Assembly: GCA_015056365.1 (NCBI GenBank)
Contig: SVGM01000007.1
Span: 62,001-126,000 of the forward strand
Source of the DNA: Clostridiales bacterium
Lineage (GTDB): Bacteria > Bacillota > Clostridia > Christensenellales > Aristaeellaceae
DNA length: 64,000 nucleotides
Direction: 5' to 3'
The notes below the pieces were generated by a model. It saw nothing but the letters and a program-made list of their open reading frames with translations, did no database searches and was not told the DNA's origin. This document shows positions 1 to 64,000 of this stretch, in pieces; the first letter of the stretch is position 1, and every line of letters starts with the position of its first letter. The translations under genes were made by a program, and so were the position numbers.

Positions 1-305
1 GATACTCGTGGCAGTTGCTGGCGGAGAAGCTGCGGTAGGTGCCGGGGATATCGGTGAGTTCAACCGTGAAGACGAAGGGAGCCATCGCAACGAAGCCGGA
101 GGGCGCCTTGGTTTCCACGATGGTGTAGGTCTGGCCAACCTTCAGTCCGGCGAGGATCTTGCTGCCGGTGCCGGAAGTCCAGGTCTCAACCGGCTGTCCC
201 AGGCCAGCGGTGGCAGCGCCGCCCTCGTAGAGAGCGAACTGAGCGCCAGGCAGGGTCTTGCCGGTCTGTTCATCCAGCTTGATGAACTCAACCATGTTCA
301 TGGTG
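1..305 (-). other. SpaA-like domain at the visible C-terminal end of the giant protein
   Basis: About residues 8757-8858 read MVEFIKLDEQTGKTLPGAQF, then ALYEGG, KILAGLKVGQTYTIVETKAP and SGFVAMAPFVFTVEL. The Lys, the D-x-x-T-G-K-x-L-P-G-A motif and the Y-x-I-x-E-x-x-A-P-x-G-F motif define a SpaA/Cna_B2 domain, which often precedes the sortase signal. The domain is cut by the window edge, so whether an LPXTG-type motif and membrane segment follow cannot be seen. Confidence 0.75.
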
Positions 306-3300
306 TTGAGTACGTTGTAGTCCTCAACGGTGGTGATGTAGCCGGTAACCACGTCTTCGGTGATGGTGTAGTTGATCTTCTGACCAACTGCGCCAGCCTT
401 GTACACGGGCAGATCAGCGAAGGTCCAGCTCCAGTTGTCGGCTTCGGTCACGACGCGGTTGTCGATTTCGACGCCGTCAGCCAGCAGGCGGATGGTGACG
501 CTGTCGGGACGCTTGAAGTAGATGTTGTTCAAGTCGTTCCAGGTCTTTTTGCCGGTGATCTCGGTGGTTTCGGGCTTATGGGTATTGGTCACATCGTAGC
601 CGGTGACTTCCGCGGTGTAGCCGGTGACGGCTTCCTCGGCGATGGTGTAGACGATTTCCTCGCCCACCTTGCCGGCGCGGTACTTGGGCAGGTCGGTGAA
701 GCTCCAGCTCCACTGATCGGCTTCGGTCACAGTCGCGGTCTTGACCACGGTCTCGCCGTCCATCAGCTTGATGACGATGCTCACAGGACGGATGCCATCC
801 TGGTTGTCAGCGTCGACCCAAGTCTTGGTGCCGGTGACTTCGGTGGTCTCGGTGATGTGGGTGTTGATGGCGTTGTAGCCTTCGATCTCCGTGGTGTAGC
901 CGGTGACGGCTTCCTCGGTGATGGTGTAGACGATCTCCTTGCCAGCTGCGAACTTGTCAAGGTCGGTGAAGCTCCAGCTCCAGTTGTCGGCCTCGGTCAC
1001 AGTCTTGGTGGCGATCACAGCGCCGTCGGCCAGCAGGTTGATGATGATGCTCTCGGGACGCTTGCCGTCCTGGTTGTCAGCGTCAACCCAGGTCTTGGTG
1101 CCTTCCACATCGGTGGTCTCGGTGATGTGGGTGTTGGTCACGTCGTAGCCATCGATCTCGGTGGTGTAGCCGGCGACGGCTTCCTCGGTGATGGTATAGA
1201 CGATTTCCTTGCCGGCTGCGAACTTGTCAAGGTCGGTGAAGCTCCAGCTCCAACCTTCGGCCTCGGTCACAGTCTTGGTGGCGATCACAGCGCCGTCGGC
1301 CAGCAGGTTGATCACGATGCTCTCGGGACGGATGCCGTCCTGATTGTCAGCGTCAACCCAGGTCTTGGTGCCTTCCACATCGGTGGTCTCGGTCTCGTGG
1401 GTGTTGATTACGTCGTAGCCATTGATCTCGGTGGTGTAGCCGGTGACGGCTTCCTCGGTGATGGTGTAGACGATCTCAACGCCCTGATCGCGGTACTTGG
1501 GCAGCTCGGTGAAGCTCCAGCTCCACTGATCGGCCTCGGTCACGGTCTTGGTGTCGATCACAGCGCCGTCGGCCAGCAGGTTGATGGTGATGGTAGCAGG
1601 ACGGATACCATCCTGATTGTCAGCGTCAACCCAGGTCTTGGTGCCTTCCACATCGGTGGTCTCGGTCTCGTGCGTGTTGATCACGTCGTAGCCATCGATC
1701 TCAGTGGTGTAGCCGGTCACGGCTTCCTCGGTGATGGTGTAGACGATTTCCTTACCGGCTGCGAACTTGTCAAGGTCGGTGAAGCTCCAGCTCCAGTTGT
1801 CGGCCTCGGTCACAGTCTTGGTGGCGATCACAGCGCCGTCGGCCAGCAGGTTGATGATGATGCTCTCGGGACGGATGCCGTCCTGATTGTCAGCGTCAAC
1901 CCAGGTCTTGGTGCCTTCCACATCGGTGGTCTCGGTCTCGTGGGTGTTGATCACGTCGTAGCCGTTCACCTCGGTGGTGTAGCCGGTCACGGCTTCCTCG
2001 GTGATGGTGTAGACGATTTCCTTGCCGGCTGCGAACTTGTCAAGCTCGGTGAAGCTCCAGCTCCAATTGTCGGCCTCGGTCACAGTCACGGTGTCGATCA
2101 CGGCGCCGTCGGCCAGCAGGTTGATCACGATGCTCTCGGGACGGATGCCGTCCTGATCGTCAGCGTCAACCCAGGTCTTGGTGCCTTCCACATCGGTGGT
2201 CTCGGTGATGTGGGTGTTGGTCACGTCGTAGCCATCGATCTCGGTGGTATAGCCGGTCACGGCTTCCTCGGTGATGGTGTAGACGATCTCGATGCCGCCG
2301 TCGCGGTAGATGGGCAGCTTGGTGAAGCTCCAGCTCCAGCTGTCGGCTGCGGTCACTGTCTTGGTGTCAATCACAGCGCCATCGGCCAGCAGATTGATCA
2401 CGATGCTCTCGGGACGGATGCCGTCCTGATCATTGTTGTCAACCCAGGTCTTGGTGCCGTTCACGCTGGTCACGCCGGGCGTGTAAGCGTTCTCCACATC
2501 GTAGCCGGTCACGACGGCGGTGTAGCCAGCCACCGTTTCCTCGGTGATGGTGTAGACGATTTCCTTGCCGGCTGCGAACTTGTCAAGGTCGGTGAAGCTC
2601 CAGCTCCAGCCTTCGGCCTCGGTCACGGTCTTGGTATCGACCACGGCGCCGTCGGCCAGCAGGTTGATGATGATGCTCTCGGGACGCTTGCCGTCCTGAT
2701 CGTTCGCGTCGTTCCAGGTCTTGGTACCGCTGACGCTGGTGGTCTCGGGCTTGTGCGTGTTGGTCACGTTGTAGCCATTCACCTTGGAGGTGTAGCCGGT
2801 GACGGCTTCCTCGGTGATGGTGTAGACGATTTCCTTGCCGTCCTCGTACTTGTCGAGTCCGGTGAAGGACCACTTCCAGCCGTTGGCGGCGGTGACGGTA
2901 GCGGAGTCAACCTTCTTGCCGTTGGCCAGCAGGTTGATCACGATGCTCTCGGGACGGATGCCGTCCTGATCGTCAGCGTCGTTCCAGGTCTTGGTGCCTT
3001 CCACATCGGTGGTTTCGGTCTCGTGGGTGTTGGTCACGTTGTAACCCTTCACCTCGGTGGTGTAGCCGGTGACGGCTTCCTCGGTGATGGTGTAGACGAT
3101 CTCGACGCCCTGGTCACGGTACTTGGGCAGCTCGGTGAAGCTCCAGCTCCACTGATCGGCCTCGGTCACGGTCTTGGTGTCGATCACAGCGCCGTCGGCC
3201 AGCAGGTTGATCACGATGCTCTCGGGACGCTTGCCGTCCTGATCGTCGTTATCGTTCCAGGTCTTGACGCCGTTCACATCCACGGTCTCGGTCTTGTGAG

Positions 3301-6300
3301 TGTTGGTAATCTCGTAGCCTTCGATGGTGGTGGTGTAACCCTCCACGGCATCTTCGGTCACGGTGTAGATGATCTCCACGCCGCCGTCGCGGTACTTGGG
3401 CAGGTCGGTGAAGCTCCACTTCCAGTCGGCAGCGCCGTTGGTGCTGGTGCTGTCGATCTTGGTACCGTCAGCAAACAGGTTGATGACGATGCTGGTGGGC
3501 CGCAGACCATCCTGGTCGCCGTTGTCGGCCCAGGTCTTGGTGCCGTTCACATCGACGGTCTCGGTGGTGTAGTCGTTGGTCACGTTGTAACCATCAACAG
3601 TGGCCTTGTAGCCGGCGGGTACGATTTCCTTGATGGTGTATACGATCTCCTGACCATCGGCGAACTTATCCAGATCGGTGAAGCTCCAGCTCCAGTTGTC
3701 GGACTCGGTTACGCTCTTGCTGGCTTCCAGCTTACCATTGGCGTAGAGCTCAATGGTGATGCTGTCGGGACGCTTGCCATCCTGGTCGTTGTTGTCCTGC
3801 CAGGTCTTGGCGCCTTCCACGCTGATCTTTTCAGGCGTGTAGCTGTTGGTTACGTCGTAGCCCTTGATCGTGGTGGTGTAGCCAGCCACGGTCTCTTCGG
3901 TGATGGTGTATTCGATCTCGATGCCGCCGTCGCGGTACTTCGCCAGGTCGGTGAAGCTCCAGCTCCAGCCCTCGGTCTCGGTCACCATCTTGGTAGCAAC
4001 CTTGGTGCCATCGGCCAGCAGGTTGATCACGATGCTCTCGGGACGCTTGCCGTCCTGATCGTTCGCGTCGTTCCAGGTCTTGCTGCCGCTGATCTCGATG
4101 GTTTCAGGCTTGTAGGTGTTGGTGATGGTCTTGGTGTCGTCGCTGTAGGTGGTGGTGTAGCCTTCCACAACTTCTTCGGTGAAGGTGTAGTCGATCTCCA
4201 CGCCGTCAGCGTACTTATCCAGACCGGTGAAGCTCCAGGTCCATTCGCCGTTGCTGCCAGCGGTGACGGTGGTGGAATCCACCTTCACGCCATTGGCCAG
4301 CAGGTTGATGGTGATGGACTCGGGACGGATGCCGTCCTGATCGTCGTTGTCCACCCAAATCTTCTCGCCGGAGATCTCGGTGATCTCGGTCTCGTAAGAG
4401 TTGGTCACAACGTAGCCTTCGGCGGCAGAGCCGGTGATCGCCACAGTGTATTCCGCGGGCACGGGGGTCTCTTCCACGGTGTAGACGATCTCAGTACCCA
4501 TGTTGCGGTACTTGGCCAGATCGGTGAAGGAGGCCTTCCAGTTGTTGCTTTCGCTCAGCACAACGGTCTTGCCTTCCACAGCCTTGCCATCAGCCAGCAG
4601 CTGGATGGTCACGCTGTCGGGACGGACGCCGTCCTGATCCTCAGCATCATCCCAAACCTTCTCCACAGCGATCTCGGTGGTTTCGGTCTCGTAGGTGTTG
4701 ATCACATCGTAGCCGATCACTTCGGTGGTGTAGCCGATCACGGCTTCCTCAGTGATGGTGTAGACGATCTCAACGCCGCCGTCGCGGTACACGGGCTTAT
4801 CGGTGAACTTCCAGGCCCAGCCTTCCTGATGGCCAACCGTGACGGTGTCAACCTTCACGCCGTCCGCCAGCAGGTTGATCACGATGCTGGTGGGACGCTT
4901 GCCGTCCTGGTTGTCGCTGTCGTTCCAGGTCTTGGCGCCGGAAATCTCAGTGGTCATGGGTACGTAGCTGTTGGTGATGGTCACATAGCCCTTGTCGTCA
5001 GCGGTGATATCGGTGGTGTAACCGGTCACTGCATCTTCGACCACGGAGTAGGTGATCTTCTTGCCGTTCTCGTACTCATCCAGATCGGTGAAGCTCCAGC
5101 TGAGGCCGGTGGTTTCGGTCAGTACGACCACGTCGCCGGTAGCAACAGCCTGCTCAATGCCAACCTGCTTCATCAGCCGGATGGTGATCTGCTCGGGCCG
5201 CTTGCCGTCGCGGTTGTTGTCGTCGTCCCAGACCTTCACGCCACTCAGGCTGGTCTTGCCGGGGGTGTAACTGTTGGTCACGTCCATACCGTTGACGGTG
5301 GTACCGTAATCGGTTACGGCGTCTTCCTTCACGGAGTAGACGATCTCAGTGCCGCCTTCGTACTTGGGCAGATCTTCGAACTTCCACTTCCAGCCATCGT
5401 CCTCGGTCACAGTGATGGGGCCGCGTACGGCCTTACCGTTGGCCAGCAGGGTGATGGTGATGCTGGTGGGACGCTTGCCGTCCTGGTCGTTGTTGTCATT
5501 CCAAGTCTTTTCGCCATCCAGGTCGATCAGTTCCGGAATGTGAGTGTTGGTCACATTGTAGCCGTTGATCTCGGTGGTGTATTCGGCGACAGTCTCTTCA
5601 GTGATGGTGTACTTGATCTCCTTGCCAACTTCGCCTTCCTTATACTTGGGCAGGTTGGTGAAGATCCACTTCCAGTTGTTCTCAGCAGTGATGGTCTTGC
5701 TGTCTACCTTCTCACCGTCAGCCAGCAGGTTGATGGTGATGGAGGCAGGACGCTTGCCATCCTGGTTGTCGTTGTCGATCCAGGTCTTGCCGCCCATGAC
5801 GTCGATGGTCTCGTTCTCATGGGTATTGATGATGGTCTTGCCGTCCGCGCTGAAGGTGGTGGTGTAGCCTTCCACGCTCTCTTCAGCGAAGGTGTAGACG
5901 ATCTCAACCTTGCCGCCCTTGCGGTACTTGACCAGGTCGGTGAAGCTCCAGGTGCAGGTGCCGTCTTCAGCAACGGGCACTTCCTTGGAGTCAACCTGCA
6001 CGCCGTCGGCCAGCAGGTAGACGGTGATGGTCGCGGGACGGATGCCGTCGCGGTTGTCATCGTCGCTCCAGGCCTTGGTACCGGAGAGGCTGGTGGTGTA
6101 AACTTCGTGATCGTTTTCGATGATGATCTTGTCGTCCTGCTTACCGTATTCCACGGTGTATTCAGGCACGGCGACTTCCTCAACGTCGTATTCGATCTCG
6201 ACGCCAGCGGCGTACTTGTCAAGGTCGGTGAAGCTCCAGGCCCAGTTATCAGCCTTGGTAGCGGTGGTGGTGTCGATCACCTCGCCGCCAGCCAGCAGGT

Positions 6301-9300
6301 TGATGGTCACGGTTTCGGGACGGATGCCGTCGTAGTCATCGCTGTCGTCCCATACCTTCATACCTTCGATCCTGGTCTTCTCGGGAGCGTGGGTGTTGGT
6401 GATGACGATCTTGCCGTTCACCACTTCGACCTCGGACTCGTAGCCTTCCACCTCAACTTCTTCCACGGTGTAGACGATTTCCTCGCCGCCCGCGAACTTG
6501 TCGAGGTTGGTGAAGCTCCAGATCCAGCCGCCTTCAGCGGTGGCAGTAGCGGTCTTACCGGTTTCCACGCCGTCAGCCAGCAGCTTGACGGTCACGCTGT
6601 CGGGACGGATGCCGTCCTGATCCTCGTTGTCCTCCCAGACCTTCTCGCCACTCAGGCTGGTCTCTTCGGTCTCGTGGGTGTTATTGATGGTAACGAAGCC
6701 GGTGGTCTCCTCGGTGTGATAGCCAGCTTCATAACCTTCGGGAACGATTTCCTCAACGGTGTACTCGATCTCAACGCCGTCGGCGTACTTGTCGAGTTTC
6801 TCGAAGGACCAGGTCCAGTTGTCGGTCTCGGTGGCGGTATCGGTCTTGCCGGTTTCCTCACCGTTGGCCAGCAGCTTGATGATCACGCTGTCGGGACGGA
6901 TGCCGTCCTGATCGTCAGCGTCGTTCCAGGTCTTCACGCCGCTGAGGCTGGTTTCTTCGGTCTCGTGGGTGTTGGTGATCACGAAGCCGCCTTCAGCGCT
7001 GCCACCAATGTTCTTGGCGTAGTCTTCGGGTACTTCGACCTCATCCACGGTGTAGATGATCTCGCTGCCGCCAGCGTACTTGTCGAGGTTCTCCCAGGTA
7101 TAGGTCCAGGTATTGGTTTCGCTCAGCTCAACCGCTTCGCCGCAGGCGACGTTGTTGGCGTACAGCTGCACCAGTACCGCCTCGGGACGGATGCCATCCT
7201 GGTCATTCTCGTCGTTCCAGCTCTTGGTAACAGTGATCTGAGTCTGTTCGGGCTCGTGCTTATTGGTCACGTCGTAGCCGTCCACCTCGGTTTCGTAGCC
7301 GGTCACGGCTTCCTCGGTGATGGTGTAGACGATTTCCTTACCGGCTTCGTACTTATCCAGCTCGGTGAAGGACCACTTCCACTCGTCCTTAGCGGTCACG
7401 ACCTTGGAGTCAACCTTTTCGCCGTTGGCCAGCAGGCTGATCATGATGCCCTCGGGACGCTTGCCGTCCTGATTCTCAGCGTCATTCCAGGTCTTGATGC
7501 CTTCCACCTTGGTGGTCTCGGGCTTGTGGGTGTTGGTCACGTCGTAACCAGTCACTTCGGTTTCGTAGCCTTCAACGGCATCCTCAGTGATGGTGTAGAC
7601 GATCTCCTTGCCGGCTTCGTACTTATCCAGCTCGGTGAAGCTCCAGCTCCAGTTGTTGGTGGCGTTAACCACCTTGGAATCAACCTTTTCGCCGTTGGCC
7701 AGCAGGTTGATGGTAATGCTGGTGGGACGCTTGCCATCCTGGTCGTCGTTATCGTTCCAGGTCTTGGTGCCTTCCACCTTGGTGGTCTCGGGCTTATGAG
7801 TGTTGGTCACGTCGTAGCCATTGATCTCCGTGGTGTAACCGTCAACGGTTTCCTCGGTGATGGTGTAGACGATCTCAACGCCGCCTTCGTACTTGTCAAG
7901 GTCGGTGAAGCTCCAGCTCCAGTTGTCGACCTTGGTCACAGTCTTGGAAGCAACCTTCTCGCCGTTGGCCAGCAGGTTGATGGTCACGCTCTGAGGACGC
8001 TTGCCGTCCTGGTCGTTGTTATCCTTCCAGGTCTTGGTGCCGCTGACGCTGGTGGTCTCGGGCGTGTGGGTGTTGGTGACGTCGTAGCCATTCACCTGAG
8101 CGTTGTAGCCGGTCACGGCTTCCTCAGTGATGGTGTAGACGATTTCCTTACCGCCTTCGTACTTATCCAGCTCGGTGAAGCTCCAGCTCCACTCGTCCTC
8201 TGCAGTCACGGTCTTGGAAGCAACCTTCTCGCCGTTGGCCAGCAGGTTGATCACGATGTTCTCGGGACGGATGCCATCCTGATCATTGTTGTCAATCCAG
8301 GTCTTGGTGCCGCTGACCTCGGTGGTCTCGGGCGTGTAGCTGTTGGTCACATCGTAGCCATCCACTTCGGTCTCGTAACCGGTGACAGCATCCTCACTGA
8401 TGGTGTAGACGATTGCCTTACCGGCTTCGTACTTGTCAAGGCCAGTGAAGCTCCAGGTCCACTTGTCTTCCGCAGTCACGGTCTTGGAGGCGACTTCCTC
8501 ACCGTTGGCATACAGCCGGATGGTGATACTCTCGGGACGCTTGCCGTCCTGATCGTTCGCGTCGTTCCACTCCTTGGTACCGGACACGAAGGTCTTATCG
8601 GGCGTGTAGGAGTTGGTCACGTTGTAGCCATTCACCTCAGTGGTGTAGCCTTCAACCGCGTCTTCGGTGATGGTATAGACGATTGCCTTACCGTCAGCGT
8701 ACTTATCCAGACCGGTGAAGCTCCAGCTCCAGTCATCTTCCTCAGTCACGGTCTTGGAGTCAACCTTCGTGCCGTTGGCCAGCAGGTTGATAGTGATGCT
8801 TTCGGGACGGACGCCGTCCTGATTCTCAGCGTCATTCCAGGTCTTGATACCGGAGATCTGAGTCTTTTCGGGGCTATGGGTATTGGTGATCTTGTAGCTG
8901 ATCTTGTCGACCTCAGTGGTGACGTTGTCGATCTTAGTTTCGTATTCGGCAACCGCATCCTCGGTCACGGTGTACGCGATCAGCTGACCATTGCTGTACT
9001 TGTCAAGATCGCTCCAGGTGTGCTGCCAGGTGTTGGTGGCATTGAGCACCACGGATTCAACCTCGGTACCGTCAGCCAGCAGGTGCACGGTGACGCTGGC
9101 AGGACGCTTGCCGTCCTGGTTGCTGGCGTCGGCCCAGGTCTTTTCAACAGACACGCTGACCTTCTCGGGCTCGTGCTTGTTGGTGACGTCGTAGTCCTTG
9201 ATCTCGGCAGTATAGCCGGTGACAGTTTCTTCGGTGATGGTGTATTCGATCTCCTTACCGGCTGCATACTTATCCAGCTCGGTGAAGCTCCAGCTCCACT

Positions 9301-12300
9301 CGTCAGCCGCAGTCACGGTCACGGAATCGACCTTCTCGCCGTTGGCCAGCAGGTTGATGGTAATGCTCTCGGGACGCTTGCCATCCTGGTTTTCGTTGTC
9401 GTTCCAGGTCTTGGTGCCGCTGACCTCGGTGGTCTCGGGCTCATGGGTGTTGGTCACGTCGTAACCATTCACTTTGGCTTCGTAGCCGGTCACGGCTTCC
9501 TCGGTGATGGTGTAGACGATTTCTTCGCCGGCAGCATACTTGGGCAGCTCGGTGAAGCTCCAGCTCCACTCGTCCTTAGCGGTCACGGTAGCGGAGTCAA
9601 CCATCTCACCGTTGGCCAGCAGGTTGATCACGATGCTCTCGGGACGGATGCCGTCCTGATCATTGTTGTCAACCCAGGTCTTGGTGCCGCTGACCTCGGT
9701 GGTCTCAGGCTTGTGGGTGTTGGTCACGTTGTAGCCATTCACCTGAGCGTTATAGCCGTCCACGGCTTCCTCAGTGATGGTGTAGACGATCTCCTCACCG
9801 ACTGCGTACTTAGGCAGCTCGGTGAAGCTCCAGCTCCACTCATCGGCCTCGGTCACGGTCACGGTGTCAATCACAACGCCGTCAGCCAGCAAGTTGATCT
9901 CGATGCTCTCGGGACGGATGCCGTCCTGATCGTCAGCGTCAACCCAGGTCTTGGTGCCGCTGACGCTGGTGGTCTCGGGTGTGTGAGTGTTGGTCACGTT
10001 GTAGCCATTCACCTTGGTGGTGTAGCCGGTCACGGCATCCTCGGTGATGGTGTAGACGATTTCCACGCCGCCTTCATACTTGGGCAGCTTCTCGAAGGAC
10101 CACTGCCAGTCGTCGTCTTCGGTAACAGTCTTCACTGCCACCTCAGAAGTCTTGTCGCCAACCTTCTTGTACAGGCGGATGGTGATGCGCTCGGGACGTA
10201 CACCGTCCTGATCGTCGTTATCGGTCCAGGTCTTGGCGCCGTTCACATCTACGGTCTCGGGGGTATGGGTATTCACAACGGAATGACCCTTAACCTCAGA
10301 GGTGTAGTTCTCGACAGCATCTTCGGTGATGCTGTAGCTGATAACGGTACCATTCTCCTTCACAGGCAGCTCGGTGAAGCTCCACTTCCACTCGTCAGCC
10401 GCGGTCACGGTCTTGTTGGCCACTTCCGTGGTCTTTCCGTTGACGGTCTTGTGCAGGCGGATGGTGATGCTTTCGGGACGCTTGCCGTCCTGATCGTCGT
10501 TATCGGTCCAGACCTTGCTGCCGGACACGCTGGTCTTGCCGGGCACGTGGGTGTTGGTGACGTCGTAGCCGTCCACATCGGCGGTGTAGCCGTCGACAGC
10601 ATCCTCGGTGATGGTGTAGACGATCTTTTCGCCGTCTGCGTACTTATCCAGCTCGGTGAAGCTCCAGCTCCACTCGTCCTCAGCGGTGACGGTAGCGGAG
10701 TCAACCTTCTCGCCGTTGGCCAGCAGGTTGATGGTAATGCTTTCGGGACGGATGCCATCCTGATTGTCAGCGTCTTCCCAGGTCTTGGTGCCGCTGACTT
10801 CGGTGGTCTCGGTCTCGTGGGTGTTGGTAATGATGGTGGTGTCTTCGCTGTAGGTGGTGTCGTAGCCATCGACTTCATCTTCAGTGAAGGTGTAAACGAT
10901 CTCAGTACCCTTGTCGCGGTACTTGGGCAGCTCGTCGAAGCTCCAGGTCCAGTTGCCGTCTTCGTCGGGGGTCACGGTCACATCGTCGATCTCGGTGTCA
11001 TCAGCATACAGGTGGATGGTGATGAATTCGGGACGTACGCCATCCTGATCGTCAGCGTCTTCCCAATCCTTCTCGCCGGAGATCTCGGTGGTCTCGGTCT
11101 TGTGGGTGTTGGTAACAACGAAGCCCTCAGCGGCAGAGCCGGTGACTGCAACAGTATATCCCGTGGGCACGGGGGCCTCTTCCACGGTGTAGACGATCTC
11201 AGTACCCTTGTCGCGGTACTTGGGCAGCCCGGTGAAGGAATCGGTCCAGTTGTTGCTTTCGCTCAGCACAACGGTCTTGCCGGTCACAGCCTTGCCATCA
11301 GCCAGCAGCTGGATGGTCACGCTGCCGGGGCGGACGCCGTCCTGATCGTCAGCGTCTTCCCAATCCTTCTCCACAGTGATCTCAGTAGTCTCGGTCTCGT
11401 GGGTGTTCTCCACATTGTAGCCGGTCACTTTGGGGGTGTAACCGGTGACGGCTTCCTCGGTGATGGTGTACTCGATCGCTTCGCCGTTAGCATTCTCGGG
11501 CAGACCGGTGAAGCTCCAGGTCCAGTTGCCATCTTCGTCGGGTTCCACAGTCATGGAATCCACCTTCTCGCCATTGGCCAGCAGGTTGATGGTGATGAAC
11601 TCGGGACGGATGCCATCCTGGTCGTCGTTGTCAGTCCAAGTCTTGCTGCCACTGACCTCGGTGGTATCGGTCTCGTGGGTGTTGGTCACAACATAGCCAG
11701 CAGCGGCAGAGCCGGTAATCGCCACATTGTATCCCTCAGGCACGGGGGTCTCTTCCACGGTGTAGACGATCTCAGTACCCTTGTCGCGGTACTTGGGCAG
11801 CCCGGTGAAGGAGTCGGTCCAGTTGTTGCTTTCGCTCAGCACAACGGTCTTGCCTTCCACAGCCTTGCCATCAGCCAGCAGCTGGATGGTCACGCTGTCG
11901 GGACGGACGCCGTCCTGATCCTCAGCATCATCCCAAGCCTTCTCCACTGCGATCTCGGTGGTTTTGGTCTCGTAGGTGTTAATGATGGTCTTGGTGCCAT
12001 CACTGTAGGTGGTGTTGTAGCCTTCCACAGCTTCTTCAGAGAAGGTGTAGACGATCGCAACGCCGCCGTCGCGGTACTTGGGCAGCTTGTCGAAGCTCCA
12101 GCTCCAGTTGCCGTCCTCGTCAGGGGTCACGCTCTTGGAGTCGACCACATTGTTGTCAGCCAGCAGGTTAATGGTGATGCTTTCGGGACGGCTGCCGTCC
12201 TGATTGTCGCCGTCAACCCAGGTCTTGCTGCCGGAAATGCTGGTCTTCTCAGGCTCATAGGTATTTGTGATGATTGTGGTGTCTTCACTGTAGGTGGTGG

Positions 12301-15300
12301 TATAACCAGTCACCTCATCTTCAACCACGGAGTAGGTGATCTTCTTACCGTTCTCGTACTCATCCAGATTGGTGAAGCTCCAGGTAAGGTCGCCACCCTT
12401 GGTCAGTACGACCACGTCGCCGGTAGCAACAGCCTGCTCAGTGCCAACCTGCTTCATCAGCCGGATGGTGATCTGCTCGGGCCGCTTGCCGTCGCGGTTG
12501 TTGTCGTCGTCCCAGACCTTCACGCCACTCAGGCTGGTCTTGCCGGGGGTGTAGCTGTTGGTCACGTCCATACCGCTGACGATAGTGCCGTAATCGGTTA
12601 CGACGTCTTCCTTCACGGAGTAGCCGATCTCAGTGCCGCCTTCGTACTTGGGCAGATCTTCGAACTTCCACTTCCAGCCATCGTCCTTGGTCACGGTGAT
12701 GGGATCGCGTACGGCCGTACCGTTGGCCAGCAGGGTGATGGTGATGCTGGTGGGACGCTTGCCGTCCTGGTCGTTGTTGTCATTCCAAGTCTTTTCGCCA
12801 TCCAGGTCGATCAGTTCGGGCGTGTGAGTGTTGGTCACGTCGTAGCCGGTCACTTCGGGGGTGTAACCGTTGACGGCATTCTCAGTGATGGTGTACTCGA
12901 TTTCGTCACCGACTTCGCCTTCCTTGTACTTGGGCAGGTCGATGAAGGACCACTTCCAGTTGTTTGCAGCGGTGACGGTCTTGCTCTCTACCAGCACGCC
13001 GTCAGCCAGCAGGTTGATGGTGATGAACCCGGGACGGATGCCGTCCTGGTTATTAGCATCTTCCCAATGCTTTTCGCCCTCAACCTTAACAGTCTCGGGA
13101 GTATGAGTGTTGGTGACGTTGTAGCCATTCACTTCGGCGGTGTAGCCGGTCACGGCTTCCTCAGTGATGGTGTACTTGATCTCCGTCTTGCCGCCCTGGT
13201 GGAACTTGCGCAGGCCGGTGAAGCTCCAGCTCCAGGTGCCGTCTTCGGCAGCGGTGACTTCCTTGGAGTCAACCTTCACACCGTCAGCCAGCAGGTTGAT
13301 GATGATCTTCTCGGGACGGATGCCGTCGCGGTTTTCATCGTCATCCCAGGTCTTGGTGCCGGAGATGTTAACCGTTGTGGGGGTATGCTTGTTGGTGATG
13401 GTAATGAAGCCGGTTTCCTCGTCGGTTTCATATTCAGCTCCGTAGCCTGCGAGCTTATCATCCACAACTTCTTCCACGGTGTACTCGATTTCCTCGCCAG
13501 CCGCGTACTTGTCAAGGCCGGTGAAGGACCACTTCCAGCCGTTGCTCTGGCTTGCGGTGGCGGTCTTGCCGGTTTCATCACCGTTGGCCAGCAGCTTGAT
13601 GGTTACAGCGGTGGGACGGATGCCGTCGTAGTTATCGTCGTCATCCCAGGCCTTCTCGCCGCTCAGGCTGGTCTTCTCGGGCTCGTGGGTGTTGGTGATG
13701 GTAACGAAGCCGGTTTCATCGTCGATATCGTATTCCGCTTCGTAGCCTTCAGGTTCGATTTCCTCAACGGTGTAGGCGATTTCCTTGCCGCCCGCGAACT
13801 TGTCGAGGTTCTCAAAGCTCCAGGTCCAGCCGCCTTCAGCGGTGGCAGTAGCGGTCTTGCCGGTTTCCTCACCGTCAGCCAGCAGCTTGACGGTTACGCT
13901 GTCAGGACGGATGTCATCCTGATCATCGTTGTCCTCCCAGTCCTTCTTGCCACTCAGGCTGGTCTTTTCAGGCTCGTGGGTGTTGATCAGGTTGTAGCCA
14001 GACGCAACAGATTTGTAGCCACCGACTTCAATTTCTTTGATGGTGTAGGCGATTTCCTTGCCGTTCTTGTACTTGTCAAGGCCGGTGAAGCTCCAGCTCC
14101 AGGTGCCGTCTTCAGCAGCGGTGACGGTCTGGGTCTTGCCGGTTTCCACGCCGTCAGCCAGCAGCTTGATGGTAATTCTGGTGGGACGGATGCCGTCCTG
14201 ATTGCCGGCGTCGTTCCAGGTCTTGAAACCGGACACGCTGGTTTCTTCGGGCTCGTGGGTGTTGGTGATCACGAAGCCGCCTTCAGCGCTGCCGCCAATG
14301 CTCTTGGTGTAGTTTTTAAGTTCGTCTTCGGCCGCTTCAAACTCATCCACGGTGTAGATGATCTTGCTGCCGCCAGCGTACTTGTCGAGGTTCTCCCAGG
14401 TGTAGGTCCAGGTATTGGTTTCGCTCAGCTCAACCGCTTCGCCGTAGGCAACATTGTTGGCATACAGCTGCACCAGTACCGTCTCGGGACGGATGTCATC
14501 CTGGTCATTCTCGTCGTCCCAGCTCTTGGTAACAGTGATCTGGGTCTTTTCGGGCTCGTGGGTGTTGGTCACGTTGTAGCCATTCACCTCGGTGGTGTAG
14601 CCGGTCACGGCTTCCTCGGTGATGGTGTAGACAATCTCTTCGCCCACCTTACCAGCGCGGTACTTGGGCAGGTCAGTGAACTTCCAAGTCCATTCGCCCT
14701 TCTCGTTGGGCTTCACGGTCTCGGTCTTAACCTCAGTCTCGCCATCCATCAGCTTGATGGTGATGCTCTCAGGACGCTTGCCATCCTGGTTCTGCTCGTC
14801 AACCCAGGTCTTTTGGCCGCTGATCTCGATGGTCTCAGGCGTGTGGGTGTTGGTCACGTCGTAGCCGTTCACATCGGCGGTGTAGCCTGCAACGGTTTTC
14901 TCAGTGATGGTGTAGACGATTTCCTCACCGGCCTTGTACTTGTCAAGTCCGGTAAAGCTCCAGGTCCACTTACCCTCAGCGTCGGGGGTCACAGTCTGGG
15001 AATCGACTTCGGCGCCGCCAGCCAACAGCTTGATGATAATGCTCTCGGGGCGCTTGCCGTCCTGGTTGTTGTTGTCAACCCAGGTCTTTTCGCCGCTGAT
15101 CTCGATGGTCTCAGGCTCGTGGGTGTTGGTCAGGTTGAAGCCATTGACCTCCACATCGTAGCCTTCTACTTCGATCTCTTCGATGGTGTAGTTGATCACT
15201 TCACCCACCTTGCCAGCGCGGTGCTTGGGCAGGCCGGTGAACTTCCAAGTCCATTCGCCCTTCTCGTTGGGCTTCACGGTCTCGGTCTTAACCTCAGTCT

Positions 15301-18300
15301 CGCCATCCATCAGCTTGATGGTGATGCTCTCGGGACGCTTGCCGTCCTGGTTGTTGTTGTCAACCCAGGTCTTTTGGCCGCTGATCTCGATGGTTTCGGG
15401 CGCGTGGGTGTTGGTCACAACATAGCCAGCAGCGGCAGTGCCAGTGACTGCAACAGTATATCCCGTGGGCACGGAAGGTTCTGCCACGGTGTACTTGATT
15501 TCCTTGCCGGCGTTGAACTTGTCAAGCTCGGTGAAGGAAGCCTTCCAGCTGTTGCTTTCGCTCAGCACAACGGTCTTGCCTTCCACAGCCTTGCCATCAG
15601 CCAGCAGCTGGATGGTCACACTGGCGGGGCGAATGTTGTCCTGGTTGTCAGCGTCTTCCCATTTCTTCTCCACGGAGATCTGGGTCTTTTCAGGCACGTG
15701 GGTATTGGTAATGGTTACACCGCTTTCGGTCTTCGCGATCTCGGTTTGGTAACCATCTACTTTGTCTTCCGTGACGGAGTAGGTGATCTTCTTGCCATTC
15801 TCGTATTCGTCCAGATCATTGAAACTCCAGTCAGGATTGCCGTCCTTGGTGAGTTCGACCACGTCGCCGGTGGCAACAGCCTGCTCATCGCCAACCTGCT
15901 TCATCAGCCGGATGGTGATCTTCTCAGGACGCATGCGGTCCTGATCGTTCGCGTCGTCCCACACCTTCGTGCCGGAAATGAAGGTCTTGCCGGGGGTATA
16001 GCTGTTGGTCACAGTGAAACCATTAGCCATGTCGCCGGTGATATTCGTGGTGTAGCCTTCAACCTTATCCTCGGTGAAGGTGTACTTAATCTCCTCGCCA
16101 ACTTCGCCTTCCTTGTACTTGGGCAGGTTGGTGAAGATCCAGCTCCACTTGCCATCCTCGCCGGGAACGGTCACGGACTTGATCTGCCTGCCGTCAGCCA
16201 GCAGGTTGATCACGATGCTGGTAGGACGCTTGCCGTCCTGGTTGTCAGCATCATCCCAGCTCTTGGTGCCGGAGACGCTGGTCTTCTCGGGCTCGTGCTT
16301 GTTGGTGACAGTGATTTCGACGTCGCCGGTCTCTTCGTCTACCGTCTTGCCGTATCTGACAGTATAGCCGGCAACGGTAACTTCCTCAGCAACGGTGTAA
16401 GTAATGGCCTGACCAGCAGCCTTCTTGGCCAGACCGGTCCACTCATAGCTCCAGTTGTTGCTGCTGCTCAGGGTAACAGCATCGCCATAGTTCTTACCAT
16501 TAGCCTTCAGCTGTACGGTGACGGAGGTTCGCTTGCCATCCTGATTGTTGGCGTCGTCCCAAACCTTCTTTACGCTCACCTTAACTTCAGCAGGCTCGTG
16601 CTTGTTGGTGATGACATAACCATTGGCTGCATTGCCGGTGGTGTTCTTCTCATAGCCAGTGGGCAGGTTGACTTCCTCGACGGTATAGTTGATGACTTGG
16701 CCGCCAGCCTTCTTGTCCAGACCAGTCCAGGTGTGGCTCCAGGTATTGCCTTCATTCAGCTCAACCTCAGCGCCCTGGGCCTTGCCGTTTGCATACAGCT
16801 GTACCTTAACATCCGCAGGACGGATACCATCCTGGTTGTTGGCGTCGTCCCAGCTCTTGGTAACAGAGATCTGGGTCTTCTCGGGCGTATGGGTGTTGGT
16901 AATGGTGAGGCTTACATTGCCGGTAGTAGCGTCTACCGCCTTACCATAGCTGACAGTATAGCCGTCAACGGCAGCTTGCTCAGCAACAGTATAGCTGATG
17001 TCCTTGCCGCCGGCCTTCTTGTCCAGACCGGTCCACTTGTAGCTCCAGGTGGGTGCGCTCAGCTCGACCTCGTCGCCACATTTTTTGCCGTCAGCAAGCA
17101 GCTGAACTTTAATCGTCGCAGGACGGAGGCCATCCTGGTTATCGCTGTCATTCCATACCTTCTCAACGCTCACTTCCACTTCAGCAGGCGCATGGGTATT
17201 GGTGATGACATAACCAGTGGTCGCATTGCCGGTAACGCTCACGCTGTAACCATCGGGTACTTCGACCTCTTCCACAGCATAGGCGATCGGCGTACCAGCA
17301 GCGTTCTTGGGCAGCTCAGTCCAAGTATGGCTCCAGGTGTTGGCGCTGCTCAGCGTGACAGCCTGGCCATAGCTTTCGCCATTCGCCTTCAGCTGCACGG
17401 AGATATCCGCAGGTTGGATGCCATCCTGGTTGTTGGCGTCGTCCCAGACCTTCTTCACAGAAATCTGGGTCTTCTCGGGCGTGTAGCTGTTGGTCACGGT
17501 GAAGCCGTCAGCCACGCTTCCGGTGATGGATGTGGTGGTGTAGTTGGGCACGGCATCCTCAGTAATGCTGTACTCGATCTCCACGCCGCCTTCATACTTG
17601 GGCAGGTCGGTGAAGCTCCAGTTCCAGTTGTCCGTTCCCTTGACAGTCTTCACTTCCACCTCAGTGGTCGTGCCGCCAACCGTTTTGTGCAGGCGGATGG
17701 TGATGCTTTCGGGACGCTTGCGGTCACGATCGTTGTCGTCCTTCCAGACCTTGCTGCCTTCCACATTAACGGTTTCGGGCGTATGGGTGTTGGTGACGGT
17801 GAAGCCGCCAGCCGCGGTACCGGTGATCTCGGTATCGTAGTATTCGACTTTATCCTCGGTGACAGTATAGGTGATCAGATTTTCGTTTTCATACTTGGGC
17901 AGGTTGGTGAAGGCCCAGCTCCAGTCGTCATTCTCGGTCACGGTAACGCTCTTGCCGGTTGCCTTACCGTTGGCCAGCAGGTTGATCTTGACGGATGCAA
18001 GACGCTTGCCATCCTGGTTGTTATTGTCCTCCCAAACCTTGGTACCCTTCACTTCAACGGTTTGCATGGTGTTGGTGAAGGTGGCCTTTGCGGCGCCTTC
18101 AATCTGGACTTTAGTGCTCAGCGTGCCATCGCGCTCATCGGCAACAACGATGGTCACATTCCTGGTGGCTTCCGCATCGTTGGTAACGCCGATCACGGTA
18201 TTCGATTCACTCACGGTGTACTGATAGGTACCGGGCGCGGTGAAGGTGATGGGGCCGAACTCCATCTCGCCGTTTTCGGGGTTGGTCAATACAGCCTGTG

Positions 18301-21300
18301 CGGGCATGGGTGCTTTGTCCGTCACGGCAGTCAGAGTGAATGTGAACTTGTTAGTAATGTTCGGACCAGTCAGTCCTTCGGGAACAGACAGGATCTTCTG
18401 CACGGGGATTTTTTCAGTCGTCTGTTCAACCCGGTAAGTGTTGGTGAAGGTGACCTTCTGGTCGCCGGTCAGACCAGTGCTGGCGACCAGCTGACCATTG
18501 CCGTCATCCTCTACGGTGATGGTGACGGTCTTGGTCGCGTTCTCGTCGTTATGAACGCCGGGCACGCTGCCTTCTTCAGTGATGGTGTACTCATAGACGC
18601 CGGCCTTGTCGAACGTGATGGGGCCAAAGGTGTACGTATCACCATCGTTCTTCCACTCGGTGGTTGCAGGCATGGGTGCGCCCTTGGTCACGGCTTTCAG
18701 CGTGAAGGTGAACTCGCTCGTGATATCAGGCGCATTCAGGCCTTCAGCGTACGCATACTCCTTCTTGACGGGGATGCTTGCAGACGTCGGCTTAGCCTCG
18801 TAGTTGTTGGTGAAGGTGGGGACATCCTCTTCATCCTTCAAACCTTCATACGCCACATTGACCGTCAGCTGCTTGGTATCCTGATCCTGCTCCACCGTTA
18901 CAGTAGCGGTGTAGCTGGTCTCGTCGTAGGTGTAGCCGCCGGCGTTACCCTTTACCTCACTAATGGTGTACGTATAGGTACCAGCAGTCTGATAATTGAT
19001 GGGGTTAAAGGTCACGGAACCGTTGTCTGCGTTAGAAACGGTCTGTAGTACCGTGCCGTCCTTATCTTTCAGCTGGAAGGAGAACTTGCCCGCAGACAGC
19101 TTGGCGCCTTCGCCGGTAACGACCTTCTTGGCCTCCAAAACTGCGGATTCTTCGTCCACATAGATATTCTTGATGGTGTAGGTTACGTTGCCTTCCTCAT
19201 CCTTAGTGAAAGTGGGTACGGAAACATAACCCGTAGGCACCTGAACCTCGGAGATGGTGTACTTGATGTCAGTACCGCCGGCCTTCTTGGGCAGGTCATT
19301 CCAGGTGTAACTCCAGGTGTTATCCTTGCTCAGGGTAACAACATTGCCATACTCCTTGCCGTCAGCCTTCAGCTGCACGCTGACGCCTTCGTGCTCGGTG
19401 TTCTTGCTGTTATTCTCCACCCATTCCTTCGTAACAGAGATATCGACGGTATCGGGGGTATGGGTGTTGGTAACGGTCAGGCCACTTTCGCTCTTAGTAT
19501 AGCCCTCCGGTACGGATGCTTCCTCTACGGTGTAGGTGATGTCCTGGCCGTTGGCTTTCTTGGGCAGGTTCTCCCAAGTCACAGTCCAGGTGTCGCCAGT
19601 GCCGGAGAAGGTCTTGCTCTGGTTAGGCACTACTTCGCCATTGGCCTTCAGGATGAAGGTGATCTCCGTGGGACGGATGCGATCCTGGTTGCTGGCGTCG
19701 CTCCAGACCTTGGTCGCGGTGATATCGATCACTTCGGGGGTATAGCTGTTGGTCAGCGTGGTCAGCGTGCCGACCTTTTCGGTCTTGGTCAGCGTATAGC
19801 CCTCAGGCAGACCTTCTTCGTCTTCGCTCCAGGTGTATTCGATTTCCACGCCACCAGCGTACTTGGGCAGGTTCTCGATCTTATCGGTCCAGCCATTGCC
19901 CTGGTTCAGCGTCACAGTGCCTACAACAGATGTTCCGTTGCTCAGGGTGACCGTCAGCTCAGTAGGACGCTTGCCATCCTGGTTGCCAGCATCGTTCCAG
20001 ACCTTCAGCACAGAGGCTTCGGTCTCTTCGGGGGTATAGCTGTTGGTCAGCGTAGTCAGCGTGCCGGCCTTGGTATTACCGGTCAGCGTATAGCCCTCAG
20101 GCAGACCTTCTTCGTCTTCGCTCCAGGTGTATTCGATTTCCACGCCATTGGCGTACTTGGGCAGACCCGTTACGGTGGCAGTCCATTGGTTCTCCTCTTT
20201 CAGCGTCACTTCCGTGCCGTTGCTCAAGGTGACCTTCAGCTCAGTAGGACGCTTGCCATCCTGGTTGCCAGCATCGTTCCAGACCTTCAGCACAGAGGCT
20301 TCGGTCTCTTCGGGGGTATAGCTGTTGGTCAGCGTGGTGATTGTGCCGACCTTGGTATTGCCGGTCAGCGTATAGCCCTCGGGCAGACCTTCTTCGTCTT
20401 CGCTCCAGGTGTATTCGATTTCCACGCCACCAGCGTACTTGGGCAAGTTCTCGATGGTAGCGGTCCAGTCGTTGTCCTCGTTCAGCGTCACTTCCGTGCC
20501 GTTGCTCAGGGTGACCTTCAGCTCAGTAGGACGGAATCCATCATGATCTTCCTCGTCGTCCCAGACCTTCACGATCGTCGCTTCGGTCTCTTCGGGGGTA
20601 TAGCTGTTGGTCAGCGTGGTGATCGTGCCGACCTTGGTATTACCGGTCAGCGTATAGCCCTCGGGCAGACTGGATTCGTCTTCGCTCCAGGTGTATTCGA
20701 TTTCCACGCCACCAGCGTACTTGGGCAGGTTCTCGATGGTAGCGGTCCAGTCGTTGTCCTCGTTCAGCGTCACTTCCGTGCCGTTGCTCAGGGTGACCTT
20801 CAGCTCAGTAGGACGCTTGCCATCCTGGTTGCCCGCGTCGTTCCAGACCTTAATGATCTTCGCTTCGGTCTCTTCGGGGGTATAGCTGTTGGTCAGCGTA
20901 GTCAGCGTGCCGGCCTTGGTATTACCGGTCAGCGTATAGCCCTCAGGCAGACCTTCTTCGTCTTCGCTCCAGGTGTATTCGATTTCCACGCCACCAGCGT
21001 ACTTGGGCAGGTTCTCGATGGTAGCGGTCCAGTCGTTGTCCTCGTTCAGCGTCACTTCCGTGCCGTTGCTCAAGGTGACCTTCAACTCAGTAGGACGCTT
21101 GCCATCCTGGTTGCCCGCGTCGTTCCAGACCTTCAGCACAGAGGCTTCGGTCTTTTCGGGGGTATGACTATTGGTCAGCGTAGTGACCGTACCATCGACA
21201 GACGTATCGGTCAGCGCATAGCCAGCAGGCAGGTTCTTTTCAACCCAAGTGTAGGTGATATCCTGACCGTTGGCTTTCATGGGCAGGTTCTGAACAGTGG

Positions 21301-24300
21301 CAGTCCATTCGTTACCCTCATTCAGGGTCACGGTTTCCACGACGCTCTGCCCGTTGCTCAATTCAACAGTCAGGCTGGTGGGACGGATGCCGTCCTGGTT
21401 ATCGCCGTCATTCCAGACCTTCACGATCGTCGCTTCGGTCTTTTCGATCTTGTGGGTATTGGTCAGCGTAGTAACCGCGCCGTTGACAGAAGTATCGGTC
21501 AGCGTATAGCCATCGGGCAGACCTTCTTCGTCTTCGGTCCAGGTGTATTCGATTTCTTCGCCATTGGCATACTTGGGCAGGTTCTTAACGGAATACGTCC
21601 AGCCATTGCCCTTGCTCAGCGTCACAGTCCTGACTACCTTGTCGCCGTTCTTCAAGGCAACCGACAGGGTCGTGGGACGGATCTGATCTTCGTCATTGTT
21701 GTCGTCCCAGACCTTCTTCACGGTGAGGTTGATCACTTCGGGGGTGTAGCTGTTGGTCAGCGTAGTAACCGTGCCGTTGACAGAAGTTTTGGTCAGCGAA
21801 TAGCCCTCGGGCAGATTGCCTTCGGTCCAGGTGTATTCAATTCGCGTACCTTCATTGTTGATTACCTCGTACTTATCCAGATCGGATACAGTTACTCTCC
21901 AATTATTCTCCTCGTTCAGTGTGTATTCATTATAATACACACCGTTCTTGAGCAACTGTACACTAAGCTCGCCAGGGCGCTTGCCGTCCTGGTTGTTCTT
22001 GTCGTTCCAGACTTTTACAACGCTGGCTTCGGTCTTTACAGCGCCTAGACCGTTGGTAAAGGTAACGTTGTAATCAGAACCTTCCCAGGATTCTTCTTTA
22101 CTGACCCAGTAATTGAACTGTTGCTCACCATACCAAACGGGTGGAACTTCTTCAAGATAATACTCGTATTTCTCATTCGCGCTATTATAGAGGTCAAGTG
22201 GCCCACCGTTAATATAATTAGAGGACAAAGACCAACTTCCATCCTCAGCGATAGGAATTGTTTTTCCAGATCCGAGCAGCGCCTGACACTTTGCCGTTCG
22301 ATTAGTCCAATTAAATTCGACCCAAATATAGTGTCCTTGAGCATTTCCGAATGAAGTATCTTGCACGCCGTTGACTCTTCGTTTCAGATAGAACGCCAAT
22401 CCGCCAGGACGCTGAGTTCTATTACCATCCTCCCAAACCTTGGAAAGGTTGATATTGGCATAAGCGGGCGTGTTTGTAATCGTGAAACCGTCTATCTGGG
22501 TTTCATAACCCTCAACAGTTTGTTCGGTGATATAATACTCATATTCCGTACCGTCGGGAGCATACTTATCAAATTCACCGAAATAGTAGCTCCATCTGTC
22601 GATATGGTTATCGCCCGTAAAACCTTCGGAATCTTTTACTTTCTCGACTAGATCGCCGGCCTTACGATACAACGTTACAACAATTCCGCCCGGACGATTG
22701 CCATTCGCATTCCATCTGTCATTCCAATACTTAGTAACAGAGATATAAACCTTCTCAGACTCTCTATCATTGGTAATGGTGATGGTATTGCCGTTACGTT
22801 CCTGCGTGGACGTATAGCCCTCGACGTTGAGTTCCTCAACGGAATAGGTATACTCCTTGCCGTTTTCGTCGTGCTTCGGCAGATTCGTGAAGGTATAGCT
22901 CCAGTTTTCACCGTTATGCAGCTGATGGAATTCCACGAAAGACTTATTGTTGTCATCCGTCTGCCGCATCAGCCTGATGCCGATACCTTCATTCATGTAC
23001 TTCTGAGCGATGCCGCCCTTCCATACCTTGTTGACGGTGATCTCAACCTTCTCGTCCTCGGGCGTGTTGGTCACGGTAAAGCCATTCACGTTGGAGGAGT
23101 AGCCGGGCACATCGTCTTCGGTGATGAAGTACTGTACCTGGTGACCCTTTTCAAACTTGGGCAGTTTGGTAAAGGTATAGGTCCAGCTGTCGCCGGTCAC
23201 GTTCGCGGTAGCAATATTGTTGGTCACATTGCCGTTCACGTTTTTGTGCAGACGAATGGTAACGCTGCTGGGGCGGTTTCCTTCCTTGCCAGCGTCATTC
23301 CACTGCTTGTTGACAGTGATCTCAGTTTCTTCATTATTATAGGTGTTGGTTACATTATAACCATTCACCACTGTGGAGTAGCCCGGGATAACGTCTTCGG
23401 TGATGGTGTACTCGATCAGGACGTTATCCTCGTACTTGGGCAGGTCGGTAAAGCTCCACTTCCAGCCGTTGGTCGCAGTTACTTCAACGTTCTGAATATT
23501 GCTGGTGGTGTGACCATTCACCGTCTTGTTCAGACGGATGATCAGCTTCTCAGGACGGATGCCCTCGTTATCATTTGCCCAGGTCTTGAAGCCATCCACG
23601 CTGGTGGTCTCGGTATTGACCAGGGTATTGGTATAGGTATATACGTTTTCGATGCTGTTCAGGCTGGCGATATAGCTGCTGGTGTAGCCATTCACCGGCT
23701 CTTCTCTGAGGTAGTAGGTCAAATACTGACCATTTTCATCATAGGCGGGCAGATTCTGCCAAGTCCAGGTCCAGTTGTCGCTGGCCTTGAGCAACTTCTC
23801 CTCAACCACAGAAGCCTGACCGTTAACGCGCTTGTACAGGATGACCTTGATGCTTTCGGGGCGCTTGTCGGTCTGGTTATTGTCGTCCCAGTTCTTGACA
23901 AACTTGACGGTGACATCGGTTTCCTGCGGAATGTTCTGGGTGCGGTTCTCGACAAGCAGCTCCTCGGGGGTGTGGCTGATAATGCTCATGCCCTCCGGAA
24001 CCGACTTGATGCTGCCATCTTCGTTCAGCTCGATCCTCCACTCATTGGGCGTAGGCAGCACATAACCATCGGGAGGCGTGACTTCCTTCAGAATATAGTT
24101 GCCCGCAGTCAGACCGCCGAAATGGATACGGCCGTTGCGCGTGGTAGCGGTGTACTTATTGTCGGAATTACCCTCACGGTACAGTTCGAACACAGCGCCG
24201 CTGAGTTCCACGCCGGTGTCAGCATCCTTCTTGATCAAGCGGAAGCTGAGTTCTACTTCTTGGACGGTACCAGTGAAGTCGGTACGGTGAGATTCGGCCT

Positions 24301-26575
24301 TGATGTTGATCACGTCGGCGATAACCGTACCGTTGACGTTACTCTTCAGGGTGACCGTCGCACCGGGGGCGATGATCATACCGGTCATCTGGCCGGTGGT
24401 GATGTTCTTGCCCTCAGCATTGATGAAGTTCCAAATGACCTTGCCGTTGGAGAACTCCGTCACTTCGCTGGTACTCTGCTGCTGGCCGTTGATGGAAACG
24501 TAGGCGCGGTCGGGCATCTTGATATAGGACGCGCCGCTGCAGTCCACGTTGATAACGATCGTACCACTGGTGTTGTTGGAGAACTCCAGATGGATCTCAG
24601 AGGGCAGGGCATCAAGCTCGCTGGCCGTAATGTTGTAGTAGCCAGCGCCGCTGTCGCTCACCAGCTCCAGAATGCCGTAGCCCTTGCCAGTGTTCAAGTT
24701 TTCATTGATACCGGCATTCACGCTGTGGCTTGCCAGGCTGGCGGAAGTGCTCAGAACGTTCGATTTCACGGCCGCCAAATCGACGAACATGGTGCTCTTG
24801 CTAGCGTCGATAACAAAATTGCTGGGCCGGTCGATCTTGGTCAGGTTGGGGTTGCTTTCGGAGAAAAGGTAGATCTCCGCGCCGCTGCTGCTCAGCGCCA
24901 GGCTGTTACCGGCGCCCAGAGCCAGCACGTGGTTGCTGTTGCTGGAGCTGCCGCTGTTGCGGTGCTCATAGTTGACGATATAGTGCAGCTCATCGGGATA
25001 GCTGTTGGTACCGAAATTGCTGATATGGCCGCCGGTGCTCTTGACCGTATTGGCCAGGATGTTACCGTTGGTATGGGTGTCAACGTTCACCGTATCAAAG
25101 GCAACGATATGGAAGTTGCCCGCGATGCCCAGAACGTGATCGTCGTCATAGTACTTACCGTTCTGATAGGAGGTATACGCGCCGGTCTGGGTATTGACGG
25201 TAATGGTGCCCTTGGCGAACTCCTTATCCATGCCCGTGTAACCGATCTCGCGGTTATTCAGCAGGCCGATGGTAACGGTATTGCCGTTCTGCTCGACCTT
25301 TTCCGCCATAAAATAGTCATCGGCGATCTTCATATTGTCGAGCCCGTTGACGGTACGCTGCGCTTTGATGTACAGGGTATCGCCCTCGCCGATCACGTTG
25401 TAGGCGGCGGGTTTATAGTTTTTATTGTTCTGGTAGCTCTGGCCCTGCTTCAGGGTCAGCAGCTTCACTTCACCCTGGACGCCGTCAAGCACCTGCAGCT
25501 GAGCCTTGTAGCTGTTGTTCTCGAAATTGACGGGGGCCACGGGGCTCAGGGCGTTGCCCTGCTCATCCATCATGACCACGTACAGGCCGGGATCGTTCTG
25601 GTTTGCAAGCGCAGCAGGCTGACGTACGCCCTCAACCTCTTTCTCCACCGTTACGTTCACATCAAGGTTGGTGAGCTTGTTCAGCAGCGTAACGTCATCG
25701 CCTTCGACCCGAACGACAAACTGTTCCTGGCTGCTAATGCCGTTGTTGTCAAAGTCCAGACCCACAACGCTTTCAGCTCCATAAACGTCGAACATGGATG
25801 CCTGGAATTCGCCGCTATAGTTTCTGTTGTTGTGGTCCTTCGCAATCAGCACCTTCACGCTGCCGGCAATATCCTCAGCAGCGCCGATGCTGACAAAATA
25901 GCTGTAAGAACCGTCGTCATTGCGCACGGCATTCAGAGGTGCAACATTGGTGGTGGCGTTGCCCTCTTCATCCATGAACACCACGGACAGGGAGGGCGGA
26001 TTGTTGATGTTGGTCACGTCAACAACATTGCCGTTGTCATCCCGCTTGATGGACAGGGTCACATCACGGGTGTAGACCGTATTGGTCAGCACAACCGTAA
26101 CGTTGTCGCTTTCGTCCTTGGACATTTCCACCACAAAAGCATCCGTCGCGTCATAGACGGTGTTGTTGGCGTTGGCGTCAAACAGAGCCACGTCACCATT
26201 GCCGTAGAAGTTATTGCCCACGGAAATTCCCAGCTCACCATCGGTCTGAGAGATGGCCGTCTCATACTTGCCGGTTTCGCCGGAATGGCGGGGCGTAGCA
26301 CGGAAACTCACGTTGCCATCCTTAAGGATCGCAAGCTGGAAGGGGAAGTTGCCACCTGCCACATCGACAGGCTCAGGGTCTGCCCCGTTCTCGGAACGGT
26401 ATACCAAAACAGTGGCCGCTCCGAAGGGGCCAGTAATGTCATGGTACTCCGCCATATTGAACGTGCTGGACAAGCCGCTGTCGGCAGCAAAGGCAGGACC
26501 CATGTCGCCAATCAGCATACACAGGCACATCACCAGTGCGAGTACTCTCCGGAGGAAATTCCCGTTGTTCTTCAT
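1..26575 (-). CDS. Giant Cna_B-repeat cell-surface adhesin or stalk protein, 3' end outside window
   Basis: The frame is open from an ATG at 26575 to the window edge, giving at least 8,858 codons with no stop; I checked stretches with unusual composition (18.96-19.38 and 22.02-22.86 kb) codon by codon and both are open. An AAAGGAAG ribosome site lies about 9 nt upstream. Residues 1-30 are a signal peptide (MKNNGNFLRR start, hydrophobic core, AFA/AD cleavage). In order follow a region of related modules (about 31-455), a choice-of-anchor-A-like domain (about 480-760), a SpaA-like domain (about 770-850), about 16 Cna_B repeats, three pilin isopeptide-linkage domains (about 2480-2837), about 63 Cna_B repeats, and a SpaA-like domain at the edge. 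Such proteins are normally exported, stiffened by Lys-Asn isopeptide bonds and sortase-anchored; the anchor would lie outside the window. I estimate close to 1 MDa from residue count. The ligand cannot be told from sequence. Confidence 0.93.
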   Translation of the reverse strand, partial: MKNNGNFLRRVLALVMCLCMLIGDMGPAFAADSGLSSTFNMAEYHDITGPFGAATVLVYRSENGADPEPVDVAGGNFPFQLAILKDGNVSFRATPRHSGETGKYETAISQTDGELGISVGNNFYGNGDVALFDANANNTVYDATDAFVVEMSKDESDNVTVVLTNTVYTRDVTLSIKRDDNGNVVDVTNINNPPSLSVVFMDEEGNATTNVAPLNAVRNDDGSYSYFVSIGAAEDIAGSVKVLIAKDHNNRNYSGEFQASMFDVYGAESVVGLDFDNNGISSQEQFVVRVEGDDVTLLNKLTNLDVNVTVEKEVEGVRQPAALANQNDPGLYVVMMDEQGNALSPVAPVNFENNSYKAQLQVLDGVQGEVKLLTLKQGQSYQNNKNYKPAAYNVIGEGDTLYIKAQRTVNGLDNMKIADDYFMAEKVEQNGNTVTIGLLNNREIGYTGMDKEFAKGTITVNTQTGAYTSYQNGKYYDDDHVLGIAGNFHIVAFDTVNVDTHTNGNILANTVKSTGGHISNFGTNSYPDELHYIVNYEHRNSGSSSNSNHVLALGAGNSLALSSSGAEIYLFSESNPNLTKIDRPSNFVIDASKSTMFVDLAAVKSNVLSTSASLASHSVNAGINENLNTGKGYGILELVSDSGAGYYNITASELDALPSEIHLEFSNNTSGTIVINVDCSGASYIKMPDRAYVSINGQQQSTSEVTEFSNGKVIWNFINAEGKNITTGQMTGMIIAPGATVTLKSNVNGTVIADVINIKAESHRTDFTGTVQEVELSFRLIKKDADTGVELSGAVFELYREGNSDNKYTATTRNGRIHFGGLTAGNYILKEVTPPDGYVLPTPNEWRIELNEDGSIKSVPEGMSIISHTPEELLVENRTQNIPQETDVTVKFVKNWDDNNQTDKRPESIKVILYKRVNGQASVVEEKLLKASDNWTWTWQNLPAYDENGQYLTYYLREEPVNGYTSSYIASLNSIENVYTYTNTLVNTETTSVDGFKTWANDNEGIRPEKLIIRLNKTVNGHTTSNIQNVEVTATNGWKWSFTDLPKYEDNVLIEYTITEDVIPGYSTVVNGYNVTNTYNNEETEITVNKQWNDAGKEGNRPSSVTIRLHKNVNGNVTNNIATANVTGDSWTYTFTKLPKFEKGHQVQYFITEDDVPGYSSNVNGFTVTNTPEDEKVEITVNKVWKGGIAQKYMNEGIGIRLMRQTDDNNKSFVEFHQLHNGENWSYTFTNLPKHDENGKEYTYSVEELNVEGYTSTQERNGNTITITNDRESEKVYISVTKYWNDRWNANGNRPGGIVVTLYRKAGDLVEKVKDSEGFTGDNHIDRWSYYFGEFDKYAPDGTEYEYYITEQTVEGYETQIDGFTITNTPAYANINLSKVWEDGNRTQRPGGLAFYLKRRVNGVQDTSFGNAQGHYIWVEFNWTNRTAKCQALLGSGKTIPIAEDGSWSLSSNYINGGPLDLYNSANEKYEYYLEEVPPVWYGEQQFNYWVSKEESWEGSDYNVTFTNGLGAVKTEASVVKVWNDKNNQDGKRPGELSVQLLKNGVYYNEYTLNEENNWRVTVSDLDKYEVINNEGTRIEYTWTEGNLPEGYSLTKTSVNGTVTTLTNSYTPEVINLTVKKVWDDNNDEDQIRPTTLSVALKNGDKVVRTVTLSKGNGWTYSVKNLPKYANGEEIEYTWTEDEEGLPDGYTLTDTSVNGAVTTLTNTHKIEKTEATIVKVWNDGDNQDGIRPTSLTVELSNGQSVVETVTLNEGNEWTATVQNLPMKANGQDITYTWVEKNLPAGYALTDTSVDGTVTTLTNSHTPEKTEASVLKVWNDAGNQDGKRPTELKVTLSNGTEVTLNEDNDWTATIENLPKYAGGVEIEYTWSEDEEGLPEGYTLTGNTKAGTLTTLTNSYTPEETEAKIIKVWNDAGNQDGKRPTELKVTLSNGTEVTLNEDNDWTATIENLPKYAGGVEIEYTWSEDESSLPEGYTLTGNTKVGTITTLTNSYTPEETEATIVKVWDDEEDHDGFRPTELKVTLSNGTEVTLNEDNDWTATIENLPKYAGGVEIEYTWSEDEEGLPEGYTLTGNTKVGTITTLTNSYTPEETEASVLKVWNDAGNQDGKRPTELKVTLSNGTEVTLKEENQWTATVTGLPKYANGVEIEYTWSEDEEGLPEGYTLTGNTKAGTLTTLTNSYTPEETEASVLKVWNDAGNQDGKRPTELTVTLSNGTSVVGTVTLNQGNGWTDKIENLPKYAGGVEIEYTWSEDEEGLPEGYTLTKTEKVGTLTTLTNSYTPEVIDITATKVWSDASNQDRIRPTEITFILKANGEVVPNQSKTFSGTGDTWTVTWENLPKKANGQDITYTVEEASVPEGYTKSESGLTVTNTHTPDTVDISVTKEWVENNSKNTEHEGVSVQLKADGKEYGNVVTLSKDNTWSYTWNDLPKKAGGTDIKYTISEVQVPTGYVSVPTFTKDEEGNVTYTIKNIYVDEESAVLEAKKVVTGEGAKLSAGKFSFQLKDKDGTVLQTVSNADNGSVTFNPINYQTAGTYTYTISEVKGNAGGYTYDETSYTATVTVEQDQDTKQLTVNVAYEGLKDEEDVPTFTNNYEAKPTSASIPVKKEYAYAEGLNAPDITSEFTFTLKAVTKGAPMPATTEWKNDGDTYTFGPITFDKAGVYEYTITEEGSVPGVHNDENATKTVTITVEDDGNGQLVASTGLTGDQKVTFTNTYRVEQTTEKIPVQKILSVPEGLTGPNITNKFTFTLTAVTDKAPMPAQAVLTNPENGEMEFGPITFTAPGTYQYTVSESNTVIGVTNDAEATRNVTIVVADERDGTLSTKVQIEGAAKATFTNTMQTVEVKGTKVWEDNNNQDGKRLASVKINLLANGKATGKSVTVTENDDWSWAFTNLPKYENENLITYTVTEDKVEYYDTEITGTAAGGFTVTNTHTPETVNVEGSKVWKDDNDRDRKRPESITIRLHKTVGGTTTEVEVKTVKGTDNWNWSFTDLPKYEGGVEIEYSITEDAVPNYTTTSITGSVADGFTVTNSYTPEKTQISVKKVWDDANNQDGIQPADISVQLKANGESYGQAVTLSSANTWSHTWTELPKNAAGTPIAYAVEEVEVPDGYSVSVTGNATTGYVITNTHAPAEVEVSVEKVWNDSDNQDGLRPATIKVQLLADGKKCGDEVELSAPTWSYKWTGLDKKAGGKDISYTVAEQAAVDGYTVSYGKAVDATTGNVSLTITNTHTPEKTQISVTKSWDDANNQDGIRPADVKVQLYANGKAQGAEVELNEGNTWSHTWTGLDKKAGGQVINYTVEEVNLPTGYEKNTTGNAANGYVITNKHEPAEVKVSVKKVWDDANNQDGKRTSVTVQLKANGKNYGDAVTLSSSNNWSYEWTGLAKKAAGQAITYTVAEEVTVAGYTVRYGKTVDEETGDVEITVTNKHEPEKTSVSGTKSWDDADNQDGKRPTSIVINLLADGRQIKSVTVPGEDGKWSWIFTNLPKYKEGEVGEEIKYTFTEDKVEGYTTNITGDMANGFTVTNSYTPGKTFISGTKVWDDANDQDRMRPEKITIRLMKQVGDEQAVATGDVVELTKDGNPDWSFNDLDEYENGKKITYSVTEDKVDGYQTEIAKTESGVTITNTHVPEKTQISVEKKWEDADNQDNIRPASVTIQLLADGKAVEGKTVVLSESNSWKASFTELDKFNAGKEIKYTVAEPSVPTGYTVAVTGTAAAGYVVTNTHAPETIEISGQKTWVDNNNQDGKRPESITIKLMDGETEVKTETVKPNEKGEWTWKFTGLPKHRAGKVGEVINYTIEEIEVEGYDVEVNGFNLTNTHEPETIEISGEKTWVDNNNQDGKRPESIIIKLLAGGAEVDSQTVTPDAEGKWTWSFTGLDKYKAGEEIVYTITEKTVAGYTADVNGYDVTNTHTPETIEISGQKTWVDEQNQDGKRPESITIKLMDGETEVKTETVKPNEKGEWTWKFTDLPKYRAGKVGEEIVYTITEEAVTGYTTEVNGYNVTNTHEPEKTQITVTKSWDDENDQDDIRPETVLVQLYANNVAYGEAVELSETNTWTYTWENLDKYAGGSKIIYTVDEFEAAEDELKNYTKSIGGSAEGGFVITNTHEPEETSVSGFKTWNDAGNQDGIRPTRITIKLLADGVETGKTQTVTAAEDGTWSWSFTGLDKYKNGKEIAYTIKEIEVGGYKSVASGYNLINTHEPEKTSLSGKKDWEDNDDQDDIRPDSVTVKLLADGEETGKTATATAEGGWTWSFENLDKFAGGKEIAYTVEEIEPEGYEAEYDIDDETGFVTITNTHEPEKTSLSGEKAWDDDDNYDGIRPTAVTIKLLANGDETGKTATASQSNGWKWSFTGLDKYAAGEEIEYTVEEVVDDKLAGYGAEYETDEETGFITITNKHTPTTVNISGTKTWDDDENRDGIRPEKIIINLLADGVKVDSKEVTAAEDGTWSWSFTGLRKFHQGGKTEIKYTITEEAVTGYTAEVNGYNVTNTHTPETVKVEGEKHWEDANNQDGIRPGFITINLLADGVLVESKTVTAANNWKWSFIDLPKYKEGEVGDEIEYTITENAVNGYTPEVTGYDVTNTHTPELIDLDGEKTWNDNNDQDGKRPTSITITLLANGTAVRDPITVTKDDGWKWKFEDLPKYEGGTEIGYSVKEDVVTDYGTIVSGMDVTNSYTPGKTSLSGVKVWDDDNNRDGKRPEQITIRLMKQVGTEQAVATGDVVVLTKGGDLTWSFTNLDEYENGKKITYSVVEDEVTGYTTTYSEDTTIITNTYEPEKTSISGSKTWVDGDNQDGSRPESITINLLADNNVVDSKSVTPDEDGNWSWSFDKLPKYRDGGVAIVYTFSEEAVEGYNTTYSDGTKTIINTYETKTTEIAVEKAWDDAEDQDGVRPDSVTIQLLADGKAVEGKTVVLSESNNWTDSFTGLPKYRDKGTEIVYTVEETPVPEGYNVAITGSAAAGYVVTNTHETDTTEVSGSKTWTDNDDQDGIRPEFITINLLANGEKVDSMTVEPDEDGNWTWSFTGLPENANGEAIEYTITEEAVTGYTPKVTGYNVENTHETETTEITVEKDWEDADDQDGVRPGSVTIQLLADGKAVTGKTVVLSESNNWTDSFTGLPKYRDKGTEIVYTVEEAPVPTGYTVAVTGSAAEGFVVTNTHKTETTEISGEKDWEDADDQDGVRPEFITIHLYADDTEIDDVTVTPDEDGNWTWSFDELPKYRDKGTEIVYTFTEDEVDGYDTTYSEDTTIITNTHETETTEVSGTKTWEDADNQDGIRPESITINLLANGEKVDSATVTAEDEWSWSFTELDKYADGEKIVYTITEDAVDGYTADVDGYDVTNTHVPGKTSVSGSKVWTDNDDQDGKRPESITIRLHKTVNGKTTEVANKTVTAADEWKWSFTELPVKENGTVISYSITEDAVENYTSEVKGHSVVNTHTPETVDVNGAKTWTDNDDQDGVRPERITIRLYKKVGDKTSEVAVKTVTEDDDWQWSFEKLPKYEGGVEIVYTITEDAVTGYTTKVNGYNVTNTHTPETTSVSGTKTWVDADDQDGIRPESIEINLLADGVVIDTVTVTEADEWSWSFTELPKYAVGEEIVYTITEEAVDGYNAQVNGYNVTNTHKPETTEVSGTKTWVDNNDQDGIRPESIVINLLANGEMVDSATVTAKDEWSWSFTELPKYAAGEEIVYTITEEAVTGYEAKVNGYDVTNTHEPETTEVSGTKTWNDNENQDGKRPESITINLLANGEKVDSVTVTAADEWSWSFTELDKYAAGKEIEYTITEETVTGYTAEIKDYDVTNKHEPEKVSVSVEKTWADASNQDGKRPASVTVHLLADGTEVESVVLNATNTWQHTWSDLDKYSNGQLIAYTVTEDAVAEYETKIDNVTTEVDKISYKITNTHSPEKTQISGIKTWNDAENQDGVRPESITINLLANGTKVDSKTVTEEDDWSWSFTGLDKYADGKAIVYTITEDAVEGYTTEVNGYNVTNSYTPDKTFVSGTKEWNDANDQDGKRPESITIRLYANGEEVASKTVTAEDKWTWSFTGLDKYEAGKAIVYTISEDAVTGYETEVDGYDVTNSYTPETTEVSGTKTWIDNNDQDGIRPENIVINLLANGEKVASKTVTAEDEWSWSFTELDKYEGGKEIVYTITEEAVTGYNAQVNGYDVTNTHTPETTSVSGTKTWKDNNDQDGKRPQSVTINLLANGEKVASKTVTKVDNWSWSFTDLDKYEGGVEIVYTITEETVDGYTTEINGYDVTNTHKPETTKVEGTKTWNDNDDQDGKRPTSITINLLANGEKVDSKVVNATNNWSWSFTELDKYEAGKEIVYTITEDAVEGYETEVTGYDVTNTHKPETTKVEGIKTWNDAENQDGKRPEGIMISLLANGEKVDSKVVTAKDEWKWSFTELDKYEAGKEIVYTITEEAVTGYETEVDGYDVTNKHEPEQTQITVTKSWNDENDQDGIRPEAVLVQLYANNVACGEAVELSETNTWTYTWENLDKYAGGSEIIYTVDEVEVPEDYAKNIGGSAEGGFVITNTHETEETSLSGVKTWNDADDQDGIRPDSVIIKLLANGEETGKTDTATETDNWTWSFEKLDKYADGVEIEYTVEEIVPEGYEAGYHTEETTGFVTINNTHETEETSLSGEKVWEDNEDQDGIRPDSVTVKLLADGVETGKTATATAEGGWIWSFTNLDKFAGGEEIVYTVEEVEVEGYESEVEVVNGKIVITNTHAPEKTRIEGMKVWDDSDDYDGIRPETVTINLLAGGEVIDTTTATKADNWAWSFTDLDKYAAGVEIEYDVEEVAVPEYTVEYGKQDDKIIIENDHEVYTTSLSGTKAWSDDDNRDGIRPATITVYLLADGVQVDSKEVPVAEDGTCTWSFTDLVKYRKGGKVEIVYTFAEESVEGYTTTFSADGKTIINTHENETIDVMGGKTWIDNDNQDGKRPASITINLLADGEKVDSKTITAENNWKWIFTNLPKYKEGEVGKEIKYTITEETVAEYTTEINGYNVTNTHIPELIDLDGEKTWNDNNDQDGKRPTSITITLLANGKAVRGPITVTEDDGWKWKFEDLPKYEGGTEIVYSVKEDAVTDYGTTVNGMDVTNSYTPGKTSLSGVKVWDDDNNRDGKRPEQITIRLMKQVGIEQAVATGDVVVLTETTGLSWSFTDLDEYENGKKITYSVVEDAVTGYTTDITADDKGYVTITNSYVPMTTEISGAKTWNDSDNQDGKRPTSIVINLLADGVKVDTVTVGHQEGWAWKFTDKPVYRDGGVEIVYTITEEAVIGYTTEVIGYDVINTYETETTEIAVEKVWDDAEDQDGVRPDSVTIQLLADGKAVEGKTVVLSESNNWKASFTDLAKYRNMGTEIVYTVEETPVPAEYTVAITGSAAEGYVVTNSYETEITEISGEKIWVDNDDQDGIRPESITINLLANGVKVDSTTVTAGSNGEWTWSFTGLDKYADGVEIDYTFTEEVVEGYTTTYSDDTKTITNTYKPETIEISGSKTWNDANDQDGKRPESIVINLLADGTKVATKMVTETEGWSWSFTDLAKYRDGGIEIEYTITEETVAGYTTTIKGYDVTNSYTPEKISVEGAKTWQDNNDQDGKRPDSITIELYANGKLEASKSVTESDNWSWSFTDLDKFADGQEIVYTIKEIVPAGYKATVDGYNVTNDYTTETVDVNGTKTWADNGDQDGLRPTSIVINLFADGTKIDSTSTNGAADWKWSFTDLPKYRDGGVEIIYTVTEDAVEGYTTTIEGYEITNTHKTETVDVNGVKTWNDNDDQDGKRPESIVINLLADGAVIDTKTVTEADQWSWSFTELPKYRDQGVEIVYTITEEAVTGYTTEVKGYNVTNTHETETTDVEGTKTWNDADDQDGIRPESIVINLLANGKKVDSATVTAANGWKWSFTGLDKYEDGKEIVYTITEEAVTGYTSKVNGYNVTNTHKPETTSVSGTKTWNDANDQDGKRPESIIINLLADGAVVDTKTVTEAEGWSWSFTDLDKFAAGKEIVYTITEETVAGYTAVVTGYDVENAYTPGVTSVNGTKTWVDNNDQDGIRPESIVINLLADGAVIDTKTVTAADSWSWSFTKLPIYRDGGIEIVYTITEEAVTGYTTEIDGYDVTNTHITETTDVEGTKTWVDADDQDGIRPESIVINLLADGAVIDTVTVTEADNWSWSFTELDKFAAGKEIVYTITEEAVTGYTTEVNGYDVINTHETETTDVEGTKTWVDADNQDGIRPESIIINLLADGAVIATKTVTEADNWSWSFTDLDKFAAGKEIVYTITEEAVTGYTTEIDGYDVINTHETETTDVEGTKTWVDADNQDGIRPATITINLLADGAVIDTKTVTEADQWSWSFTELPKYRDQGVEIVYTITEEAVTGYTTEINGYDVINTHETETTDVEGTKTWVDADNQDGIRPESIVINLLADGAVIATKTVTEAEGWSWSFTDLDKFAAGKEIVYTITEEAVAGYTTEIDGYDVTNTHITETTDVEGTKTWVDADNQDGKRPESIIINLLADGAVIATKTVTEADNWSWSFTDLDKFAAGKEIVYTITEEAVTGYTTEIEGYNAINTHITETTEVTGTKTWVDADNQDGIRPVSIVIKLMDGETVVKTATVTEADQWSWSFTDLPKYRAGKVGEEIVYTIAEEAVTGYTAEVTGYDVTNTHKPETTEITGKKTWNDLNNIYFKRPDSVTIRLLADGVEIDNRVVTEADNWSWTFADLPVYKAGAVGQKINYTITEDVVTGYITTVEDYNVLNTMNMVEFIKLDEQTGKTLPGAQFALYEGGAATAGLGQPVETWTSGTGSKILAGLKVGQTYTIVETKAPSGFVAMAPFVFTVELTDIPGTYRSFSASNCHEY
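4400..7255 (-). repeat. Higher-order duplicated block, C-terminal-side copy
   Basis: This roughly 2.85-kb block of about ten Cna_B units matches the block at about 11.69-14.55 kb in unit order. Landmarks show constant offset: 4424 against 11705 (7,281 bp), 5052 against 12336, 5349 against 12633 and 5604 against 12888 (all 7,284 bp), and 6981 against 14271 (7,290 bp). All offsets differ by whole codons. Units unlike the array consensus occur in the same order in both copies, so a block copy explains it better than independent drift. Confidence 0.8.
11690..14550 (-). repeat. Higher-order duplicated block, N-terminal-side copy
   Basis: This is the partner of the block at 4.40-7.26 kb, offset by 7,281-7,290 bp. 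The copies keep unusual units in register, including the one whose closing segment is set by the CAGCGGCAGAGCC stretch near 11705 and the one whose linker carries the AAGCCGCCTTCAGCG stretch near 14275. A shorter, partly deleted third relative may lie at 15.43-16.15 kb, where some of the same unusual units appear in the same order with others missing. Confidence 0.78.
18060..19140 (-). other. Three tandem pilin isopeptide-linkage (FctA/Spy0128-type) domains
   Basis: Three consecutive modules of about 115-120 residues (near 19135-18800, 18795-18435 and 18430-18065) interrupt the Cna_B arrays. Each has F-x-F-x-L near the start, a G-x-x-x-F-x-P/F-G-P-I-x-F/Y strand, a G-x-Y-x-Y-T-(I/V)-x-E motif, a T-V-x-V-x-x-D stretch and a closing F-T-N-x-Y/M. 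This is the streptococcal pilin isopeptide-linkage repeat pattern (FctA, the Spy0128 family). Known members form intramolecular Lys-Asn bonds. They sit between the roughly 16-repeat and roughly 63-repeat Cna_B arrays. Confidence 0.82.
19150..23985 (-). repeat. Cna_B repeat array A (about 16 domains)
   Basis: I counted about 16 consecutive Cna_B-type domains from the recurring Lys-x-Trp strand plus the R-P-x-S/E and W-x-x-x-x-x-x-L-P motifs. Most are 280-300 bp. The array is mixed: members near 23.0-23.9 kb are divergent, those from 21.8 to 22.9 kb are AT-richer and longer, and those from 19.8 to 21.2 kb are nearly identical 282-bp units. Most units keep the Lys of K-V/T-W, a Glu in the Y-x-(I/V)-x-E strand and the Asn of the closing T-N-x strand, the three residues that form an isopeptide bond in known CnaB folds. 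Confidence 0.85.
19770..21180 (-). repeat. Five near-identical tandem 282-bp Cna_B units
   Basis: Corresponding points of successive units fall at 19833, 20127, 20409, 20691 and 20973. The last three steps are exactly 282 bp (94 codons) and the first is 294 bp. The units share long identical stretches, including the block encoding the EYTWSEDEEGLPEGYTLTG-like segment, and differ at only scattered positions. This is far more similar than other repeats in the gene and points to recent tandem duplication or ongoing homogenisation. Confidence 0.85.
24025..24285 (-). other. SpaA-like prealbumin-type domain linking tip to stalk
   Basis: About residues 765-850 read LSFRLIKKDADTGVELSGAV, then FELYREGNS, HFGGLTAGNYILKEVTPPDG and a final VENRT. 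This is the classic SpaA/Cna_B2 pattern: a Lys in the first strand, the D-x-x-T-G-x-x-L-x-G-A-x-F-x-L motif, the G-L-x-x-G-x-Y-x-L-x-E-x-x-x-P-x-G-Y-like motif, and Asn in the last strand. Lys, Glu and Asn suitable for an internal isopeptide bond are all present. It differs from the Cna_B stalk repeats that follow. Confidence 0.8.
24290..25150 (-). other. Choice-of-anchor-A-like (collagen-binding-type) adhesin domain
   Basis: About residues 475-760 read GNFHIVAFDTVNVDTHTNGN near the start and contain FVIDASKS, GKVIWNFINAEG, GMIIAPGATVTL and NGTVIADVINI towards the end. The order of a valine/asparagine-rich beta region, a W-N-F motif, an IIAPGA motif and a final N-G-x-V-I-A motif is what I know from choice-of-anchor-A domains at the tips of Gram-positive and actinobacterial surface proteins. 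It precedes a SpaA-like domain, the usual arrangement. The assignment is from motif recognition only. Confidence 0.7.
25200..26485 (-). other. N-terminal region of the giant protein with related modules
   Basis: This part encodes about residues 31-455, between the signal peptide and the choice-of-anchor-A-like domain. It has at least two, perhaps three, related stretches, each with a phrase of the type LSVVFMDEEGN or LYVVMMDEQGN followed by an alanine/proline-rich step and a beta-strand-rich segment. It contains no Cna_B signature. I do not recognise a named family. By position it is the distal tip of the protein and could carry binding activity; that is inference. Confidence 0.5.
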
Positions 26576-26641
26576 ACAACAATACTTCCTTTCGTCTCAT
26601 GATCGGTACGAGACAGTATTGGTAATCATTCTTTATCAAGC

Positions 26642-26664
26642 TATACAATGGTTTTCATTGTATA
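26642..26664. promoter_or_regulatory. Perfect inverted repeat at the predicted start of the giant-gene transcript
   Basis: TATACAATG and CATTGTATA form a perfect 9-bp inverted repeat separated by five bases. Its upstream edge falls about 6 nt past the -10 box of the giant-gene promoter, so it covers roughly +1 to +22. It could be an operator or a hairpin at the 5' end of the mRNA. A related motif lies at the same place relative to the promoter at 29409-29438. Confidence 0.6.
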
Positions 26665-26669
26665 CTCGT

Positions 26670-26698
26670 ATTGTAGAGTCAATCAAGAAGGGTGTCAA
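26670..26698 (-). promoter_or_regulatory. Sigma-A-type promoter of the giant surface protein
   Basis: On the minus strand, TTGACA (26698-26693) is followed after exactly 17 bp by TACAAT (26675-26670). The -35 box is a perfect consensus and the -10 differs at one position. The predicted start near 26663 leaves a leader of about 90 nt before the ATG at 26575. The strength of the site suggests high expression unless it is repressed. Confidence 0.78.
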
Positions 26699-26938
26699 AT
26701 ATGTAACCCTCCTGTAACCGCAGAAAACCCTTATAAATCAACGGTTTTCGCAAAACACAATATCTTGTGGTACCCTCTCGGAAAACTTTGTAAAAACCAC
26801 ACAAATTTCCCGTTGTTTTCTTGTTCAATTTTAGGCCAAAATGCGACTCCGCGTCCAACAATACTGTATTCATTTTATTCGCTTTTTACCCTTCGCAGCC
26901 CTCCCGAAAATTTTTTTAATTTTTTTTGCATTTTCCTC

Positions 26939-26967
26939 TTGCCAAACATGCCGACCTCGTGTATAAT
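26939..26967 (+). promoter_or_regulatory. Promoter of tRNA-Thr
   Basis: TTGCCA (26939-26944) and a perfect TATAAT (26962-26967) are separated by 17 bp. The tRNA begins 21 bp after the -10 box. Confidence 0.8.
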
Positions 26968-26988
26968 GTCAATGTTGCGTCAAGCAAT

Positions 26989-27064
<76 letters not shown>

Positions 27065-27068
27065 GTTA

Positions 27069-27097
27069 ACTCCTCTGCAATAGCAGAGGAGTTTTTT
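27069..27097 (+). terminator. Intrinsic terminator of tRNA-Thr
   Basis: ACTCCTCTGC and GCAGAGGAGT form a 10-bp perfect stem with an AATA loop, followed by six T. Confidence 0.93.
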
Positions 27098-27573
27098 GTG
27101 TCCGTTTCAATGTTTTCTAACAAGATCCTCTGCCGACTCTCCCCCTCTCTCAATCGTTTTCGTACCCTCAAAACAAGGCCTGCCGTATCTGTACCATTCC
27201 CTAGTTTTCGTGCCCCGGCCTTTTTCTGCCTGCCGCATCTTCCCTCTCTTTCATACCAACCTTTATGCCACTTCCCTTTCACCGATGCACTCGTTTCCCG
27301 AACATTCTCCCTTCCCTCTCCGAAACACCGAAACATCCTCTTTCGATTTTGTAAGCCGTTTCTTCATTATATAAGTTTTTTCTTAAGATCCTCCTTCACG
27401 CGTCATTTCCACCTTTTCCATATCCTTGCATCTGTATTCTTGTTCCGTCTTTTTTCGTTACGTTTCGCTCCCCCCTCTTCGTCAGTAGAGTAACACCGTC
27501 TTTGACCCCTCTCCCCCCATTGTACAAAAAGTGCTTTTCAACTGTTTTCCCGTTTTTCGGCCACCAACACCTA
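27098..27573. other. Pyrimidine-rich stretch without a recognisable gene
   Basis: About 475 bp between the tRNA terminator and the next promoter are unusually rich in C and T on the plus strand, with many short runs such as CCCTCTC and TTTTTC. A frame of 157 codons that starts inside the tRNA, and one on the other strand, are low-complexity and lack a ribosome site. I see no protein family, RNA fold or repeat family here. Confidence 0.5.
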
Positions 27574-27603
27574 TTGCACTTTATTCTGTCAGCGTGCTAA
27601 AAT
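27574..27603 (+). promoter_or_regulatory. Promoter of the 99-residue protein gene
   Basis: TTGCAC (27574-27579) and TAAAAT (27598-27603) are 18 bp apart, 38 bp before the ATG at 27641. Confidence 0.65.
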
Positions 27604-27640
27604 GCAAAACTAGGAACCCATCCTTGAAAGGGGGGCTAGG

Positions 27641-27940
27641 ATGCAACAGACCACCGCCGATCAACAGCTTGTACTGACGCTGCTGAGGGAGCTTTTGTCC
27701 CAGCGCTGCGAGCACACGCCGCAGATCGAGCTGCAGCGCTATGCGTTCGCTTTGCGTAGCCTGATCTACGCCTGCCCTCGCCAGAACCGATCCCACTTTA
27801 AGGACGATGCCTACTATGTGCTGGTGGAAGCCATGCACCAGATCTATTGCAAAAAAGAAACCGATCCCTCCCCGTGGATCTGCCTGGTGGAAGAAACCAC
27901 CTACGACGCCTTCCGCCGCCTGCAGACGCTTTCCAGCTAA
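27641..27940 (+). CDS. Small protein of unknown function (99 aa)
   Basis: The ATG at 27641 follows a GAAAGGGGGG ribosome site and a good promoter, and a strong terminator lies 15 bp after the stop, so this is very probably a real single-gene unit. The protein is soluble, mostly helical by appearance, without signal peptide or membrane segment, and contains four cysteines not arranged as a clear metal site. I do not recognise a family. It converges with the aldo/keto reductase gene. Confidence 0.75.
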   Translation: MQQTTADQQLVLTLLRELLSQRCEHTPQIELQRYAFALRSLIYACPRQNRSHFKDDAYYVLVEAMHQIYCKKETDPSPWICLVEETTYDAFRRLQTLSS

Positions 27941-27954
27941 CTTCTTTTCGCCCC

Positions 27955-27999
27955 AATCAAAAAGCCCAAGGAGCATCACGCCCCTTAGGCTTTTTGATT
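27955..27999. terminator. Long-stem terminator between convergent genes
   Basis: A 17-bp stem (27955-27971 with 27983-27999, one G-T pair) ends in TTTTTGATT on the plus strand and in a matching T-run on the minus strand. It can stop transcription from both sides. Confidence 0.88.
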
Positions 28000-28055
28000 T
28001 CATACACACGTATCACGCCCTCTCTGCGCCTGTGAAGCAGCCGCAGAAAGCGGGT

Positions 28056-28074
28056 CAAGGGGCTCAGCCCCTTG
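28056..28074. repeat. REP-like GC-rich palindrome between convergent genes
   Basis: CAAGGGGCT and AGCCCCTTG pair around a single base. The flanking text (GGGGTGTGGGGCAGCGCCC and GCGCCCCTGCC) resembles the GC-rich intergenic repeats at 59.0-59.9 kb. It may be a member of a dispersed intergenic repeat family. Confidence 0.45.
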
Positions 28075-28124
28075 CGGGGTGTGGGGCAGCGCCCAACGAA
28101 AGCAGCGCCCCTGCCGTCCACCTC

Positions 28125-29258
28125 TTACAGCGCGCTCAGCACGCCCTCCACCTTCTTGAGCAGCTCGCGGACCTTCAGGTGCTGGGGGCACTTACGCTCG
28201 CAGTAGCCGCACCCTACGCAGGCGTCGGAGGTAACGCCGGGGTTCTTCTCATCCTTGAGGTAGCGGTTGTAGGTGTTCTTGGCGGTCTCGGTGAGGCCGT
28301 AGACATTGTGGTAGGTATAGGCTTCGAAGATCTTGGGGATCACAATGCCCTTAGGGCAGGGCTGGCAATAGCCGCAACCAGTGCAGTACAGCTCGGAGAA
28401 CTTCTTCAGGTTTTCCATGCTTTCGCCGGCAGCGCGCCAGTCTTCCTCGGTCATGGGTACTTCCAGAGAGGCCACGGCGGCATTCTTGTCCACCATCTCG
28501 TAGGTCTGCATACCGCTGAGGGCGCAGCATACGCCGGGGTTGCCCAGCACGAAGCGCAGCGCCAGCTCGTAGGTGTTCAAGTTCTCGCCGCCCAGCTTCT
28601 TGCTGAGTTCGGTGGGCGCTGCCAGGCGGCCGCCGCCCACGGGGCCCATGACCACCACGCCAACGCCCTTGGAGGCGGCGTACTGAATCATTTCCTCATT
28701 GGCGCGATCCAGCAGATTGTACTGCAGAAGCACGCTCTCCAGCTGAGGCGCGTTGTCAATGATATGCTTGAGGGCTTCGGGGCTGTCGTGGAAGGAGAAG
28801 GAAATGTGGCGGATCAGGCCTTCTTCCTTCAGCTTCAGGGCTTCGTCGATCAGGCCCATGGGGATGATCTTCTCATCGAAAACCTTCTGGTTGATGCCCC
28901 AGAAATGATAGAAGTCCACATAGGGAGTGTCCAGCTTGCTCAGGCTCACTTCCAGCGTCTTGCGGAAGTCGCCGGGTTCCTTCACCCTCTCCAGGGGGCA
29001 CTTGGTGGAGATGTACACCTTGTCGCGGATGGGTTTAAGGGCCTTGCCCACGGCGATCTCGCTGTTTTCGTGGCAGTAGTACAGTGCGGTATCGAAGTAG
29101 TTCACGCCCAGGTCGTAGGCATGGCGCAGCATCGCGTCGGTCTTTTCCTGATCCACGATCCAGCTGCCGTCTTCCTGCTGGATCTCGGGCAGGCGCATGC
29201 AGCCGAAGCCCAGGGTGGAAATATTGATACCGGTCTTACCAAAAGGACGATATTGCAT
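28125..29258 (-). CDS. Aldo/keto reductase with C-terminal 4Fe-4S ferredoxin domain
   Basis: This 377-residue protein combines an AKR (alpha/beta)8 barrel with a ferredoxin tail, an arrangement common in anaerobic Clostridia. The AKR tetrad is visible as Asp56 (FDTA), Tyr61, Lys86 (ISTKC) and His118 (FYHFW). The tail carries CTGCGYCQPCPKG and CVGCGYCERKCPQ, two Cys-rich motifs expected to bind Fe-S clusters. It probably reduces a carbonyl compound with NAD(P)H or ferredoxin electrons in the cytoplasm; the substrate is unknown. The ATG at 29258 was chosen because AAGGAGGAAATTCATC precedes it; a longer upstream frame lacks a ribosome site. It is a single gene with its own promoter. Confidence 0.92.
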   Translation of the reverse strand: MQYRPFGKTGINISTLGFGCMRLPEIQQEDGSWIVDQEKTDAMLRHAYDLGVNYFDTALYYCHENSEIAVGKALKPIRDKVYISTKCPLERVKEPGDFRKTLEVSLSKLDTPYVDFYHFWGINQKVFDEKIIPMGLIDEALKLKEEGLIRHISFSFHDSPEALKHIIDNAPQLESVLLQYNLLDRANEEMIQYAASKGVGVVVMGPVGGGRLAAPTELSKKLGGENLNTYELALRFVLGNPGVCCALSGMQTYEMVDKNAAVASLEVPMTEEDWRAAGESMENLKKFSELYCTGCGYCQPCPKGIVIPKIFEAYTYHNVYGLTETAKNTYNRYLKDEKNPGVTSDACVGCGYCERKCPQHLKVRELLKKVEGVLSAL

Positions 29259-29333
29259 GATGAATTTCCTCCTTGAATTCCCAGTAGATAAATACGCTTT
29301 GTTATTTATGATACAAGGATTTGTGATGCACAC

Positions 29334-29362
29334 AGTATAGCAAAACTGCCCCTGATACGCAA
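29334..29362 (-). promoter_or_regulatory. Promoter of the aldo/keto reductase gene
   Basis: On the minus strand TTGCGT (29362-29357) and TATACT (29339-29334) are 17 bp apart, leaving a leader of about 70 nt. Confidence 0.62.
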
Positions 29363-29408
29363 CGGAAGCGGCCGATTTTTTGCCATTTGTTTTTCTGCTT
29401 TCCACCGT

Positions 29409-29438
29409 TTGTCAATCCCGCCGTGATTATGCTATAAT
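29409..29438 (+). promoter_or_regulatory. Promoter of the tandem secreted-protein genes
   Basis: TTGTCA (29409-29414) and a perfect TATAAT (29433-29438) are 18 bp apart, about 70 bp before the ATG at 29508. Confidence 0.7.
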
Positions 29439-29439
29439 C

Positions 29440-29457
29440 ATCGTTGTATACAATGAT
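29440..29457. promoter_or_regulatory. Near-perfect palindrome at the predicted transcription start
   Basis: ATCGTTGTATACAATGAT is an 18-bp palindrome with one mismatched pair, lying just after the -10 box at 29433-29438. It contains TATACAATG, the half-site of the inverted repeat at the giant gene's promoter (26642-26664). A shared regulator is a possible reading, not an established one. Confidence 0.45.
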
Positions 29458-29507
29458 CGTTTCCATGCCCCGTCATCGGCGACGAAATCCGAAAGGAGCT
29501 GCCATCC

Positions 29508-30332
29508 ATGAAGAAAATCCTTGCTATACTGCTGTGCCTGATGCTGGTGCTGACCAGCCTGTCCGCCTTTGCGGCCGAGGCCCAGCCCGCAGCGTCCGTT
29601 TGCCTGATCACCAAGCCTGCCGTCCCGGAGGAGATCCATACCCAGTGGCAGCTGTTTCAAAAAGAACCCGACCTGCACCTGGATGTAAGAGGCGTGGTGG
29701 AGGAAACCGGCGAAAACCTGGTGGTCACCCTGGACAACCTGGACACCTGGGGCGTAGCCCCCGAGGCCCTGACCACCTGGACCTACGATCAAGAAAACCG
29801 TCAGTGGGTGGCCGAGCCGCTTGCGGAGGGGGCTGCCCAGCGCTCCGCCGTGCTGCGCATCAACGCTTACTTTTACTACATGAACGGCTTCCCCACCTGG
29901 GAATGCAAGGGCACCGGCGATATAATCGCCCTGCAGCTGGACGATTACTCCGGCGACCCCAACAACCCGGATTATCAGATCACCGTCCAGCTTGAGGACG
30001 CCACGGTGGGCATCTCCCTGGCCGGGGAAGGCTTCACCCTGGGCTCCTACAGCGACGATACCATGTCCTACTGCATCTATACCCAGCAGGGCGTGCTCAC
30101 CTATGCCAACTACTTTGTGCAGCACGAAAACGGCGATCTGGCGACCTACGCCGTCACGCTGGACCAGACCACCGGCGGCTATCCCCTGACCTTCCTCAAC
30201 ATCATCGGTGCGGACGGCAGCAATGTGCTGTGGACGGAAGGCGAATGGTTCGATATCAACGACAACTCTGTGGCCGCCCCTGCGGGCTACGAAAATCCTG
30301 AAGACCTGCCCTTTACGCTGGTGACGGAGTAA
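29508..30332 (+). CDS. Secreted protein of unknown function, paralogue 1
   Basis: The 274-residue product starts with a signal peptide (MKKILAILLCLMLVLTSLSA, then FAAEA), so it should be exported. The mature part is beta-strand-rich, acidic and rich in aromatic residues, without a lipobox, membrane segment or cell-wall motif. It shares layout with the next gene: similar leader, a WGVAPEALTTW stretch matching WGVASEDMGTW in the neighbour, a central variable part and a C-terminal W-x-x-x-x-E-W-x-D motif. The ATG follows GAAAGGAGCTG. I do not recognise a family; a substrate-binding or surface role is inference. Confidence 0.85.
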   Translation: MKKILAILLCLMLVLTSLSAFAAEAQPAASVCLITKPAVPEEIHTQWQLFQKEPDLHLDVRGVVEETGENLVVTLDNLDTWGVAPEALTTWTYDQENRQWVAEPLAEGAAQRSAVLRINAYFYYMNGFPTWECKGTGDIIALQLDDYSGDPNNPDYQITVQLEDATVGISLAGEGFTLGSYSDDTMSYCIYTQQGVLTYANYFVQHENGDLATYAVTLDQTTGGYPLTFLNIIGADGSNVLWTEGEWFDINDNSVAAPAGYENPEDLPFTLVTE

Positions 30333-30435
30333 CCCACCCTACCCCACGACATGGTTTGCGCCGTTTCCCATACCATATTCACTCAAAATGGACCTGCGCG
30401 GCGCCACGCCGCCCCGAAAGGAGCTGTATCGCATC

Positions 30436-31221
30436 ATGAAAAAAGCCTTTGCTCTGCTGCTCGTCCTGATGCTGTGCATCAGCCTGCCTGCGCTGGGCGC
30501 ATCCGCCCCCTCTGTGCTGGACTACATCACCATCGACGCCGAGCCGGTTCTCTCTTTCGACTGGCCCGGCAGCTCCAAATCCCTTCAGCTGCCCTCCATC
30601 ACCTTCCAAACCGGGGATGAGGGCGTCACCTGCACCCTCAAGGGCGTTGCCATCTGGGGCGTTGCGTCCGAAGACATGGGCACATGGCGCTTCCAGGGCA
30701 ACGCTGATGAATGGACGCACGAGGAAGAAAGCTCCTCAGACCAGCTCGTCCTTCTGTGCGGCGCGGTTGAGCCAGACACATACGTATACTGGACCCGTCC
30801 CGGCGCCGTTCCCGCGAAATGGGTCAGCCTGAGCCTCCTTGCGGACGCTCAGCAGGCGCAGATCAGCGTCACCGATGAAAACGCCTGCGCCATGGGCGTC
30901 AGCACCAACGGCGAGAGCTTCCTGTCCTATTCTCTGGGCGGCAACACGCTGGTCAGCGCCTACTATACCGACGGTCAGCTGACCAGCTACGACCTTTTCT
31001 ACGATGACGAAATGGGCGGCCACTACGCCACCTATCTCTTCGACGAAGCCGCCGAGTACCAGTTCGCCCTGGCCAGTCTGGATCTCTGGACCGCCGATGG
31101 CCGTCTGGAACTAAGATGGACCCCCGAGACCGAATGGGTGGATCTGCACACCGGCGAGAACTGTGAAGCTCCAGTGGGCATCTCTCTGGCCAGTTACTCC
31201 TCCCTGCCCATCAAGAAATAA
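30436..31221 (+). CDS. Secreted protein of unknown function, paralogue 2
   Basis: The 261-residue product has a signal peptide (MKKAFALLLVLMLCISLPAL, then GASA). It is a diverged paralogue of the preceding protein: both have a W-G-V-A-x-E-x-x-x-T-W motif about 80 residues in, a G-x-S-x-x-x-E-S/G-F stretch around position 150, and W-T-x-x-x-E-W near the end. Even the upstream CCGAAAGGAGCTG is shared, pointing to a tandem duplication that included the ribosome site. The frame extends 16 codons upstream, but this ATG has the signal peptide and the ribosome site. A strong terminator follows. Confidence 0.85.
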   Translation: MKKAFALLLVLMLCISLPALGASAPSVLDYITIDAEPVLSFDWPGSSKSLQLPSITFQTGDEGVTCTLKGVAIWGVASEDMGTWRFQGNADEWTHEEESSSDQLVLLCGAVEPDTYVYWTRPGAVPAKWVSLSLLADAQQAQISVTDENACAMGVSTNGESFLSYSLGGNTLVSAYYTDGQLTSYDLFYDDEMGGHYATYLFDEAAEYQFALASLDLWTADGRLELRWTPETEWVDLHTGENCEAPVGISLASYSSLPIKK

Positions 31222-31240
31222 AGTCTCATCTCTATCACAA

Positions 31241-31273
31241 ACGCGCCTGTATCCTCCGATACAGGCGCGTTTT
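31241..31273. terminator. Intrinsic terminator after the secreted-protein pair
   Basis: ACGCGCCTGTATC and GATACAGGCGCGT form a perfect 13-bp stem with a CTCC loop, followed by TTT and preceded by AAA, so it may also serve the convergent VanZ gene. Confidence 0.85.
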
Positions 31274-31338
31274 ACTACACAAATCACAACGGGCTGCACA
31301 GAGGCATACCACCCCTTGCCGTGGTTCAGGCGCTGCCC

Positions 31339-31824
31339 TCAAGCCGCGGCCTTGCGCCCTCTCCATCTCCGCCAGCACAGCATCACCATCCACGCAAACC
31401 ACACGCCTGCCAGCACGCCTGCGCTGTCCACCAGCACGTCCAGCACTGCGGCGTTTCTTGCCGTGCTGAAAAGCTGATGCACCTCATCCGTGACGGCGTA
31501 CAGGCTTCCTGCCACCCAGGCCCATAGGCCGTAGCGGCGCAAGCGGTAGCTGCGTGTCAGCATACAGACGAAAAACCCCAGCAGGGCGAACTCCGCAAAG
31601 TGCGCGCATTTTCGTACAATCACCGACGCCGTCTCAAAGACGATCTGCTGCTCGGCCGCCGCCAGAGAATCGTATCCTGCATAGAAGGCGGCGATCATCC
31701 ACCGCACCACTTTGCCGCTGGCCTCGGAGGATGCTTCTCCGTCCTGGGCCGAGAAAAAAAAGATCATCCCGCAGACAGCGATCACACTGACCCACAGCAA
31801 AACCCGTACCCACCTTCTTTCCAT
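31339..31824 (-). CDS. VanZ-family membrane protein
   Basis: The 161-residue protein has four or so hydrophobic segments and the VanZ pattern: an N-terminal helix followed by FFFSAQDGEASSEAS, a central RKCAHFAEFALLGF and a TDEVHQLFSTARNA loop before an Asp-rich helix (DVLVDSAGVLAG). These are the conserved motifs of the VanZ-like family, whose founding member gives low-level teicoplanin resistance; the biochemical role of most members is unknown. The ATG at 31824 follows GAGGAGGAATCCG. It lies 83 bp after the Re-citrate-synthase-like gene and could be co-transcribed, although an 8-bp stem at 31861-31895 lies between them. Confidence 0.88.
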   Translation of the reverse strand: MERRWVRVLLWVSVIAVCGMIFFFSAQDGEASSEASGKVVRWMIAAFYAGYDSLAAAEQQIVFETASVIVRKCAHFAEFALLGFFVCMLTRSYRLRRYGLWAWVAGSLYAVTDEVHQLFSTARNAAVLDVLVDSAGVLAGVWFAWMVMLCWRRWRGRKAAA

Positions 31825-31907
31825 CGGATTCCTCCTCTCCTTCAGGTGACACAGAATCAAACGGGCGACAGCAGCATATGCCTGCCATCGCCCGTACATT
31901 GTAGCGG

Positions 31908-33302
31908 TTATTTGCTTTTGTGGAAGAGCAGCCGCTCGTAGCGGTCCTGGTCCGCATTGCGCACCATGATCTCCAGCTCCTCATCGCCCATCACGGTGTT
32001 GCGGCCCTGGGCAAACAGGGCGTCCACCTGCTCCTTGACGGCAGCTACCAGAGGATCGTGCTTTTCCATGGTGTGCTTGCCCATAAGGCGGAAGTAGCTG
32101 TTCATCCAGTGGGTGATGCCCGCCAGACCACTGTGACTGTCCACGGCCACGGAGGCAGGACGGTTGAGGATGGCGGCGGTGTTGAAGATGTTGTAGATCT
32201 CCTCATCCTTGAGCATGCCGTCAGCATGGATGCCGGCGCGGGTCACGTTGAAGTGGCGGCCCACAAAGGGCTGACGGGGGCTGATCTCGATGCCGATCTC
32301 CCGCTCCATGTACTCGGCGATCTCGGTAATGGCGGTCAGGTCCATGCCATCGGTGGTGCCGCGCAGGGACTGATATTCCACCGCCATGGCCTCCAGCGGG
32401 CAGTTGCCGGTGCGCTCGCCGATGCCCAGCAGAGAGCAGTTGATGCTGGCGCAGCCGTAGAGCCATGCGGTACCTGCGTTGGTGACCACCTTGTAGAAGT
32501 CGTTGTGGCCGTGCCACTCCAGCTGCTCAGAGGGGATCTGAGCGTAGTGGTTGAGGCCGTAGATAATGCCGGGGACGCTTCTGGGCAGCGCAGCGCCGGG
32601 ATAATGCACGCCGTAGCCCATGGTATCGCAGGCGCGCACCTTGATGGGCATGCCGCTTTCCTCGCTCAGGTTCATCAGCTGCTCGGCAAAGGGCAGCACA
32701 AAACCGTAGAAGTCGGCGCGGGTGATGTCTTCAAAGTGGCAACGGGGCACGATGCCTTGCTCCAACGCCGCCTTGATGATCCCCAGATACTTATCCAGCG
32801 CCTGACGGCGGGTCAGGTGCATCTTCTTGAAAATGTGATAGTCGCTGCAGGAGACCAGGATGCCGGTTTCCTTGACGCCAGCGGCCTTGACCAGTTCGAA
32901 ATCCTTTTCGTTGGCACGGATCCACGTGGTGATCTCCGGGAAGGGCAGGCCAAGATTCTGGCAGCGCTCCAAGGCCTCCCGGTCCTTATCGGTGTAGAGG
33001 AAAAACTCGCTCTGGCGTACCAGACCCTTGGGACCGCCCAGGCGCGCCTCCAGCTTGAAGAGGTGCTCGATCTGCTTGGGCGTAAAGGGGCTGACGCTCT
33101 GCTGACCATCGCGGAAAGTGGTGTCGGTCATCCAGATCTCTTTGGGCATATTCACAGGCACCACGCGGTTGTTGAACGCAACCTTGGGAATGGCCTCGTA
33201 GTCGAACAGCTCCCGGTACAGGTTGGGCTCTGCCACATCCTGCAGCTCGTACTTATACTTGGACTGCATGAGCAGGTTGGTATTCGGGCTGAATTCCAGC
33301 AA
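31908..33302 (-). CDS. DRE-TIM acyltransferase, probably Re-citrate synthase-like
   Basis: The 464-residue protein belongs to the isopropylmalate/homocitrate synthase superfamily: DTTFRDGQQS at 60-69 holds the metal-binding Asp and catalytic Arg, and LEWHGHND supplies the HxH metal ligands. It lacks the C-terminal LeuA allosteric domain, and motifs such as RQSEFFLYTDKDREALERC and SCSDYHIFKK fit the clostridial group that includes the Re-citrate synthase of Clostridium kluyveri. It would then join oxaloacetate and acetyl-CoA to citrate, for glutamate synthesis in anaerobes without ordinary citrate synthase. The start is TTG at 33302, directly after the aminotransferase stop, because AAAGGAG lies 9 nt upstream; the next ATG has no ribosome site. 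The exact substrate is inference. Confidence 0.75.
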   Translation of the reverse strand: MLEFSPNTNLLMQSKYKYELQDVAEPNLYRELFDYEAIPKVAFNNRVVPVNMPKEIWMTDTTFRDGQQSVSPFTPKQIEHLFKLEARLGGPKGLVRQSEFFLYTDKDREALERCQNLGLPFPEITTWIRANEKDFELVKAAGVKETGILVSCSDYHIFKKMHLTRRQALDKYLGIIKAALEQGIVPRCHFEDITRADFYGFVLPFAEQLMNLSEESGMPIKVRACDTMGYGVHYPGAALPRSVPGIIYGLNHYAQIPSEQLEWHGHNDFYKVVTNAGTAWLYGCASINCSLLGIGERTGNCPLEAMAVEYQSLRGTTDGMDLTAITEIAEYMEREIGIEISPRQPFVGRHFNVTRAGIHADGMLKDEEIYNIFNTAAILNRPASVAVDSHSGLAGITHWMNSYFRLMGKHTMEKHDPLVAAVKEQVDALFAQGRNTVMGDEELEIMVRNADQDRYERLLFHKSK

Positions 33303-34502
33303 TTACTTCAACTCCTTTACAAAGGCTTCGAGTCTGTCCATGCCTTTCTCGATGTTTTCCAGGCTGCAGGCATAGCTCAGGCGGCAGTAGCCTTCCGCCA
33401 TAAACGCATTGCCCGGCACCAGGGCCACATGGGCATTTTCCAGAAGCAGCAGGGCAAAATCGCTGCTGTTGTTGATCACCGTCTCGCCGTAGCGCTTGCC
33501 GATCATCTGCTTGACGTTCATCATCACGTAGAAGGCGCCGTCAGGATTTCGGCAGCTCAGGCCGGGAATGGCGTTGATGCGCTGGCAGATGTAGTTCTTA
33601 CGCTTTTCAAACTGCTGGCGCATCTCCTCCACGCAGCTCTGATCCATGGTATAGGCCACGGCAGCGGCGTGCTGAGCGGCGCTGTTGGGTGCAGAGGTGG
33701 ACTGGCTCTGGTAGTTGGTCATGGCGGCGATCACGTCGGCAGGGCCGGCAGCAAAGCCGATGCGCAGGCCGGTCATGGCGTAGGATTTGCTCACGCCGCC
33801 CACCAGCACGGTATGGGTCCAAGCCTCGGGACTCAGGGTAGGCAGGGAAATATGCTTCTTGCCGCCATAGACCAGCTTCTCATAGATCTCGTCGGAGATA
33901 ATATAGAACTCGCGCTCCACTGCCAGCTGCACCAGCGCCCGCAGGCGTTCCTCGTCCCAGATGTTGCCGTTGGGGTTGGAGGGGTTGGTGAGAACAAAGG
34001 CCTTGGTGCGGGGCGTGATGCACTTCTCAATGGCCTCGATGGAGGGCAGGAATCCGTCCTCCTCCTTGCACTCCACAAACACGCTCACGCCGCCGGCCAT
34101 GCGCACCATCTCCGGGTAGCTGACCCAGCAGGGGGTGGGAATGATCACTTCGTCATGCTCGTTGCACAGCGTCTGGAAGGCGGTGTACAGGGTATGCTTG
34201 GCGCCGCAGGATACAATGATCTGGTTCAGTTCATAATCCAGACCGTAGTCTTCCTTGAGGCGGTAGGCGATGGCCTGGCGCACCTCCAGCGTACCGGCTA
34301 CAGGGGTATAACGGGTCATGCCGCGGTCCATCGCGTCCTTCATGGCCTCGCGCACCACCACAGGGGTGTCAAAATCCGGCTCGCCGGCGGCAAAGCCGAT
34401 CACGTCAACGCCGGCAGCGCGCATGGCTTTGGCACGGGCGTCCATCGCCAGCGTGGCGGAAGGGGCGATATTTCTGCAATTCTTTGAAATTCCCAGCGGC
34501 AT
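33303..34502 (-). CDS. Class I PLP-dependent aminotransferase (aspartate aminotransferase-like)
   Basis: The 399-residue protein shows the fold-type I pattern: GFAAGEPDFDTP near residue 40, YTPVAGTLEVRQAIA, LTNPSNPNGN, SDEIYEKLVY and the PLP lysine in GGVSKSYAMTGLRIGF (about residue 237), with the conserved arginine in CRLSYACS near the C-terminus. It probably moves the amino group between aspartate and 2-oxoglutarate. The neighbour immediately downstream is a Re-citrate-synthase-like enzyme whose ribosome site lies in this gene's last codons, so the two are translationally linked; oxaloacetate is the shared metabolite. The ATG at 34502 follows AGGGAGGAATGACCC. Confidence 0.9.
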   Translation of the reverse strand: MPLGISKNCRNIAPSATLAMDARAKAMRAAGVDVIGFAAGEPDFDTPVVVREAMKDAMDRGMTRYTPVAGTLEVRQAIAYRLKEDYGLDYELNQIIVSCGAKHTLYTAFQTLCNEHDEVIIPTPCWVSYPEMVRMAGGVSVFVECKEEDGFLPSIEAIEKCITPRTKAFVLTNPSNPNGNIWDEERLRALVQLAVEREFYIISDEIYEKLVYGGKKHISLPTLSPEAWTHTVLVGGVSKSYAMTGLRIGFAAGPADVIAAMTNYQSQSTSAPNSAAQHAAAVAYTMDQSCVEEMRQQFEKRKNYICQRINAIPGLSCRNPDGAFYVMMNVKQMIGKRYGETVINNSSDFALLLLENAHVALVPGNAFMAEGYCRLSYACSLENIEKGMDRLEAFVKELK

Positions 34503-34611
34503 GGGTCATTCCTCCCTGATACGTTTCGAAGATGAATGTTTGATCTTTGCTTCCTGCATTTTGGACGGTCGCCCGGACAGCTTCCAGCTCCTTCGCGCGG
34601 CTGCGAAAGCA

Positions 34612-34640
34612 ATTATATCACACATTTTTCTGCCGGTAAA
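34612..34640 (-). promoter_or_regulatory. Promoter of the aminotransferase/Re-citrate-synthase-like operon
   Basis: On the minus strand TTTACC (34640-34635) and a perfect TATAAT (34617-34612) are 17 bp apart. The leader to the ATG at 34502 is about 100 nt and contains a CTTTCGC/GCGAAGG stem of unknown meaning. Confidence 0.68.
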
Positions 34641-34822
34641 CATGCTTTTGGGTCTTTTTGCATTCCATACCGGAAAAATGCAATTTTCAACCCCGCAACA
34701 TTCATTTACAAATCTAACCTCCCCGAATTTCTTTCTTTTTCGCATGTTTTGTGTTATCATACTGTTAATCCTATGAGTTACCCCCGCAAAACATAACCAC
34801 GATCCAAGGAGGTATCATCATC

Positions 34823-35353
34823 ATGACGAAACGTATCGTTGCCATTCTCACCGTGCTGGTTCTTGCGCTGTCCATGACCGCCTGCGCCGCAGCAGCAGAC
34901 GTCACCGAGCCCGCCATGGACATCATCGACTACCTGAGTTCCCTTTCTTCTCTGGATCTGAACCCCTACCGGGGCAAGGTCATTGCGCTGAACTTTTTCA
35001 CCTCTTGGTGCGGCTATTGCATGGAAGAAATGCCCAGCTTCAAGCAGGTCTTCACCGAGTATAACCCCGAGGAAATAGAGATCATCCTGGTGCACGCCTG
35101 GAATGGCGAAGGCCAGAAGGAAGGCGAGCGTGTCAAGGAACGCTTCGGGCTGGAAGAGATGAACATCTATGAAGATACGGACTGCAGCCTCACCAACAGC
35201 CTGGGCATCATTGGTTTCCCCACCACCCTGTTCATTGCCCAGGACGGCGTATCCGTCTCCGGCGCCAACGGTATGATCACCTATGATCAGCTCACCCAGC
35301 ATCTGGATACCCTGGGCGTGAGCCGCGTTCCTGCAGCGGAGGTCACCGAATGA
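34823..35353 (+). CDS. Thioredoxin-like (TlpA/ResA-type) lipoprotein
   Basis: The 176-residue product starts with a lipoprotein-type signal ending LSMTAC, so Cys21 is the likely lipid anchor. A thioredoxin fold follows with NFFTSWCGYCMEEMP (active-site Cys63 and Cys66) and the cis-proline segment GIIGFPTTLF. It would act outside the membrane as a thiol-disulfide reductant. Its stop overlaps the start of a CcdA-type membrane protein (ATGA), the expected electron donor. The ATG follows AAGGAGGTATCATCATC. No cytochrome c maturation gene is nearby, so a general extracytoplasmic reductase role is as likely. Confidence 0.9.
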   Translation: MTKRIVAILTVLVLALSMTACAAAADVTEPAMDIIDYLSSLSSLDLNPYRGKVIALNFFTSWCGYCMEEMPSFKQVFTEYNPEEIEIILVHAWNGEGQKEGERVKERFGLEEMNIYEDTDCSLTNSLGIIGFPTTLFIAQDGVSVSGANGMITYDQLTQHLDTLGVSRVPAAEVTE

Positions 35354-36048
35354 ATCTGTTTCAGCCACAGATCCAGCAGGTTTCCCTGTGGGCGATGCTG
35401 GGCGCCGGCCTGATGGCCTTTGTCAGCCCCTGCGTGCTGCCCATGCTGCCGGTGTACGCCCTGTACCTGATGGGCGGCACCGAGGACGCGCAAAAGCCCT
35501 CGGCAGCCACTTTGATCAAGCGCTGCCTCGGGCTGACGCTGGGCTTCATGCTGCTGTACGTTTTGATGGGCGCGGGCGCAGGCTTGCTTGGCAGCGCCCT
35601 GAAAAACGCCGACCGGGGAACCCTGAACATCATCTCCGGCGCGCTGATGATTCTCTTCGGCCTGCGGATGCTTGAGATTTTCCGTCTGCCGGCGCTTCAT
35701 CTTCCCGCCGGCCTGAGCCTGCAAGGCCGCCGCATGAACGGTTTCTTCGGGTCGTTCCTCTTTGGACTGGTGATGGCCATCTCCTTCACCTCCTGCCTGA
35801 CCCCCCTGCTGGCCAACGCGCTGGTGATGGCCGCCTCTCAGGACGGCGCCACCATGTGGACAGGCGTTGCTCATCTGGCCGTCTTCTCGCTGGGGTTATG
35901 CATCCCTATGCTGGCCTGCATGCTGCTGTACCAGTGGCTCAAGGGCATGATCGGCTGGCTGCGCACCCATCAGCAGCTCATCCGCCGGATCGGCGGCGGC
36001 CTGATGATCCTTTACGGCCTGTACCTGATCCTCAGCGCCCTGCTGTAA
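35350..36048 (+). CDS. CcdA/DsbD-type thiol-disulfide electron carrier
   Basis: The 232-residue membrane protein has about six hydrophobic segments. The redox cysteines are in the family positions: Cys28 in FVSPCVLPMLPVY of the first helix and Cys149 in FTSCLTPLLAN of the fourth. CcdA proteins carry electrons from cytoplasmic thioredoxin to an outward-facing partner, here the thioredoxin-like lipoprotein whose gene overlaps by 4 bp. A GGAGGT ribosome site lies inside the upstream gene, 6 nt before the ATG. A strong terminator lies 20 bp downstream. Confidence 0.92.
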   Translation: MNLFQPQIQQVSLWAMLGAGLMAFVSPCVLPMLPVYALYLMGGTEDAQKPSAATLIKRCLGLTLGFMLLYVLMGAGAGLLGSALKNADRGTLNIISGALMILFGLRMLEIFRLPALHLPAGLSLQGRRMNGFFGSFLFGLVMAISFTSCLTPLLANALVMAASQDGATMWTGVAHLAVFSLGLCIPMLACMLLYQWLKGMIGWLRTHQQLIRRIGGGLMILYGLYLILSALL

Positions 36049-36067
36049 TTCCGCTTTCGTTCCCCTC

Positions 36068-36103
36068 CGCCTTCTGATGCCCAATTCATCAGAAGGCGTT
36101 TTT
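36068..36103 (+). terminator. Terminator of the thioredoxin-like/CcdA operon
   Basis: CGCCTTCTGATG and CATCAGAAGGCG form a 12-bp perfect stem with a 7-nt loop, followed by five T. Confidence 0.92.
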
Positions 36104-36135
36104 CATGAGCGCACAGCACGCCCAGCCAAAACCAA

Positions 36136-36177
36136 ACAGCCCGCCAGTGCTTTCGCTTCAAGGCACCGGCGGGCTGT
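36136..36177. terminator. Terminator of the minus-strand leucine-rich-repeat gene
   Basis: ACAGCCCGCC and GGCGGGCTGT pair over 10 bp with an inner GTGC/GCAC extension. On the minus strand it is followed by TTTGGTTTT, and on the plus strand by TCTTTTTT, so it can act both ways. It starts 17 bp after the stop at 36194. Confidence 0.82.
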
Positions 36178-36193
36178 TCTTTTTTCAGATCAA

Positions 36194-39100
36194 TCAGTGG
36201 AATTCAAGGTACTGGTTGGCCAGGTCGCGGAAGGACATCAAATCGTTGTACTCGTCCAAACCGGTGCTCACCACATCCTTGACATTGCAGATGTTCTGGA
36301 AGGTCTGCACACCGGAGTCTCCTGCCACCACGTTGATCAGATACTCAAGGTTAGAGCGGAACATGGGCTCAAGCAGCTCGCTGCTCAGGCCAAGAGCGTC
36401 CTCGGCACAGCCGATCAGCTCGTCGTATGCCACCTCCAGCGCCGCATCAAGCTCCTGCTTGCCCAGTTCGATGAGCGTACGGCAGGCGTTGAGGGTTTCC
36501 TTGGCAGAGGGCACATAGGTCACGATGCCAAGGTTCTCCCGTTTGTTTGTCACGGGGTCGATTCTGTACAGCGTTCCGGTGAAATAGGTGCTGCCCGGCA
36601 TGATGCTGCCCGTTTCAAGGTCCTTGAGCTTCATGCCGAACGCTCCGCCGGGCTCCAGGGAATAGCGCTGGTTGTTGTAGGTAAAGGTGCCGCCAGTGAA
36701 CGTGCTGAAGCAGATGGCGAACGTGCCTGCCTTGTAGTCCGAATAACGCACGGAATGGTTGGTATGCAGCAGGTACGCCATGCCATAGTCCGCCACATCG
36801 TCAGCGGTAACCACTGCGCCGGTGGCGGTGGCGAGGATCACCTGACTGTCCAGCGCCTCTGCCGCGTCTGAAATATCCAGTTCCTTCTGGTTGCTTTCCA
36901 GCATCCGGTCGTAGTAGTAGTCGCTGTCCACCTTGCCTGTGTCGGTGCGTTTGGGCAGGCGTTTGTTGACCATCTCAGGAAGCGACCGCAGGTCGTAGTT
37001 GCCGTTGCGATCCGCCTTGAACCCAAGGGCTTCCAGCTCGTCATGGAGCGCATTGAGCGACACATAGTCCACAACCGAGGCGTTGAGCTGCTTGGCAACG
37101 TAGGTGGATTTGGCGTTCCAGGTCGGGTTCAGCTGCCCGCCGCTATAGACATAGAGTGCGGAGGGATACACCAACGTTCCGATGTAGTTTCCGGAGAAGT
37201 CGCTCTTTGCGTCGTTCATCTTGATGAGGATGCTGTTGCTGTTCAGGTGCAAGGTGCCCTCAAAATGGAAGCCACTGCCCTTGACTGTCACCGAACCGTA
37301 CATGCCGATCTTGATGGTGCTGTTTTGCGGTAGCAGGATGCGGTGGGAGCGGTCGGACTTGAAGAGGAAATCCAGTGAAACAAGGATGCTGCCGCCGCTT
37401 TGCAGGCCCAGTTGACCATCCTTCTCCACGGTGAGATGGGTGCACTGGATGGTTTTGCAGCTGCCGGTCAGCTGTCCCTTGATCAGCAGGGTACCGTCCA
37501 CCGTAAGGCTCCCGTTTGCGGCGAAGCTGAGCGAACCGTTTTCCTTGATGGTCAGGCTGTCGCACCGCATCGAAGTCACGCCGCTGAGGCTGCCCTCAAT
37601 CACGGCGCTGCCGCCGTCCTCGGCCAGCTTCAGACTGCTGCCTTGGGTCATGGTAATGGAACCGGTATCCTCCACCACCAGCGAGCTGCAAACGATGCTG
37701 CCGCAGCGAAGGTTCGCGCTCACCCGCAACTCGCCCGTGACCACCAGCGTGGCGTCGCCGAAATCAGCGTCCCGCAGGATGCGCAGATTGTTGTTGATGT
37801 TCAGCTGCTTGTAGTCCAGCACCAGCGTGCCGTATCCGGGATCGTTGTGATAATAGCCCGCGCCAAAGAGAGGATCCTTCCAGCGCAGGGAGATGTCCGG
37901 CAGAGGGATGACCACATTTTCGCCGGAGAAGGCGCACCGGGCGCTGTTCATCGTCAGGGTACCGCTGGTGCTGCCGGTGAGGACCACATCCTCCAGACAG
38001 CCGGAGGCATGCTGGCCCCACTCCTCCACAAAGGGACAGGCAGCGGGCGCCGCGGTGGGCGTAGCTGTCGGCTTCGGCGTGGGGGTAGGCGTAGCGGGTG
38101 GCGTGGGGGTCACCGCAGGAGCGCCTGTCGTTCCGGGCACAGCTGTGGGCGCAGGCGTTGCTTCCGGCACATACGCCGGCACCGCCAGCTGGGTCTCCAC
38201 CCGTTCGCCGGACAGATCCTCCACCCATACGTCCCATACGGAGTCCACCGTCAGCGCCTCCACCTCAAAGCGGAAGATCTTCTTGGCGGAGCTCGCCTCG
38301 TCAGGGCGCGTGGTGCTCTGCGCCACGTCGCCCCATGCAACGCCCGCGCTGACGGCGTCGCCGGTGGTGACCAGGGAGAGGATGCGCTTGCCGTCCTGGG
38401 TCTTATAGTACGGGGTCAGCGTAAGCTGGGTCTTATACTGGGTCGTGCCCACATCGCTGACGCGCACGTAGCCCTGCTTTGTTCCATAGTTGTAGGATAC
38501 GAGATAGAAGTCGCCTTCCTGTCCCAGTACGCTCAGCGAGCTGAGCCGGTCCAGATAACCGCTGAGCGAGCTCGCGTCGGGCAGGGCGAACAGGTCGATC
38601 ACTGTGCTTTGCGGCCAGCCGCTCCACGGGATAAAGTCCTCAACGGTGAGGGAACGGGAGCCTTCGCCCTGAGAGTAGCCCATGCCGAAGGGCATCACCA
38701 GCACGGTATAGTTGCCCTGCTGGGACAGCAGCTCTGCTTCGATATCGTAAGACAGGGTCTCTGCACCAAGGCGTGCTTCCAGATCGCTGCCGTCAGGCTG
38801 GATCAGGTGCAGGGCATAGCCATCTGCGTTTTCCACAGCGTTCCAGCTAACGGTCACAGGCGTACCGGTCTGAACGGAGATGGAATACTTGTTGCCGTTG
38901 AGGGCGACGGTGGGCGCAGGCAGCGTCTGGGATGCGCTGACCGTAAGGATCTGTTCAGGGCAGGCCTCCGACCATACGCCGCTCTTGCAGCCACGGAACG
39001 CCACGCGGCGCTCGCCGGCCATGGTAAACGAGCGGCTGAAGGTGACGGTGCCGTCGTTACCCACCAGGCGCGTATCGTAGCCCACGCCGTCCACCAGAAG

Positions 39101-42100
39101 CTGTACCTCGGTCACGTCCGGCGCGGTGACCACGAAGGTCACCTCCTGGCAGGTCAGCACCTCATTGGAGGACATGGTGAAGGCCTCCACCGCCGGCAAG
39201 TCTGCGGCAATGGTGAACTCCGTATACGTTTTCAAAGTGGTACCGTCCCGGTAGGCCTTCAGCGTAAAGCGGTAGCTGAAACCCCGCGGCAGGGTAAGGG
39301 TAACGTAGCCGTCGCCGGATGCGACGGTGGTGTAGCGCACAGAGGTTGTGCCGCCGCCTTTGATCTGCGCCACACTCCAGCTGTAGTTTGCTGTCTCCTG
39401 GGTGTTCCACCGGATGGTGACGGTATCGGAAAGAAGAACGTCGCCATTGTCCGGAGCATAGATGACCGGCGCGGCAAGGGCAGGCAGGGTCTCGCCTTCA
39501 GAGAGGGCGTAGGCACGGAAGACGGGGCTCTGCACAGAGGCGCTGCTGTGGTGGAATATGTCACTCTCAGGCCAGAAGGTATACCCGGCAAGGGCATACT
39601 CCACCGTATGCCACCCTTCCCCGTCGCACTCGTAGGTCCAGCAGCCGTTTTTGTCCGTATAGATCGTCCATGCGTCATCAGCGGTATGGTAATGGGTCAC
39701 TGCGACGCCTTCCAGCGGCTCGCCGTCCGCAGAAAGGACCGTACCGCTCAAGTAGCTGTCCAGGTTGACGTCGTCTGTTTCGTTCTCTTCATCCTCCGTA
39801 TATCGTGGCTTGTAGCCCGCAGATTTCAGGGATGCATCGGTCACACTGCCGGGGGTGCAGTAGATGGGCGCACCGGCAGGGAAGGCGTTGGCGCCGATGA
39901 ACGAAACATTGTCGTGCAGATAAAATGCCGTGTCGGCATCCAGTTCATAGAACACTTTTGCTTTCAGCTGGGGCACAAGTTCCGGCAGATGGATCTCCGT
40001 ATCGTCTCCCGTATAGGCGTTCAGGATGATCTCGCCGTTGGATCTGGACAGAAGGAAATCTTCGTAGCCATAGAACACAAAGGGCACGGAAATCGTTTCC
40101 ACAACGGCGCTTCCGGGGCTGACCACTGGCAGCACAGCAGAGGAACCAGAGTAGGTGATCAGGTTTCGCGGCAGCTGTACCTGCTCAAGCTTCGTGCAGC
40201 CGGAGAAAACGCCGTACTTCACTGTGGTGAGGCTGGAGGGCAGCAGCACTTCCTCCAGGGCAGTGCAGTCCCTGAAAGCATAGTCATGGATGGTGGTCAC
40301 GGTCTGAGGCAGGGCGATGCTGGTCATCGTGGTATTGCCTGCAAACACGCCCGCACCGATCTCGGTAACGCCCCAGGGGACCTCCACCTTCGCCTCATTC
40401 CCCAGATAGCTGATCAGCTGGATGGTGGTGGTATTCGGCAGCCGCTTGTAGCGGAAGTCCAGTTCGCCCGGAGAGGTGAACGTATAGTCATTTTTCGCCA
40501 GCTGCTGTGCCGTGGCGGAGGATTTTTCGCAGATTAGCAGCGCATCGGTGTAGAAGGCATCCTTGCCGATAGACCTAATCCCGGGCGGCAGCTCGAATTC
40601 GCCAATCCGCGCATACCAGAAGGCGGTGGAGGCGATGGTGGTCACCGACGCGGGCAGGGTGATCCTGTCCATGGTGCAGTGGAAGGCGACTTTGCCGATA
40701 TAGAGCAGGCCTTCCTCCGCCGTAAAAGAGGAGAGCTTCCAAGCGTAATCGAAAGCGTTGTCATAGAGATACTGCACGCTTTTCGGCAGGGAAATGCCAG
40801 TAACATGATTGGGGATGGCGTAGCCGTCCACCGCCTGGATGCCCTCCGGCAGGGCGATGACGGCATCCGCTCCGGTGTATTTGTCCAGCGTCAGAAGATC
40901 GCTGCTGTTGTGATAGAGCAGGTAGTCCGGTTGACCTTCTACCGTGAAGGTATAGCCTGCATCGGAGAGGGTATGCGCCGTGGTGCTGCCGGGCGTGCAC
41001 TGCAGCACTTCTGTTCTGTTGCTATAATACGCCGGGTGAATTCCCCGTCCCACAAAGGTAATGTGATCCGGCAGGATCAGCGGCGACAGGTAGTTGCAGC
41101 CACCGAGGGCACTGCTTTCGATGGAGGTAAGGGTATTGGGCAGGTGGATGGAGCGCAGAGAGGAGCACATTTCAAACGCGCGGTAGGGAAGGCTGGTCAC
41201 GCCATCCGGGATCGTGATCTCCGCCAGCTGATAGCAGTACAGGAAAGCGCCGTCACCGATGGTTTCCAGGGTGGAGGGCAGCTGTACGAAGACCAGCTGA
41301 TCCGCGGCCATGAAGGCGTAGGGTTCTATGTGAATGATTCCCTCCGGCAGCACCGCGTGGGTGATCTCCGAGATAGAGAAAGCATACGTGCCCACGGCGA
41401 CCACTGCTTCGCCCTCCGGCGACATAGCCGGAATCGTGATCCGCCGCTCGGTGCCGGTGTAGTCGGTGACGGTGCAGGTGCCGTCGCCGTTGCTGGCAAA
41501 GACAAACGCATCCGCAGGCGTTGCAGGGATCGTCTCTGAGCGGTAGTTGACGGTTGCGCCGGCGCATACGCCCAGATTGGTCCCGGTCAGCTCCAGCCAG
41601 GCAGGCGCATCGATGCTCTGCACCCCCTCGCAGCCCGTAAAGGCCGCTTCGCTCACGCTGGTGACCTTCAGGCCGTCAGCGGTGTCCGGGATATACAGCG
41701 TCGTGGGGATCTCGCCGGTATCGCGGGGGAAAAGCAGCTGGGCTTCGCTGCCCATCAGGCGGTAATAGAAGCCGTTCACCAGCGCCAGTTCCTCTTCCGG
41801 CACGCAAACAACGCCCGCTGGCACGTTATCGGGAATCCGGCCCAGCACATACTTTACATCGTCATACACGCTGGGATCCACCGCCGCGTCCGCGCCGTTC
41901 AGGTACAGGTAGGTAGCGCCGGTGCCGGCCAAGGCATCCGCGCCGATGGTCGCCATTTCTTCGCAAACCTCCAGCGCGTAAACCTTCGTGTTCTGGAAAG
42001 CACGCTGGCCTATGGCGGTCACCTGCCAGGGGATCTGCACCAGACCGCCGAGCGCAGAAACGCCCAGAAATGCTTCGTCTTCAATGACAAGCAGATCTCC

Positions 42101-42190
42101 GGGCAGCGACACAGCGGCGCTTGCGGGCAGCGGCAGCAGGCTGGTCAACAGCACGACCGCCAGCAGCAAAGAACCTATACGTTTTTTCAC
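36194..42190 (-). CDS. Large BspA-type leucine-rich-repeat secreted protein with beta-helix-like C-terminal part (1998 aa)
   Basis: The start is GTG at 42190, chosen because AAAAGGAG lies 10 nt upstream and a signal peptide follows (KKRIGSLLLAVVLLTSLLPL, then PASAA). About residues 30-800 are BspA/LRR_5 repeats with phrases such as IGDGAFLYCYQLAEITIPDG. Then come a carboxypeptidase-regulatory-like module (GTVLSADGEPLEGVAVT), Fn3/Ig-like segments, an SH3-like stretch (KQGYVRVSDVG), a Pro/Thr-rich linker (about 1343-1387), and a C-terminal part with repeated short beta strands that look like a parallel beta-helix (about 1430-1640) followed by a helical end. No LPXTG or membrane anchor is visible. 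A surface-binding role is family-based inference. It follows a second BspA protein in the same direction. Confidence 0.88.
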   Translation of the reverse strand: MKKRIGSLLLAVVLLTSLLPLPASAAVSLPGDLLVIEDEAFLGVSALGGLVQIPWQVTAIGQRAFQNTKVYALEVCEEMATIGADALAGTGATYLYLNGADAAVDPSVYDDVKYVLGRIPDNVPAGVVCVPEEELALVNGFYYRLMGSEAQLLFPRDTGEIPTTLYIPDTADGLKVTSVSEAAFTGCEGVQSIDAPAWLELTGTNLGVCAGATVNYRSETIPATPADAFVFASNGDGTCTVTDYTGTERRITIPAMSPEGEAVVAVGTYAFSISEITHAVLPEGIIHIEPYAFMAADQLVFVQLPSTLETIGDGAFLYCYQLAEITIPDGVTSLPYRAFEMCSSLRSIHLPNTLTSIESSALGGCNYLSPLILPDHITFVGRGIHPAYYSNRTEVLQCTPGSTTAHTLSDAGYTFTVEGQPDYLLYHNSSDLLTLDKYTGADAVIALPEGIQAVDGYAIPNHVTGISLPKSVQYLYDNAFDYAWKLSSFTAEEGLLYIGKVAFHCTMDRITLPASVTTIASTAFWYARIGEFELPPGIRSIGKDAFYTDALLICEKSSATAQQLAKNDYTFTSPGELDFRYKRLPNTTTIQLISYLGNEAKVEVPWGVTEIGAGVFAGNTTMTSIALPQTVTTIHDYAFRDCTALEEVLLPSSLTTVKYGVFSGCTKLEQVQLPRNLITYSGSSAVLPVVSPGSAVVETISVPFVFYGYEDFLLSRSNGEIILNAYTGDDTEIHLPELVPQLKAKVFYELDADTAFYLHDNVSFIGANAFPAGAPIYCTPGSVTDASLKSAGYKPRYTEDEENETDDVNLDSYLSGTVLSADGEPLEGVAVTHYHTADDAWTIYTDKNGCWTYECDGEGWHTVEYALAGYTFWPESDIFHHSSASVQSPVFRAYALSEGETLPALAAPVIYAPDNGDVLLSDTVTIRWNTQETANYSWSVAQIKGGGTTSVRYTTVASGDGYVTLTLPRGFSYRFTLKAYRDGTTLKTYTEFTIAADLPAVEAFTMSSNEVLTCQEVTFVVTAPDVTEVQLLVDGVGYDTRLVGNDGTVTFSRSFTMAGERRVAFRGCKSGVWSEACPEQILTVSASQTLPAPTVALNGNKYSISVQTGTPVTVSWNAVENADGYALHLIQPDGSDLEARLGAETLSYDIEAELLSQQGNYTVLVMPFGMGYSQGEGSRSLTVEDFIPWSGWPQSTVIDLFALPDASSLSGYLDRLSSLSVLGQEGDFYLVSYNYGTKQGYVRVSDVGTTQYKTQLTLTPYYKTQDGKRILSLVTTGDAVSAGVAWGDVAQSTTRPDEASSAKKIFRFEVEALTVDSVWDVWVEDLSGERVETQLAVPAYVPEATPAPTAVPGTTGAPAVTPTPPATPTPTPKPTATPTAAPAACPFVEEWGQHASGCLEDVVLTGSTSGTLTMNSARCAFSGENVVIPLPDISLRWKDPLFGAGYYHNDPGYGTLVLDYKQLNINNNLRILRDADFGDATLVVTGELRVSANLRCGSIVCSSLVVEDTGSITMTQGSSLKLAEDGGSAVIEGSLSGVTSMRCDSLTIKENGSLSFAANGSLTVDGTLLIKGQLTGSCKTIQCTHLTVEKDGQLGLQSGGSILVSLDFLFKSDRSHRILLPQNSTIKIGMYGSVTVKGSGFHFEGTLHLNSNSILIKMNDAKSDFSGNYIGTLVYPSALYVYSGGQLNPTWNAKSTYVAKQLNASVVDYVSLNALHDELEALGFKADRNGNYDLRSLPEMVNKRLPKRTDTGKVDSDYYYDRMLESNQKELDISDAAEALDSQVILATATGAVVTADDVADYGMAYLLHTNHSVRYSDYKAGTFAICFSTFTGGTFTYNNQRYSLEPGGAFGMKLKDLETGSIMPGSTYFTGTLYRIDPVTNKRENLGIVTYVPSAKETLNACRTLIELGKQELDAALEVAYDELIGCAEDALGLSSELLEPMFRSNLEYLINVVAGDSGVQTFQNICNVKDVVSTGLDEYNDLMSFRDLANQYLEFH

Positions 42191-42335
42191 GGTATCACGA
42201 CTCCTTTTCGGAGGTTGTATGCAGCCACAGTATAACACGTCGGCGAGCCGACGGCAAGGCATCGCCCGGGATCCGCGCGTTTCGGCGTGGCCGCACAGAC
42301 GGCCGTCCTCTGCCCTTTTCTTTCCGGGCAATCGA

Positions 42336-42369
42336 AAAGCCCCTCCGGCAGACGCCGAAGAGGGGCTTT
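42336..42369 (-). terminator. Terminator between the two leucine-rich-repeat genes
   Basis: AAAGCCCCTC and GAGGGGCTTT form a 10-bp stem; on the minus strand it runs into TTTTCG. It begins 6 bp after the stop of the 1715-residue protein, so the two large genes are probably separate transcripts. Confidence 0.82.
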
Positions 42370-42375
42370 GGTTGT

Positions 42376-45300
42376 TTACGGGTCAAGTCCCACCCAGTCA
42401 ATGCCGTGGTCCAACGCATACTGATGAGCTGCGCTGCCGGACGGCGCAGCAATAACCAGTCCGGACGGACATCCTTCAAAGGCGTCGTCTGCGATGTTGG
42501 TGACGCTGGCCGGGATGTCGATACGGATCAGATTGGGGCTGCCCGCAAAGGCGAGGGGACCGATCTGACGGCAGCCGTCACGGATGACCACTTCCCGGGC
42601 CGCTGTGCCTGCAAAGGCCTCAGCCTGAATGTCCATAAGGCCGTAGGGCAGCTTCAGCGCAATGCGCTCTTCCACCGCCACGTTAAAGGAGGCCTTTTTG
42701 CCGGTATAGCGCTCGGTGACGGTGATGGTCGCCGTACCGGGGCCTGCGGCCAGAATTCTGCCGTCGCCCTGGGGTACGGCCACGGCCGTATTGGAGGAGG
42801 TAAGATCATAGGTGTCGGCAAGGTTATCCCATTCCGCCCAGTCGATGGTCAGGATGACCGTGGGCTCGTAGATATCGCCCACAGCCAGCGCACGGGAGGG
42901 CGCCTCGGCGCTGATGCTGTTGATCTCCTCATAGGTGATCAGAAGGATCTCCTGGGAGAAGCCGTGGTTCCAGGTTTCTACAAGATACCTTCTCGCGCCA
43001 AGTTCAAAGGGGGACGCCAGGTACTCAATATAGCCGTTTTCTGCCCTGTAGTACATTCCTCCGTTCACCACGAAGTTGGGGTTGCCGTTCTGGGGCTGCA
43101 TCTCCAGAATCGGCACGTTCCAGTCCTTGCTCTCGTACTTCACCAGAAGGACTCTGGGCAGTCTGAAGCTCTCCAGCGGCGGATACACGCCCACCTGAAG
43201 GCGAACCGGTGTCACATCCGGGCGCTCGGCGATGGAGATGGTCAGCGTGGCCGTGCCCACCGCCCGCATTTGCGCAGCGGCTCCCGAAATCGTGACTACA
43301 CTCGGATTGGAGCTGGTGCACTGGAAGGTGTAGGTGGTATTGGGCGGCAGCACGGAAACGGCAATGCCGTCCATCCAGTCATAGCTGACTCCTGCGTCGA
43401 ATTCCTTCCGCACTTCTTCATTCATACCCCAGTAAGTGATCTTCACCTGGTTTTCCAGCGTACCGTCGCTGATATAACGCACAGCCACCCCTTGTTCCTT
43501 TGCCCACTGGGCGGCGTAGCTGTTGCGGTAGCAGTATACACTGGACAGCTCGCTGCCGAACGCGCCGTCGGCGATCTCCGTCAGCTGTTCAGGCAGCACC
43601 ACGGTGGTCAGGAACTCACCGTCCACGATCACGTGGGGAATGCTGGTAACGGTGGAGGGGATGGTCAGGGAGGTGAGGTTGTGGCAGTGACGGAAAGCGT
43701 TTTCGCCGATGGTTTCCAGGCCTTCCGGCAGCTGGAGCATCGCGATATTGCAGGCCCAGAAGGCTTCCGAACCGATGGATCGGAGCGTGCTGGGCAGCGA
43801 AACATGGCTCAGCTGATTGCCGCCGTGGAAGAACGCTTCATCGCCGATAGCGGTGTACCCTTCGGGAATGGTGATGCTGGTGATGCGGCTTTCACCTTGA
43901 TAATAATGTCCGTATGTCCACCAGGCTTCATCCGCAATGCCCACTGCGCCCTGGGGCAGGGTAATAACCGTATCCTCTCCCCGGTAGCCGGCAACCAGCA
44001 GATCGCCGTTTTCATCGTATGCATAGCGCCAGTCGGGGTCAGCAGGGTCGCAGAAGCTGTATCGCTCATAGCAGGCGATCAGATTGTAGGCTGTTTCGCT
44101 GCCCTTGGTGCAGAACACCGTGGTCGCTGCCTGGGCTTCAAAGGGATAGGTATCAAAGTTTACATGGTCCGGCAGGTGCACTTCCTCCAGGGCAGGCCAC
44201 AGGAAAGCGTTGTCGCCGATCCTGGTCACGCTCTCAGGCACATCCACACGAACGATGGATCGGTACCCGGGGGTCCATTCACTCATCATGCGACCGATGC
44301 GCTGGATTCCGTCGGGGATCACCAGATGCGTATCGCTGCCCGTGTATCCCTGCAGCGTCAGCGAGCCGTCCTTCTCCTGCTTCACGATCCAGTCAGGGTC
44401 GGCAGGGTCGCAAAAGACAAAGGCTTTGCCCAGAGAAAGCAGCGTATCGAAGGTGACGCTGTCCTTGGAAACATAGAACACGCCGCTTGAGTACCAGTCA
44501 TCCCAAGCCATGGCTTCTGCATGGGCGGTGGTGATGTTGTCCGGCAGATGGGTCTCAATGGAGCTGTCCAGGGAATGGTATCCCAGGGAGGTAATGGTTT
44601 CGGGGAAGATCACCTTCTTGAGCGTAGTGCTGGCGCTGCTGAAGGCATACGCGGCGATGCCCACATATTCATCCGAAAGGGTGATCTCGGTTTCCGTGCC
44701 CAGGTAGCCGCCAAAGAGCAGGCCGCCGTTTTCATCATAGCGCCATCTCCACTCCGGATCCGCCGGATCGCACAGGCGGTAGCCAGTGTTTTCCGCGCTG
44801 ACGTTGTAGGCGGTAACGCTGCCCTTTTTGCAGTAGATCCGGCAGCTGTCGTAGAAGGGATAGGTGTCCACTGTGGTGATGTTGTCCGGCAGATAGATCT
44901 CGTCCAGGGAGCACAGGAAGCAGTTGCTTCCCAGCGTGGTCAGGCTGTCGGGCAGGGTAACGCTCTTGAGGTTGTTACAGCTGTTGAAGGCAGTGCTGCC
45001 GATGGAAAGCAGCGTGGAGGGGAAGTTGATCCTGCTCAGAGCGGAGCACCGATAGAAGGCATGATTCTGAATCTCGGTCAGTCCTTCCGGCAGCACGATC
45101 TCCTCCAGGGCGGCGTTCTCATAAAACGCCTTGGAACCGATGGCGACGATGCCCTCCGGCACTGTGACCTTCGCCGCCGTGCCGTAATAAGCGCTGAGGA
45201 TCAGCCCGGTCTTGTCCGAGGTGTAGCACAGGCCGAAATCCGGCTCGGCAGGATCGACGAATCCTTTGGAATAGATAGAGGTGGTGAGGTTCTGTGCGGT

Positions 45301-47523
45301 GACGCTGTCCTTGCTGCAGAAGATCTGTGTCCCGTAGGAGCTGCTCAGGATGGAGGAACCAAACGTGGCGATGTTGTCAGGAAGGTACAGCGCCTTCAGG
45401 TTGGGCATTCTGTAGAAGGCATTGTATTCGATGCTGGTAACGCTGTCCGGCAGGATGATCTCCTCCAGGGTGGCGTTCTCATCAAACGCCCTGGAACCGA
45501 TCGCGATGATGCCCTCCGGCACAGTAACCTTCGCCGCCGTGCCGTAATAAGCGCTGAGGATCAGCCCGGTCTTGTCCGCAGTGTAGCACAGGCCGAAATC
45601 CGGTTCCTCCGGATCAGTGAACCCGCGGGAATACACCGAAGCGGTGATATTGCGGGCCGTGACGCTGTCCTTGCTGCAGAAGATCTGTGTCCCGTAGGAG
45701 CTGCTCAGGATGGAGGAACCAAACGTGGCGATGTTGTCGGGAAGGTACAGCGCCTTCAGGTTGGGCAGCTCATAGAACGCATTGGTGTCGATGCTGGTGA
45801 CGCTGTCCGGCAGGATGATCTCCTCCAGCACATCGTTGCCGCTGATGCCGGCGTTGTAATCGTACTGATAAAAAGCCTGTCGGTACACAGCCACGATCCC
45901 GTCGGGCACGGTGACGGATACGTCGTCCCGGCCGTGGTACTTGTACAGCGCCAGGTTATGTTCGCCGGTGTACTCGTTGATGAGGTAGTACAGGTCAAAG
46001 TCCGGCATTTCGGGGTCTGCGAAGGGCTTGGCAGAATAGTTGGGTCGGGTGGCCATCGCATGGGCGGTGACGCTGTCCCGGGATACCCAGCTGCGAATGC
46101 CGGATGCCGCGCTGTAATAGGTCAGGTTCTCCGGCAGCTGCAGAGATGTGACATTCGTATTGGAAAACGCACTGCAGTCCAGATAGGTCAGCGTGTCCGG
46201 CAGTTCCACGGCGTCGATGGGCGCATAGGAGAAAACATTGTATTCCAGCCGGTCCAAGCCCTCGTTCAGGGTAACGCTTTCAAGGCTGAGGCATCTGTAG
46301 AACGCGTTGCTGCCCAGCGTCTTTACGCTGGCAGGGATCTCGATCTGCTTCAGGTTGGTGCAGTAGCTGAACGCGCTGGAGCTGATGGTCTCCAGCCCCT
46401 CCGGAAGCGTAACCTCCGTCAGACCGATGCAATTGTAAAACGCGCTGCTGTTAATGGTCTTCAGACTGCTGGGCAGCGAGACAGAGGTAATGGCGCTGTC
46501 CCGGAAAATGCTGCTGTTGATGCATTCCACGCCTTCGGGGATGACCACGTCGGTCACGCTGCCGTCAAAGGCGGTGACGGTCCAGCCCAGGTTGCTATAT
46601 TTGGTAAAGGTGAGCCCGGGGGCGGAAATAGGCGCGCCGGTCTTGCCGATGGCGGCCAGGGTTTGGGCGGTCACGCTGCCATCGGTGCAGTAAAGCGCAG
46701 CGGGGCAGCCTTCAAACGCGCCCTCGCCAATGGTGGTCAGGTTGTCTGCCAGGAAGATGCTCTTGAGGCTGGTGCAGCCGTTAAACGCACCCGCGCCGAT
46801 GCTGGTGGCGCGAGTATCCACCGTCACCAGTGCGGTGCAGCCGTCAAATGCGCCGTCGTCGATGGTTCCCAGCGCATTGCGGCTGTAGCCTGTCACGGTC
46901 CGCAGCGCGGTGCAGCCCGCAAACGCCCGCTGGCCGATCTCCACATAACTGGAAGAATAATTGTTGCCCAGGGTCACGCTGGTCAGGCTGGTCATGCCGG
47001 CAAAGGCTTCGGGAGCCAGCCGCTTGATCGTGCTGGGCACGACGATGCTGACGGCGTTCCGGTCGCCGACGTAGCGCGCCTGAACCACGGTATCGCTGCT
47101 GTAATTGCCATATTTCGGGGTGTTGACCACATAATCGGGCAGTGTCTCATCATGGTGAAACAGACCCGCTTCGGCCAAGGCGAAAGAGGTCTTGGTCTGC
47201 ACGCTGACATACAGCTCTGCACCGCAGCCTCCGAAAGCGTTTTCGTCGATCACAGTGATGGTCCCGGGCAGATCGATGCGCTCAACAACTAGGCCATCAA
47301 AGGCAAGCGCCCCGATCCCATCCACCGTGCAGCCGCCCAGCGTGGCGGGGACGGTCACCGTGGTTTCGCTGCCGGTGTATCCGGTCAGGGTCGCCTTGTT
47401 GTCGGTGATGGAATAGACAAAGTCGCCTTCCGTTTCTGCTGCCGCCCATGCGCACATCAGGCACAGAAGCAGGCACAGCACAGCGGCAAAAAGCCATTTG
47501 GGCCGGTTCAGGCAGTTTTTCAT
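42376..47523 (-). CDS. Large BspA-type leucine-rich-repeat secreted protein (1715 aa)
   Basis: A signal peptide (MKNCLNRPKWLFAAVLCLLL, then CLMCAWAAAE) leads into some 1,300 residues of BspA/LRR_5 repeats, with recurrent phrases such as IGENAFRHCHNLTSLTIPST and spacer segments that begin D-P-A-D/E-P-D and end V-x-x-G-Y-x-G-x-x-x-x-x-x-x-P-x-G. Two beta-sandwich stretches resembling bacterial Ig-like domains follow (about 1370-1630), then one last leucine-rich segment to the C-terminus. No sortase motif or membrane segment closes the protein. Two adjacent 120-residue units are nearly identical (45.1-45.8 kb). The ATG follows GAAAGGTGG. It is a probable extracellular binding protein; the ligand is unknown. 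Confidence 0.88.
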   Translation of the reverse strand: MKNCLNRPKWLFAAVLCLLLCLMCAWAAAETEGDFVYSITDNKATLTGYTGSETTVTVPATLGGCTVDGIGALAFDGLVVERIDLPGTITVIDENAFGGCGAELYVSVQTKTSFALAEAGLFHHDETLPDYVVNTPKYGNYSSDTVVQARYVGDRNAVSIVVPSTIKRLAPEAFAGMTSLTSVTLGNNYSSSYVEIGQRAFAGCTALRTVTGYSRNALGTIDDGAFDGCTALVTVDTRATSIGAGAFNGCTSLKSIFLADNLTTIGEGAFEGCPAALYCTDGSVTAQTLAAIGKTGAPISAPGLTFTKYSNLGWTVTAFDGSVTDVVIPEGVECINSSIFRDSAITSVSLPSSLKTINSSAFYNCIGLTEVTLPEGLETISSSAFSYCTNLKQIEIPASVKTLGSNAFYRCLSLESVTLNEGLDRLEYNVFSYAPIDAVELPDTLTYLDCSAFSNTNVTSLQLPENLTYYSAASGIRSWVSRDSVTAHAMATRPNYSAKPFADPEMPDFDLYYLINEYTGEHNLALYKYHGRDDVSVTVPDGIVAVYRQAFYQYDYNAGISGNDVLEEIILPDSVTSIDTNAFYELPNLKALYLPDNIATFGSSILSSSYGTQIFCSKDSVTARNITASVYSRGFTDPEEPDFGLCYTADKTGLILSAYYGTAAKVTVPEGIIAIGSRAFDENATLEEIILPDSVTSIEYNAFYRMPNLKALYLPDNIATFGSSILSSSYGTQIFCSKDSVTAQNLTTSIYSKGFVDPAEPDFGLCYTSDKTGLILSAYYGTAAKVTVPEGIVAIGSKAFYENAALEEIVLPEGLTEIQNHAFYRCSALSRINFPSTLLSIGSTAFNSCNNLKSVTLPDSLTTLGSNCFLCSLDEIYLPDNITTVDTYPFYDSCRIYCKKGSVTAYNVSAENTGYRLCDPADPEWRWRYDENGGLLFGGYLGTETEITLSDEYVGIAAYAFSSASTTLKKVIFPETITSLGYHSLDSSIETHLPDNITTAHAEAMAWDDWYSSGVFYVSKDSVTFDTLLSLGKAFVFCDPADPDWIVKQEKDGSLTLQGYTGSDTHLVIPDGIQRIGRMMSEWTPGYRSIVRVDVPESVTRIGDNAFLWPALEEVHLPDHVNFDTYPFEAQAATTVFCTKGSETAYNLIACYERYSFCDPADPDWRYAYDENGDLLVAGYRGEDTVITLPQGAVGIADEAWWTYGHYYQGESRITSITIPEGYTAIGDEAFFHGGNQLSHVSLPSTLRSIGSEAFWACNIAMLQLPEGLETIGENAFRHCHNLTSLTIPSTVTSIPHVIVDGEFLTTVVLPEQLTEIADGAFGSELSSVYCYRNSYAAQWAKEQGVAVRYISDGTLENQVKITYWGMNEEVRKEFDAGVSYDWMDGIAVSVLPPNTTYTFQCTSSNPSVVTISGAAAQMRAVGTATLTISIAERPDVTPVRLQVGVYPPLESFRLPRVLLVKYESKDWNVPILEMQPQNGNPNFVVNGGMYYRAENGYIEYLASPFELGARRYLVETWNHGFSQEILLITYEEINSISAEAPSRALAVGDIYEPTVILTIDWAEWDNLADTYDLTSSNTAVAVPQGDGRILAAGPGTATITVTERYTGKKASFNVAVEERIALKLPYGLMDIQAEAFAGTAAREVVIRDGCRQIGPLAFAGSPNLIRIDIPASVTNIADDAFEGCPSGLVIAAPSGSAAHQYALDHGIDWVGLDP
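45110..45830 (-). repeat. 360-bp tandem duplication inside a leucine-rich-repeat gene
   Basis: Text around 45301-45420 recurs at 45661-45780 with an exact 360-bp shift, including a long identical stretch beginning GACGCTGTCCTTGCTGCAGA. Each unit encodes 120 residues made of one leucine-rich segment plus one spacer segment. Confidence 0.85.
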
Positions 47524-47689
47524 TATATAGCCACCTTTCGTGGGTCATTGAAGATATCCGTTTCCTCTGACGGAAGTATACCACATTCTGCCGATGTTTA
47601 CCATCCTAAAACACCAAATCAAGCGTACACGCCCTCTCCCCACGCGCAATCCACCTTGTACCAGCCGCCGGCAGCGTCGCCTTCCCACC

Positions 47690-47718
47690 TTGACAAGGCA
47701 GGCGCGTCATGAGATGAT
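47690..47718 (+). promoter_or_regulatory. Probable promoter of the carbohydrate-enzyme gene run
   Basis: TTGACA (47690-47695) and GATGAT (47713-47718) are 17 bp apart. The -35 is perfect, the -10 matches four of six positions. It lies about 90 bp before the ATG at 47806. Confidence 0.5.
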
Positions 47719-47805
47719 GAACCCAGCAAAGCATAACCGGGCGACGAAGAGGAAAGCCCGTCACGATGAAACAGCACGTTACACAAGCCGCAAGGAGGAC
47801 CTCTC

Positions 47806-49761
47806 ATGACTTCGTTTGTGTTTACCGCACGCCCACTGGGAGAGGACGAACGCTATCTGCCTTTGGAGGGACAACAGCTGCACGCTGCGGTTGCCTGTAT
47901 CGCCGGGGACGGCACAGCCGAGAACCCGTGGGTTAAGCAGGTGGAGATTCTCAACCTGTCGGAAAACCCCTGGCAGGGCGTCATCCGCATGGCGCTGCCC
48001 ACCGGAGCGAAATCGCCCCGGTTCTATCTGCCCGGCTTCCTCTACGGTACCAACCGGGGCGACGCGCCGCTGGTGGTGGACAGCCGATGCCCCCGTCTCC
48101 GGGCAGAGGGCGATTTTCCCGCCTCTCCGTGGTGGATGGTGCGCAGCGACCGCCTGTCCCATCCTGCGGCCTTCGTCTATGGCGACGGCCGGCTCTGCGG
48201 CTTTGCTGCGCCGCCATATTTCGTGCGCACGGCAGAGGCCCGCACGCCCTGGCAGCCGGGCGTGACCGGCGGTTTTGACCAATACGGCGGCTTTGGCTGC
48301 TCCATCGCGCCGGGGGAGATTTCTTACACCCTTGGCTATGAAAATGCGCCCTGGTTCTTCCTGGAAGCGCACCAGTACTCGCCCCGTGCGCCTCTTGGCG
48401 AAAACTGCTTCACCCTTACCGGCGGCGAGAAGCTGGTCTTCCGGGTCCATCAATTCGATCTGCCTGCCCAGGACGAGCGCACGCTGCACGACGCGCTCAA
48501 GTGGGTCTACGGGCAGTATCACCAGCCGCCCCGTCAGCTCATGCCGCCCAGGCAGGCCGTGGAGGAGATCGCCTCCGCCATTTCGCAGGATGCCTGGTTG
48601 CCGGAAAGCCACGGCTATGCCGGTTTTGTCTTTGACCGGGGCGATCATTTTGAGCACAACCCCCTGCCATCCATCTCCTGGACCAACGGCCTGGCGGCTG
48701 CTACGCCCATGCTGCAGGCCGCTCACCGCCTGGGTGACGAAACCATGCGCCGGCAGGCCCTTGACTGCATCCAGCACATCGTGGATCATTCCATGAATGA
48801 GCACTCCGGCCTGCCCTACATGGTGGAGACCGACGGCGAGTGGAGCAACCGGGGCTGGTGGTACGACCGGCTGCGCACGCCGGGACACGCGGCGTATCTG
48901 GTGGGTCAGGCCATGTACCTGATCCTCAAGGCCTATGCGTGGGAGAAGGCGAACCGGAATGAAGAGCATCCGGACTGGCTTCGTTTTGTCAAGCGGGTGC
49001 TGGACAAGACCCAGACCACCCGCAACACCGACGGCGAGTATCCCTATGTGCTCTCGGAGCGCACCGGCGCCGGGCTGGAGTATGATTCCTTCTCGGGCGC
49101 GTGGTGCATGGCCGCGGCTGCGTATTACAGCTTCCTGACCGGGGAGCAGGCGTGGCTTGCGGATCTGCTGGCCAGCGAGCGGTACTATCATCAGGCGTAC
49201 GTATGCCGTCAGGAGTGCTACGGCGGCCCGCTGGATATCGACAAGCAAATCGACTCCGAAGGCATTCTGGCCTATATCCGCGCGGTGCATTACCTGCACC
49301 GGATCACCGGCGATGATCAGCTGCTCTCTCATATGCAGGACGCGCTGTATTACGAGTTCACCTTCAAGTTCTGCTACAATTCCCCCATCAAAACGCCGCC
49401 TCTCAGCAGCGTGGGCTGGTCCAGCTGCGGCGGCAGCATCACCTCCGTCACCAATCCGCACATCCACCCCATGTCCAGCTCCATCATCGACGAGATGGTC
49501 TACTGCGTCCGTCACACAGGAGACCGCTACGTCCGCAGCCGCCTGGAGGACACCATCCTGTGGAGCTGCCAGTGCCACAACACCTTTGACGGCGAATACG
49601 GCTACGGCAAAAAAGGCTGGATGTCCGAGCGTTTCTGCCACAGTCAGGGGCTGGTGAAGGAGCGCTACCCCGACGGCACACTGGCAAGCACCTGGTTTGC
49701 GCTGATGCCCTGGGCCTGCGGTTCCCTGCTGGAGGGTCTTACCGGCGAGGCCTGGCGCTAA
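47806..49761 (+). CDS. Probable carbohydrate-active enzyme with helical-barrel domain (651 aa)
   Basis: The ATG follows CAAGGAGGACCTCTC. There is no signal peptide, so the protein should be cytoplasmic. About residues 1-220 look like a beta-sandwich. About residues 225-645 are repeated helices with aromatic loops such as WTNGLAAATPMLQAAHRLGD, GLEYDSFSGAWCMAAAAYYS and HNTFDGEYGYGKKGW, the look of an (alpha/alpha)6-7 barrel as in glycosidases, polysaccharide lyases and epimerases. I cannot name the family or the catalytic residues. The next gene, 24 bp downstream, encodes a DUF5060/DUF5605 glycosidase, supporting a role in the same sugar pathway. Confidence 0.7.
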   Translation: MTSFVFTARPLGEDERYLPLEGQQLHAAVACIAGDGTAENPWVKQVEILNLSENPWQGVIRMALPTGAKSPRFYLPGFLYGTNRGDAPLVVDSRCPRLRAEGDFPASPWWMVRSDRLSHPAAFVYGDGRLCGFAAPPYFVRTAEARTPWQPGVTGGFDQYGGFGCSIAPGEISYTLGYENAPWFFLEAHQYSPRAPLGENCFTLTGGEKLVFRVHQFDLPAQDERTLHDALKWVYGQYHQPPRQLMPPRQAVEEIASAISQDAWLPESHGYAGFVFDRGDHFEHNPLPSISWTNGLAAATPMLQAAHRLGDETMRRQALDCIQHIVDHSMNEHSGLPYMVETDGEWSNRGWWYDRLRTPGHAAYLVGQAMYLILKAYAWEKANRNEEHPDWLRFVKRVLDKTQTTRNTDGEYPYVLSERTGAGLEYDSFSGAWCMAAAAYYSFLTGEQAWLADLLASERYYHQAYVCRQECYGGPLDIDKQIDSEGILAYIRAVHYLHRITGDDQLLSHMQDALYYEFTFKFCYNSPIKTPPLSSVGWSSCGGSITSVTNPHIHPMSSSIIDEMVYCVRHTGDRYVRSRLEDTILWSCQCHNTFDGEYGYGKKGWMSERFCHSQGLVKERYPDGTLASTWFALMPWACGSLLEGLTGEAWR

Positions 49762-49785
49762 TCAAGTATTTCAGGAGGTATTTCC

Positions 49786-51267
49786 ATGACACATACCGCA
49801 CTTCCCACGGTGGAACAATGGGGCGTTCAGGAGATCGTCTGCCCGGGCTTTGCCACGGGAAACCCCTATATGGATTACCAGATCCGCGGCGTCTTTGCTT
49901 CGGAGTCGGAAACGGTGGAAGCGCCCGGCTTCTATGACGGAGACGGCCGCTACGTGGTGCGTTTCATGCCCTCCCACCAGGGACGGTACACCTACCGCGT
50001 CTTCGGCAGCTTCAGCCACGAGGAATATTCCGGCAGCTTTCAGGTGACCGCCCCTGCCCCGGGGGTCCACGGCCCGGTACGGGTCAGCGATCAGTATCAC
50101 TTTGCCTATGCCGACGGCACCCGGTATATGCCCGTGGGCACCACCTGCTATGTGTGGCACCTGCAGACGCCGGAGATCTTCGAGCGGACGCTGGAAAGCC
50201 TGAAAACCTCCCCCTTTAACAAGATCCGCTTTTGCGTCTTTCCCAAGGACTACGACTACAACAAAAACGATCCCTTCACCTTCCCCTTTGAAAAGGCGCA
50301 GCCTGCGCCCGGGGAGCGTTACGGCTGGGACTTCACCCGCTTCGATCCAGCCTATTTCCGGCATCTGGAGAAGGCCATCCAGCGGCTTTGCGACATTGGC
50401 GTGGAGGCGGATATCATCGTGCTCCATCCCTATGACCGCTGGGGCTTCAGCCGTATGCCCCGGGAGGTGGATCAGCGGTACTTCCGCTATCTGGCCAGCC
50501 GTATCGCCGCCTATCGCAACGTGTGGTGGTCGCTTGCCAACGAATACGACCTGATGCCAGCCAAGTGCGAGGCGGACTGGGAGTCCTGCGCCGCTGCCCT
50601 GAAGGCCTCCGATCCCTACGGACGGCTCATGTCCATTCACAATTGCTTCCCCTTCTACGACCACACCCGTCCCTGGGTGACCCACTGCTGCCTGCAGCGT
50701 CAGGAACTGTACCGCTCCACCGAGCTGGTGGACGAGTGGCGGGAACGCTTCGGCAAGCCGGTGATCGTGGATGAGATGGGCTACGAAGGCGACATTCAGC
50801 ACGGCTGGGGCAACCTGACGGCGGAGGAAGTGACCCGCCGCTTCTGGGAGGCAACGGTGCGCGGCGGCTACGGCGGCCATGGCGAGACCTACCTCAACGA
50901 AAAAGAGATCCTCTGGTGGTCCCACGGCGACGTGCTCCACGGTCAGTCCCCGGCGCGGCTCCAGTTCCTCAGGGACTTTCTGGAGGCGCTGCCCGCGCCC
51001 CTGATGCGTACAGCAGGCAGCTGGGACGAAGTGGTGGGCACTGCCCAGGGCTGCACTGGGGAAGCCGCTCCCTTCTACCTGTACTACTACTCCTTCATGC
51101 GCCCCACCTTCCGTGACTTCCGCGTGCCGGAGGGCATGGCATATCAGGTGGAGGTCATCGATACGTGGAACATGACCCGCACCGACTGCGGCGTGAAGGA
51201 AGGCTCCTTCCGGGTGCCGCTTCCTGCCAGGCAGTATGTGGCGGTGTATCTGAAACGGGTGCGCTGA
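49786..51267 (+). CDS. DUF5060/DUF5605-type glycoside hydrolase
   Basis: The 493-residue protein has a DUF5060-like beta domain (about 1-85; FYDGDGRYVVRFMPSHQGRY), a TIM-barrel catalytic domain related to the DUF4038/apiosidase group (about 95-410) and a C-terminal DUF5605-like beta domain (about 415-493). Two glutamates sit where a retaining clan-A glycosidase needs them: Glu253 in WWSLANEYD as acid/base and Glu330 in VIVDEMGYEG as nucleophile. No signal peptide is present, so it would act on imported oligosaccharides. The ATG follows TCAGGAGGTATTTCC. The exact linkage cleaved is unknown. Confidence 0.85.
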   Translation: MTHTALPTVEQWGVQEIVCPGFATGNPYMDYQIRGVFASESETVEAPGFYDGDGRYVVRFMPSHQGRYTYRVFGSFSHEEYSGSFQVTAPAPGVHGPVRVSDQYHFAYADGTRYMPVGTTCYVWHLQTPEIFERTLESLKTSPFNKIRFCVFPKDYDYNKNDPFTFPFEKAQPAPGERYGWDFTRFDPAYFRHLEKAIQRLCDIGVEADIIVLHPYDRWGFSRMPREVDQRYFRYLASRIAAYRNVWWSLANEYDLMPAKCEADWESCAAALKASDPYGRLMSIHNCFPFYDHTRPWVTHCCLQRQELYRSTELVDEWRERFGKPVIVDEMGYEGDIQHGWGNLTAEEVTRRFWEATVRGGYGGHGETYLNEKEILWWSHGDVLHGQSPARLQFLRDFLEALPAPLMRTAGSWDEVVGTAQGCTGEAAPFYLYYYSFMRPTFRDFRVPEGMAYQVEVIDTWNMTRTDCGVKEGSFRVPLPARQYVAVYLKRVR

Positions 51268-51308
51268 GCGCCGCCGCCTGAGTTAAAATCAATGGGCAGG
51301 TGAACGAA

Positions 51309-52061
51309 ATGCAGGTGATCGAATACGGGCAAAGCCATTCCCAGGTGCTGCTGTTTCTCCATGGCGGAGGACTGTCCTGGTGGAACTACCGGGAAGCGGC
51401 GTCACTCCTTGGCGAAACCTATCATGTGGTGCTGCCGGTGCTGGACGGCCACGGCGGAAACCCGCGGCCCTTTACCACCATCGAAAGCAATGCCGAAGCG
51501 CTGATCGACTACATCGACGAGCATTTCGGCGGCTCGGTGCTGCTCATCGGCGGCGTGTCCCTTGGGGCGCAGGTGGCGCTGGAGATGCTCTCTCAGCGGC
51601 AGGGGCTGTGCCGGACAGCCGTGGTAGAAAGCGCGCTCAGCATCCCCATGCGGCTGACCAACGCCCTGATGAAGCCCATGCTGGATATGAGCTACGGCCT
51701 GATCCGCAGGCCGTGGTTTTCGCGGCTGCAGTTCCGGGCATTGAAGATCAAAGAGGAACTGTACACCGACTATCTGCGGGATACCTGCCTCATCAGCAAG
51801 GAAAGCATGCTGGCCTTTCTGCTGGCCAACGGCAGCTACACCCCTAAAGATACGCTCTCCCAGACGGACGCCCGGGTGCATCTCTTTGTCGGCAGCAGGG
51901 AGATGCCGGTGATGCGCCGCTCGGCCGAACAGCTCCATGCGCTGATCCCCTCCTCCTCGCTGGAGATGCTCAAGGGGCTGGATCATGGCCAGTTCTCCAT
52001 CAACTGTCCGCAGCGCTATGCCCGTACGGTCGCCGGGCTGATCGAAGCGGACAGGCTGTAA
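51309..52061 (+). CDS. Alpha/beta hydrolase
   Basis: The 250-residue protein shows the alpha/beta-hydrolase layout: HGGG oxyanion loop at 18-21, nucleophile Ser84 in GGVSLGA, and the catalytic His226 in GLDHGQF. The acid is probably an aspartate in the SQTDARVHLFVG region. The start was placed at the ATG at 51309, since CAGGTG lies 6 nt upstream; a GTG at 51300 would add three residues but has a weak ribosome site. It is cytoplasmic and the substrate is unknown. It lies 41 bp after the glycosidase gene, so it may remove ester groups from sugars or be a general esterase; that link is inference. Confidence 0.85.
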   Translation: MQVIEYGQSHSQVLLFLHGGGLSWWNYREAASLLGETYHVVLPVLDGHGGNPRPFTTIESNAEALIDYIDEHFGGSVLLIGGVSLGAQVALEMLSQRQGLCRTAVVESALSIPMRLTNALMKPMLDMSYGLIRRPWFSRLQFRALKIKEELYTDYLRDTCLISKESMLAFLLANGSYTPKDTLSQTDARVHLFVGSREMPVMRRSAEQLHALIPSSSLEMLKGLDHGQFSINCPQRYARTVAGLIEADRL

Positions 52062-52110
52062 CCATTCAACAGGAGCGTCAGGACAGCTGCCGCCCGGGAA
52101 AGGAATCATC

Positions 52111-52806
52111 ATGCCGCAAGCCGTTCTCTTTGATATGTTCGAGACCCTGATCACCCACTACGGCGCACCGCTGTACTTCGGCACGGAGATGGCGGCGGAG
52201 GCAGGCGTAGCTGCGGAAGTGTTCCTGCCCCTGTGGCGGCGTACCGACGATGACCGCACGCTGGGGCGGCGCAGGCTGGAGGATGTGCTGGAGGAGCTCT
52301 ACCGCTCTCTGGGCTGCTATTCTCCCGCGTTGGTGGACGGCCAGGTGCAGAAGCGAAAAGCCAGCAAGCAGGAATGCTTCCGTCATCTGCACCCTGAGAT
52401 CCTGCCCATGCTCAGCGGCCTGAGGCAGCGCGGCATGCGAGTGGGGCTCATCAGCAACTGTTACTTCGAGGAAGCGGAGGTCATCCGCCAAAGCCCGCTG
52501 TTTCCCTGCTTTGACGCAGTGATGCTTTCCTGCGAGCAGGGCGTGATGAAGCCAGACCCGGAGATCTTCCGACGCTGCACGGATGCGCTGGGCGTAACGC
52601 CGGGCCAGTGCCTCTACGTGGGCGACGGCGGCAGCCGGGAGCTGGAAACCGCCCGCAGCCTTGGCATGACAACGGTGCAGGCGGTCTGGTATCTGCTGGA
52701 GGGAAGCACCCAGCCCTGCCAGCGCAAGGCGGAGTTCCCGGCGGCAGAGCGCCCCATGGACGTGGTGCGGATGGCTGAGGAAATGTGCATCAGGCACAAA
52801 AGCTAA
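52111..52806 (+). CDS. HAD-superfamily hydrolase
   Basis: The 231-residue protein carries the HAD motifs: FDMFETL at 7-13 (nucleophile Asp8), the LISNC motif II, Lys in GVMKPDPEIF, and motif IV YVGDGGSRELETA. Motif I has Phe at the +2 position, as in FDxFGTL dehalogenase- and phosphatase-like members, not the DxD form. A phosphatase on a small metabolite is likely; the substrate cannot be read from sequence. The ATG follows GAAAGGAATCATC. Confidence 0.88.
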   Translation: MPQAVLFDMFETLITHYGAPLYFGTEMAAEAGVAAEVFLPLWRRTDDDRTLGRRRLEDVLEELYRSLGCYSPALVDGQVQKRKASKQECFRHLHPEILPMLSGLRQRGMRVGLISNCYFEEAEVIRQSPLFPCFDAVMLSCEQGVMKPDPEIFRRCTDALGVTPGQCLYVGDGGSRELETARSLGMTTVQAVWYLLEGSTQPCQRKAEFPAAERPMDVVRMAEEMCIRHKS

Positions 52807-52876
52807 TCTTCGCTACCATGATACGCAAATCGCAAAAAGCCAAAGCGGCAAACGCTTTGGGACAGGAGGAAAAACC

Positions 52877-53257
52877 ATGGCTGAGATCATCCGCAGGAAT
52901 CTGGACGAGGCGTTCGCCAACGCCTGCGCCTACTCCGAGGTGGTGGCCGCCGGCGACTGGGTCTATGTGAACTTCTGCGTAGGCAACGTAGGCGGCAGCG
53001 TGGAGGAACAGGTGCACGGCGCGCTGGACAATCTGGAAGCGCGGCTGGCGCTGGTGAATTTGACGCTGCAGTCCGTGGTCAAGGTAGACGTGCTCATGCG
53101 GGACCCCTGGAACATCCCCGCCATGGAAAAAGTATTTGCCCAGCGTTTTCAGGGGGTCTATCCCGCCAGAAAGACCATCGCCACCGAGTTTGCCCACAAA
53201 GGCGGCGCGGACGGCCTGCAGGTGCAGCTGGACGCCATCGCCTACCGGGGCGAATAA
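52877..53257 (+). CDS. RidA/YjgF-family protein
   Basis: The 126-residue protein has the RidA layout: an N-terminal region ending in GDWVYVNF, a helix with EEQVHGALDNLEARL, a VVKVDVLMRD strand, the conserved Arg in YPARKTIATE and a closing VQLDAIAY. Archetypal RidA enzymes remove reactive enamine or imine intermediates made by PLP enzymes. The conserved acidic residue of the last strand is present as Asp (LDAIA) where many members have Glu. GACAGGAGGAAAAACC precedes the ATG. Confidence 0.85.
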   Translation: MAEIIRRNLDEAFANACAYSEVVAAGDWVYVNFCVGNVGGSVEEQVHGALDNLEARLALVNLTLQSVVKVDVLMRDPWNIPAMEKVFAQRFQGVYPARKTIATEFAHKGGADGLQVQLDAIAYRGE

Positions 53258-53275
53258 TCAGGAGGAATCAACGCC

Positions 53276-54031
53276 ATGTCCCTCTATGTCAGGCAGATTT
53301 CCATCCCCGGCGAGATTCCCCGGGAAGAATACATCAGCCGGCTGCCCGTTGTGCAGCATCTGCGGCAGAACCCCCTCGCGCTGACCAGCCCCGTGACGTT
53401 TTTCGTGGGCGAAAACGGCGTTGGCAAGTCCACGCTGATCGAAGCGCTGGCGGTTTCGCTGGGGTTCAATCCGGAAGGCGGTACGCGCAATTTCCGCTTT
53501 TCCACCAAGGCGTCCCACTCCAGCCTGTGGGAATATCTGCGCCTGGGCAAGGGTCTGCGGCCCAGAGACGGCTTTTTCCTTCGGGCGGAAAGTTTCTACA
53601 ACGTAGCCACCAACATCGATCAGCTGGATCAGGAGCCGTCCTTCGGCGCGCTGGTAATCGACAGCTACGGCGGCGTATCCCTGCACGACCAGTCCCACGG
53701 CGAAAGCTTCATGGCGCTGGTGGAGAACCGGTTCGGCGGGGATGGCCTGTACATTCTGGACGAGCCGGAAGCGGCGCTGTCCCCCATGCGGGTGATGCGC
53801 CTGATGTGCCTGATCCATCAGCTGACAAAGTGCCGGTCGCAGTTCATCATCTCCACCCACTCCCCCATCCTGATGGCCCTGCCCGGCGCAGAGATCTGGC
53901 AGATCGCCGCCGGAGGGATGGAGCGGGTCAGCTACCGGGATACCGAGCACTATCAGCTGACAAAGCTTTTCTTTGACGATCCGGAGCGGATGATCCACCA
54001 TCTGCTTCGCCAGGAGGGAGAGGACCCATGA
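53276..54031 (+). CDS. Small AAA (ABC-type) ATPase
   Basis: The 251-residue cytoplasmic protein has Walker A GENGVGKST at 45-53, an ABC-like signature LHDQSHGES at 136-144, Walker B GLYILDEPEAAL at 157-168 and the H-loop ISTHSPILM around His195. This is the compact SMC/ABC-type ATPase of the AAA_15/AAA_21 group, without a coiled-coil insert. Its stop overlaps the start of the HD-protein gene (ATGA), so the two are translationally coupled. The ATG follows TCAGGAGGAATCAACGCC. The role is unknown; the family includes stand-alone ATPases and parts of defence pairs. Confidence 0.88.
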   Translation: MSLYVRQISIPGEIPREEYISRLPVVQHLRQNPLALTSPVTFFVGENGVGKSTLIEALAVSLGFNPEGGTRNFRFSTKASHSSLWEYLRLGKGLRPRDGFFLRAESFYNVATNIDQLDQEPSFGALVIDSYGGVSLHDQSHGESFMALVENRFGGDGLYILDEPEAALSPMRVMRLMCLIHQLTKCRSQFIISTHSPILMALPGAEIWQIAAGGMERVSYRDTEHYQLTKLFFDDPERMIHHLLRQEGEDP

Positions 54032-54516
54032 CGATCGCGCGGATCATGGACAGGATGCTCGCCTTCTCCGGCGGCAATCTTCACGACATCCATCATTTCA
54101 TGAAGGTGTGGACCTATGCCCGCACCATCGGACAGCTGGAAGGGCTGGACGAAGAAACCCTGCTCATATTGGAAGCCGCTGCCATCGTCCACGACATCGG
54201 CTGCCCCCTGTGCCGGGAGAAATACGGCCACTGCAACGCCCGGGAGCAGGAGATGGAGGGCATGCCGCTGGCACAGTCGCTGCTTGCCAGCTCCGGCCTG
54301 ACAGATGCCCAGATCCAGCGGGTGGTCACGCTGGTGGGCCGGCATCATACCCTGGAGGGCATTGACGGGCCCGACTGCCAGATCCTGATCGAGGCGGACT
54401 ATCTGGTCAACGCCGGGGAGAGCGGCTACGACCGGGAAAGCATGCGGCGTTTTGCGCAGCAGCATTTTCAAACCAGCGCCGGACGGGCGCTGATGGCCTC
54501 GGTCTACTCGGTGTGA
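54028..54516 (+). CDS. HD-domain phosphohydrolase
   Basis: The 162-residue protein has the metal-binding pattern of HD hydrolases: His22/His23 in HDIHHFMKVW, His55-Asp56 in AAAIVHDIG, His106/His107 in VGRHHTLEG and Asp124 in EADYLVN. A small cysteine/histidine-rich loop (CPLCREKYGHC, about 59-69) between the second and third motifs is a possible extra metal site. It could act on a nucleotide or other phosphate ester. It overlaps the ATPase gene by 4 bp, so the two proteins probably work together or are needed in fixed ratio. Confidence 0.86.
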   Translation: MTIARIMDRMLAFSGGNLHDIHHFMKVWTYARTIGQLEGLDEETLLILEAAAIVHDIGCPLCREKYGHCNAREQEMEGMPLAQSLLASSGLTDAQIQRVVTLVGRHHTLEGIDGPDCQILIEADYLVNAGESGYDRESMRRFAQQHFQTSAGRALMASVYSV

Positions 54517-54613
54517 TCCAGCCGCTTTTGGCGCAGTTTGCGTTGGCATATGTCTCCTCCAGGCGGCTTGAACCCACCAAACAGCCACAACAAGCAAAGG
54601 AAACGTGCAAGCC

Positions 54614-55216
54614 ATGAAAATCCATGATATTTCCCAAGAGGTTTTCTCCTGTCAGGTATACCCAGGCGATCCCGCGCCCCGGCGTGAGGTGCTGTGTTCC
54701 ATCGAAAGTGGAGAATTATACAATTTAACGGCATTCAGCATGTGCGCCCACAACGGCACGCATATCGACGCGCCCTTTCACTTTCTCCGCGATGGAAAAA
54801 CCATCGACGCCCTCCGCCTGGATGCGTTCGTGGGTATGGCCTATGTGACAGAGCATGATGGTATCGTCTCTGCCGATGATGCCATGGAAATGCTGCAAAA
54901 AGCCGCAGAGCAGAACCCTGACGCACAAAAGCGCATCCTGATCAAGGGCCCGGCTGAAGTTTCTCTGGAAGCCGCGACGGTGTTTGCTTCGTCCGGCATT
55001 CTCCTTTTGGGAAACGAATCCCAGACCGTGGGCCCGGCAAATGCGCCCATGGCCGTCCATTTGGCGCTTCTTAGCGCGGATGTTGTTTTGCTTGAGGGCA
55101 TTCGTCTGGCGGACGTTTCTCAGGGCGTTTATTGGCTCAATGCAGCGCCGCTGAACCTTTCCCGTGCGGACGGCGCGCCGTGCAGAGCCATCCTGATCGA
55201 ACCCGATCCCGCGTAA
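54614..55216 (+). CDS. Cyclase-family (kynurenine formamidase-like) metal hydrolase
   Basis: The 200-residue protein has the cyclase/KynB metal motif HNGTHIDAPFHF at 46-57, where the histidines and aspartate bind metal. The region GNESQTVGPANAPMAVHLAL follows the family pattern in the second half. Such enzymes open amide or lactam-type bonds of small molecules. The start was set at ATG 54614 because AAAGGA lies 12 nt upstream; the GTG at 54605 has too short a spacing. The gap to the HD gene is 97 bp, so co-transcription is possible. No tryptophan-catabolism gene is adjacent, so the substrate is open. Confidence 0.86.
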   Translation: MKIHDISQEVFSCQVYPGDPAPRREVLCSIESGELYNLTAFSMCAHNGTHIDAPFHFLRDGKTIDALRLDAFVGMAYVTEHDGIVSADDAMEMLQKAAEQNPDAQKRILIKGPAEVSLEAATVFASSGILLLGNESQTVGPANAPMAVHLALLSADVVLLEGIRLADVSQGVYWLNAAPLNLSRADGAPCRAILIEPDPA

Positions 55217-55220
55217 TCAA

Positions 55221-55253
55221 AATGCCAGCGTGCCTTTGAAACACGCTGGCATT
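55221..55253. terminator. Hairpin between the cyclase and acetyltransferase genes
   Basis: AATGCCAGCGTG and CACGCTGGCATT form a perfect 12-bp stem. On the minus strand it is followed by TTTTGATT, so it probably ends the acetyltransferase transcript; it can also slow plus-strand transcription. Confidence 0.75.
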
Positions 55254-55270
55254 GATCCTCCGATATGCAC

Positions 55271-55295
55271 CCGTCCATGCGGACGGCGTTTTTTT
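55271..55295 (+). terminator. Terminator of the plus-strand run ending with the cyclase gene
   Basis: CCGTCC and GGACGG form a 6-bp stem with an ATGC loop, followed by CG and seven T. Confidence 0.78.
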
Positions 55296-55305
55296 GCGCA
55301 GCCGC

Positions 55306-55788
55306 TTATGCTTTTGCAGCCATTTGGGTCAGGGTGTCGCCGGTGATGCGGTAGACCGTCCAATCCTCCATCGGCTGTGCGCCCATGGAAAGGTAAAAGT
55401 CGATGCTGGGCCGGTTCCAGTCAAGGCACCACCACTCCAGCCGTCCGCAGCCGCGCTCCACCGCGATGCGCGCCAGCTGATGAAGCAGCCCCTTTCCGTA
55501 GCCCTTGCCCCGATGCGCAGGCAGCACAAACAGATCCTCCAGATAGATCCCCGCCCTGCCCAAAAATGTAGAGAAGTTATGGAAGAACAGAGCGAAACCC
55601 ACCTCCTGTCCCTCCTCCAGCGCAAAGAGCACCTCGGCCTTCTGTTTTTCGAAGATCCATTCCCTAAGCAGCGCCTCGGTGGCCACCACCTGATCCAGCA
55701 TGTTTTCATACGCCGCCAGATCACGGATCATGCGAAGGATCAGGGGGATATCTTCGGGGGTGGCAAAACGGAAAGACTCTTTATTCAT
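55306..55788 (-). CDS. GNAT-family N-acetyltransferase
   Basis: The 160-residue protein has the GNAT pattern: an N-terminal FRFATPEDIPLILRMIRDLA helix pair, the strand LEDLFVLPAHRGKGYGKGLL with the acetyl-CoA loop Q/R-x-x-G-x-G/A in the form RGKGYG, and a C-terminal NRPSIDFYLSMGAQP. It resembles the diamine/thialysine acetyltransferase subgroup in length and in the AAYE stretch near residue 25, but the substrate is not certain. The ATG at 55788 follows CAAAGGAGCTTTGCCTT; a longer upstream frame lacks a ribosome site. Confidence 0.9.
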   Translation of the reverse strand: MNKESFRFATPEDIPLILRMIRDLAAYENMLDQVVATEALLREWIFEKQKAEVLFALEEGQEVGFALFFHNFSTFLGRAGIYLEDLFVLPAHRGKGYGKGLLHQLARIAVERGCGRLEWWCLDWNRPSIDFYLSMGAQPMEDWTVYRITGDTLTQMAAKA

Positions 55789-55917
55789 AAGGCAAAGCTC
55801 CTTTGGCCATGATCTGCCCGGCGGCGCACCGCCTGCTGAAATCATCATATCACCCCCGGGCACACAAGGGAAGGGGTGTCTTTCTACGAACGCGCCGCCC
55901 CTCATGCCCTCTGCCTA

Positions 55918-55946
55918 TGGACAAGCGGTGCTTTGTGCTCTATAAT
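55918..55946 (+). promoter_or_regulatory. Promoter of the one-pass membrane protein gene
   Basis: TGGACA (55918-55923) and a perfect TATAAT (55941-55946) are 17 bp apart, about 90 bp before the ATG at 56039. Confidence 0.68.
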
Positions 55947-56038
55947 AAGGGTGTCATAAGGGTTCTTTTCCCGCACCGACCGCCATTCCGACTTTGTGGA
56001 GGCGGCTTTGCTTTACACCGCAGTAAGGAGACAACTCA

Positions 56039-56698
56039 ATGAAGATTTCTATGCCGATTACCAAAAAACGCATCCAGACCCATTGGCACTATGCCTGGTG
56101 GCAGTACGTGCTGCTGGTGGTCGTAGCCATCGCGGGCTGGAGCCTGATGCACACCGTCACCCACTACCGCAGCCCCGCTCACCTGACGGTGGAATGGGTC
56201 TTTGGCGGCGTGACCCTGGATCAGGGCAAGATGGCCGAAGAACTGATGGAGGAGCTGAATCAGGAGCTCCTGCCGGAGATGGAGGAGGTCCGTTTTCTGC
56301 ATCTGCTTCTGGACGACCAGTACAGCGCCATGCAGCTGACCACCTGGGCCTTTGCCGGTGAAGGCGATATTTATACCCTGCCCACATCCTATTTCCAAAA
56401 TCTAGCCGCCTCCGGCGCGTATGCGGATCTGCAGCCGTACATTGACGACGGTACGCTGAATGTGGAGGGCATCGACCTCAGCGGCGGATACGTGAACGTA
56501 GAGGCCGCCGGCAGGAGCGTCCTGTGCGGCATCCCTGTTAGCGCCGTGCCCGGGCTGGAGCGCTACGGCCTGCTGTCCTCTGATTCGTACTTCAGCCTGC
56601 TGATCACCGGCGGCAACCTGGACAACTCAGCCAAGCTGCTTGGCTGGATCCTGGACAACTGCCGCGAACCGGTGGAGAATTCCATTCTGGCGCCCTGA
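56039..56698 (+). CDS. Membrane-anchored protein of unknown function (219 aa)
   Basis: A short basic N-terminus is followed by one hydrophobic segment (about residues 20-38, WWQYVLLVVVAIAGWSLMHT), then an outward-facing acidic domain of about 180 residues with a TVEWVFGGVTLDQGK stretch and a helix rich in Glu. A later segment (GEGDIYTLPTSYFQNLAASG, then AYADLQPYID) recalls the type-1 solute-binding-protein fold around a ligand site, but the protein is far shorter than that family. It has its own promoter and terminator, and TAAGGAGACAACTCA before the ATG. I do not recognise the family. Confidence 0.8.
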   Translation: MKISMPITKKRIQTHWHYAWWQYVLLVVVAIAGWSLMHTVTHYRSPAHLTVEWVFGGVTLDQGKMAEELMEELNQELLPEMEEVRFLHLLLDDQYSAMQLTTWAFAGEGDIYTLPTSYFQNLAASGAYADLQPYIDDGTLNVEGIDLSGGYVNVEAAGRSVLCGIPVSAVPGLERYGLLSSDSYFSLLITGGNLDNSAKLLGWILDNCREPVENSILAP

Positions 56699-56714
56699 CC
56701 GGCAGCCCTCGCTC

Positions 56715-56766
56715 CAAAAAAAGTACAGTCCCCGGCGGCGTCATGCCCTGCCGGGGATCTTCTTTT
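56715..56766. terminator. Bidirectional terminator between convergent genes
   Basis: CCCCGGC and GCCGGGG (56730-56736 and 56750-56756) form the stem. On the plus strand ATCTTCTTTT follows; on the minus strand a T-run from the A-tract at 56715-56722 follows. It serves both the membrane protein and the ABC ATPase genes. Confidence 0.72.
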
Positions 56767-56778
56767 AGTCAGCACCCG

Positions 56779-57456
56779 CTACAAACAACGAACCTCGCTC
56801 ACCCGGCCATCCTCCACCCGGTAGCGGCGCAGGGCATGGTCCGCCACGCAGGGGTCGTGGGTGATGACCACGATGGTGTGCCCGTCCCGGTGCAGGCTGC
56901 CCAGCAGGTGCAGAATCTCGTCCCGGCTGTGCTGATCCAGCGCACCGGTGGGTTCGTCGCACAGCAGCAGCGAGGGGGAATAGCACAGCGCCCGTGCCAT
57001 GGCCACTCGTTGCTGCTGTCCGCCGCTGAGATGCGCCGGCAGATGATGCGCCCGGTCCCGAAGCCCCACCTGAGCCAGCGCTTCCAGCGCTGCCGCCTCC
57101 CGCTGCCTAACGCCCACGCCCCGCAGCATCAGGGGAAAGGCCACATTCTCCAGCGCAGTCAGTTTTTTCAGTAGCTGATACCCCTGAAACACAAACCCAA
57201 TCTTCTCCTGACGCACCCGGCACAGCGCGCTGCGGTCCATGGCAGAAACGTCCATGCCGTCCAGCAGGTACCGTCCTCGGCTGGGGCTGTCCAGACAACC
57301 CAGCAGATGCATCAGCGTGCTTTTTCCGCTGCCGCTGGGGCCGATGAAAGCCACATATTCTCCCGGGCGGATGTGCAGATTCACTCCCTCCAACACCCGG
57401 AGGGGCTGCTGGCGGCGGTCCGGATATTCCTTGCACACGTCTTCCATGCGAATCAA
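56779..57456 (-). CDS. ABC transporter ATP-binding protein (LolD/MacB-type)
   Basis: The 225-residue ATPase has Walker A GPSGSGKST at 39-47, Q-loop GFVFQGYQLL, signature LSGGQQQRVAMARAL, Walker B LLLCDEPTGALD and the H-loop ITHD. This set is typical of MacB/LolD-type ATPases that pair with FtsX-like permeases for lipoprotein, peptide or antimicrobial export. No permease gene is adjacent. The start is uncertain: TTG at 57456 has AGGGAGA 9 nt upstream, while the first ATG of the conserved part (57447) has no good site. It is separated from glmM by a terminator, with a weak candidate promoter (TTGAGG, 17 bp, TACTAC) in the gap. Confidence 0.88.
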   Translation of the reverse strand: MIRMEDVCKEYPDRRQQPLRVLEGVNLHIRPGEYVAFIGPSGSGKSTLMHLLGCLDSPSRGRYLLDGMDVSAMDRSALCRVRQEKIGFVFQGYQLLKKLTALENVAFPLMLRGVGVRQREAAALEALAQVGLRDRAHHLPAHLSGGQQQRVAMARALCYSPSLLLCDEPTGALDQHSRDEILHLLGSLHRDGHTIVVITHDPCVADHALRRYRVEDGRVSEVRCL

Positions 57457-57520
57457 AAAGCGCCATCTCCCTTCCCGGGTAGTATGGCGCAGCAGGGCCT
57501 GCCTCAAGCGGCAGATTTGC

Positions 57521-57553
57521 AAAAAAACCGCCGCAGCTCATGCGCCGCGGCGG
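57521..57553 (-). terminator. Terminator of glmM
   Basis: On the minus strand CCGCCGCGGC and GCTGCGGCGG (one mismatch) enclose a 6-nt loop and are followed by seven T. It lies 8 bp after the glmM stop. Confidence 0.88.
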
Positions 57554-57560
57554 GAAAGGA

Positions 57561-58910
57561 TCAGGCCAGTTCTTTTTCGATCAGCTTGCTCAGGGTGTAG
57601 GCGTCCTTGTCGATCTCCCGCTGATCGGGGCCTTCGATCATCACGCGGACGCGGGGCTCGGTGCCGCTGGCACGGATCACCAGGCGGCCGATGTCCTTGT
57701 ACTTGGCTTCCACCTCTGCGATGGCCGCCATGATCTTCTCGTTTTTGTCATAGTCGTACTTCTTTGAGTCGGCTACGTTGGCAGCGTAGAGGATCTGGGG
57801 CATGGTCTTCATCACGGAGGCCAGCTTGCTCAGAGGCTGACCCGCCTTGACCATGGCGGAGATCACCTGCACGGCGGTGACGATGCCGTCGCCGGTGGTG
57901 TTATGATCCAGCAGGATCACGTGTCCGCTCTGCTCGCCGCCCAGCACATAGCCTTCCGCCAGCATCTTTTCCAGCACGTAGCGGTCGCCCACCACGGTCT
58001 TCTCCAGCTTGATGCCGTGCTTCTTCATGGCGATATCCAGACCCATGTTGCTCATCACGGTAGCCACCAAGGTATTCTGGCGCAGGCGGCCCTGATTCTT
58101 CAGCGACAGGGCCAGCACAGCCATCACCTTGTCGCCGTTGACCAGGTGGCCGCGCTCGTCCACGGCGATCAGGCGGTCGGCGTCGCCGTCAAAGGCAAAG
58201 CCCACGTCCGCGCCCAGCTCGCGCACCAGCTCGCACAGGCGGCGGGGATGGGTGGAACCGCAGTTATCGTTGATATTGGTGCCGTCGGGCTCGTGGTAGT
58301 AGCAGCTCACCTGCGCGCCCAGCTCCTTGAACACCATGGGAGCCACCTCGTAGCTGGCGCCCTGGGCGCAGTCCAGCACCACATGCAGCCCGTCCAGCCG
58401 CACGTCGGTGGTCTCCTTGACAAAGTCCACATAGCGGCGGGTGGCGTTGCGCTGGCGTACGGGACGGCCCACAAACTCGCCGATGGGCCGCTCGGCGCCT
58501 TCGGGCAGACCGTTCTTCACGATCTCCTCAATGCGATCCTCCACGGCGTCGGGCAGCTTGTAGCCGTTCTTGTCGAAAAACTTGATGCCGTTGTATTCCA
58601 CGGTGTTGTGGCTGGCGCTGATCACCGCGCCTGCATCGGCCTCATAATAACGGGTCAGATAGGCGATGGCGGGGGTAGGCAGCACCTCCACCAGTACGGC
58701 GCGGGCGCCCACGCTGCAAATGCCGGCTACCAATGCACTTTCCAGCATTTCGCCGCTGATGCGGGTGTCCCTGCCCACAAGGATGGTGGGGCGGCGCACG
58801 TCGCTGGCCAGCACGTAGGCGCTGGCCTGACCAAGACGAAACGCCATTTCACAGGTAAGTTCTGTATTGGCAATGCCGCGCACGCCGTCTGTTCCGAACA
58901 ATCTTGCCAT
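57561..58910 (-). CDS. glmM: Phosphoglucosamine mutase GlmM
   Basis: The 449-residue protein is full length for GlmM. It begins MARLFGTDGVRGIANTELT, has the phosphoserine loop AVISASHNTVEYNGIKFF with Ser100 as the phosphorylated residue, the metal loop FDGDADR, the sugar-binding GEQSGH and the phosphate-binding RASGTEPRVRVMIEG near the C-terminus. GlmM converts glucosamine-6-phosphate to glucosamine-1-phosphate for UDP-GlcNAc and cell-wall synthesis. The active-site loop reads HNTVEYNG where many have HNPxxxNG. The ATG at 58910 follows AAGGAGATCATTTTT. It is a single gene with its own promoter and terminator. Confidence 0.96.
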   Translation of the reverse strand: MARLFGTDGVRGIANTELTCEMAFRLGQASAYVLASDVRRPTILVGRDTRISGEMLESALVAGICSVGARAVLVEVLPTPAIAYLTRYYEADAGAVISASHNTVEYNGIKFFDKNGYKLPDAVEDRIEEIVKNGLPEGAERPIGEFVGRPVRQRNATRRYVDFVKETTDVRLDGLHVVLDCAQGASYEVAPMVFKELGAQVSCYYHEPDGTNINDNCGSTHPRRLCELVRELGADVGFAFDGDADRLIAVDERGHLVNGDKVMAVLALSLKNQGRLRQNTLVATVMSNMGLDIAMKKHGIKLEKTVVGDRYVLEKMLAEGYVLGGEQSGHVILLDHNTTGDGIVTAVQVISAMVKAGQPLSKLASVMKTMPQILYAANVADSKKYDYDKNEKIMAAIAEVEAKYKDIGRLVIRASGTEPRVRVMIEGPDQREIDKDAYTLSKLIEKELA

Positions 58911-58958
58911 AAAAATGATCTCCTTCCCGATTACGGGTAGCATGGGGGTATCTTCCAT

Positions 58959-58987
58959 AGTATATCCCTATTGGGACAAAAATTCAA
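58959..58987 (-). promoter_or_regulatory. Promoter of glmM
   Basis: On the minus strand TTGAAT (58987-58982) and TATACT (58964-58959) are 17 bp apart, leaving a leader of about 45 nt. Confidence 0.68.
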
Positions 58988-59025
58988 CCTTGACTGTGGA
59001 AAAGCTGCGGCAGGAGGCGTTTGTC

Positions 59026-59450
59026 CTGCGCTTGCTAACGTCGCCGAGGGGTTTCCTCGCGGCTGCCGCTGCGAGGGGCAGGGCAGGGCGCTGCACGCCC
59101 CTGCACCCCGTGCCTACTCCTTTTCGGCCGCTTCGTGTCGCGGCTGCGCGGTTACTGCGCTTGCTAACGCCGCCGTGGGGTTTCTCGCAGTAGCGCTGCG
59201 TGGGGCAGGGCAGGGTGCTGCACGCCCCTGCACCCCGTGCCTACTCTTTCTGGAAAGAGTAGGCAGAAAGCGCGGCACGCTACCTCCGGGCAAAACCCCA
59301 AAATAGCTCCGCTCTGCGCGGGGGCTGCAGATTGTCCGCGCTGCGCAGGCGGTGGACAGATAGAAGTTTTTTGGCTTGCGCGACGCGCCGGACGGCTTCG
59401 CCCCTTTCCGCGCCTCGCTTCGCCGGGGTTTTGCCCTGCGTTCGCTAACG
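59026..59450. repeat. GC-rich intergenic repeat cluster (REP-like)
   Basis: A unit starting CTGCGCTTGCTAACG occurs at 59026 and 59155 (129 bp apart), with a related start at 59436. The first two share the block TGCACGCCCCTGCACCCCGT and GGGGCAGGGCAGGG. Frames across this stretch are low-complexity and lack ribosome sites, so I see no gene here. Confidence 0.7.
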
Positions 59451-59453
59451 CCG

Positions 59454-59902
59454 CCCCCTGCTTGCCGGAAGGTGGCTGTAGTTAGGGGGCGGAGTATTGC
59501 GGAGATAGGATGCGGTTGTGGCTTGCCTATGTTCCGCCACCAGCAAACACCACCTCTCCCTACGCAGCTATGCTGCGCAGTCCGGGGTGCAGGGGGTCGC
59601 CCCCTGCTTGCCGGAAGGTGGCTGTGGTATGGGGGCGGGGTGTTGCGGAAATGGGGTGCGATTGCGGCTTGCCTATGTTCCGCCGCCAACAAACACCTCC
59701 TCTCCCTGCGCAGCCGTGCTGCGCAGGGAGAGGTGCAGGGGGTCACCCCCTGCTTGCCGGAAGGTGGCTGTGATTAGGGGGTGGGGTGTTGCGGAAGTGT
59801 GGCGTGGTTGCGGCTTGCCAATGTTCCGCCGCCAACAAACACCACCTCTCCCTGCGCAGCTGTGCTGCGCAGTCCGGGGTGCAGGGGGTCACCCCCTGCT
59901 TG
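59454..59902. repeat. Tandem 146-bp repeat, three units plus a partial fourth
   Basis: The segment starting CCCCCTGCTTG recurs at 59454, 59600, 59746 and 59892, each step exactly 146 bp. The units share CCGGAAGGTGGCTGTG, GGCTTGCC-ATGTTCCGCC and CTCTCCCTGCGCAG. The middle unit has a perfect inverted repeat (CTCTCCCTGCGCAG with CTGCGCAGGGAGAG); the outer two have a changed right arm, which reads CTGCGCAGTCCGG. It is non-coding and lies between divergent glmM and the unknown three-gene group. Confidence 0.85.
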
Positions 59903-60013
59903 ACAGAGGGGGTGTCGAATGATAGACTTTTCTGGAGGGATACGTCGTATTTGTCATTGAGAATTGTCTGGCAGGACGGCGGCTGCAACGCCAGCGTGAG
60001 AAGGAGAAAAAAG

Positions 60014-60424
60014 ATGACGTTTTTCACCCCTGAAAGCGGCGAGATCCGTTTTGCAAACGGCTTTTGCCTGCGGGGCGGCATGGCTGCCCGAGAGATCGAC
60101 AGCCACCTGCGCTACGCAGGCCAGGAGGAGGCTGTGTTTTGCCTGCCCGGGCTTGCGGTGACCGGTGGAAGCATTGCGCCGGTGTGCGTTGTGGACGGCG
60201 AAGGGCTGCGCAGCGTACGGCTGCACGTGGCGGCCATCGCCGGCAGGAACAACGTGCCTTCGGAGCGGCAGCGCTCGTTCCTGTTTGAACGGCTGGGGTT
60301 GAAGGATCCCTGTCCAGACACCCGCCAGAGCGTGCGCATCCGCTGTCCCTTTGGTACGCTCACCCTGTATTCAGATCCCCTGACCGGGCAGGCAGGCGCG
60401 CTGGTGGAGTATCAGCGAATCTAA
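60014..60424 (+). CDS. Protein of unknown function (136 aa), first of three
   Basis: AAGGAGAAAAAAG precedes the ATG. The protein is soluble and looks beta-strand-rich (EIRFANGFCLRGG, VFCLPGLAVTGG, VRIRCPFGTLTLYSD), without signal peptide or known catalytic motif. It lies 24 bp upstream of the next unknown gene in the same direction, so the two are probably co-transcribed. I do not recognise the family. Confidence 0.75.
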   Translation: MTFFTPESGEIRFANGFCLRGGMAAREIDSHLRYAGQEEAVFCLPGLAVTGGSIAPVCVVDGEGLRSVRLHVAAIAGRNNVPSERQRSFLFERLGLKDPCPDTRQSVRIRCPFGTLTLYSDPLTGQAGALVEYQRI

Positions 60425-60448
60425 AGAAGTTGTTGTGGAGGAATGGCT

Positions 60449-61036
60449 ATGGCGATCATTCTGGCGCCCATTATGCGCGATTATCTGATTCGTTTTCAGC
60501 AGACGGCCATCAAGGAGACCGGGCGCAGACCGCTGACCTATCTGCGCACCCCCATGGATGAGAAGCTGGTAATCAACGGCTGCCAGCGTCCGGGGTATGC
60601 CTTCTGGCAGCCTGTGCCGTGGACGGATAACAACGCGCCTCTGGGCGAATACGCCAAGGCGTTCCATGACAGCATTCAGCAGTATGTGTCCATGTGCCAG
60701 TTTCTGGAGATCCGGTTTCATCTGCCGGTGGCGCATATGGGCAGTCCGTTGAGCTTTTTGTACGGACGCACGTTTGAAACGTGCAAGAATACCGAGCTGG
60801 CGCCGCCCAGCCGCGCCTTTGAGGAGGCGCATATGCAGCTGGAGGAGCATCCCGAGCTGCCGCTGGGCTATTGCATGGCGCAGACCTGCGACGGAGGTGA
60901 GCCCCTGCTGCTGATGCTGCGTGCCGAGGATGGCCAGGCCTATGTGCTGCGTCCCGAGCGGGACGTGGAGCCGCTGTATCTGCGGGTGACCATCGACCGG
61001 CTTTTGCCCAAGCTGCAGTTTGTCTACGATCTGTAA
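60449..61036 (+). CDS. Protein of unknown function (195 aa), second of three
   Basis: The start is placed at the second ATG (60449), since GGAGG lies 7 nt before it but would overlap the first ATG (60443). The protein is soluble, with aromatic and proline-rich stretches (RPGYAFWQPVPWTDN) and a C-terminal part rich in beta strands (EPLLLMLRAEDGQAYVLRPE). There is no signal peptide or membrane segment. I do not recognise the family. The next gene starts 48 bp downstream. Confidence 0.75.
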   Translation: MAIILAPIMRDYLIRFQQTAIKETGRRPLTYLRTPMDEKLVINGCQRPGYAFWQPVPWTDNNAPLGEYAKAFHDSIQQYVSMCQFLEIRFHLPVAHMGSPLSFLYGRTFETCKNTELAPPSRAFEEAHMQLEEHPELPLGYCMAQTCDGGEPLLLMLRAEDGQAYVLRPERDVEPLYLRVTIDRLLPKLQFVYDL

Positions 61037-61084
61037 TGTTTTCCATGCCTCATCTGATGGCATTGCCGGAAAGGGGGCGCACGG

Positions 61085-63436
61085 ATGCGCATTGAACCAC
61101 AAGGCGTGATCAGCTATGCCGGGTTGGATCTGCCCACGCTTCTTGCCGGAGCGCGGCTGATGTTCTCCGGGGAGGAAACCCAGCTGCCGCCGCGTTTTTC
61201 TTCCCTGATGCCGCTGTTTCCTGTGGAGCTGGTGCAGAGCATGCGCTTTGTGGGCGCGGCTGCGCCGGGACGGCTGCTGGTGTCGCCGTCCGGTTTTTCT
61301 ACCGATCCGGCCGAATATCATACCATGCTGTATGAGCAGATGCCCCGGCTATATGTGGGGGATAATCTGAGCCGGAACATGGACTATGAAGGCAACTTCC
61401 ACGGCAGGGGCGAGGTCACGGTAGACGAAGCCTGGACCACCTGCTTTCCCCAGTATCAGCCCTTTGCAGGGGAACGCCTGATGCTGTATGCCCTGGGCGG
61501 CGGCGCGCAGTCGGTTGTTGTGCCCGAGAGCCTGTACCCCCGTGCAGCAGGTATGCTGCGCACGGCAGAGACCGCGCTGGGCGTCACCAACCGCTGCCAT
61601 GACTACGCCCGCTATGTGTACCAGCGGATCCGCGCCGGAGAAAGCTTCGATGCGGTCGCCTTTGAAAACGATTATCTCAGCCAGCGGGAATTGAAGCCGG
61701 TGGTGATCTGCCAGAGCGATCTGGGCCGGATGATGCAGGATCTGGCGATGCTGCGAAGCATCCGCGAAGGCAGCGACGAGGAAGGCCTGTATACCGAAAA
61801 TGCCAAGCGCGCAGAGCGCATTCAGCAATATGTCCCGTCCCTTTACGCCTGTGACGTGTTCGACGACGCGCCGCAGACCCGCTATACCTCGCGGCTTTTG
61901 CAGCCGGTGTGGGAGGACGGATTCGTCAGCGACTGGTGGCTGCCCTACACCGACGCCGCAGCCTACATCAGCCGCAGCGATATGACCCTGGACATGGCGG
62001 CCCTGTGCAGCGGCTTCCAGTTTGCGCCTGTGTATGACCCGGAGACCCGCGGCGGACGTTATCCTGCCAAGGTGCGGGTGGTGGTGGTGCGCGACCGGGA
62101 GATCAGACTCCGCATGGGCGATACCCTCAACAACCCGGCCTACGGCAGCGGCATGAGCCCGTTGGGTACCATCAACAAGATGGTCTATATCCCCGACAGC
62201 CGGGAACTGCTCCGCCAGGGAAAACTGACCGAGGAAGAAAGCGGCATTCGCTGCGAGAATACCTCCGTACGCCCGGCCGCCTACCGGCAGATGGTCAAAA
62301 TGGCGTCCCTGCAGGAGAACAAAGGCCGGCTGGTGGATGCGCTCTACCGCCGTGAATCGGTGCTGGGCGAGGTGTTCCCGGTTTCGCCGGAGTACGAGCA
62401 GATCCGCGCCCTGATGAACGAACCAGTGGATGCGCTGGACAGCACCATGGCAGGCTATGAGCATACTCAGCTCAGCGGCTACGATGCAGACATCGACTAT
62501 CTGCGCCGCATGGGTATGGAGCGTGAATGGCACCCCGAGGATCCCCGAAAGCCCAAGCCCTTCCGCTTTGCGCTGGACGCCCTCCGGCAGGCCAGCATCG
62601 AGAGCGGCTTTGCCATGCGCGCCTCTTGCGTCAAAGTCAAGCTCAAGGAGCTTCGCCTGGAGAACCCCGGCGAGGATGACCCGGCAGGCGCGTTTGAAAT
62701 GGGCGCATTTGCCCAAAGTGCCGCTGATGGGAATACAGAAGCTGCGGATGGCAACCCGCCCACCGCAGGTGCTGGGGACGCAGAAGCTGCGGATAGCAAT
62801 CTGCCCACCGCAGGTGCCGCAGGTACCGCAGGTGTGTGGATGAGCGCGGCAGATGGACGGTATCTGACGACGGATGTGGGCGGTACGTATCCCACGGACG
62901 AGGAACTGGCGCAAAAAGCCGCTGAGGAAAAGAAGAAGGCCAAGCCTGTCAAGAGGCCTAAGCAACAAAAGGACAAGGCTGACAGCCTCCGGGATGAACG
63001 AAGCGTGGTGCTGGACGGCCAGCTGAGTATGGAGCTGAGCGAGCCTATCTCCTCAGGGGCCGTCGTGAATACACCACCCTCGGATGGCAATCCGCCCACC
63101 GCAGGTGCCGCAGGTGTCGCCGGGAATACACCACCCCCGGATGGCAAAGTGCCCACCGCAGGTGCCGCAGGTGCGCCCGCCGCAGGTGCCGCCGGGAATA
63201 CACCACCCTCGGATGGCAATCCGCCCACCGCAGGTGCGCCCGCCGCAGGTGCCGCCGGGAATACATCACCCTCGGATGGCAATCCGCCCACCGCAGGTGT
63301 GCCCACTGCAGGTGTGCCCACCGCAGGTGCCGCCGGGAATACGCCACCCTCGGATGACAAAGTGCCCACCGCAGGCGACGGAATGACCATACGACAGATG
63401 CAGAACGGTCAGCTGAAATGGTTTGCTGACGAATGA
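61085..63436 (+). CDS. Large protein of unknown function with Pro/Thr/Ala/Gly repeat tail (783 aa), third of three
   Basis: An AAAGGGGGC site precedes the ATG. About residues 1-530 are an ordered soluble region without signal peptide (phrases such as YLSQRELKPVVICQSDLGRM and MGDTLNNPAYGSGMSPLGTI). About residues 540-780 are low-complexity: units of the type NPPTAGAAG and NTPPSDG repeat, broken by a Lys-rich stretch (KPVKRPKQQKDKADS, about 630) and a short ordered segment. The repeats resemble a disordered linker. The last residues (MTIRQMQNGQLKWFADE) are again non-repetitive. I do not recognise the ordered region. deoC follows 44 bp downstream. Confidence 0.8.
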   Translation: MRIEPQGVISYAGLDLPTLLAGARLMFSGEETQLPPRFSSLMPLFPVELVQSMRFVGAAAPGRLLVSPSGFSTDPAEYHTMLYEQMPRLYVGDNLSRNMDYEGNFHGRGEVTVDEAWTTCFPQYQPFAGERLMLYALGGGAQSVVVPESLYPRAAGMLRTAETALGVTNRCHDYARYVYQRIRAGESFDAVAFENDYLSQRELKPVVICQSDLGRMMQDLAMLRSIREGSDEEGLYTENAKRAERIQQYVPSLYACDVFDDAPQTRYTSRLLQPVWEDGFVSDWWLPYTDAAAYISRSDMTLDMAALCSGFQFAPVYDPETRGGRYPAKVRVVVVRDREIRLRMGDTLNNPAYGSGMSPLGTINKMVYIPDSRELLRQGKLTEEESGIRCENTSVRPAAYRQMVKMASLQENKGRLVDALYRRESVLGEVFPVSPEYEQIRALMNEPVDALDSTMAGYEHTQLSGYDADIDYLRRMGMEREWHPEDPRKPKPFRFALDALRQASIESGFAMRASCVKVKLKELRLENPGEDDPAGAFEMGAFAQSAADGNTEAADGNPPTAGAGDAEAADSNLPTAGAAGTAGVWMSAADGRYLTTDVGGTYPTDEELAQKAAEEKKKAKPVKRPKQQKDKADSLRDERSVVLDGQLSMELSEPISSGAVVNTPPSDGNPPTAGAAGVAGNTPPPDGKVPTAGAAGAPAAGAAGNTPPSDGNPPTAGAPAAGAAGNTSPSDGNPPTAGVPTAGVPTAGAAGNTPPSDDKVPTAGDGMTIRQMQNGQLKWFADE
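63060..63385 (+). repeat. In-frame repeat tract in the 783-residue protein
   Basis: GGGAATACACCACCCTCGG-type starts recur near 63067, 63124, 63195, 63261 and 63336, with CCCACCGCAGGTGC blocks between them. Steps are 57-75 bp, all in frame, which suggests length variation by slippage or recombination. Two older units lie near 62740-62820. Confidence 0.8.
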
Positions 63437-63480
63437 TGAGCGAAATGGATTTTGCACAATGGAATAAGGAGGTTGCCCCT

Positions 63481-64000
63481 ATGAAACTCACCCCCAAGGA
63501 CATCGCCAAGATGCTGGATCACAGTACCCTTCAGCCCTACCTGACGGAAGAGGATATCCGCAAGGGCTGCGAAATCGCCCTGAAATATGATACTGCCAGC
63601 GTGTGCGCCCGTCCCGGCGACATGAAGCTGGTGGCGGAACTGCTCAAGGGCAGCCAAGTGAAGGTCTGCACGGTGATCGGCTTCCCCCACGGCAACCATA
63701 AGCCGGAGATCAAGCTGGCGGAGGCCGCCGCAGCGCTGGACGACGGCTGCGTAGAGCTGGACATGGTGCTGAATATCGGCAAGCTGATCGCCGGCGACGA
63801 TGCGTATGTGTACGAGGAGATCGCCGCCATCTGCAAGCTGGCTCATGACCGGGGCGCCAAGGTGAAGGTGATCCTGGAGACCTGCTACCTCAGCGACGAG
63901 CAGAAGACACGCGCCTGCCAGATCTGCACCCGCGCCGGCGCAGACTGGGTCAAGACCAGCACGGGCTACGGCAGCGGCGGCTGCACGCTGGACGATCTGC
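63481..64000 (+). CDS. deoC: Deoxyribose-phosphate aldolase DeoC (5' part, cut by window end)
   Basis: The first 173 residues are present. They include MLDHSTLQPYLTEEDI, VKVCTVIGFPHGNH, ELDMVLNIGKL with the catalytic Asp region, VKVILETCYLSDEQ, and ADWVKTSTGYGSGG with the Schiff-base lysine in the KTSTG motif. DeoC splits 2-deoxyribose-5-phosphate into glyceraldehyde-3-phosphate and acetaldehyde in deoxynucleoside breakdown. The ATG follows AAGGAGGTTGCCCCT. It could share a transcript with the three unknown genes upstream. Confidence 0.95.
   Translation, partial: MKLTPKDIAKMLDHSTLQPYLTEEDIRKGCEIALKYDTASVCARPGDMKLVAELLKGSQVKVCTVIGFPHGNHKPEIKLAEAAAALDDGCVELDMVLNIGKLIAGDDAYVYEEIAAICKLAHDRGAKVKVILETCYLSDEQKTRACQICTRAGADWVKTSTGYGSGGCTLDDL

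Follow-up and report, generated by a model that had tools for sequence, protein, structure and literature searches.

What sets the length of a bacterial surface fibre, and by which means would a very large fibre protein be held at the cell wall? Both questions are raised by a stretch of 64,000 nucleotides (hereafter the window; positions 62001-126000 of contig C17) from the 2.6-Mb draft genome of a Clostridiales bacterium (G000; 30 contigs, 87.87% complete). In a preliminary description of the window, an uninterrupted minus-strand frame with about 79 Cna_B domains was seen to run into its edge, and was taken to encode a single surface stalk protein of at least 8,858 residues whose C-terminal end was missing.

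A single gene for the giant protein

Within the window, the frame extends from an ATG at 26575 to the edge (2..26575; 8,858 aa in the open reading frame listing). When the two adjacent stretches of contig C17 are joined, it continues without internal stop to a full length of 9,164 aa, about 1.01 MDa, and closes with a TAA at C17:61081 (window position -919), that is, 919 bases past the window edge. The proposal of a single giant CnaB surface stalk is thus borne out, and the end that it lacked lies in the adjoining contig sequence, where, after a Pro/Thr linker, VPLTGD, a membrane segment and RRRKK can be read directly as a sortase sorting signal. The assembly shows no stop or frameshift, either of which would have spoken against one continuous protein, and sister species have giants built to the same design. 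The protein is acidic (computed pI of about 4.3) and contains 13.4% Thr. The features of the locus and of the related operons discussed below are collected in Table 1.

Opposite to the giant gene lies a 6,348-aa open frame (window 2-19048, plus strand), which was considered as an antisense gene and rejected as a codon-bias shadow, since the codons TTA, CTA and TCA are nearly absent from the giant (0, 3 and 1, respectively, among 9,165 codons). In six neighbouring frames taken as genes, not all of them confirmed, the same codons number 0, 3 and 7 in 3,730, and antisense frames also extend over the sister giants (7,159 and 6,827 aa).

Table 1. Features of the giant locus and of the relatives' operons (window positions, unless a contig or locus is named)
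Feature	Position	Strand	Basis or remark
Giant surface-protein gene, residues 1-8858 of 9164	1..26575	-	Last 306 residues and TAA outside the window (C17:61081-62000)
Start of base module (SpaA-SpaA-CnaB-Pro/Thr linker-sorting signal)	1..298	-	Remainder outside the window
Main stalk, 63 consecutive CnaB domains (17-79)	299..18058	-	Own HMM
SpaA and three FctA (Spy0128-like isopeptide) domains, between CnaB arrays	18059..19159	-	Pfam scan
CnaB domains 6-15	19160..22033	-	Own HMM
CnaB domains 1-5	22466..23920	-	Own HMM
SpaA domain (PF17802), residues 777-856	24008..24247	-	Profile match
Choice-of-anchor A domain (TIGR04215), residues 526-769, probable adhesive head	24269..25000	-	54.2 bits, cut-off 29
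N-terminal signal peptide region, residues 1-30, MKNNGNFLRRVLALVMCLCMLIGDMGPAFA	26486..26575	-	Read directly from the sequence
Candidate leader hairpin CCAATACT...AGTATTGT around the ribosome site	26579..26622	-	Comparison of three sequences
Palindrome TATACAATG-n5-CATTGTATA near the expected transcription start	26642..26664	-	Read by eye
Promoter-like site TTGACA-17-TACAAT (11 of 12)	26670..26698	-	Motif scan
Direct repeat GGTTACA/GGTTACA directly upstream of the -35, 11 bp apart	26702-26719	-	Conserved at three tRNA-linked giants
tRNA-Thr (GGT)	26989..27064	+	Transcribed divergently to the giant gene, as in G002 and G009
Class B sortase-C39 peptidase fusion, 681 aa	C17:58857-60902 (= L009:2857-4902), outside the window	-	Profile matches
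Pilus-type operon, G014	L116:3307-5443	+	Class C sortase, short Cna_B protein with the giant's tail, SrtB-C39 fusion
Pilus-type operon, G005	L117:4325-7990	-	Class C sortase, short Cna_B protein with the giant's tail, SrtB-C39 fusion
Pilus-type operon, G016	L118:3299-5459	+	Class C sortase, short Cna_B protein with the giant's tail, SrtB-C39 fusion

Head, stalk and base

A profile search of the full frame gives 79 Pfam Cna_B (PF05738) matches, as well as SpaA and FctA domains. The count agrees with the earlier estimate, 78 of the matches lying within the window and the remaining one outside it (C17:61375-61662). All of them are above the curated cut-off, and given a best single domain of 9.6e-31 the repeats are far beyond chance. 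In the whole genome there are 89 such matches, distributed between the giant (79), a 2,692-aa paralogue (9) and a third protein (1). Our own HMM marks 80 stretches in the giant, 79 of them in the window, stretch 16 being the FctA region. From domain 17 to domain 79 the spacing is exactly 4 residues throughout and the register is unbroken; nearer the N-terminus, an unannotated stretch of 144 residues separates domains 1-5 from 6-15. The profile NF033073 gives the giant 19.7 bits, below its cut-off of 48.

Of the features by which fibrillar adhesins are recognised, tandem stalk domains, a signal peptide and a C-terminal anchor are present, and a known adhesive domain is a further one, for which the choice-of-anchor A match is the candidate. 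The signal peptide region resembles the N-termini of the paralogues and of the sister giants, and the choice-of-anchor A region could be aligned with six relatives. Together with the SpaA domain that follows, this region would form the N-terminal head and probably the binding end of the molecule. The choice-of-anchor A family is a surface-protein domain not known to have a tested ligand. Among residues 1-885, neither the Pfam adhesive families nor the thioester-domain families give a match at E<=1; membership in the TIE class (thioester, isopeptide and ester domains) was rejected, as no thioester head domain was matched. Compared with solved structures, the head gives six matches at E<=1, located at its SpaA end; as there is no close solved relative among them, the term "adhesive" is taken from the family name.

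The preliminary description had proposed that the stalk domains form self-made Lys-Asn bonds, and several layers of evidence point to this type of bond. Across the 80 HMM stretches, the bond residues are retained in 79 (Lys), 80 (Glu) and 78 (Asn) cases, and in the 79 CnaB domains proper in 79/79, 79/79 and 78/79. The stretch that has neither Lys nor Asn is the FctA region (residues 2500-2560), and the other missing Asn is that of domain 4, where an Asn is found close by in the sequence. In the sister proteins, Lys, Glu and Asn are present in 57/60, 60/60 and 53/60 stretches (G009 giant), in 51/53, 53/53 and 50/53 (the giant on contig C59 of G002) and in 23/24, 24/24 and 23/24 (a protein on contig C18 of G002), many of these misses being gaps in truncated matches; when all frames are run together, the stretches number 59, 53 and 23. 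Seven columns are invariant when 38 of the 79 stretches in the window are aligned, K7, E68 and N85 among them.

From a structural perspective, the only matches of the CnaB profile in the PDB at E<=0.001 are 1d2p and 1d2o, both of the B region of the Staphylococcus aureus collagen adhesin (E 1.6e-111). An AlphaFold model of three domains, built on an alignment of 31 triples (mean pLDDT 96.2, pTM 0.72), places K7 in a strand of residues 3-10 and N84 in one of residues 81-85, the first and the last strand of the domain; in domains two and three, K97 and K187 are predicted in first strands and N174 and N265 in last strands. In CnaB domains, the bond-forming Lys has been described on the first strand and the Asn on the last (PMC12617251). 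Each of the approximately 79 CnaB domains and the three FctA domains could, on this reading, close its own Lys-Asn bond with the help of Glu. The covalently braced stalk would in consequence be stiff, and would resist both stretching and proteases.

Sister giants and the soundness of the assembly

A protein of this length in a draft genome calls for a discussion of the assembly itself. That the repeats were collapsed or expanded during assembly is, in our judgement, very improbable. With 30 contigs and 87.9% completeness, the genome is still a draft, and it contains here a 270-bp unit repeated 37.6 times (69% match), an array of a type prone to misassembly. However, the longest exact repeat is 132 bp, and the domains are diverged throughout yet hold frame and spacing. 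A self-alignment reported no stretch of >=200 nt at >=90%, a figure that long extensions average down.

Moreover, giants of about 8,230 and 7,000 aa occupy the same locus in separate assemblies of two sister species. The first (G009, contig C63) is an 8,257-aa frame, about 8,232 aa from the ATG after the leader, and the second (G002, contig C59) a 7,016-aa frame, about 6,998 aa from the ATG after the leader; both are complete. A divergent tRNA-Thr (GGT) gene adjoins the giants of G000, G002 and G009 alike, the heads of these proteins being 35-37% identical and their base modules 64-67%. An assembly error is therefore unlikely, in view of both the short exact repeats and the complete giants of the sister species. 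Farther away, Cna_B was found in 60 of 395 genomes sampled from the order, and the longest other frames of the order among the matches listed, of 6,249 and 6,147 aa, come from family genomes assembled in one and two contigs, respectively.

Another genus also holds giants of about 5,400 aa (G029, G096 and G162; loci L074, L075 and L076), which have choice-of-anchor heads and only 14-15 CnaB stretches, and two of which have sortase-C39 and ATPase genes beside them, as at the G000 locus.

Growth of the array

At the tRNA-linked locus, the stalks form a series of 80 (G000), 59 (G009) and 53 (G002) domain stretches. Such a natural series of stalk lengths lends itself to the question of how fibre length at a cell surface is determined. 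Within domains 17-79 of the G000 giant, the mean identity between domains i and i+k is highest at k=26 (59.7%, the mean over offsets being 50.4), a peak due to the block 29-38 against 55-64 (domains 35 and 61, for example, are 92% identical); at this offset, the partner is the first domain's best match in 5 of 37 pairs. Adjacent domains are also more similar (57.2% at k=1). The best match of a domain lies within its own protein in 62 of 80 cases in the G000 giant, in 23 of 59 in G009 and in 16 of 53 in the G002 giant, the pool sizes being different, and domains 79 and 80 find theirs at the ends of five other compared proteins. This pattern indicates that the middle of the protein turns over between a conserved head and a conserved base, most of all in the G000 giant. 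The constraint on the array is moderate, with a median dN/dS of 0.57 over 275 same-length pairs, which are not independent and of which 47 exceed 1. The array probably expanded by tandem and block duplication of domains, mostly inside this lineage, in such a way that stalk length evolves and head and base stay.

A sortase-C39 fusion and an extended tail

Downstream of the giant and on the same strand, a gene for a class B sortase fused to a C39-like peptidase is followed by one for a P-type ATPase. The sortase half matches TIGR03064 with 153.4 bits, just under the cut-off of 153.75, and the peptidase half matches Peptidase_C39_2 (PF13529) with 31.7 bits (cut-off 24). Residues 228-398 align with the solved sortase 2oqw, and the sortase half has His298, Cys395 and Arg409, which we take to be its catalytic residues; the C39-like half carries Cys478, His619 and Asp635. 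Of 12 aligned fusions, 11 retain the sortase His, 11 the Cys and 11 the Arg, and three (G014, G015 and G016) have Ser in place of the C39 Cys. A second copy in G000 (contig C18) has apparently lost the sortase His and Cys and kept the C39 residues. The fusion is like the plain class B sortases (TIGR03064; solved relatives 2oqw and 1qwz) in that its sortase half can be aligned with them, and unlike them in the joined C39-like cysteine peptidase (PF13529) and in its linkage to an extended tail motif.

Indeed, the linkage is recurrent. The base module was found in 9 of 17 genomes of the genus (E<=1e-20), and the fusion in all nine of these (E<=1e-50). It lies directly 3' of a base-module gene in G000, G001, G002, G005, G014, G015 and G016, and in two genomes of another genus (G029 and G096), while in G009 a surface gene of 2,704 aa intervenes between giant and fusion. 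Altogether, base module and fusion are linked in 10 of 10 opened loci that have both on one contig, one of them with the intervening gene, and 8 of the 14 base-module matches in the genus are beside a fusion. Outside this count fall the matches of G011 (split over contigs), of contig C38 in G009 and two of contig C306 in G015. The pairing is not exclusive, since unlinked paralogues exist (G000 C2 and G002 C18, which have no fusion within the fetched 20 kb) and since the fusion is still present in 5 of the 8 genus genomes devoid of the base module. The intervening gene of G009 (L115:2102-10216, plus strand; C63:58102-66216) encodes 4 Cna_B, 3 FctA and SpaA domains, and is absent from the nine other linked loci.

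The base proteins also have in common an extended sorting signal, DGxWxYIDExGxPLGxxPxTGD with variations, which was recognised in 14 tails (12 by pattern and 2 by eye); six further tails that resemble sorting signals, from the fetched stretches, lack it. The profile NF033073 was considered as a marker of the fusion and discarded as too weak, since 12 of 150 family genomes match it and none over the cut-off. Both the genetic linkage and the common tail motif are those expected of an enzyme and its substrate, and the giant is accordingly predicted, at the sequence level, to be cleaved by the fusion. Anchoring to the wall would most likely be performed by this SrtB-C39 fusion, a sortase joining the conserved base and tail to the wall.

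Pilus operons of relatives

Tail and fusion also belong to pilus operons, because in G005, G014 and G016 both are found in operons that encode a class C sortase. The class C family (NF033745) is the pilus-polymerising one, and its members, directly before the base protein, score 246 (G005), 236 (G014) and 239 (G016) bits against a cut-off of 160. The base proteins are short (401 aa in G005, 422 in G014 and at most 487 in G016); the two that were scanned have one Cna_B domain each, to which that of G005 adds a pilin D1 domain. Furthermore, the operon of G005 includes two further surface proteins upstream, one of which is a relative of the SpaH/EbpB-family major pilins (116.3 bits, cut-off 95). 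These SpaH/EbpB-type operons resemble the giant locus in the order of a Cna_B protein with the same tail and then the fusion, and differ from it in their class C sortases, short bases and, in G005, major-pilin relative. Around the giants of G000, G001, G002, G009, G029, G096 and G162, no class C sortase was matched at 1e-4 in the fetched frames, the queries being two sortases from relatives, which a more diverged one could escape. A class C sortase in the same operon, by which SpaH/EbpB-type pili are recognised, is therefore not found at the giant loci searched.

The position of the fusion beside a separate class C sortase in G005, G014 and G016 fits a role in anchoring and not in polymerising. 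On the simplest reading, the fusion would anchor bases, and in the giants base, shaft and head would be one chain. It can be tentatively proposed, at somewhat less than even confidence, that the giant is a pilus made by one gene: the parts of a sortase-built pilus (head, shaft and base) would be united in one self-crosslinked chain with a pilus-type tail, the dedicated anchoring fusion being kept and the class C polymerase gone. If so, the length of the fibre would be set by domain duplication and not by polymerisation. As an element common to the giants and to the pilus operons of their relatives, the fusion is a candidate anchor for very large proteins, and also a candidate route between the polymerised pilus and the one-piece fibre.

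The same facts could be read in another way, in which the fusion would join the giant to other surface proteins, or the giant would be released as a matrix fibre. This appears improbable to us, although a class B sortase, Spy0129, takes part in pilus assembly in Streptococcus pyogenes (PMC3019223), SpaA, FctA and CnaB are pilin-type domains, the fusion itself stands in the pilus-type operons of G005, G014 and G016, and the 2,704-aa surface gene of G009 lies between giant and fusion. In those three operons, however, the class C sortase next to the fusion would do the polymerising, no match to such a sortase turned up in the frames fetched around the giants, and a chain of 9,164 aa reaches far without polymerising. 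As for the C39 half, it may bind or cut the upstream PLG element of the tail and so trim or release the fibre. This is a less likely proposal than the one-gene pilus to which it would be an addition, and against it stands the Ser in place of the C39 Cys in G014, G015 and G016, where the linked substrates nevertheless retain the motif.

Function of the fibre

The giant is probably a single-chain, self-crosslinked fibrillar adhesin. CnaB-type domains are 4-5 nm long, from which it can be estimated that the stalk would hold the head about 0.3-0.4 micrometre from the wall. The best experimental parallel for a stalk that binds with its tip is AggLb of Lactobacillus paracasei (318.6 kDa), which likewise joins head domains, a tandem CnaB stalk and a sorting signal. 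It differs in having six collagen-binding domains and a stalk of 20 CnaB units that are nearly identical (PMC5014864), against the 79 diverged CnaB domains, choice-of-anchor A head and approximately threefold mass of the giant. In AggLb, aggregation and binding require the N-terminal collagen-binding domains; for aggregation in vitro the last 18 CnaB units are dispensable, and the authors compare the CnaB repeats to an antenna (PMC5014864).

The main rival explanation, which we regard as rather unlikely, is that of a shield: the giant would form a coat that masks the cell surface and prevents clumping and attachment, as Ebh does, the head not being the working part. It has been described that Ebh, SraP and SasG of S. 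aureus inhibit clumping and adhesion, and that the effect weakens when Ebh, of about 1.1 MDa, is truncated to 0.8 and 0.5 MDa (PMC6548404); a coat of the giant would, by its pI, be strongly acidic. Nevertheless, the head is partly conserved over two genera (identity of 43% across 338 residues in G162 and of 40% in G029), a conservation for which a pure bumper would have no need, and AggLb favours the role of an antenna (PMC5014864).

Relation to known surface proteins

Giant crosslinked adhesins are already known. A close counterpart is known from Mobiluncus mulieris, whose TIE adhesin (7,651 aa) is also a single chain at the surface of a Gram-positive organism, with an N-terminal head, tens of self-crosslinked domains, an LPxTG-type anchor and growth through domain duplication. 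It differs in its 51 Ig-like domains, in the mixing of ester bonds with 33 isopeptide domains and in its thioester head (PMC10619420), where the giant has about 79 Cna_B, three FctA and SpaA domains, no thioester match and an adjoining SrtB-C39 fusion. The B region of S. aureus Cna (1d2p and 1d2o) is of the same family, can be aligned residue by residue and has K, E and N in its first domain, but it is made of one to four repeats (PMC5014864) and the giant of about 79 domains. Signal peptide, head, repeat stalk and C-terminal module are shared with the fibrillar adhesins (PMC8286594) and with the giants of Apilactobacillus kunkeei, which differ in their helical repeats and DUF5776 ends; the terms "cna" and "lpxtg" did not occur in a term search of the article on the latter (PMC12863079).

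The preliminary description had ranked the stalk among the longest of bacterial surfaces, and this holds against the 1-73 stalk domains in the fibrillar adhesin survey of 2021 (PMC8286594), the 7,651 aa of the Mobiluncus protein (PMC10619420) and the 3,000-8,000 aa of the Apilactobacillus giants (PMC12863079). In length, the 9,164-aa giant exceeds the Mobiluncus adhesin. A natural single chain, it carries about 79 potential Lys-Asn bonds, and its CnaB units outnumber the survey maximum of 73 stalk domains (PMC8286594). Ebh, at about 1.1 MDa, is comparable in mass (PMC6548404), and a far longer bacterial protein of 39,678 aa has been reported (PMC10066038). The chief novelty lies in the linkage of a sortase-C39 fusion, in the extended tail and in the connection with pili, none of which was reported among the literature matches listed; nor was a CnaB protein of this length. 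A published survey of isopeptide domains drew on a structure database limited to 1,280 residues, so that whole proteins of this size fell outside it (PMC12617251).

Other surface proteins of the genome

The 2,692-aa paralogue of the giant (contig C2; L011:2854-10932, plus strand) has 9 Cna_B domains, a base module 77% identical to that of the giant and a different head, which is 55% identical to the head of the protein on contig C18 of G002 (4,097 aa). A further large surface protein with VWA, FctA and Cna_B domains and many short repeats is encoded on the minus strand of contig C10 (L012:4921-8955 and 2-4924), where it is broken by a run of N. Within the window, two BspA-type leucine-rich-repeat proteins (36194-42331 and 42376-47523, minus strand; frames of 2,045 and 1,715 aa) have ends without obvious sorting signal.

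The upstream region

Of the start features named in the preliminary description, the signal peptide and a ribosome-site-like AAAGGA before the ATG are directly readable. The promoter is a weaker case: a promoter-like site is present, but it constitutes no proof, because the 1.8-kb region holds four such sites against a shuffle mean of 1.7 (sd 1.4). The palindrome near the expected transcription start is retained in the two sister giants, with arms of 8-9 bp.

A candidate hairpin around the ribosome site in the conserved leader can be offered as a lead. Three pairs of its inner stem are changed on both sides, in a compensatory way, among three sequences. The pattern of its two arms occurs once in each of the three genomes with tRNA-linked giants and in none of 14 other genomes of the genus, the reversed-pattern control giving 0. 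A strong RNA structure was rejected, the single-sequence fold z-scores being weak (-1.10 and -0.77) and the sequences three. A known riboswitch was also rejected, since in an Rfam scan of 26400-27200 no match apart from the tRNA reached the gathering score. An invertible promoter or phase switch was discarded as well, as a search of 26400-28400 for inverted repeats with a minimum of 12 nt gave a single hairpin (27955-27999); the palindrome at 26642 has shorter arms.

As for the divergent tRNA-Thr gene, its GGT anticodon should read ACC and ACT. The giant contains 1,232 Thr residues, 88% of which are encoded by ACC or ACT.
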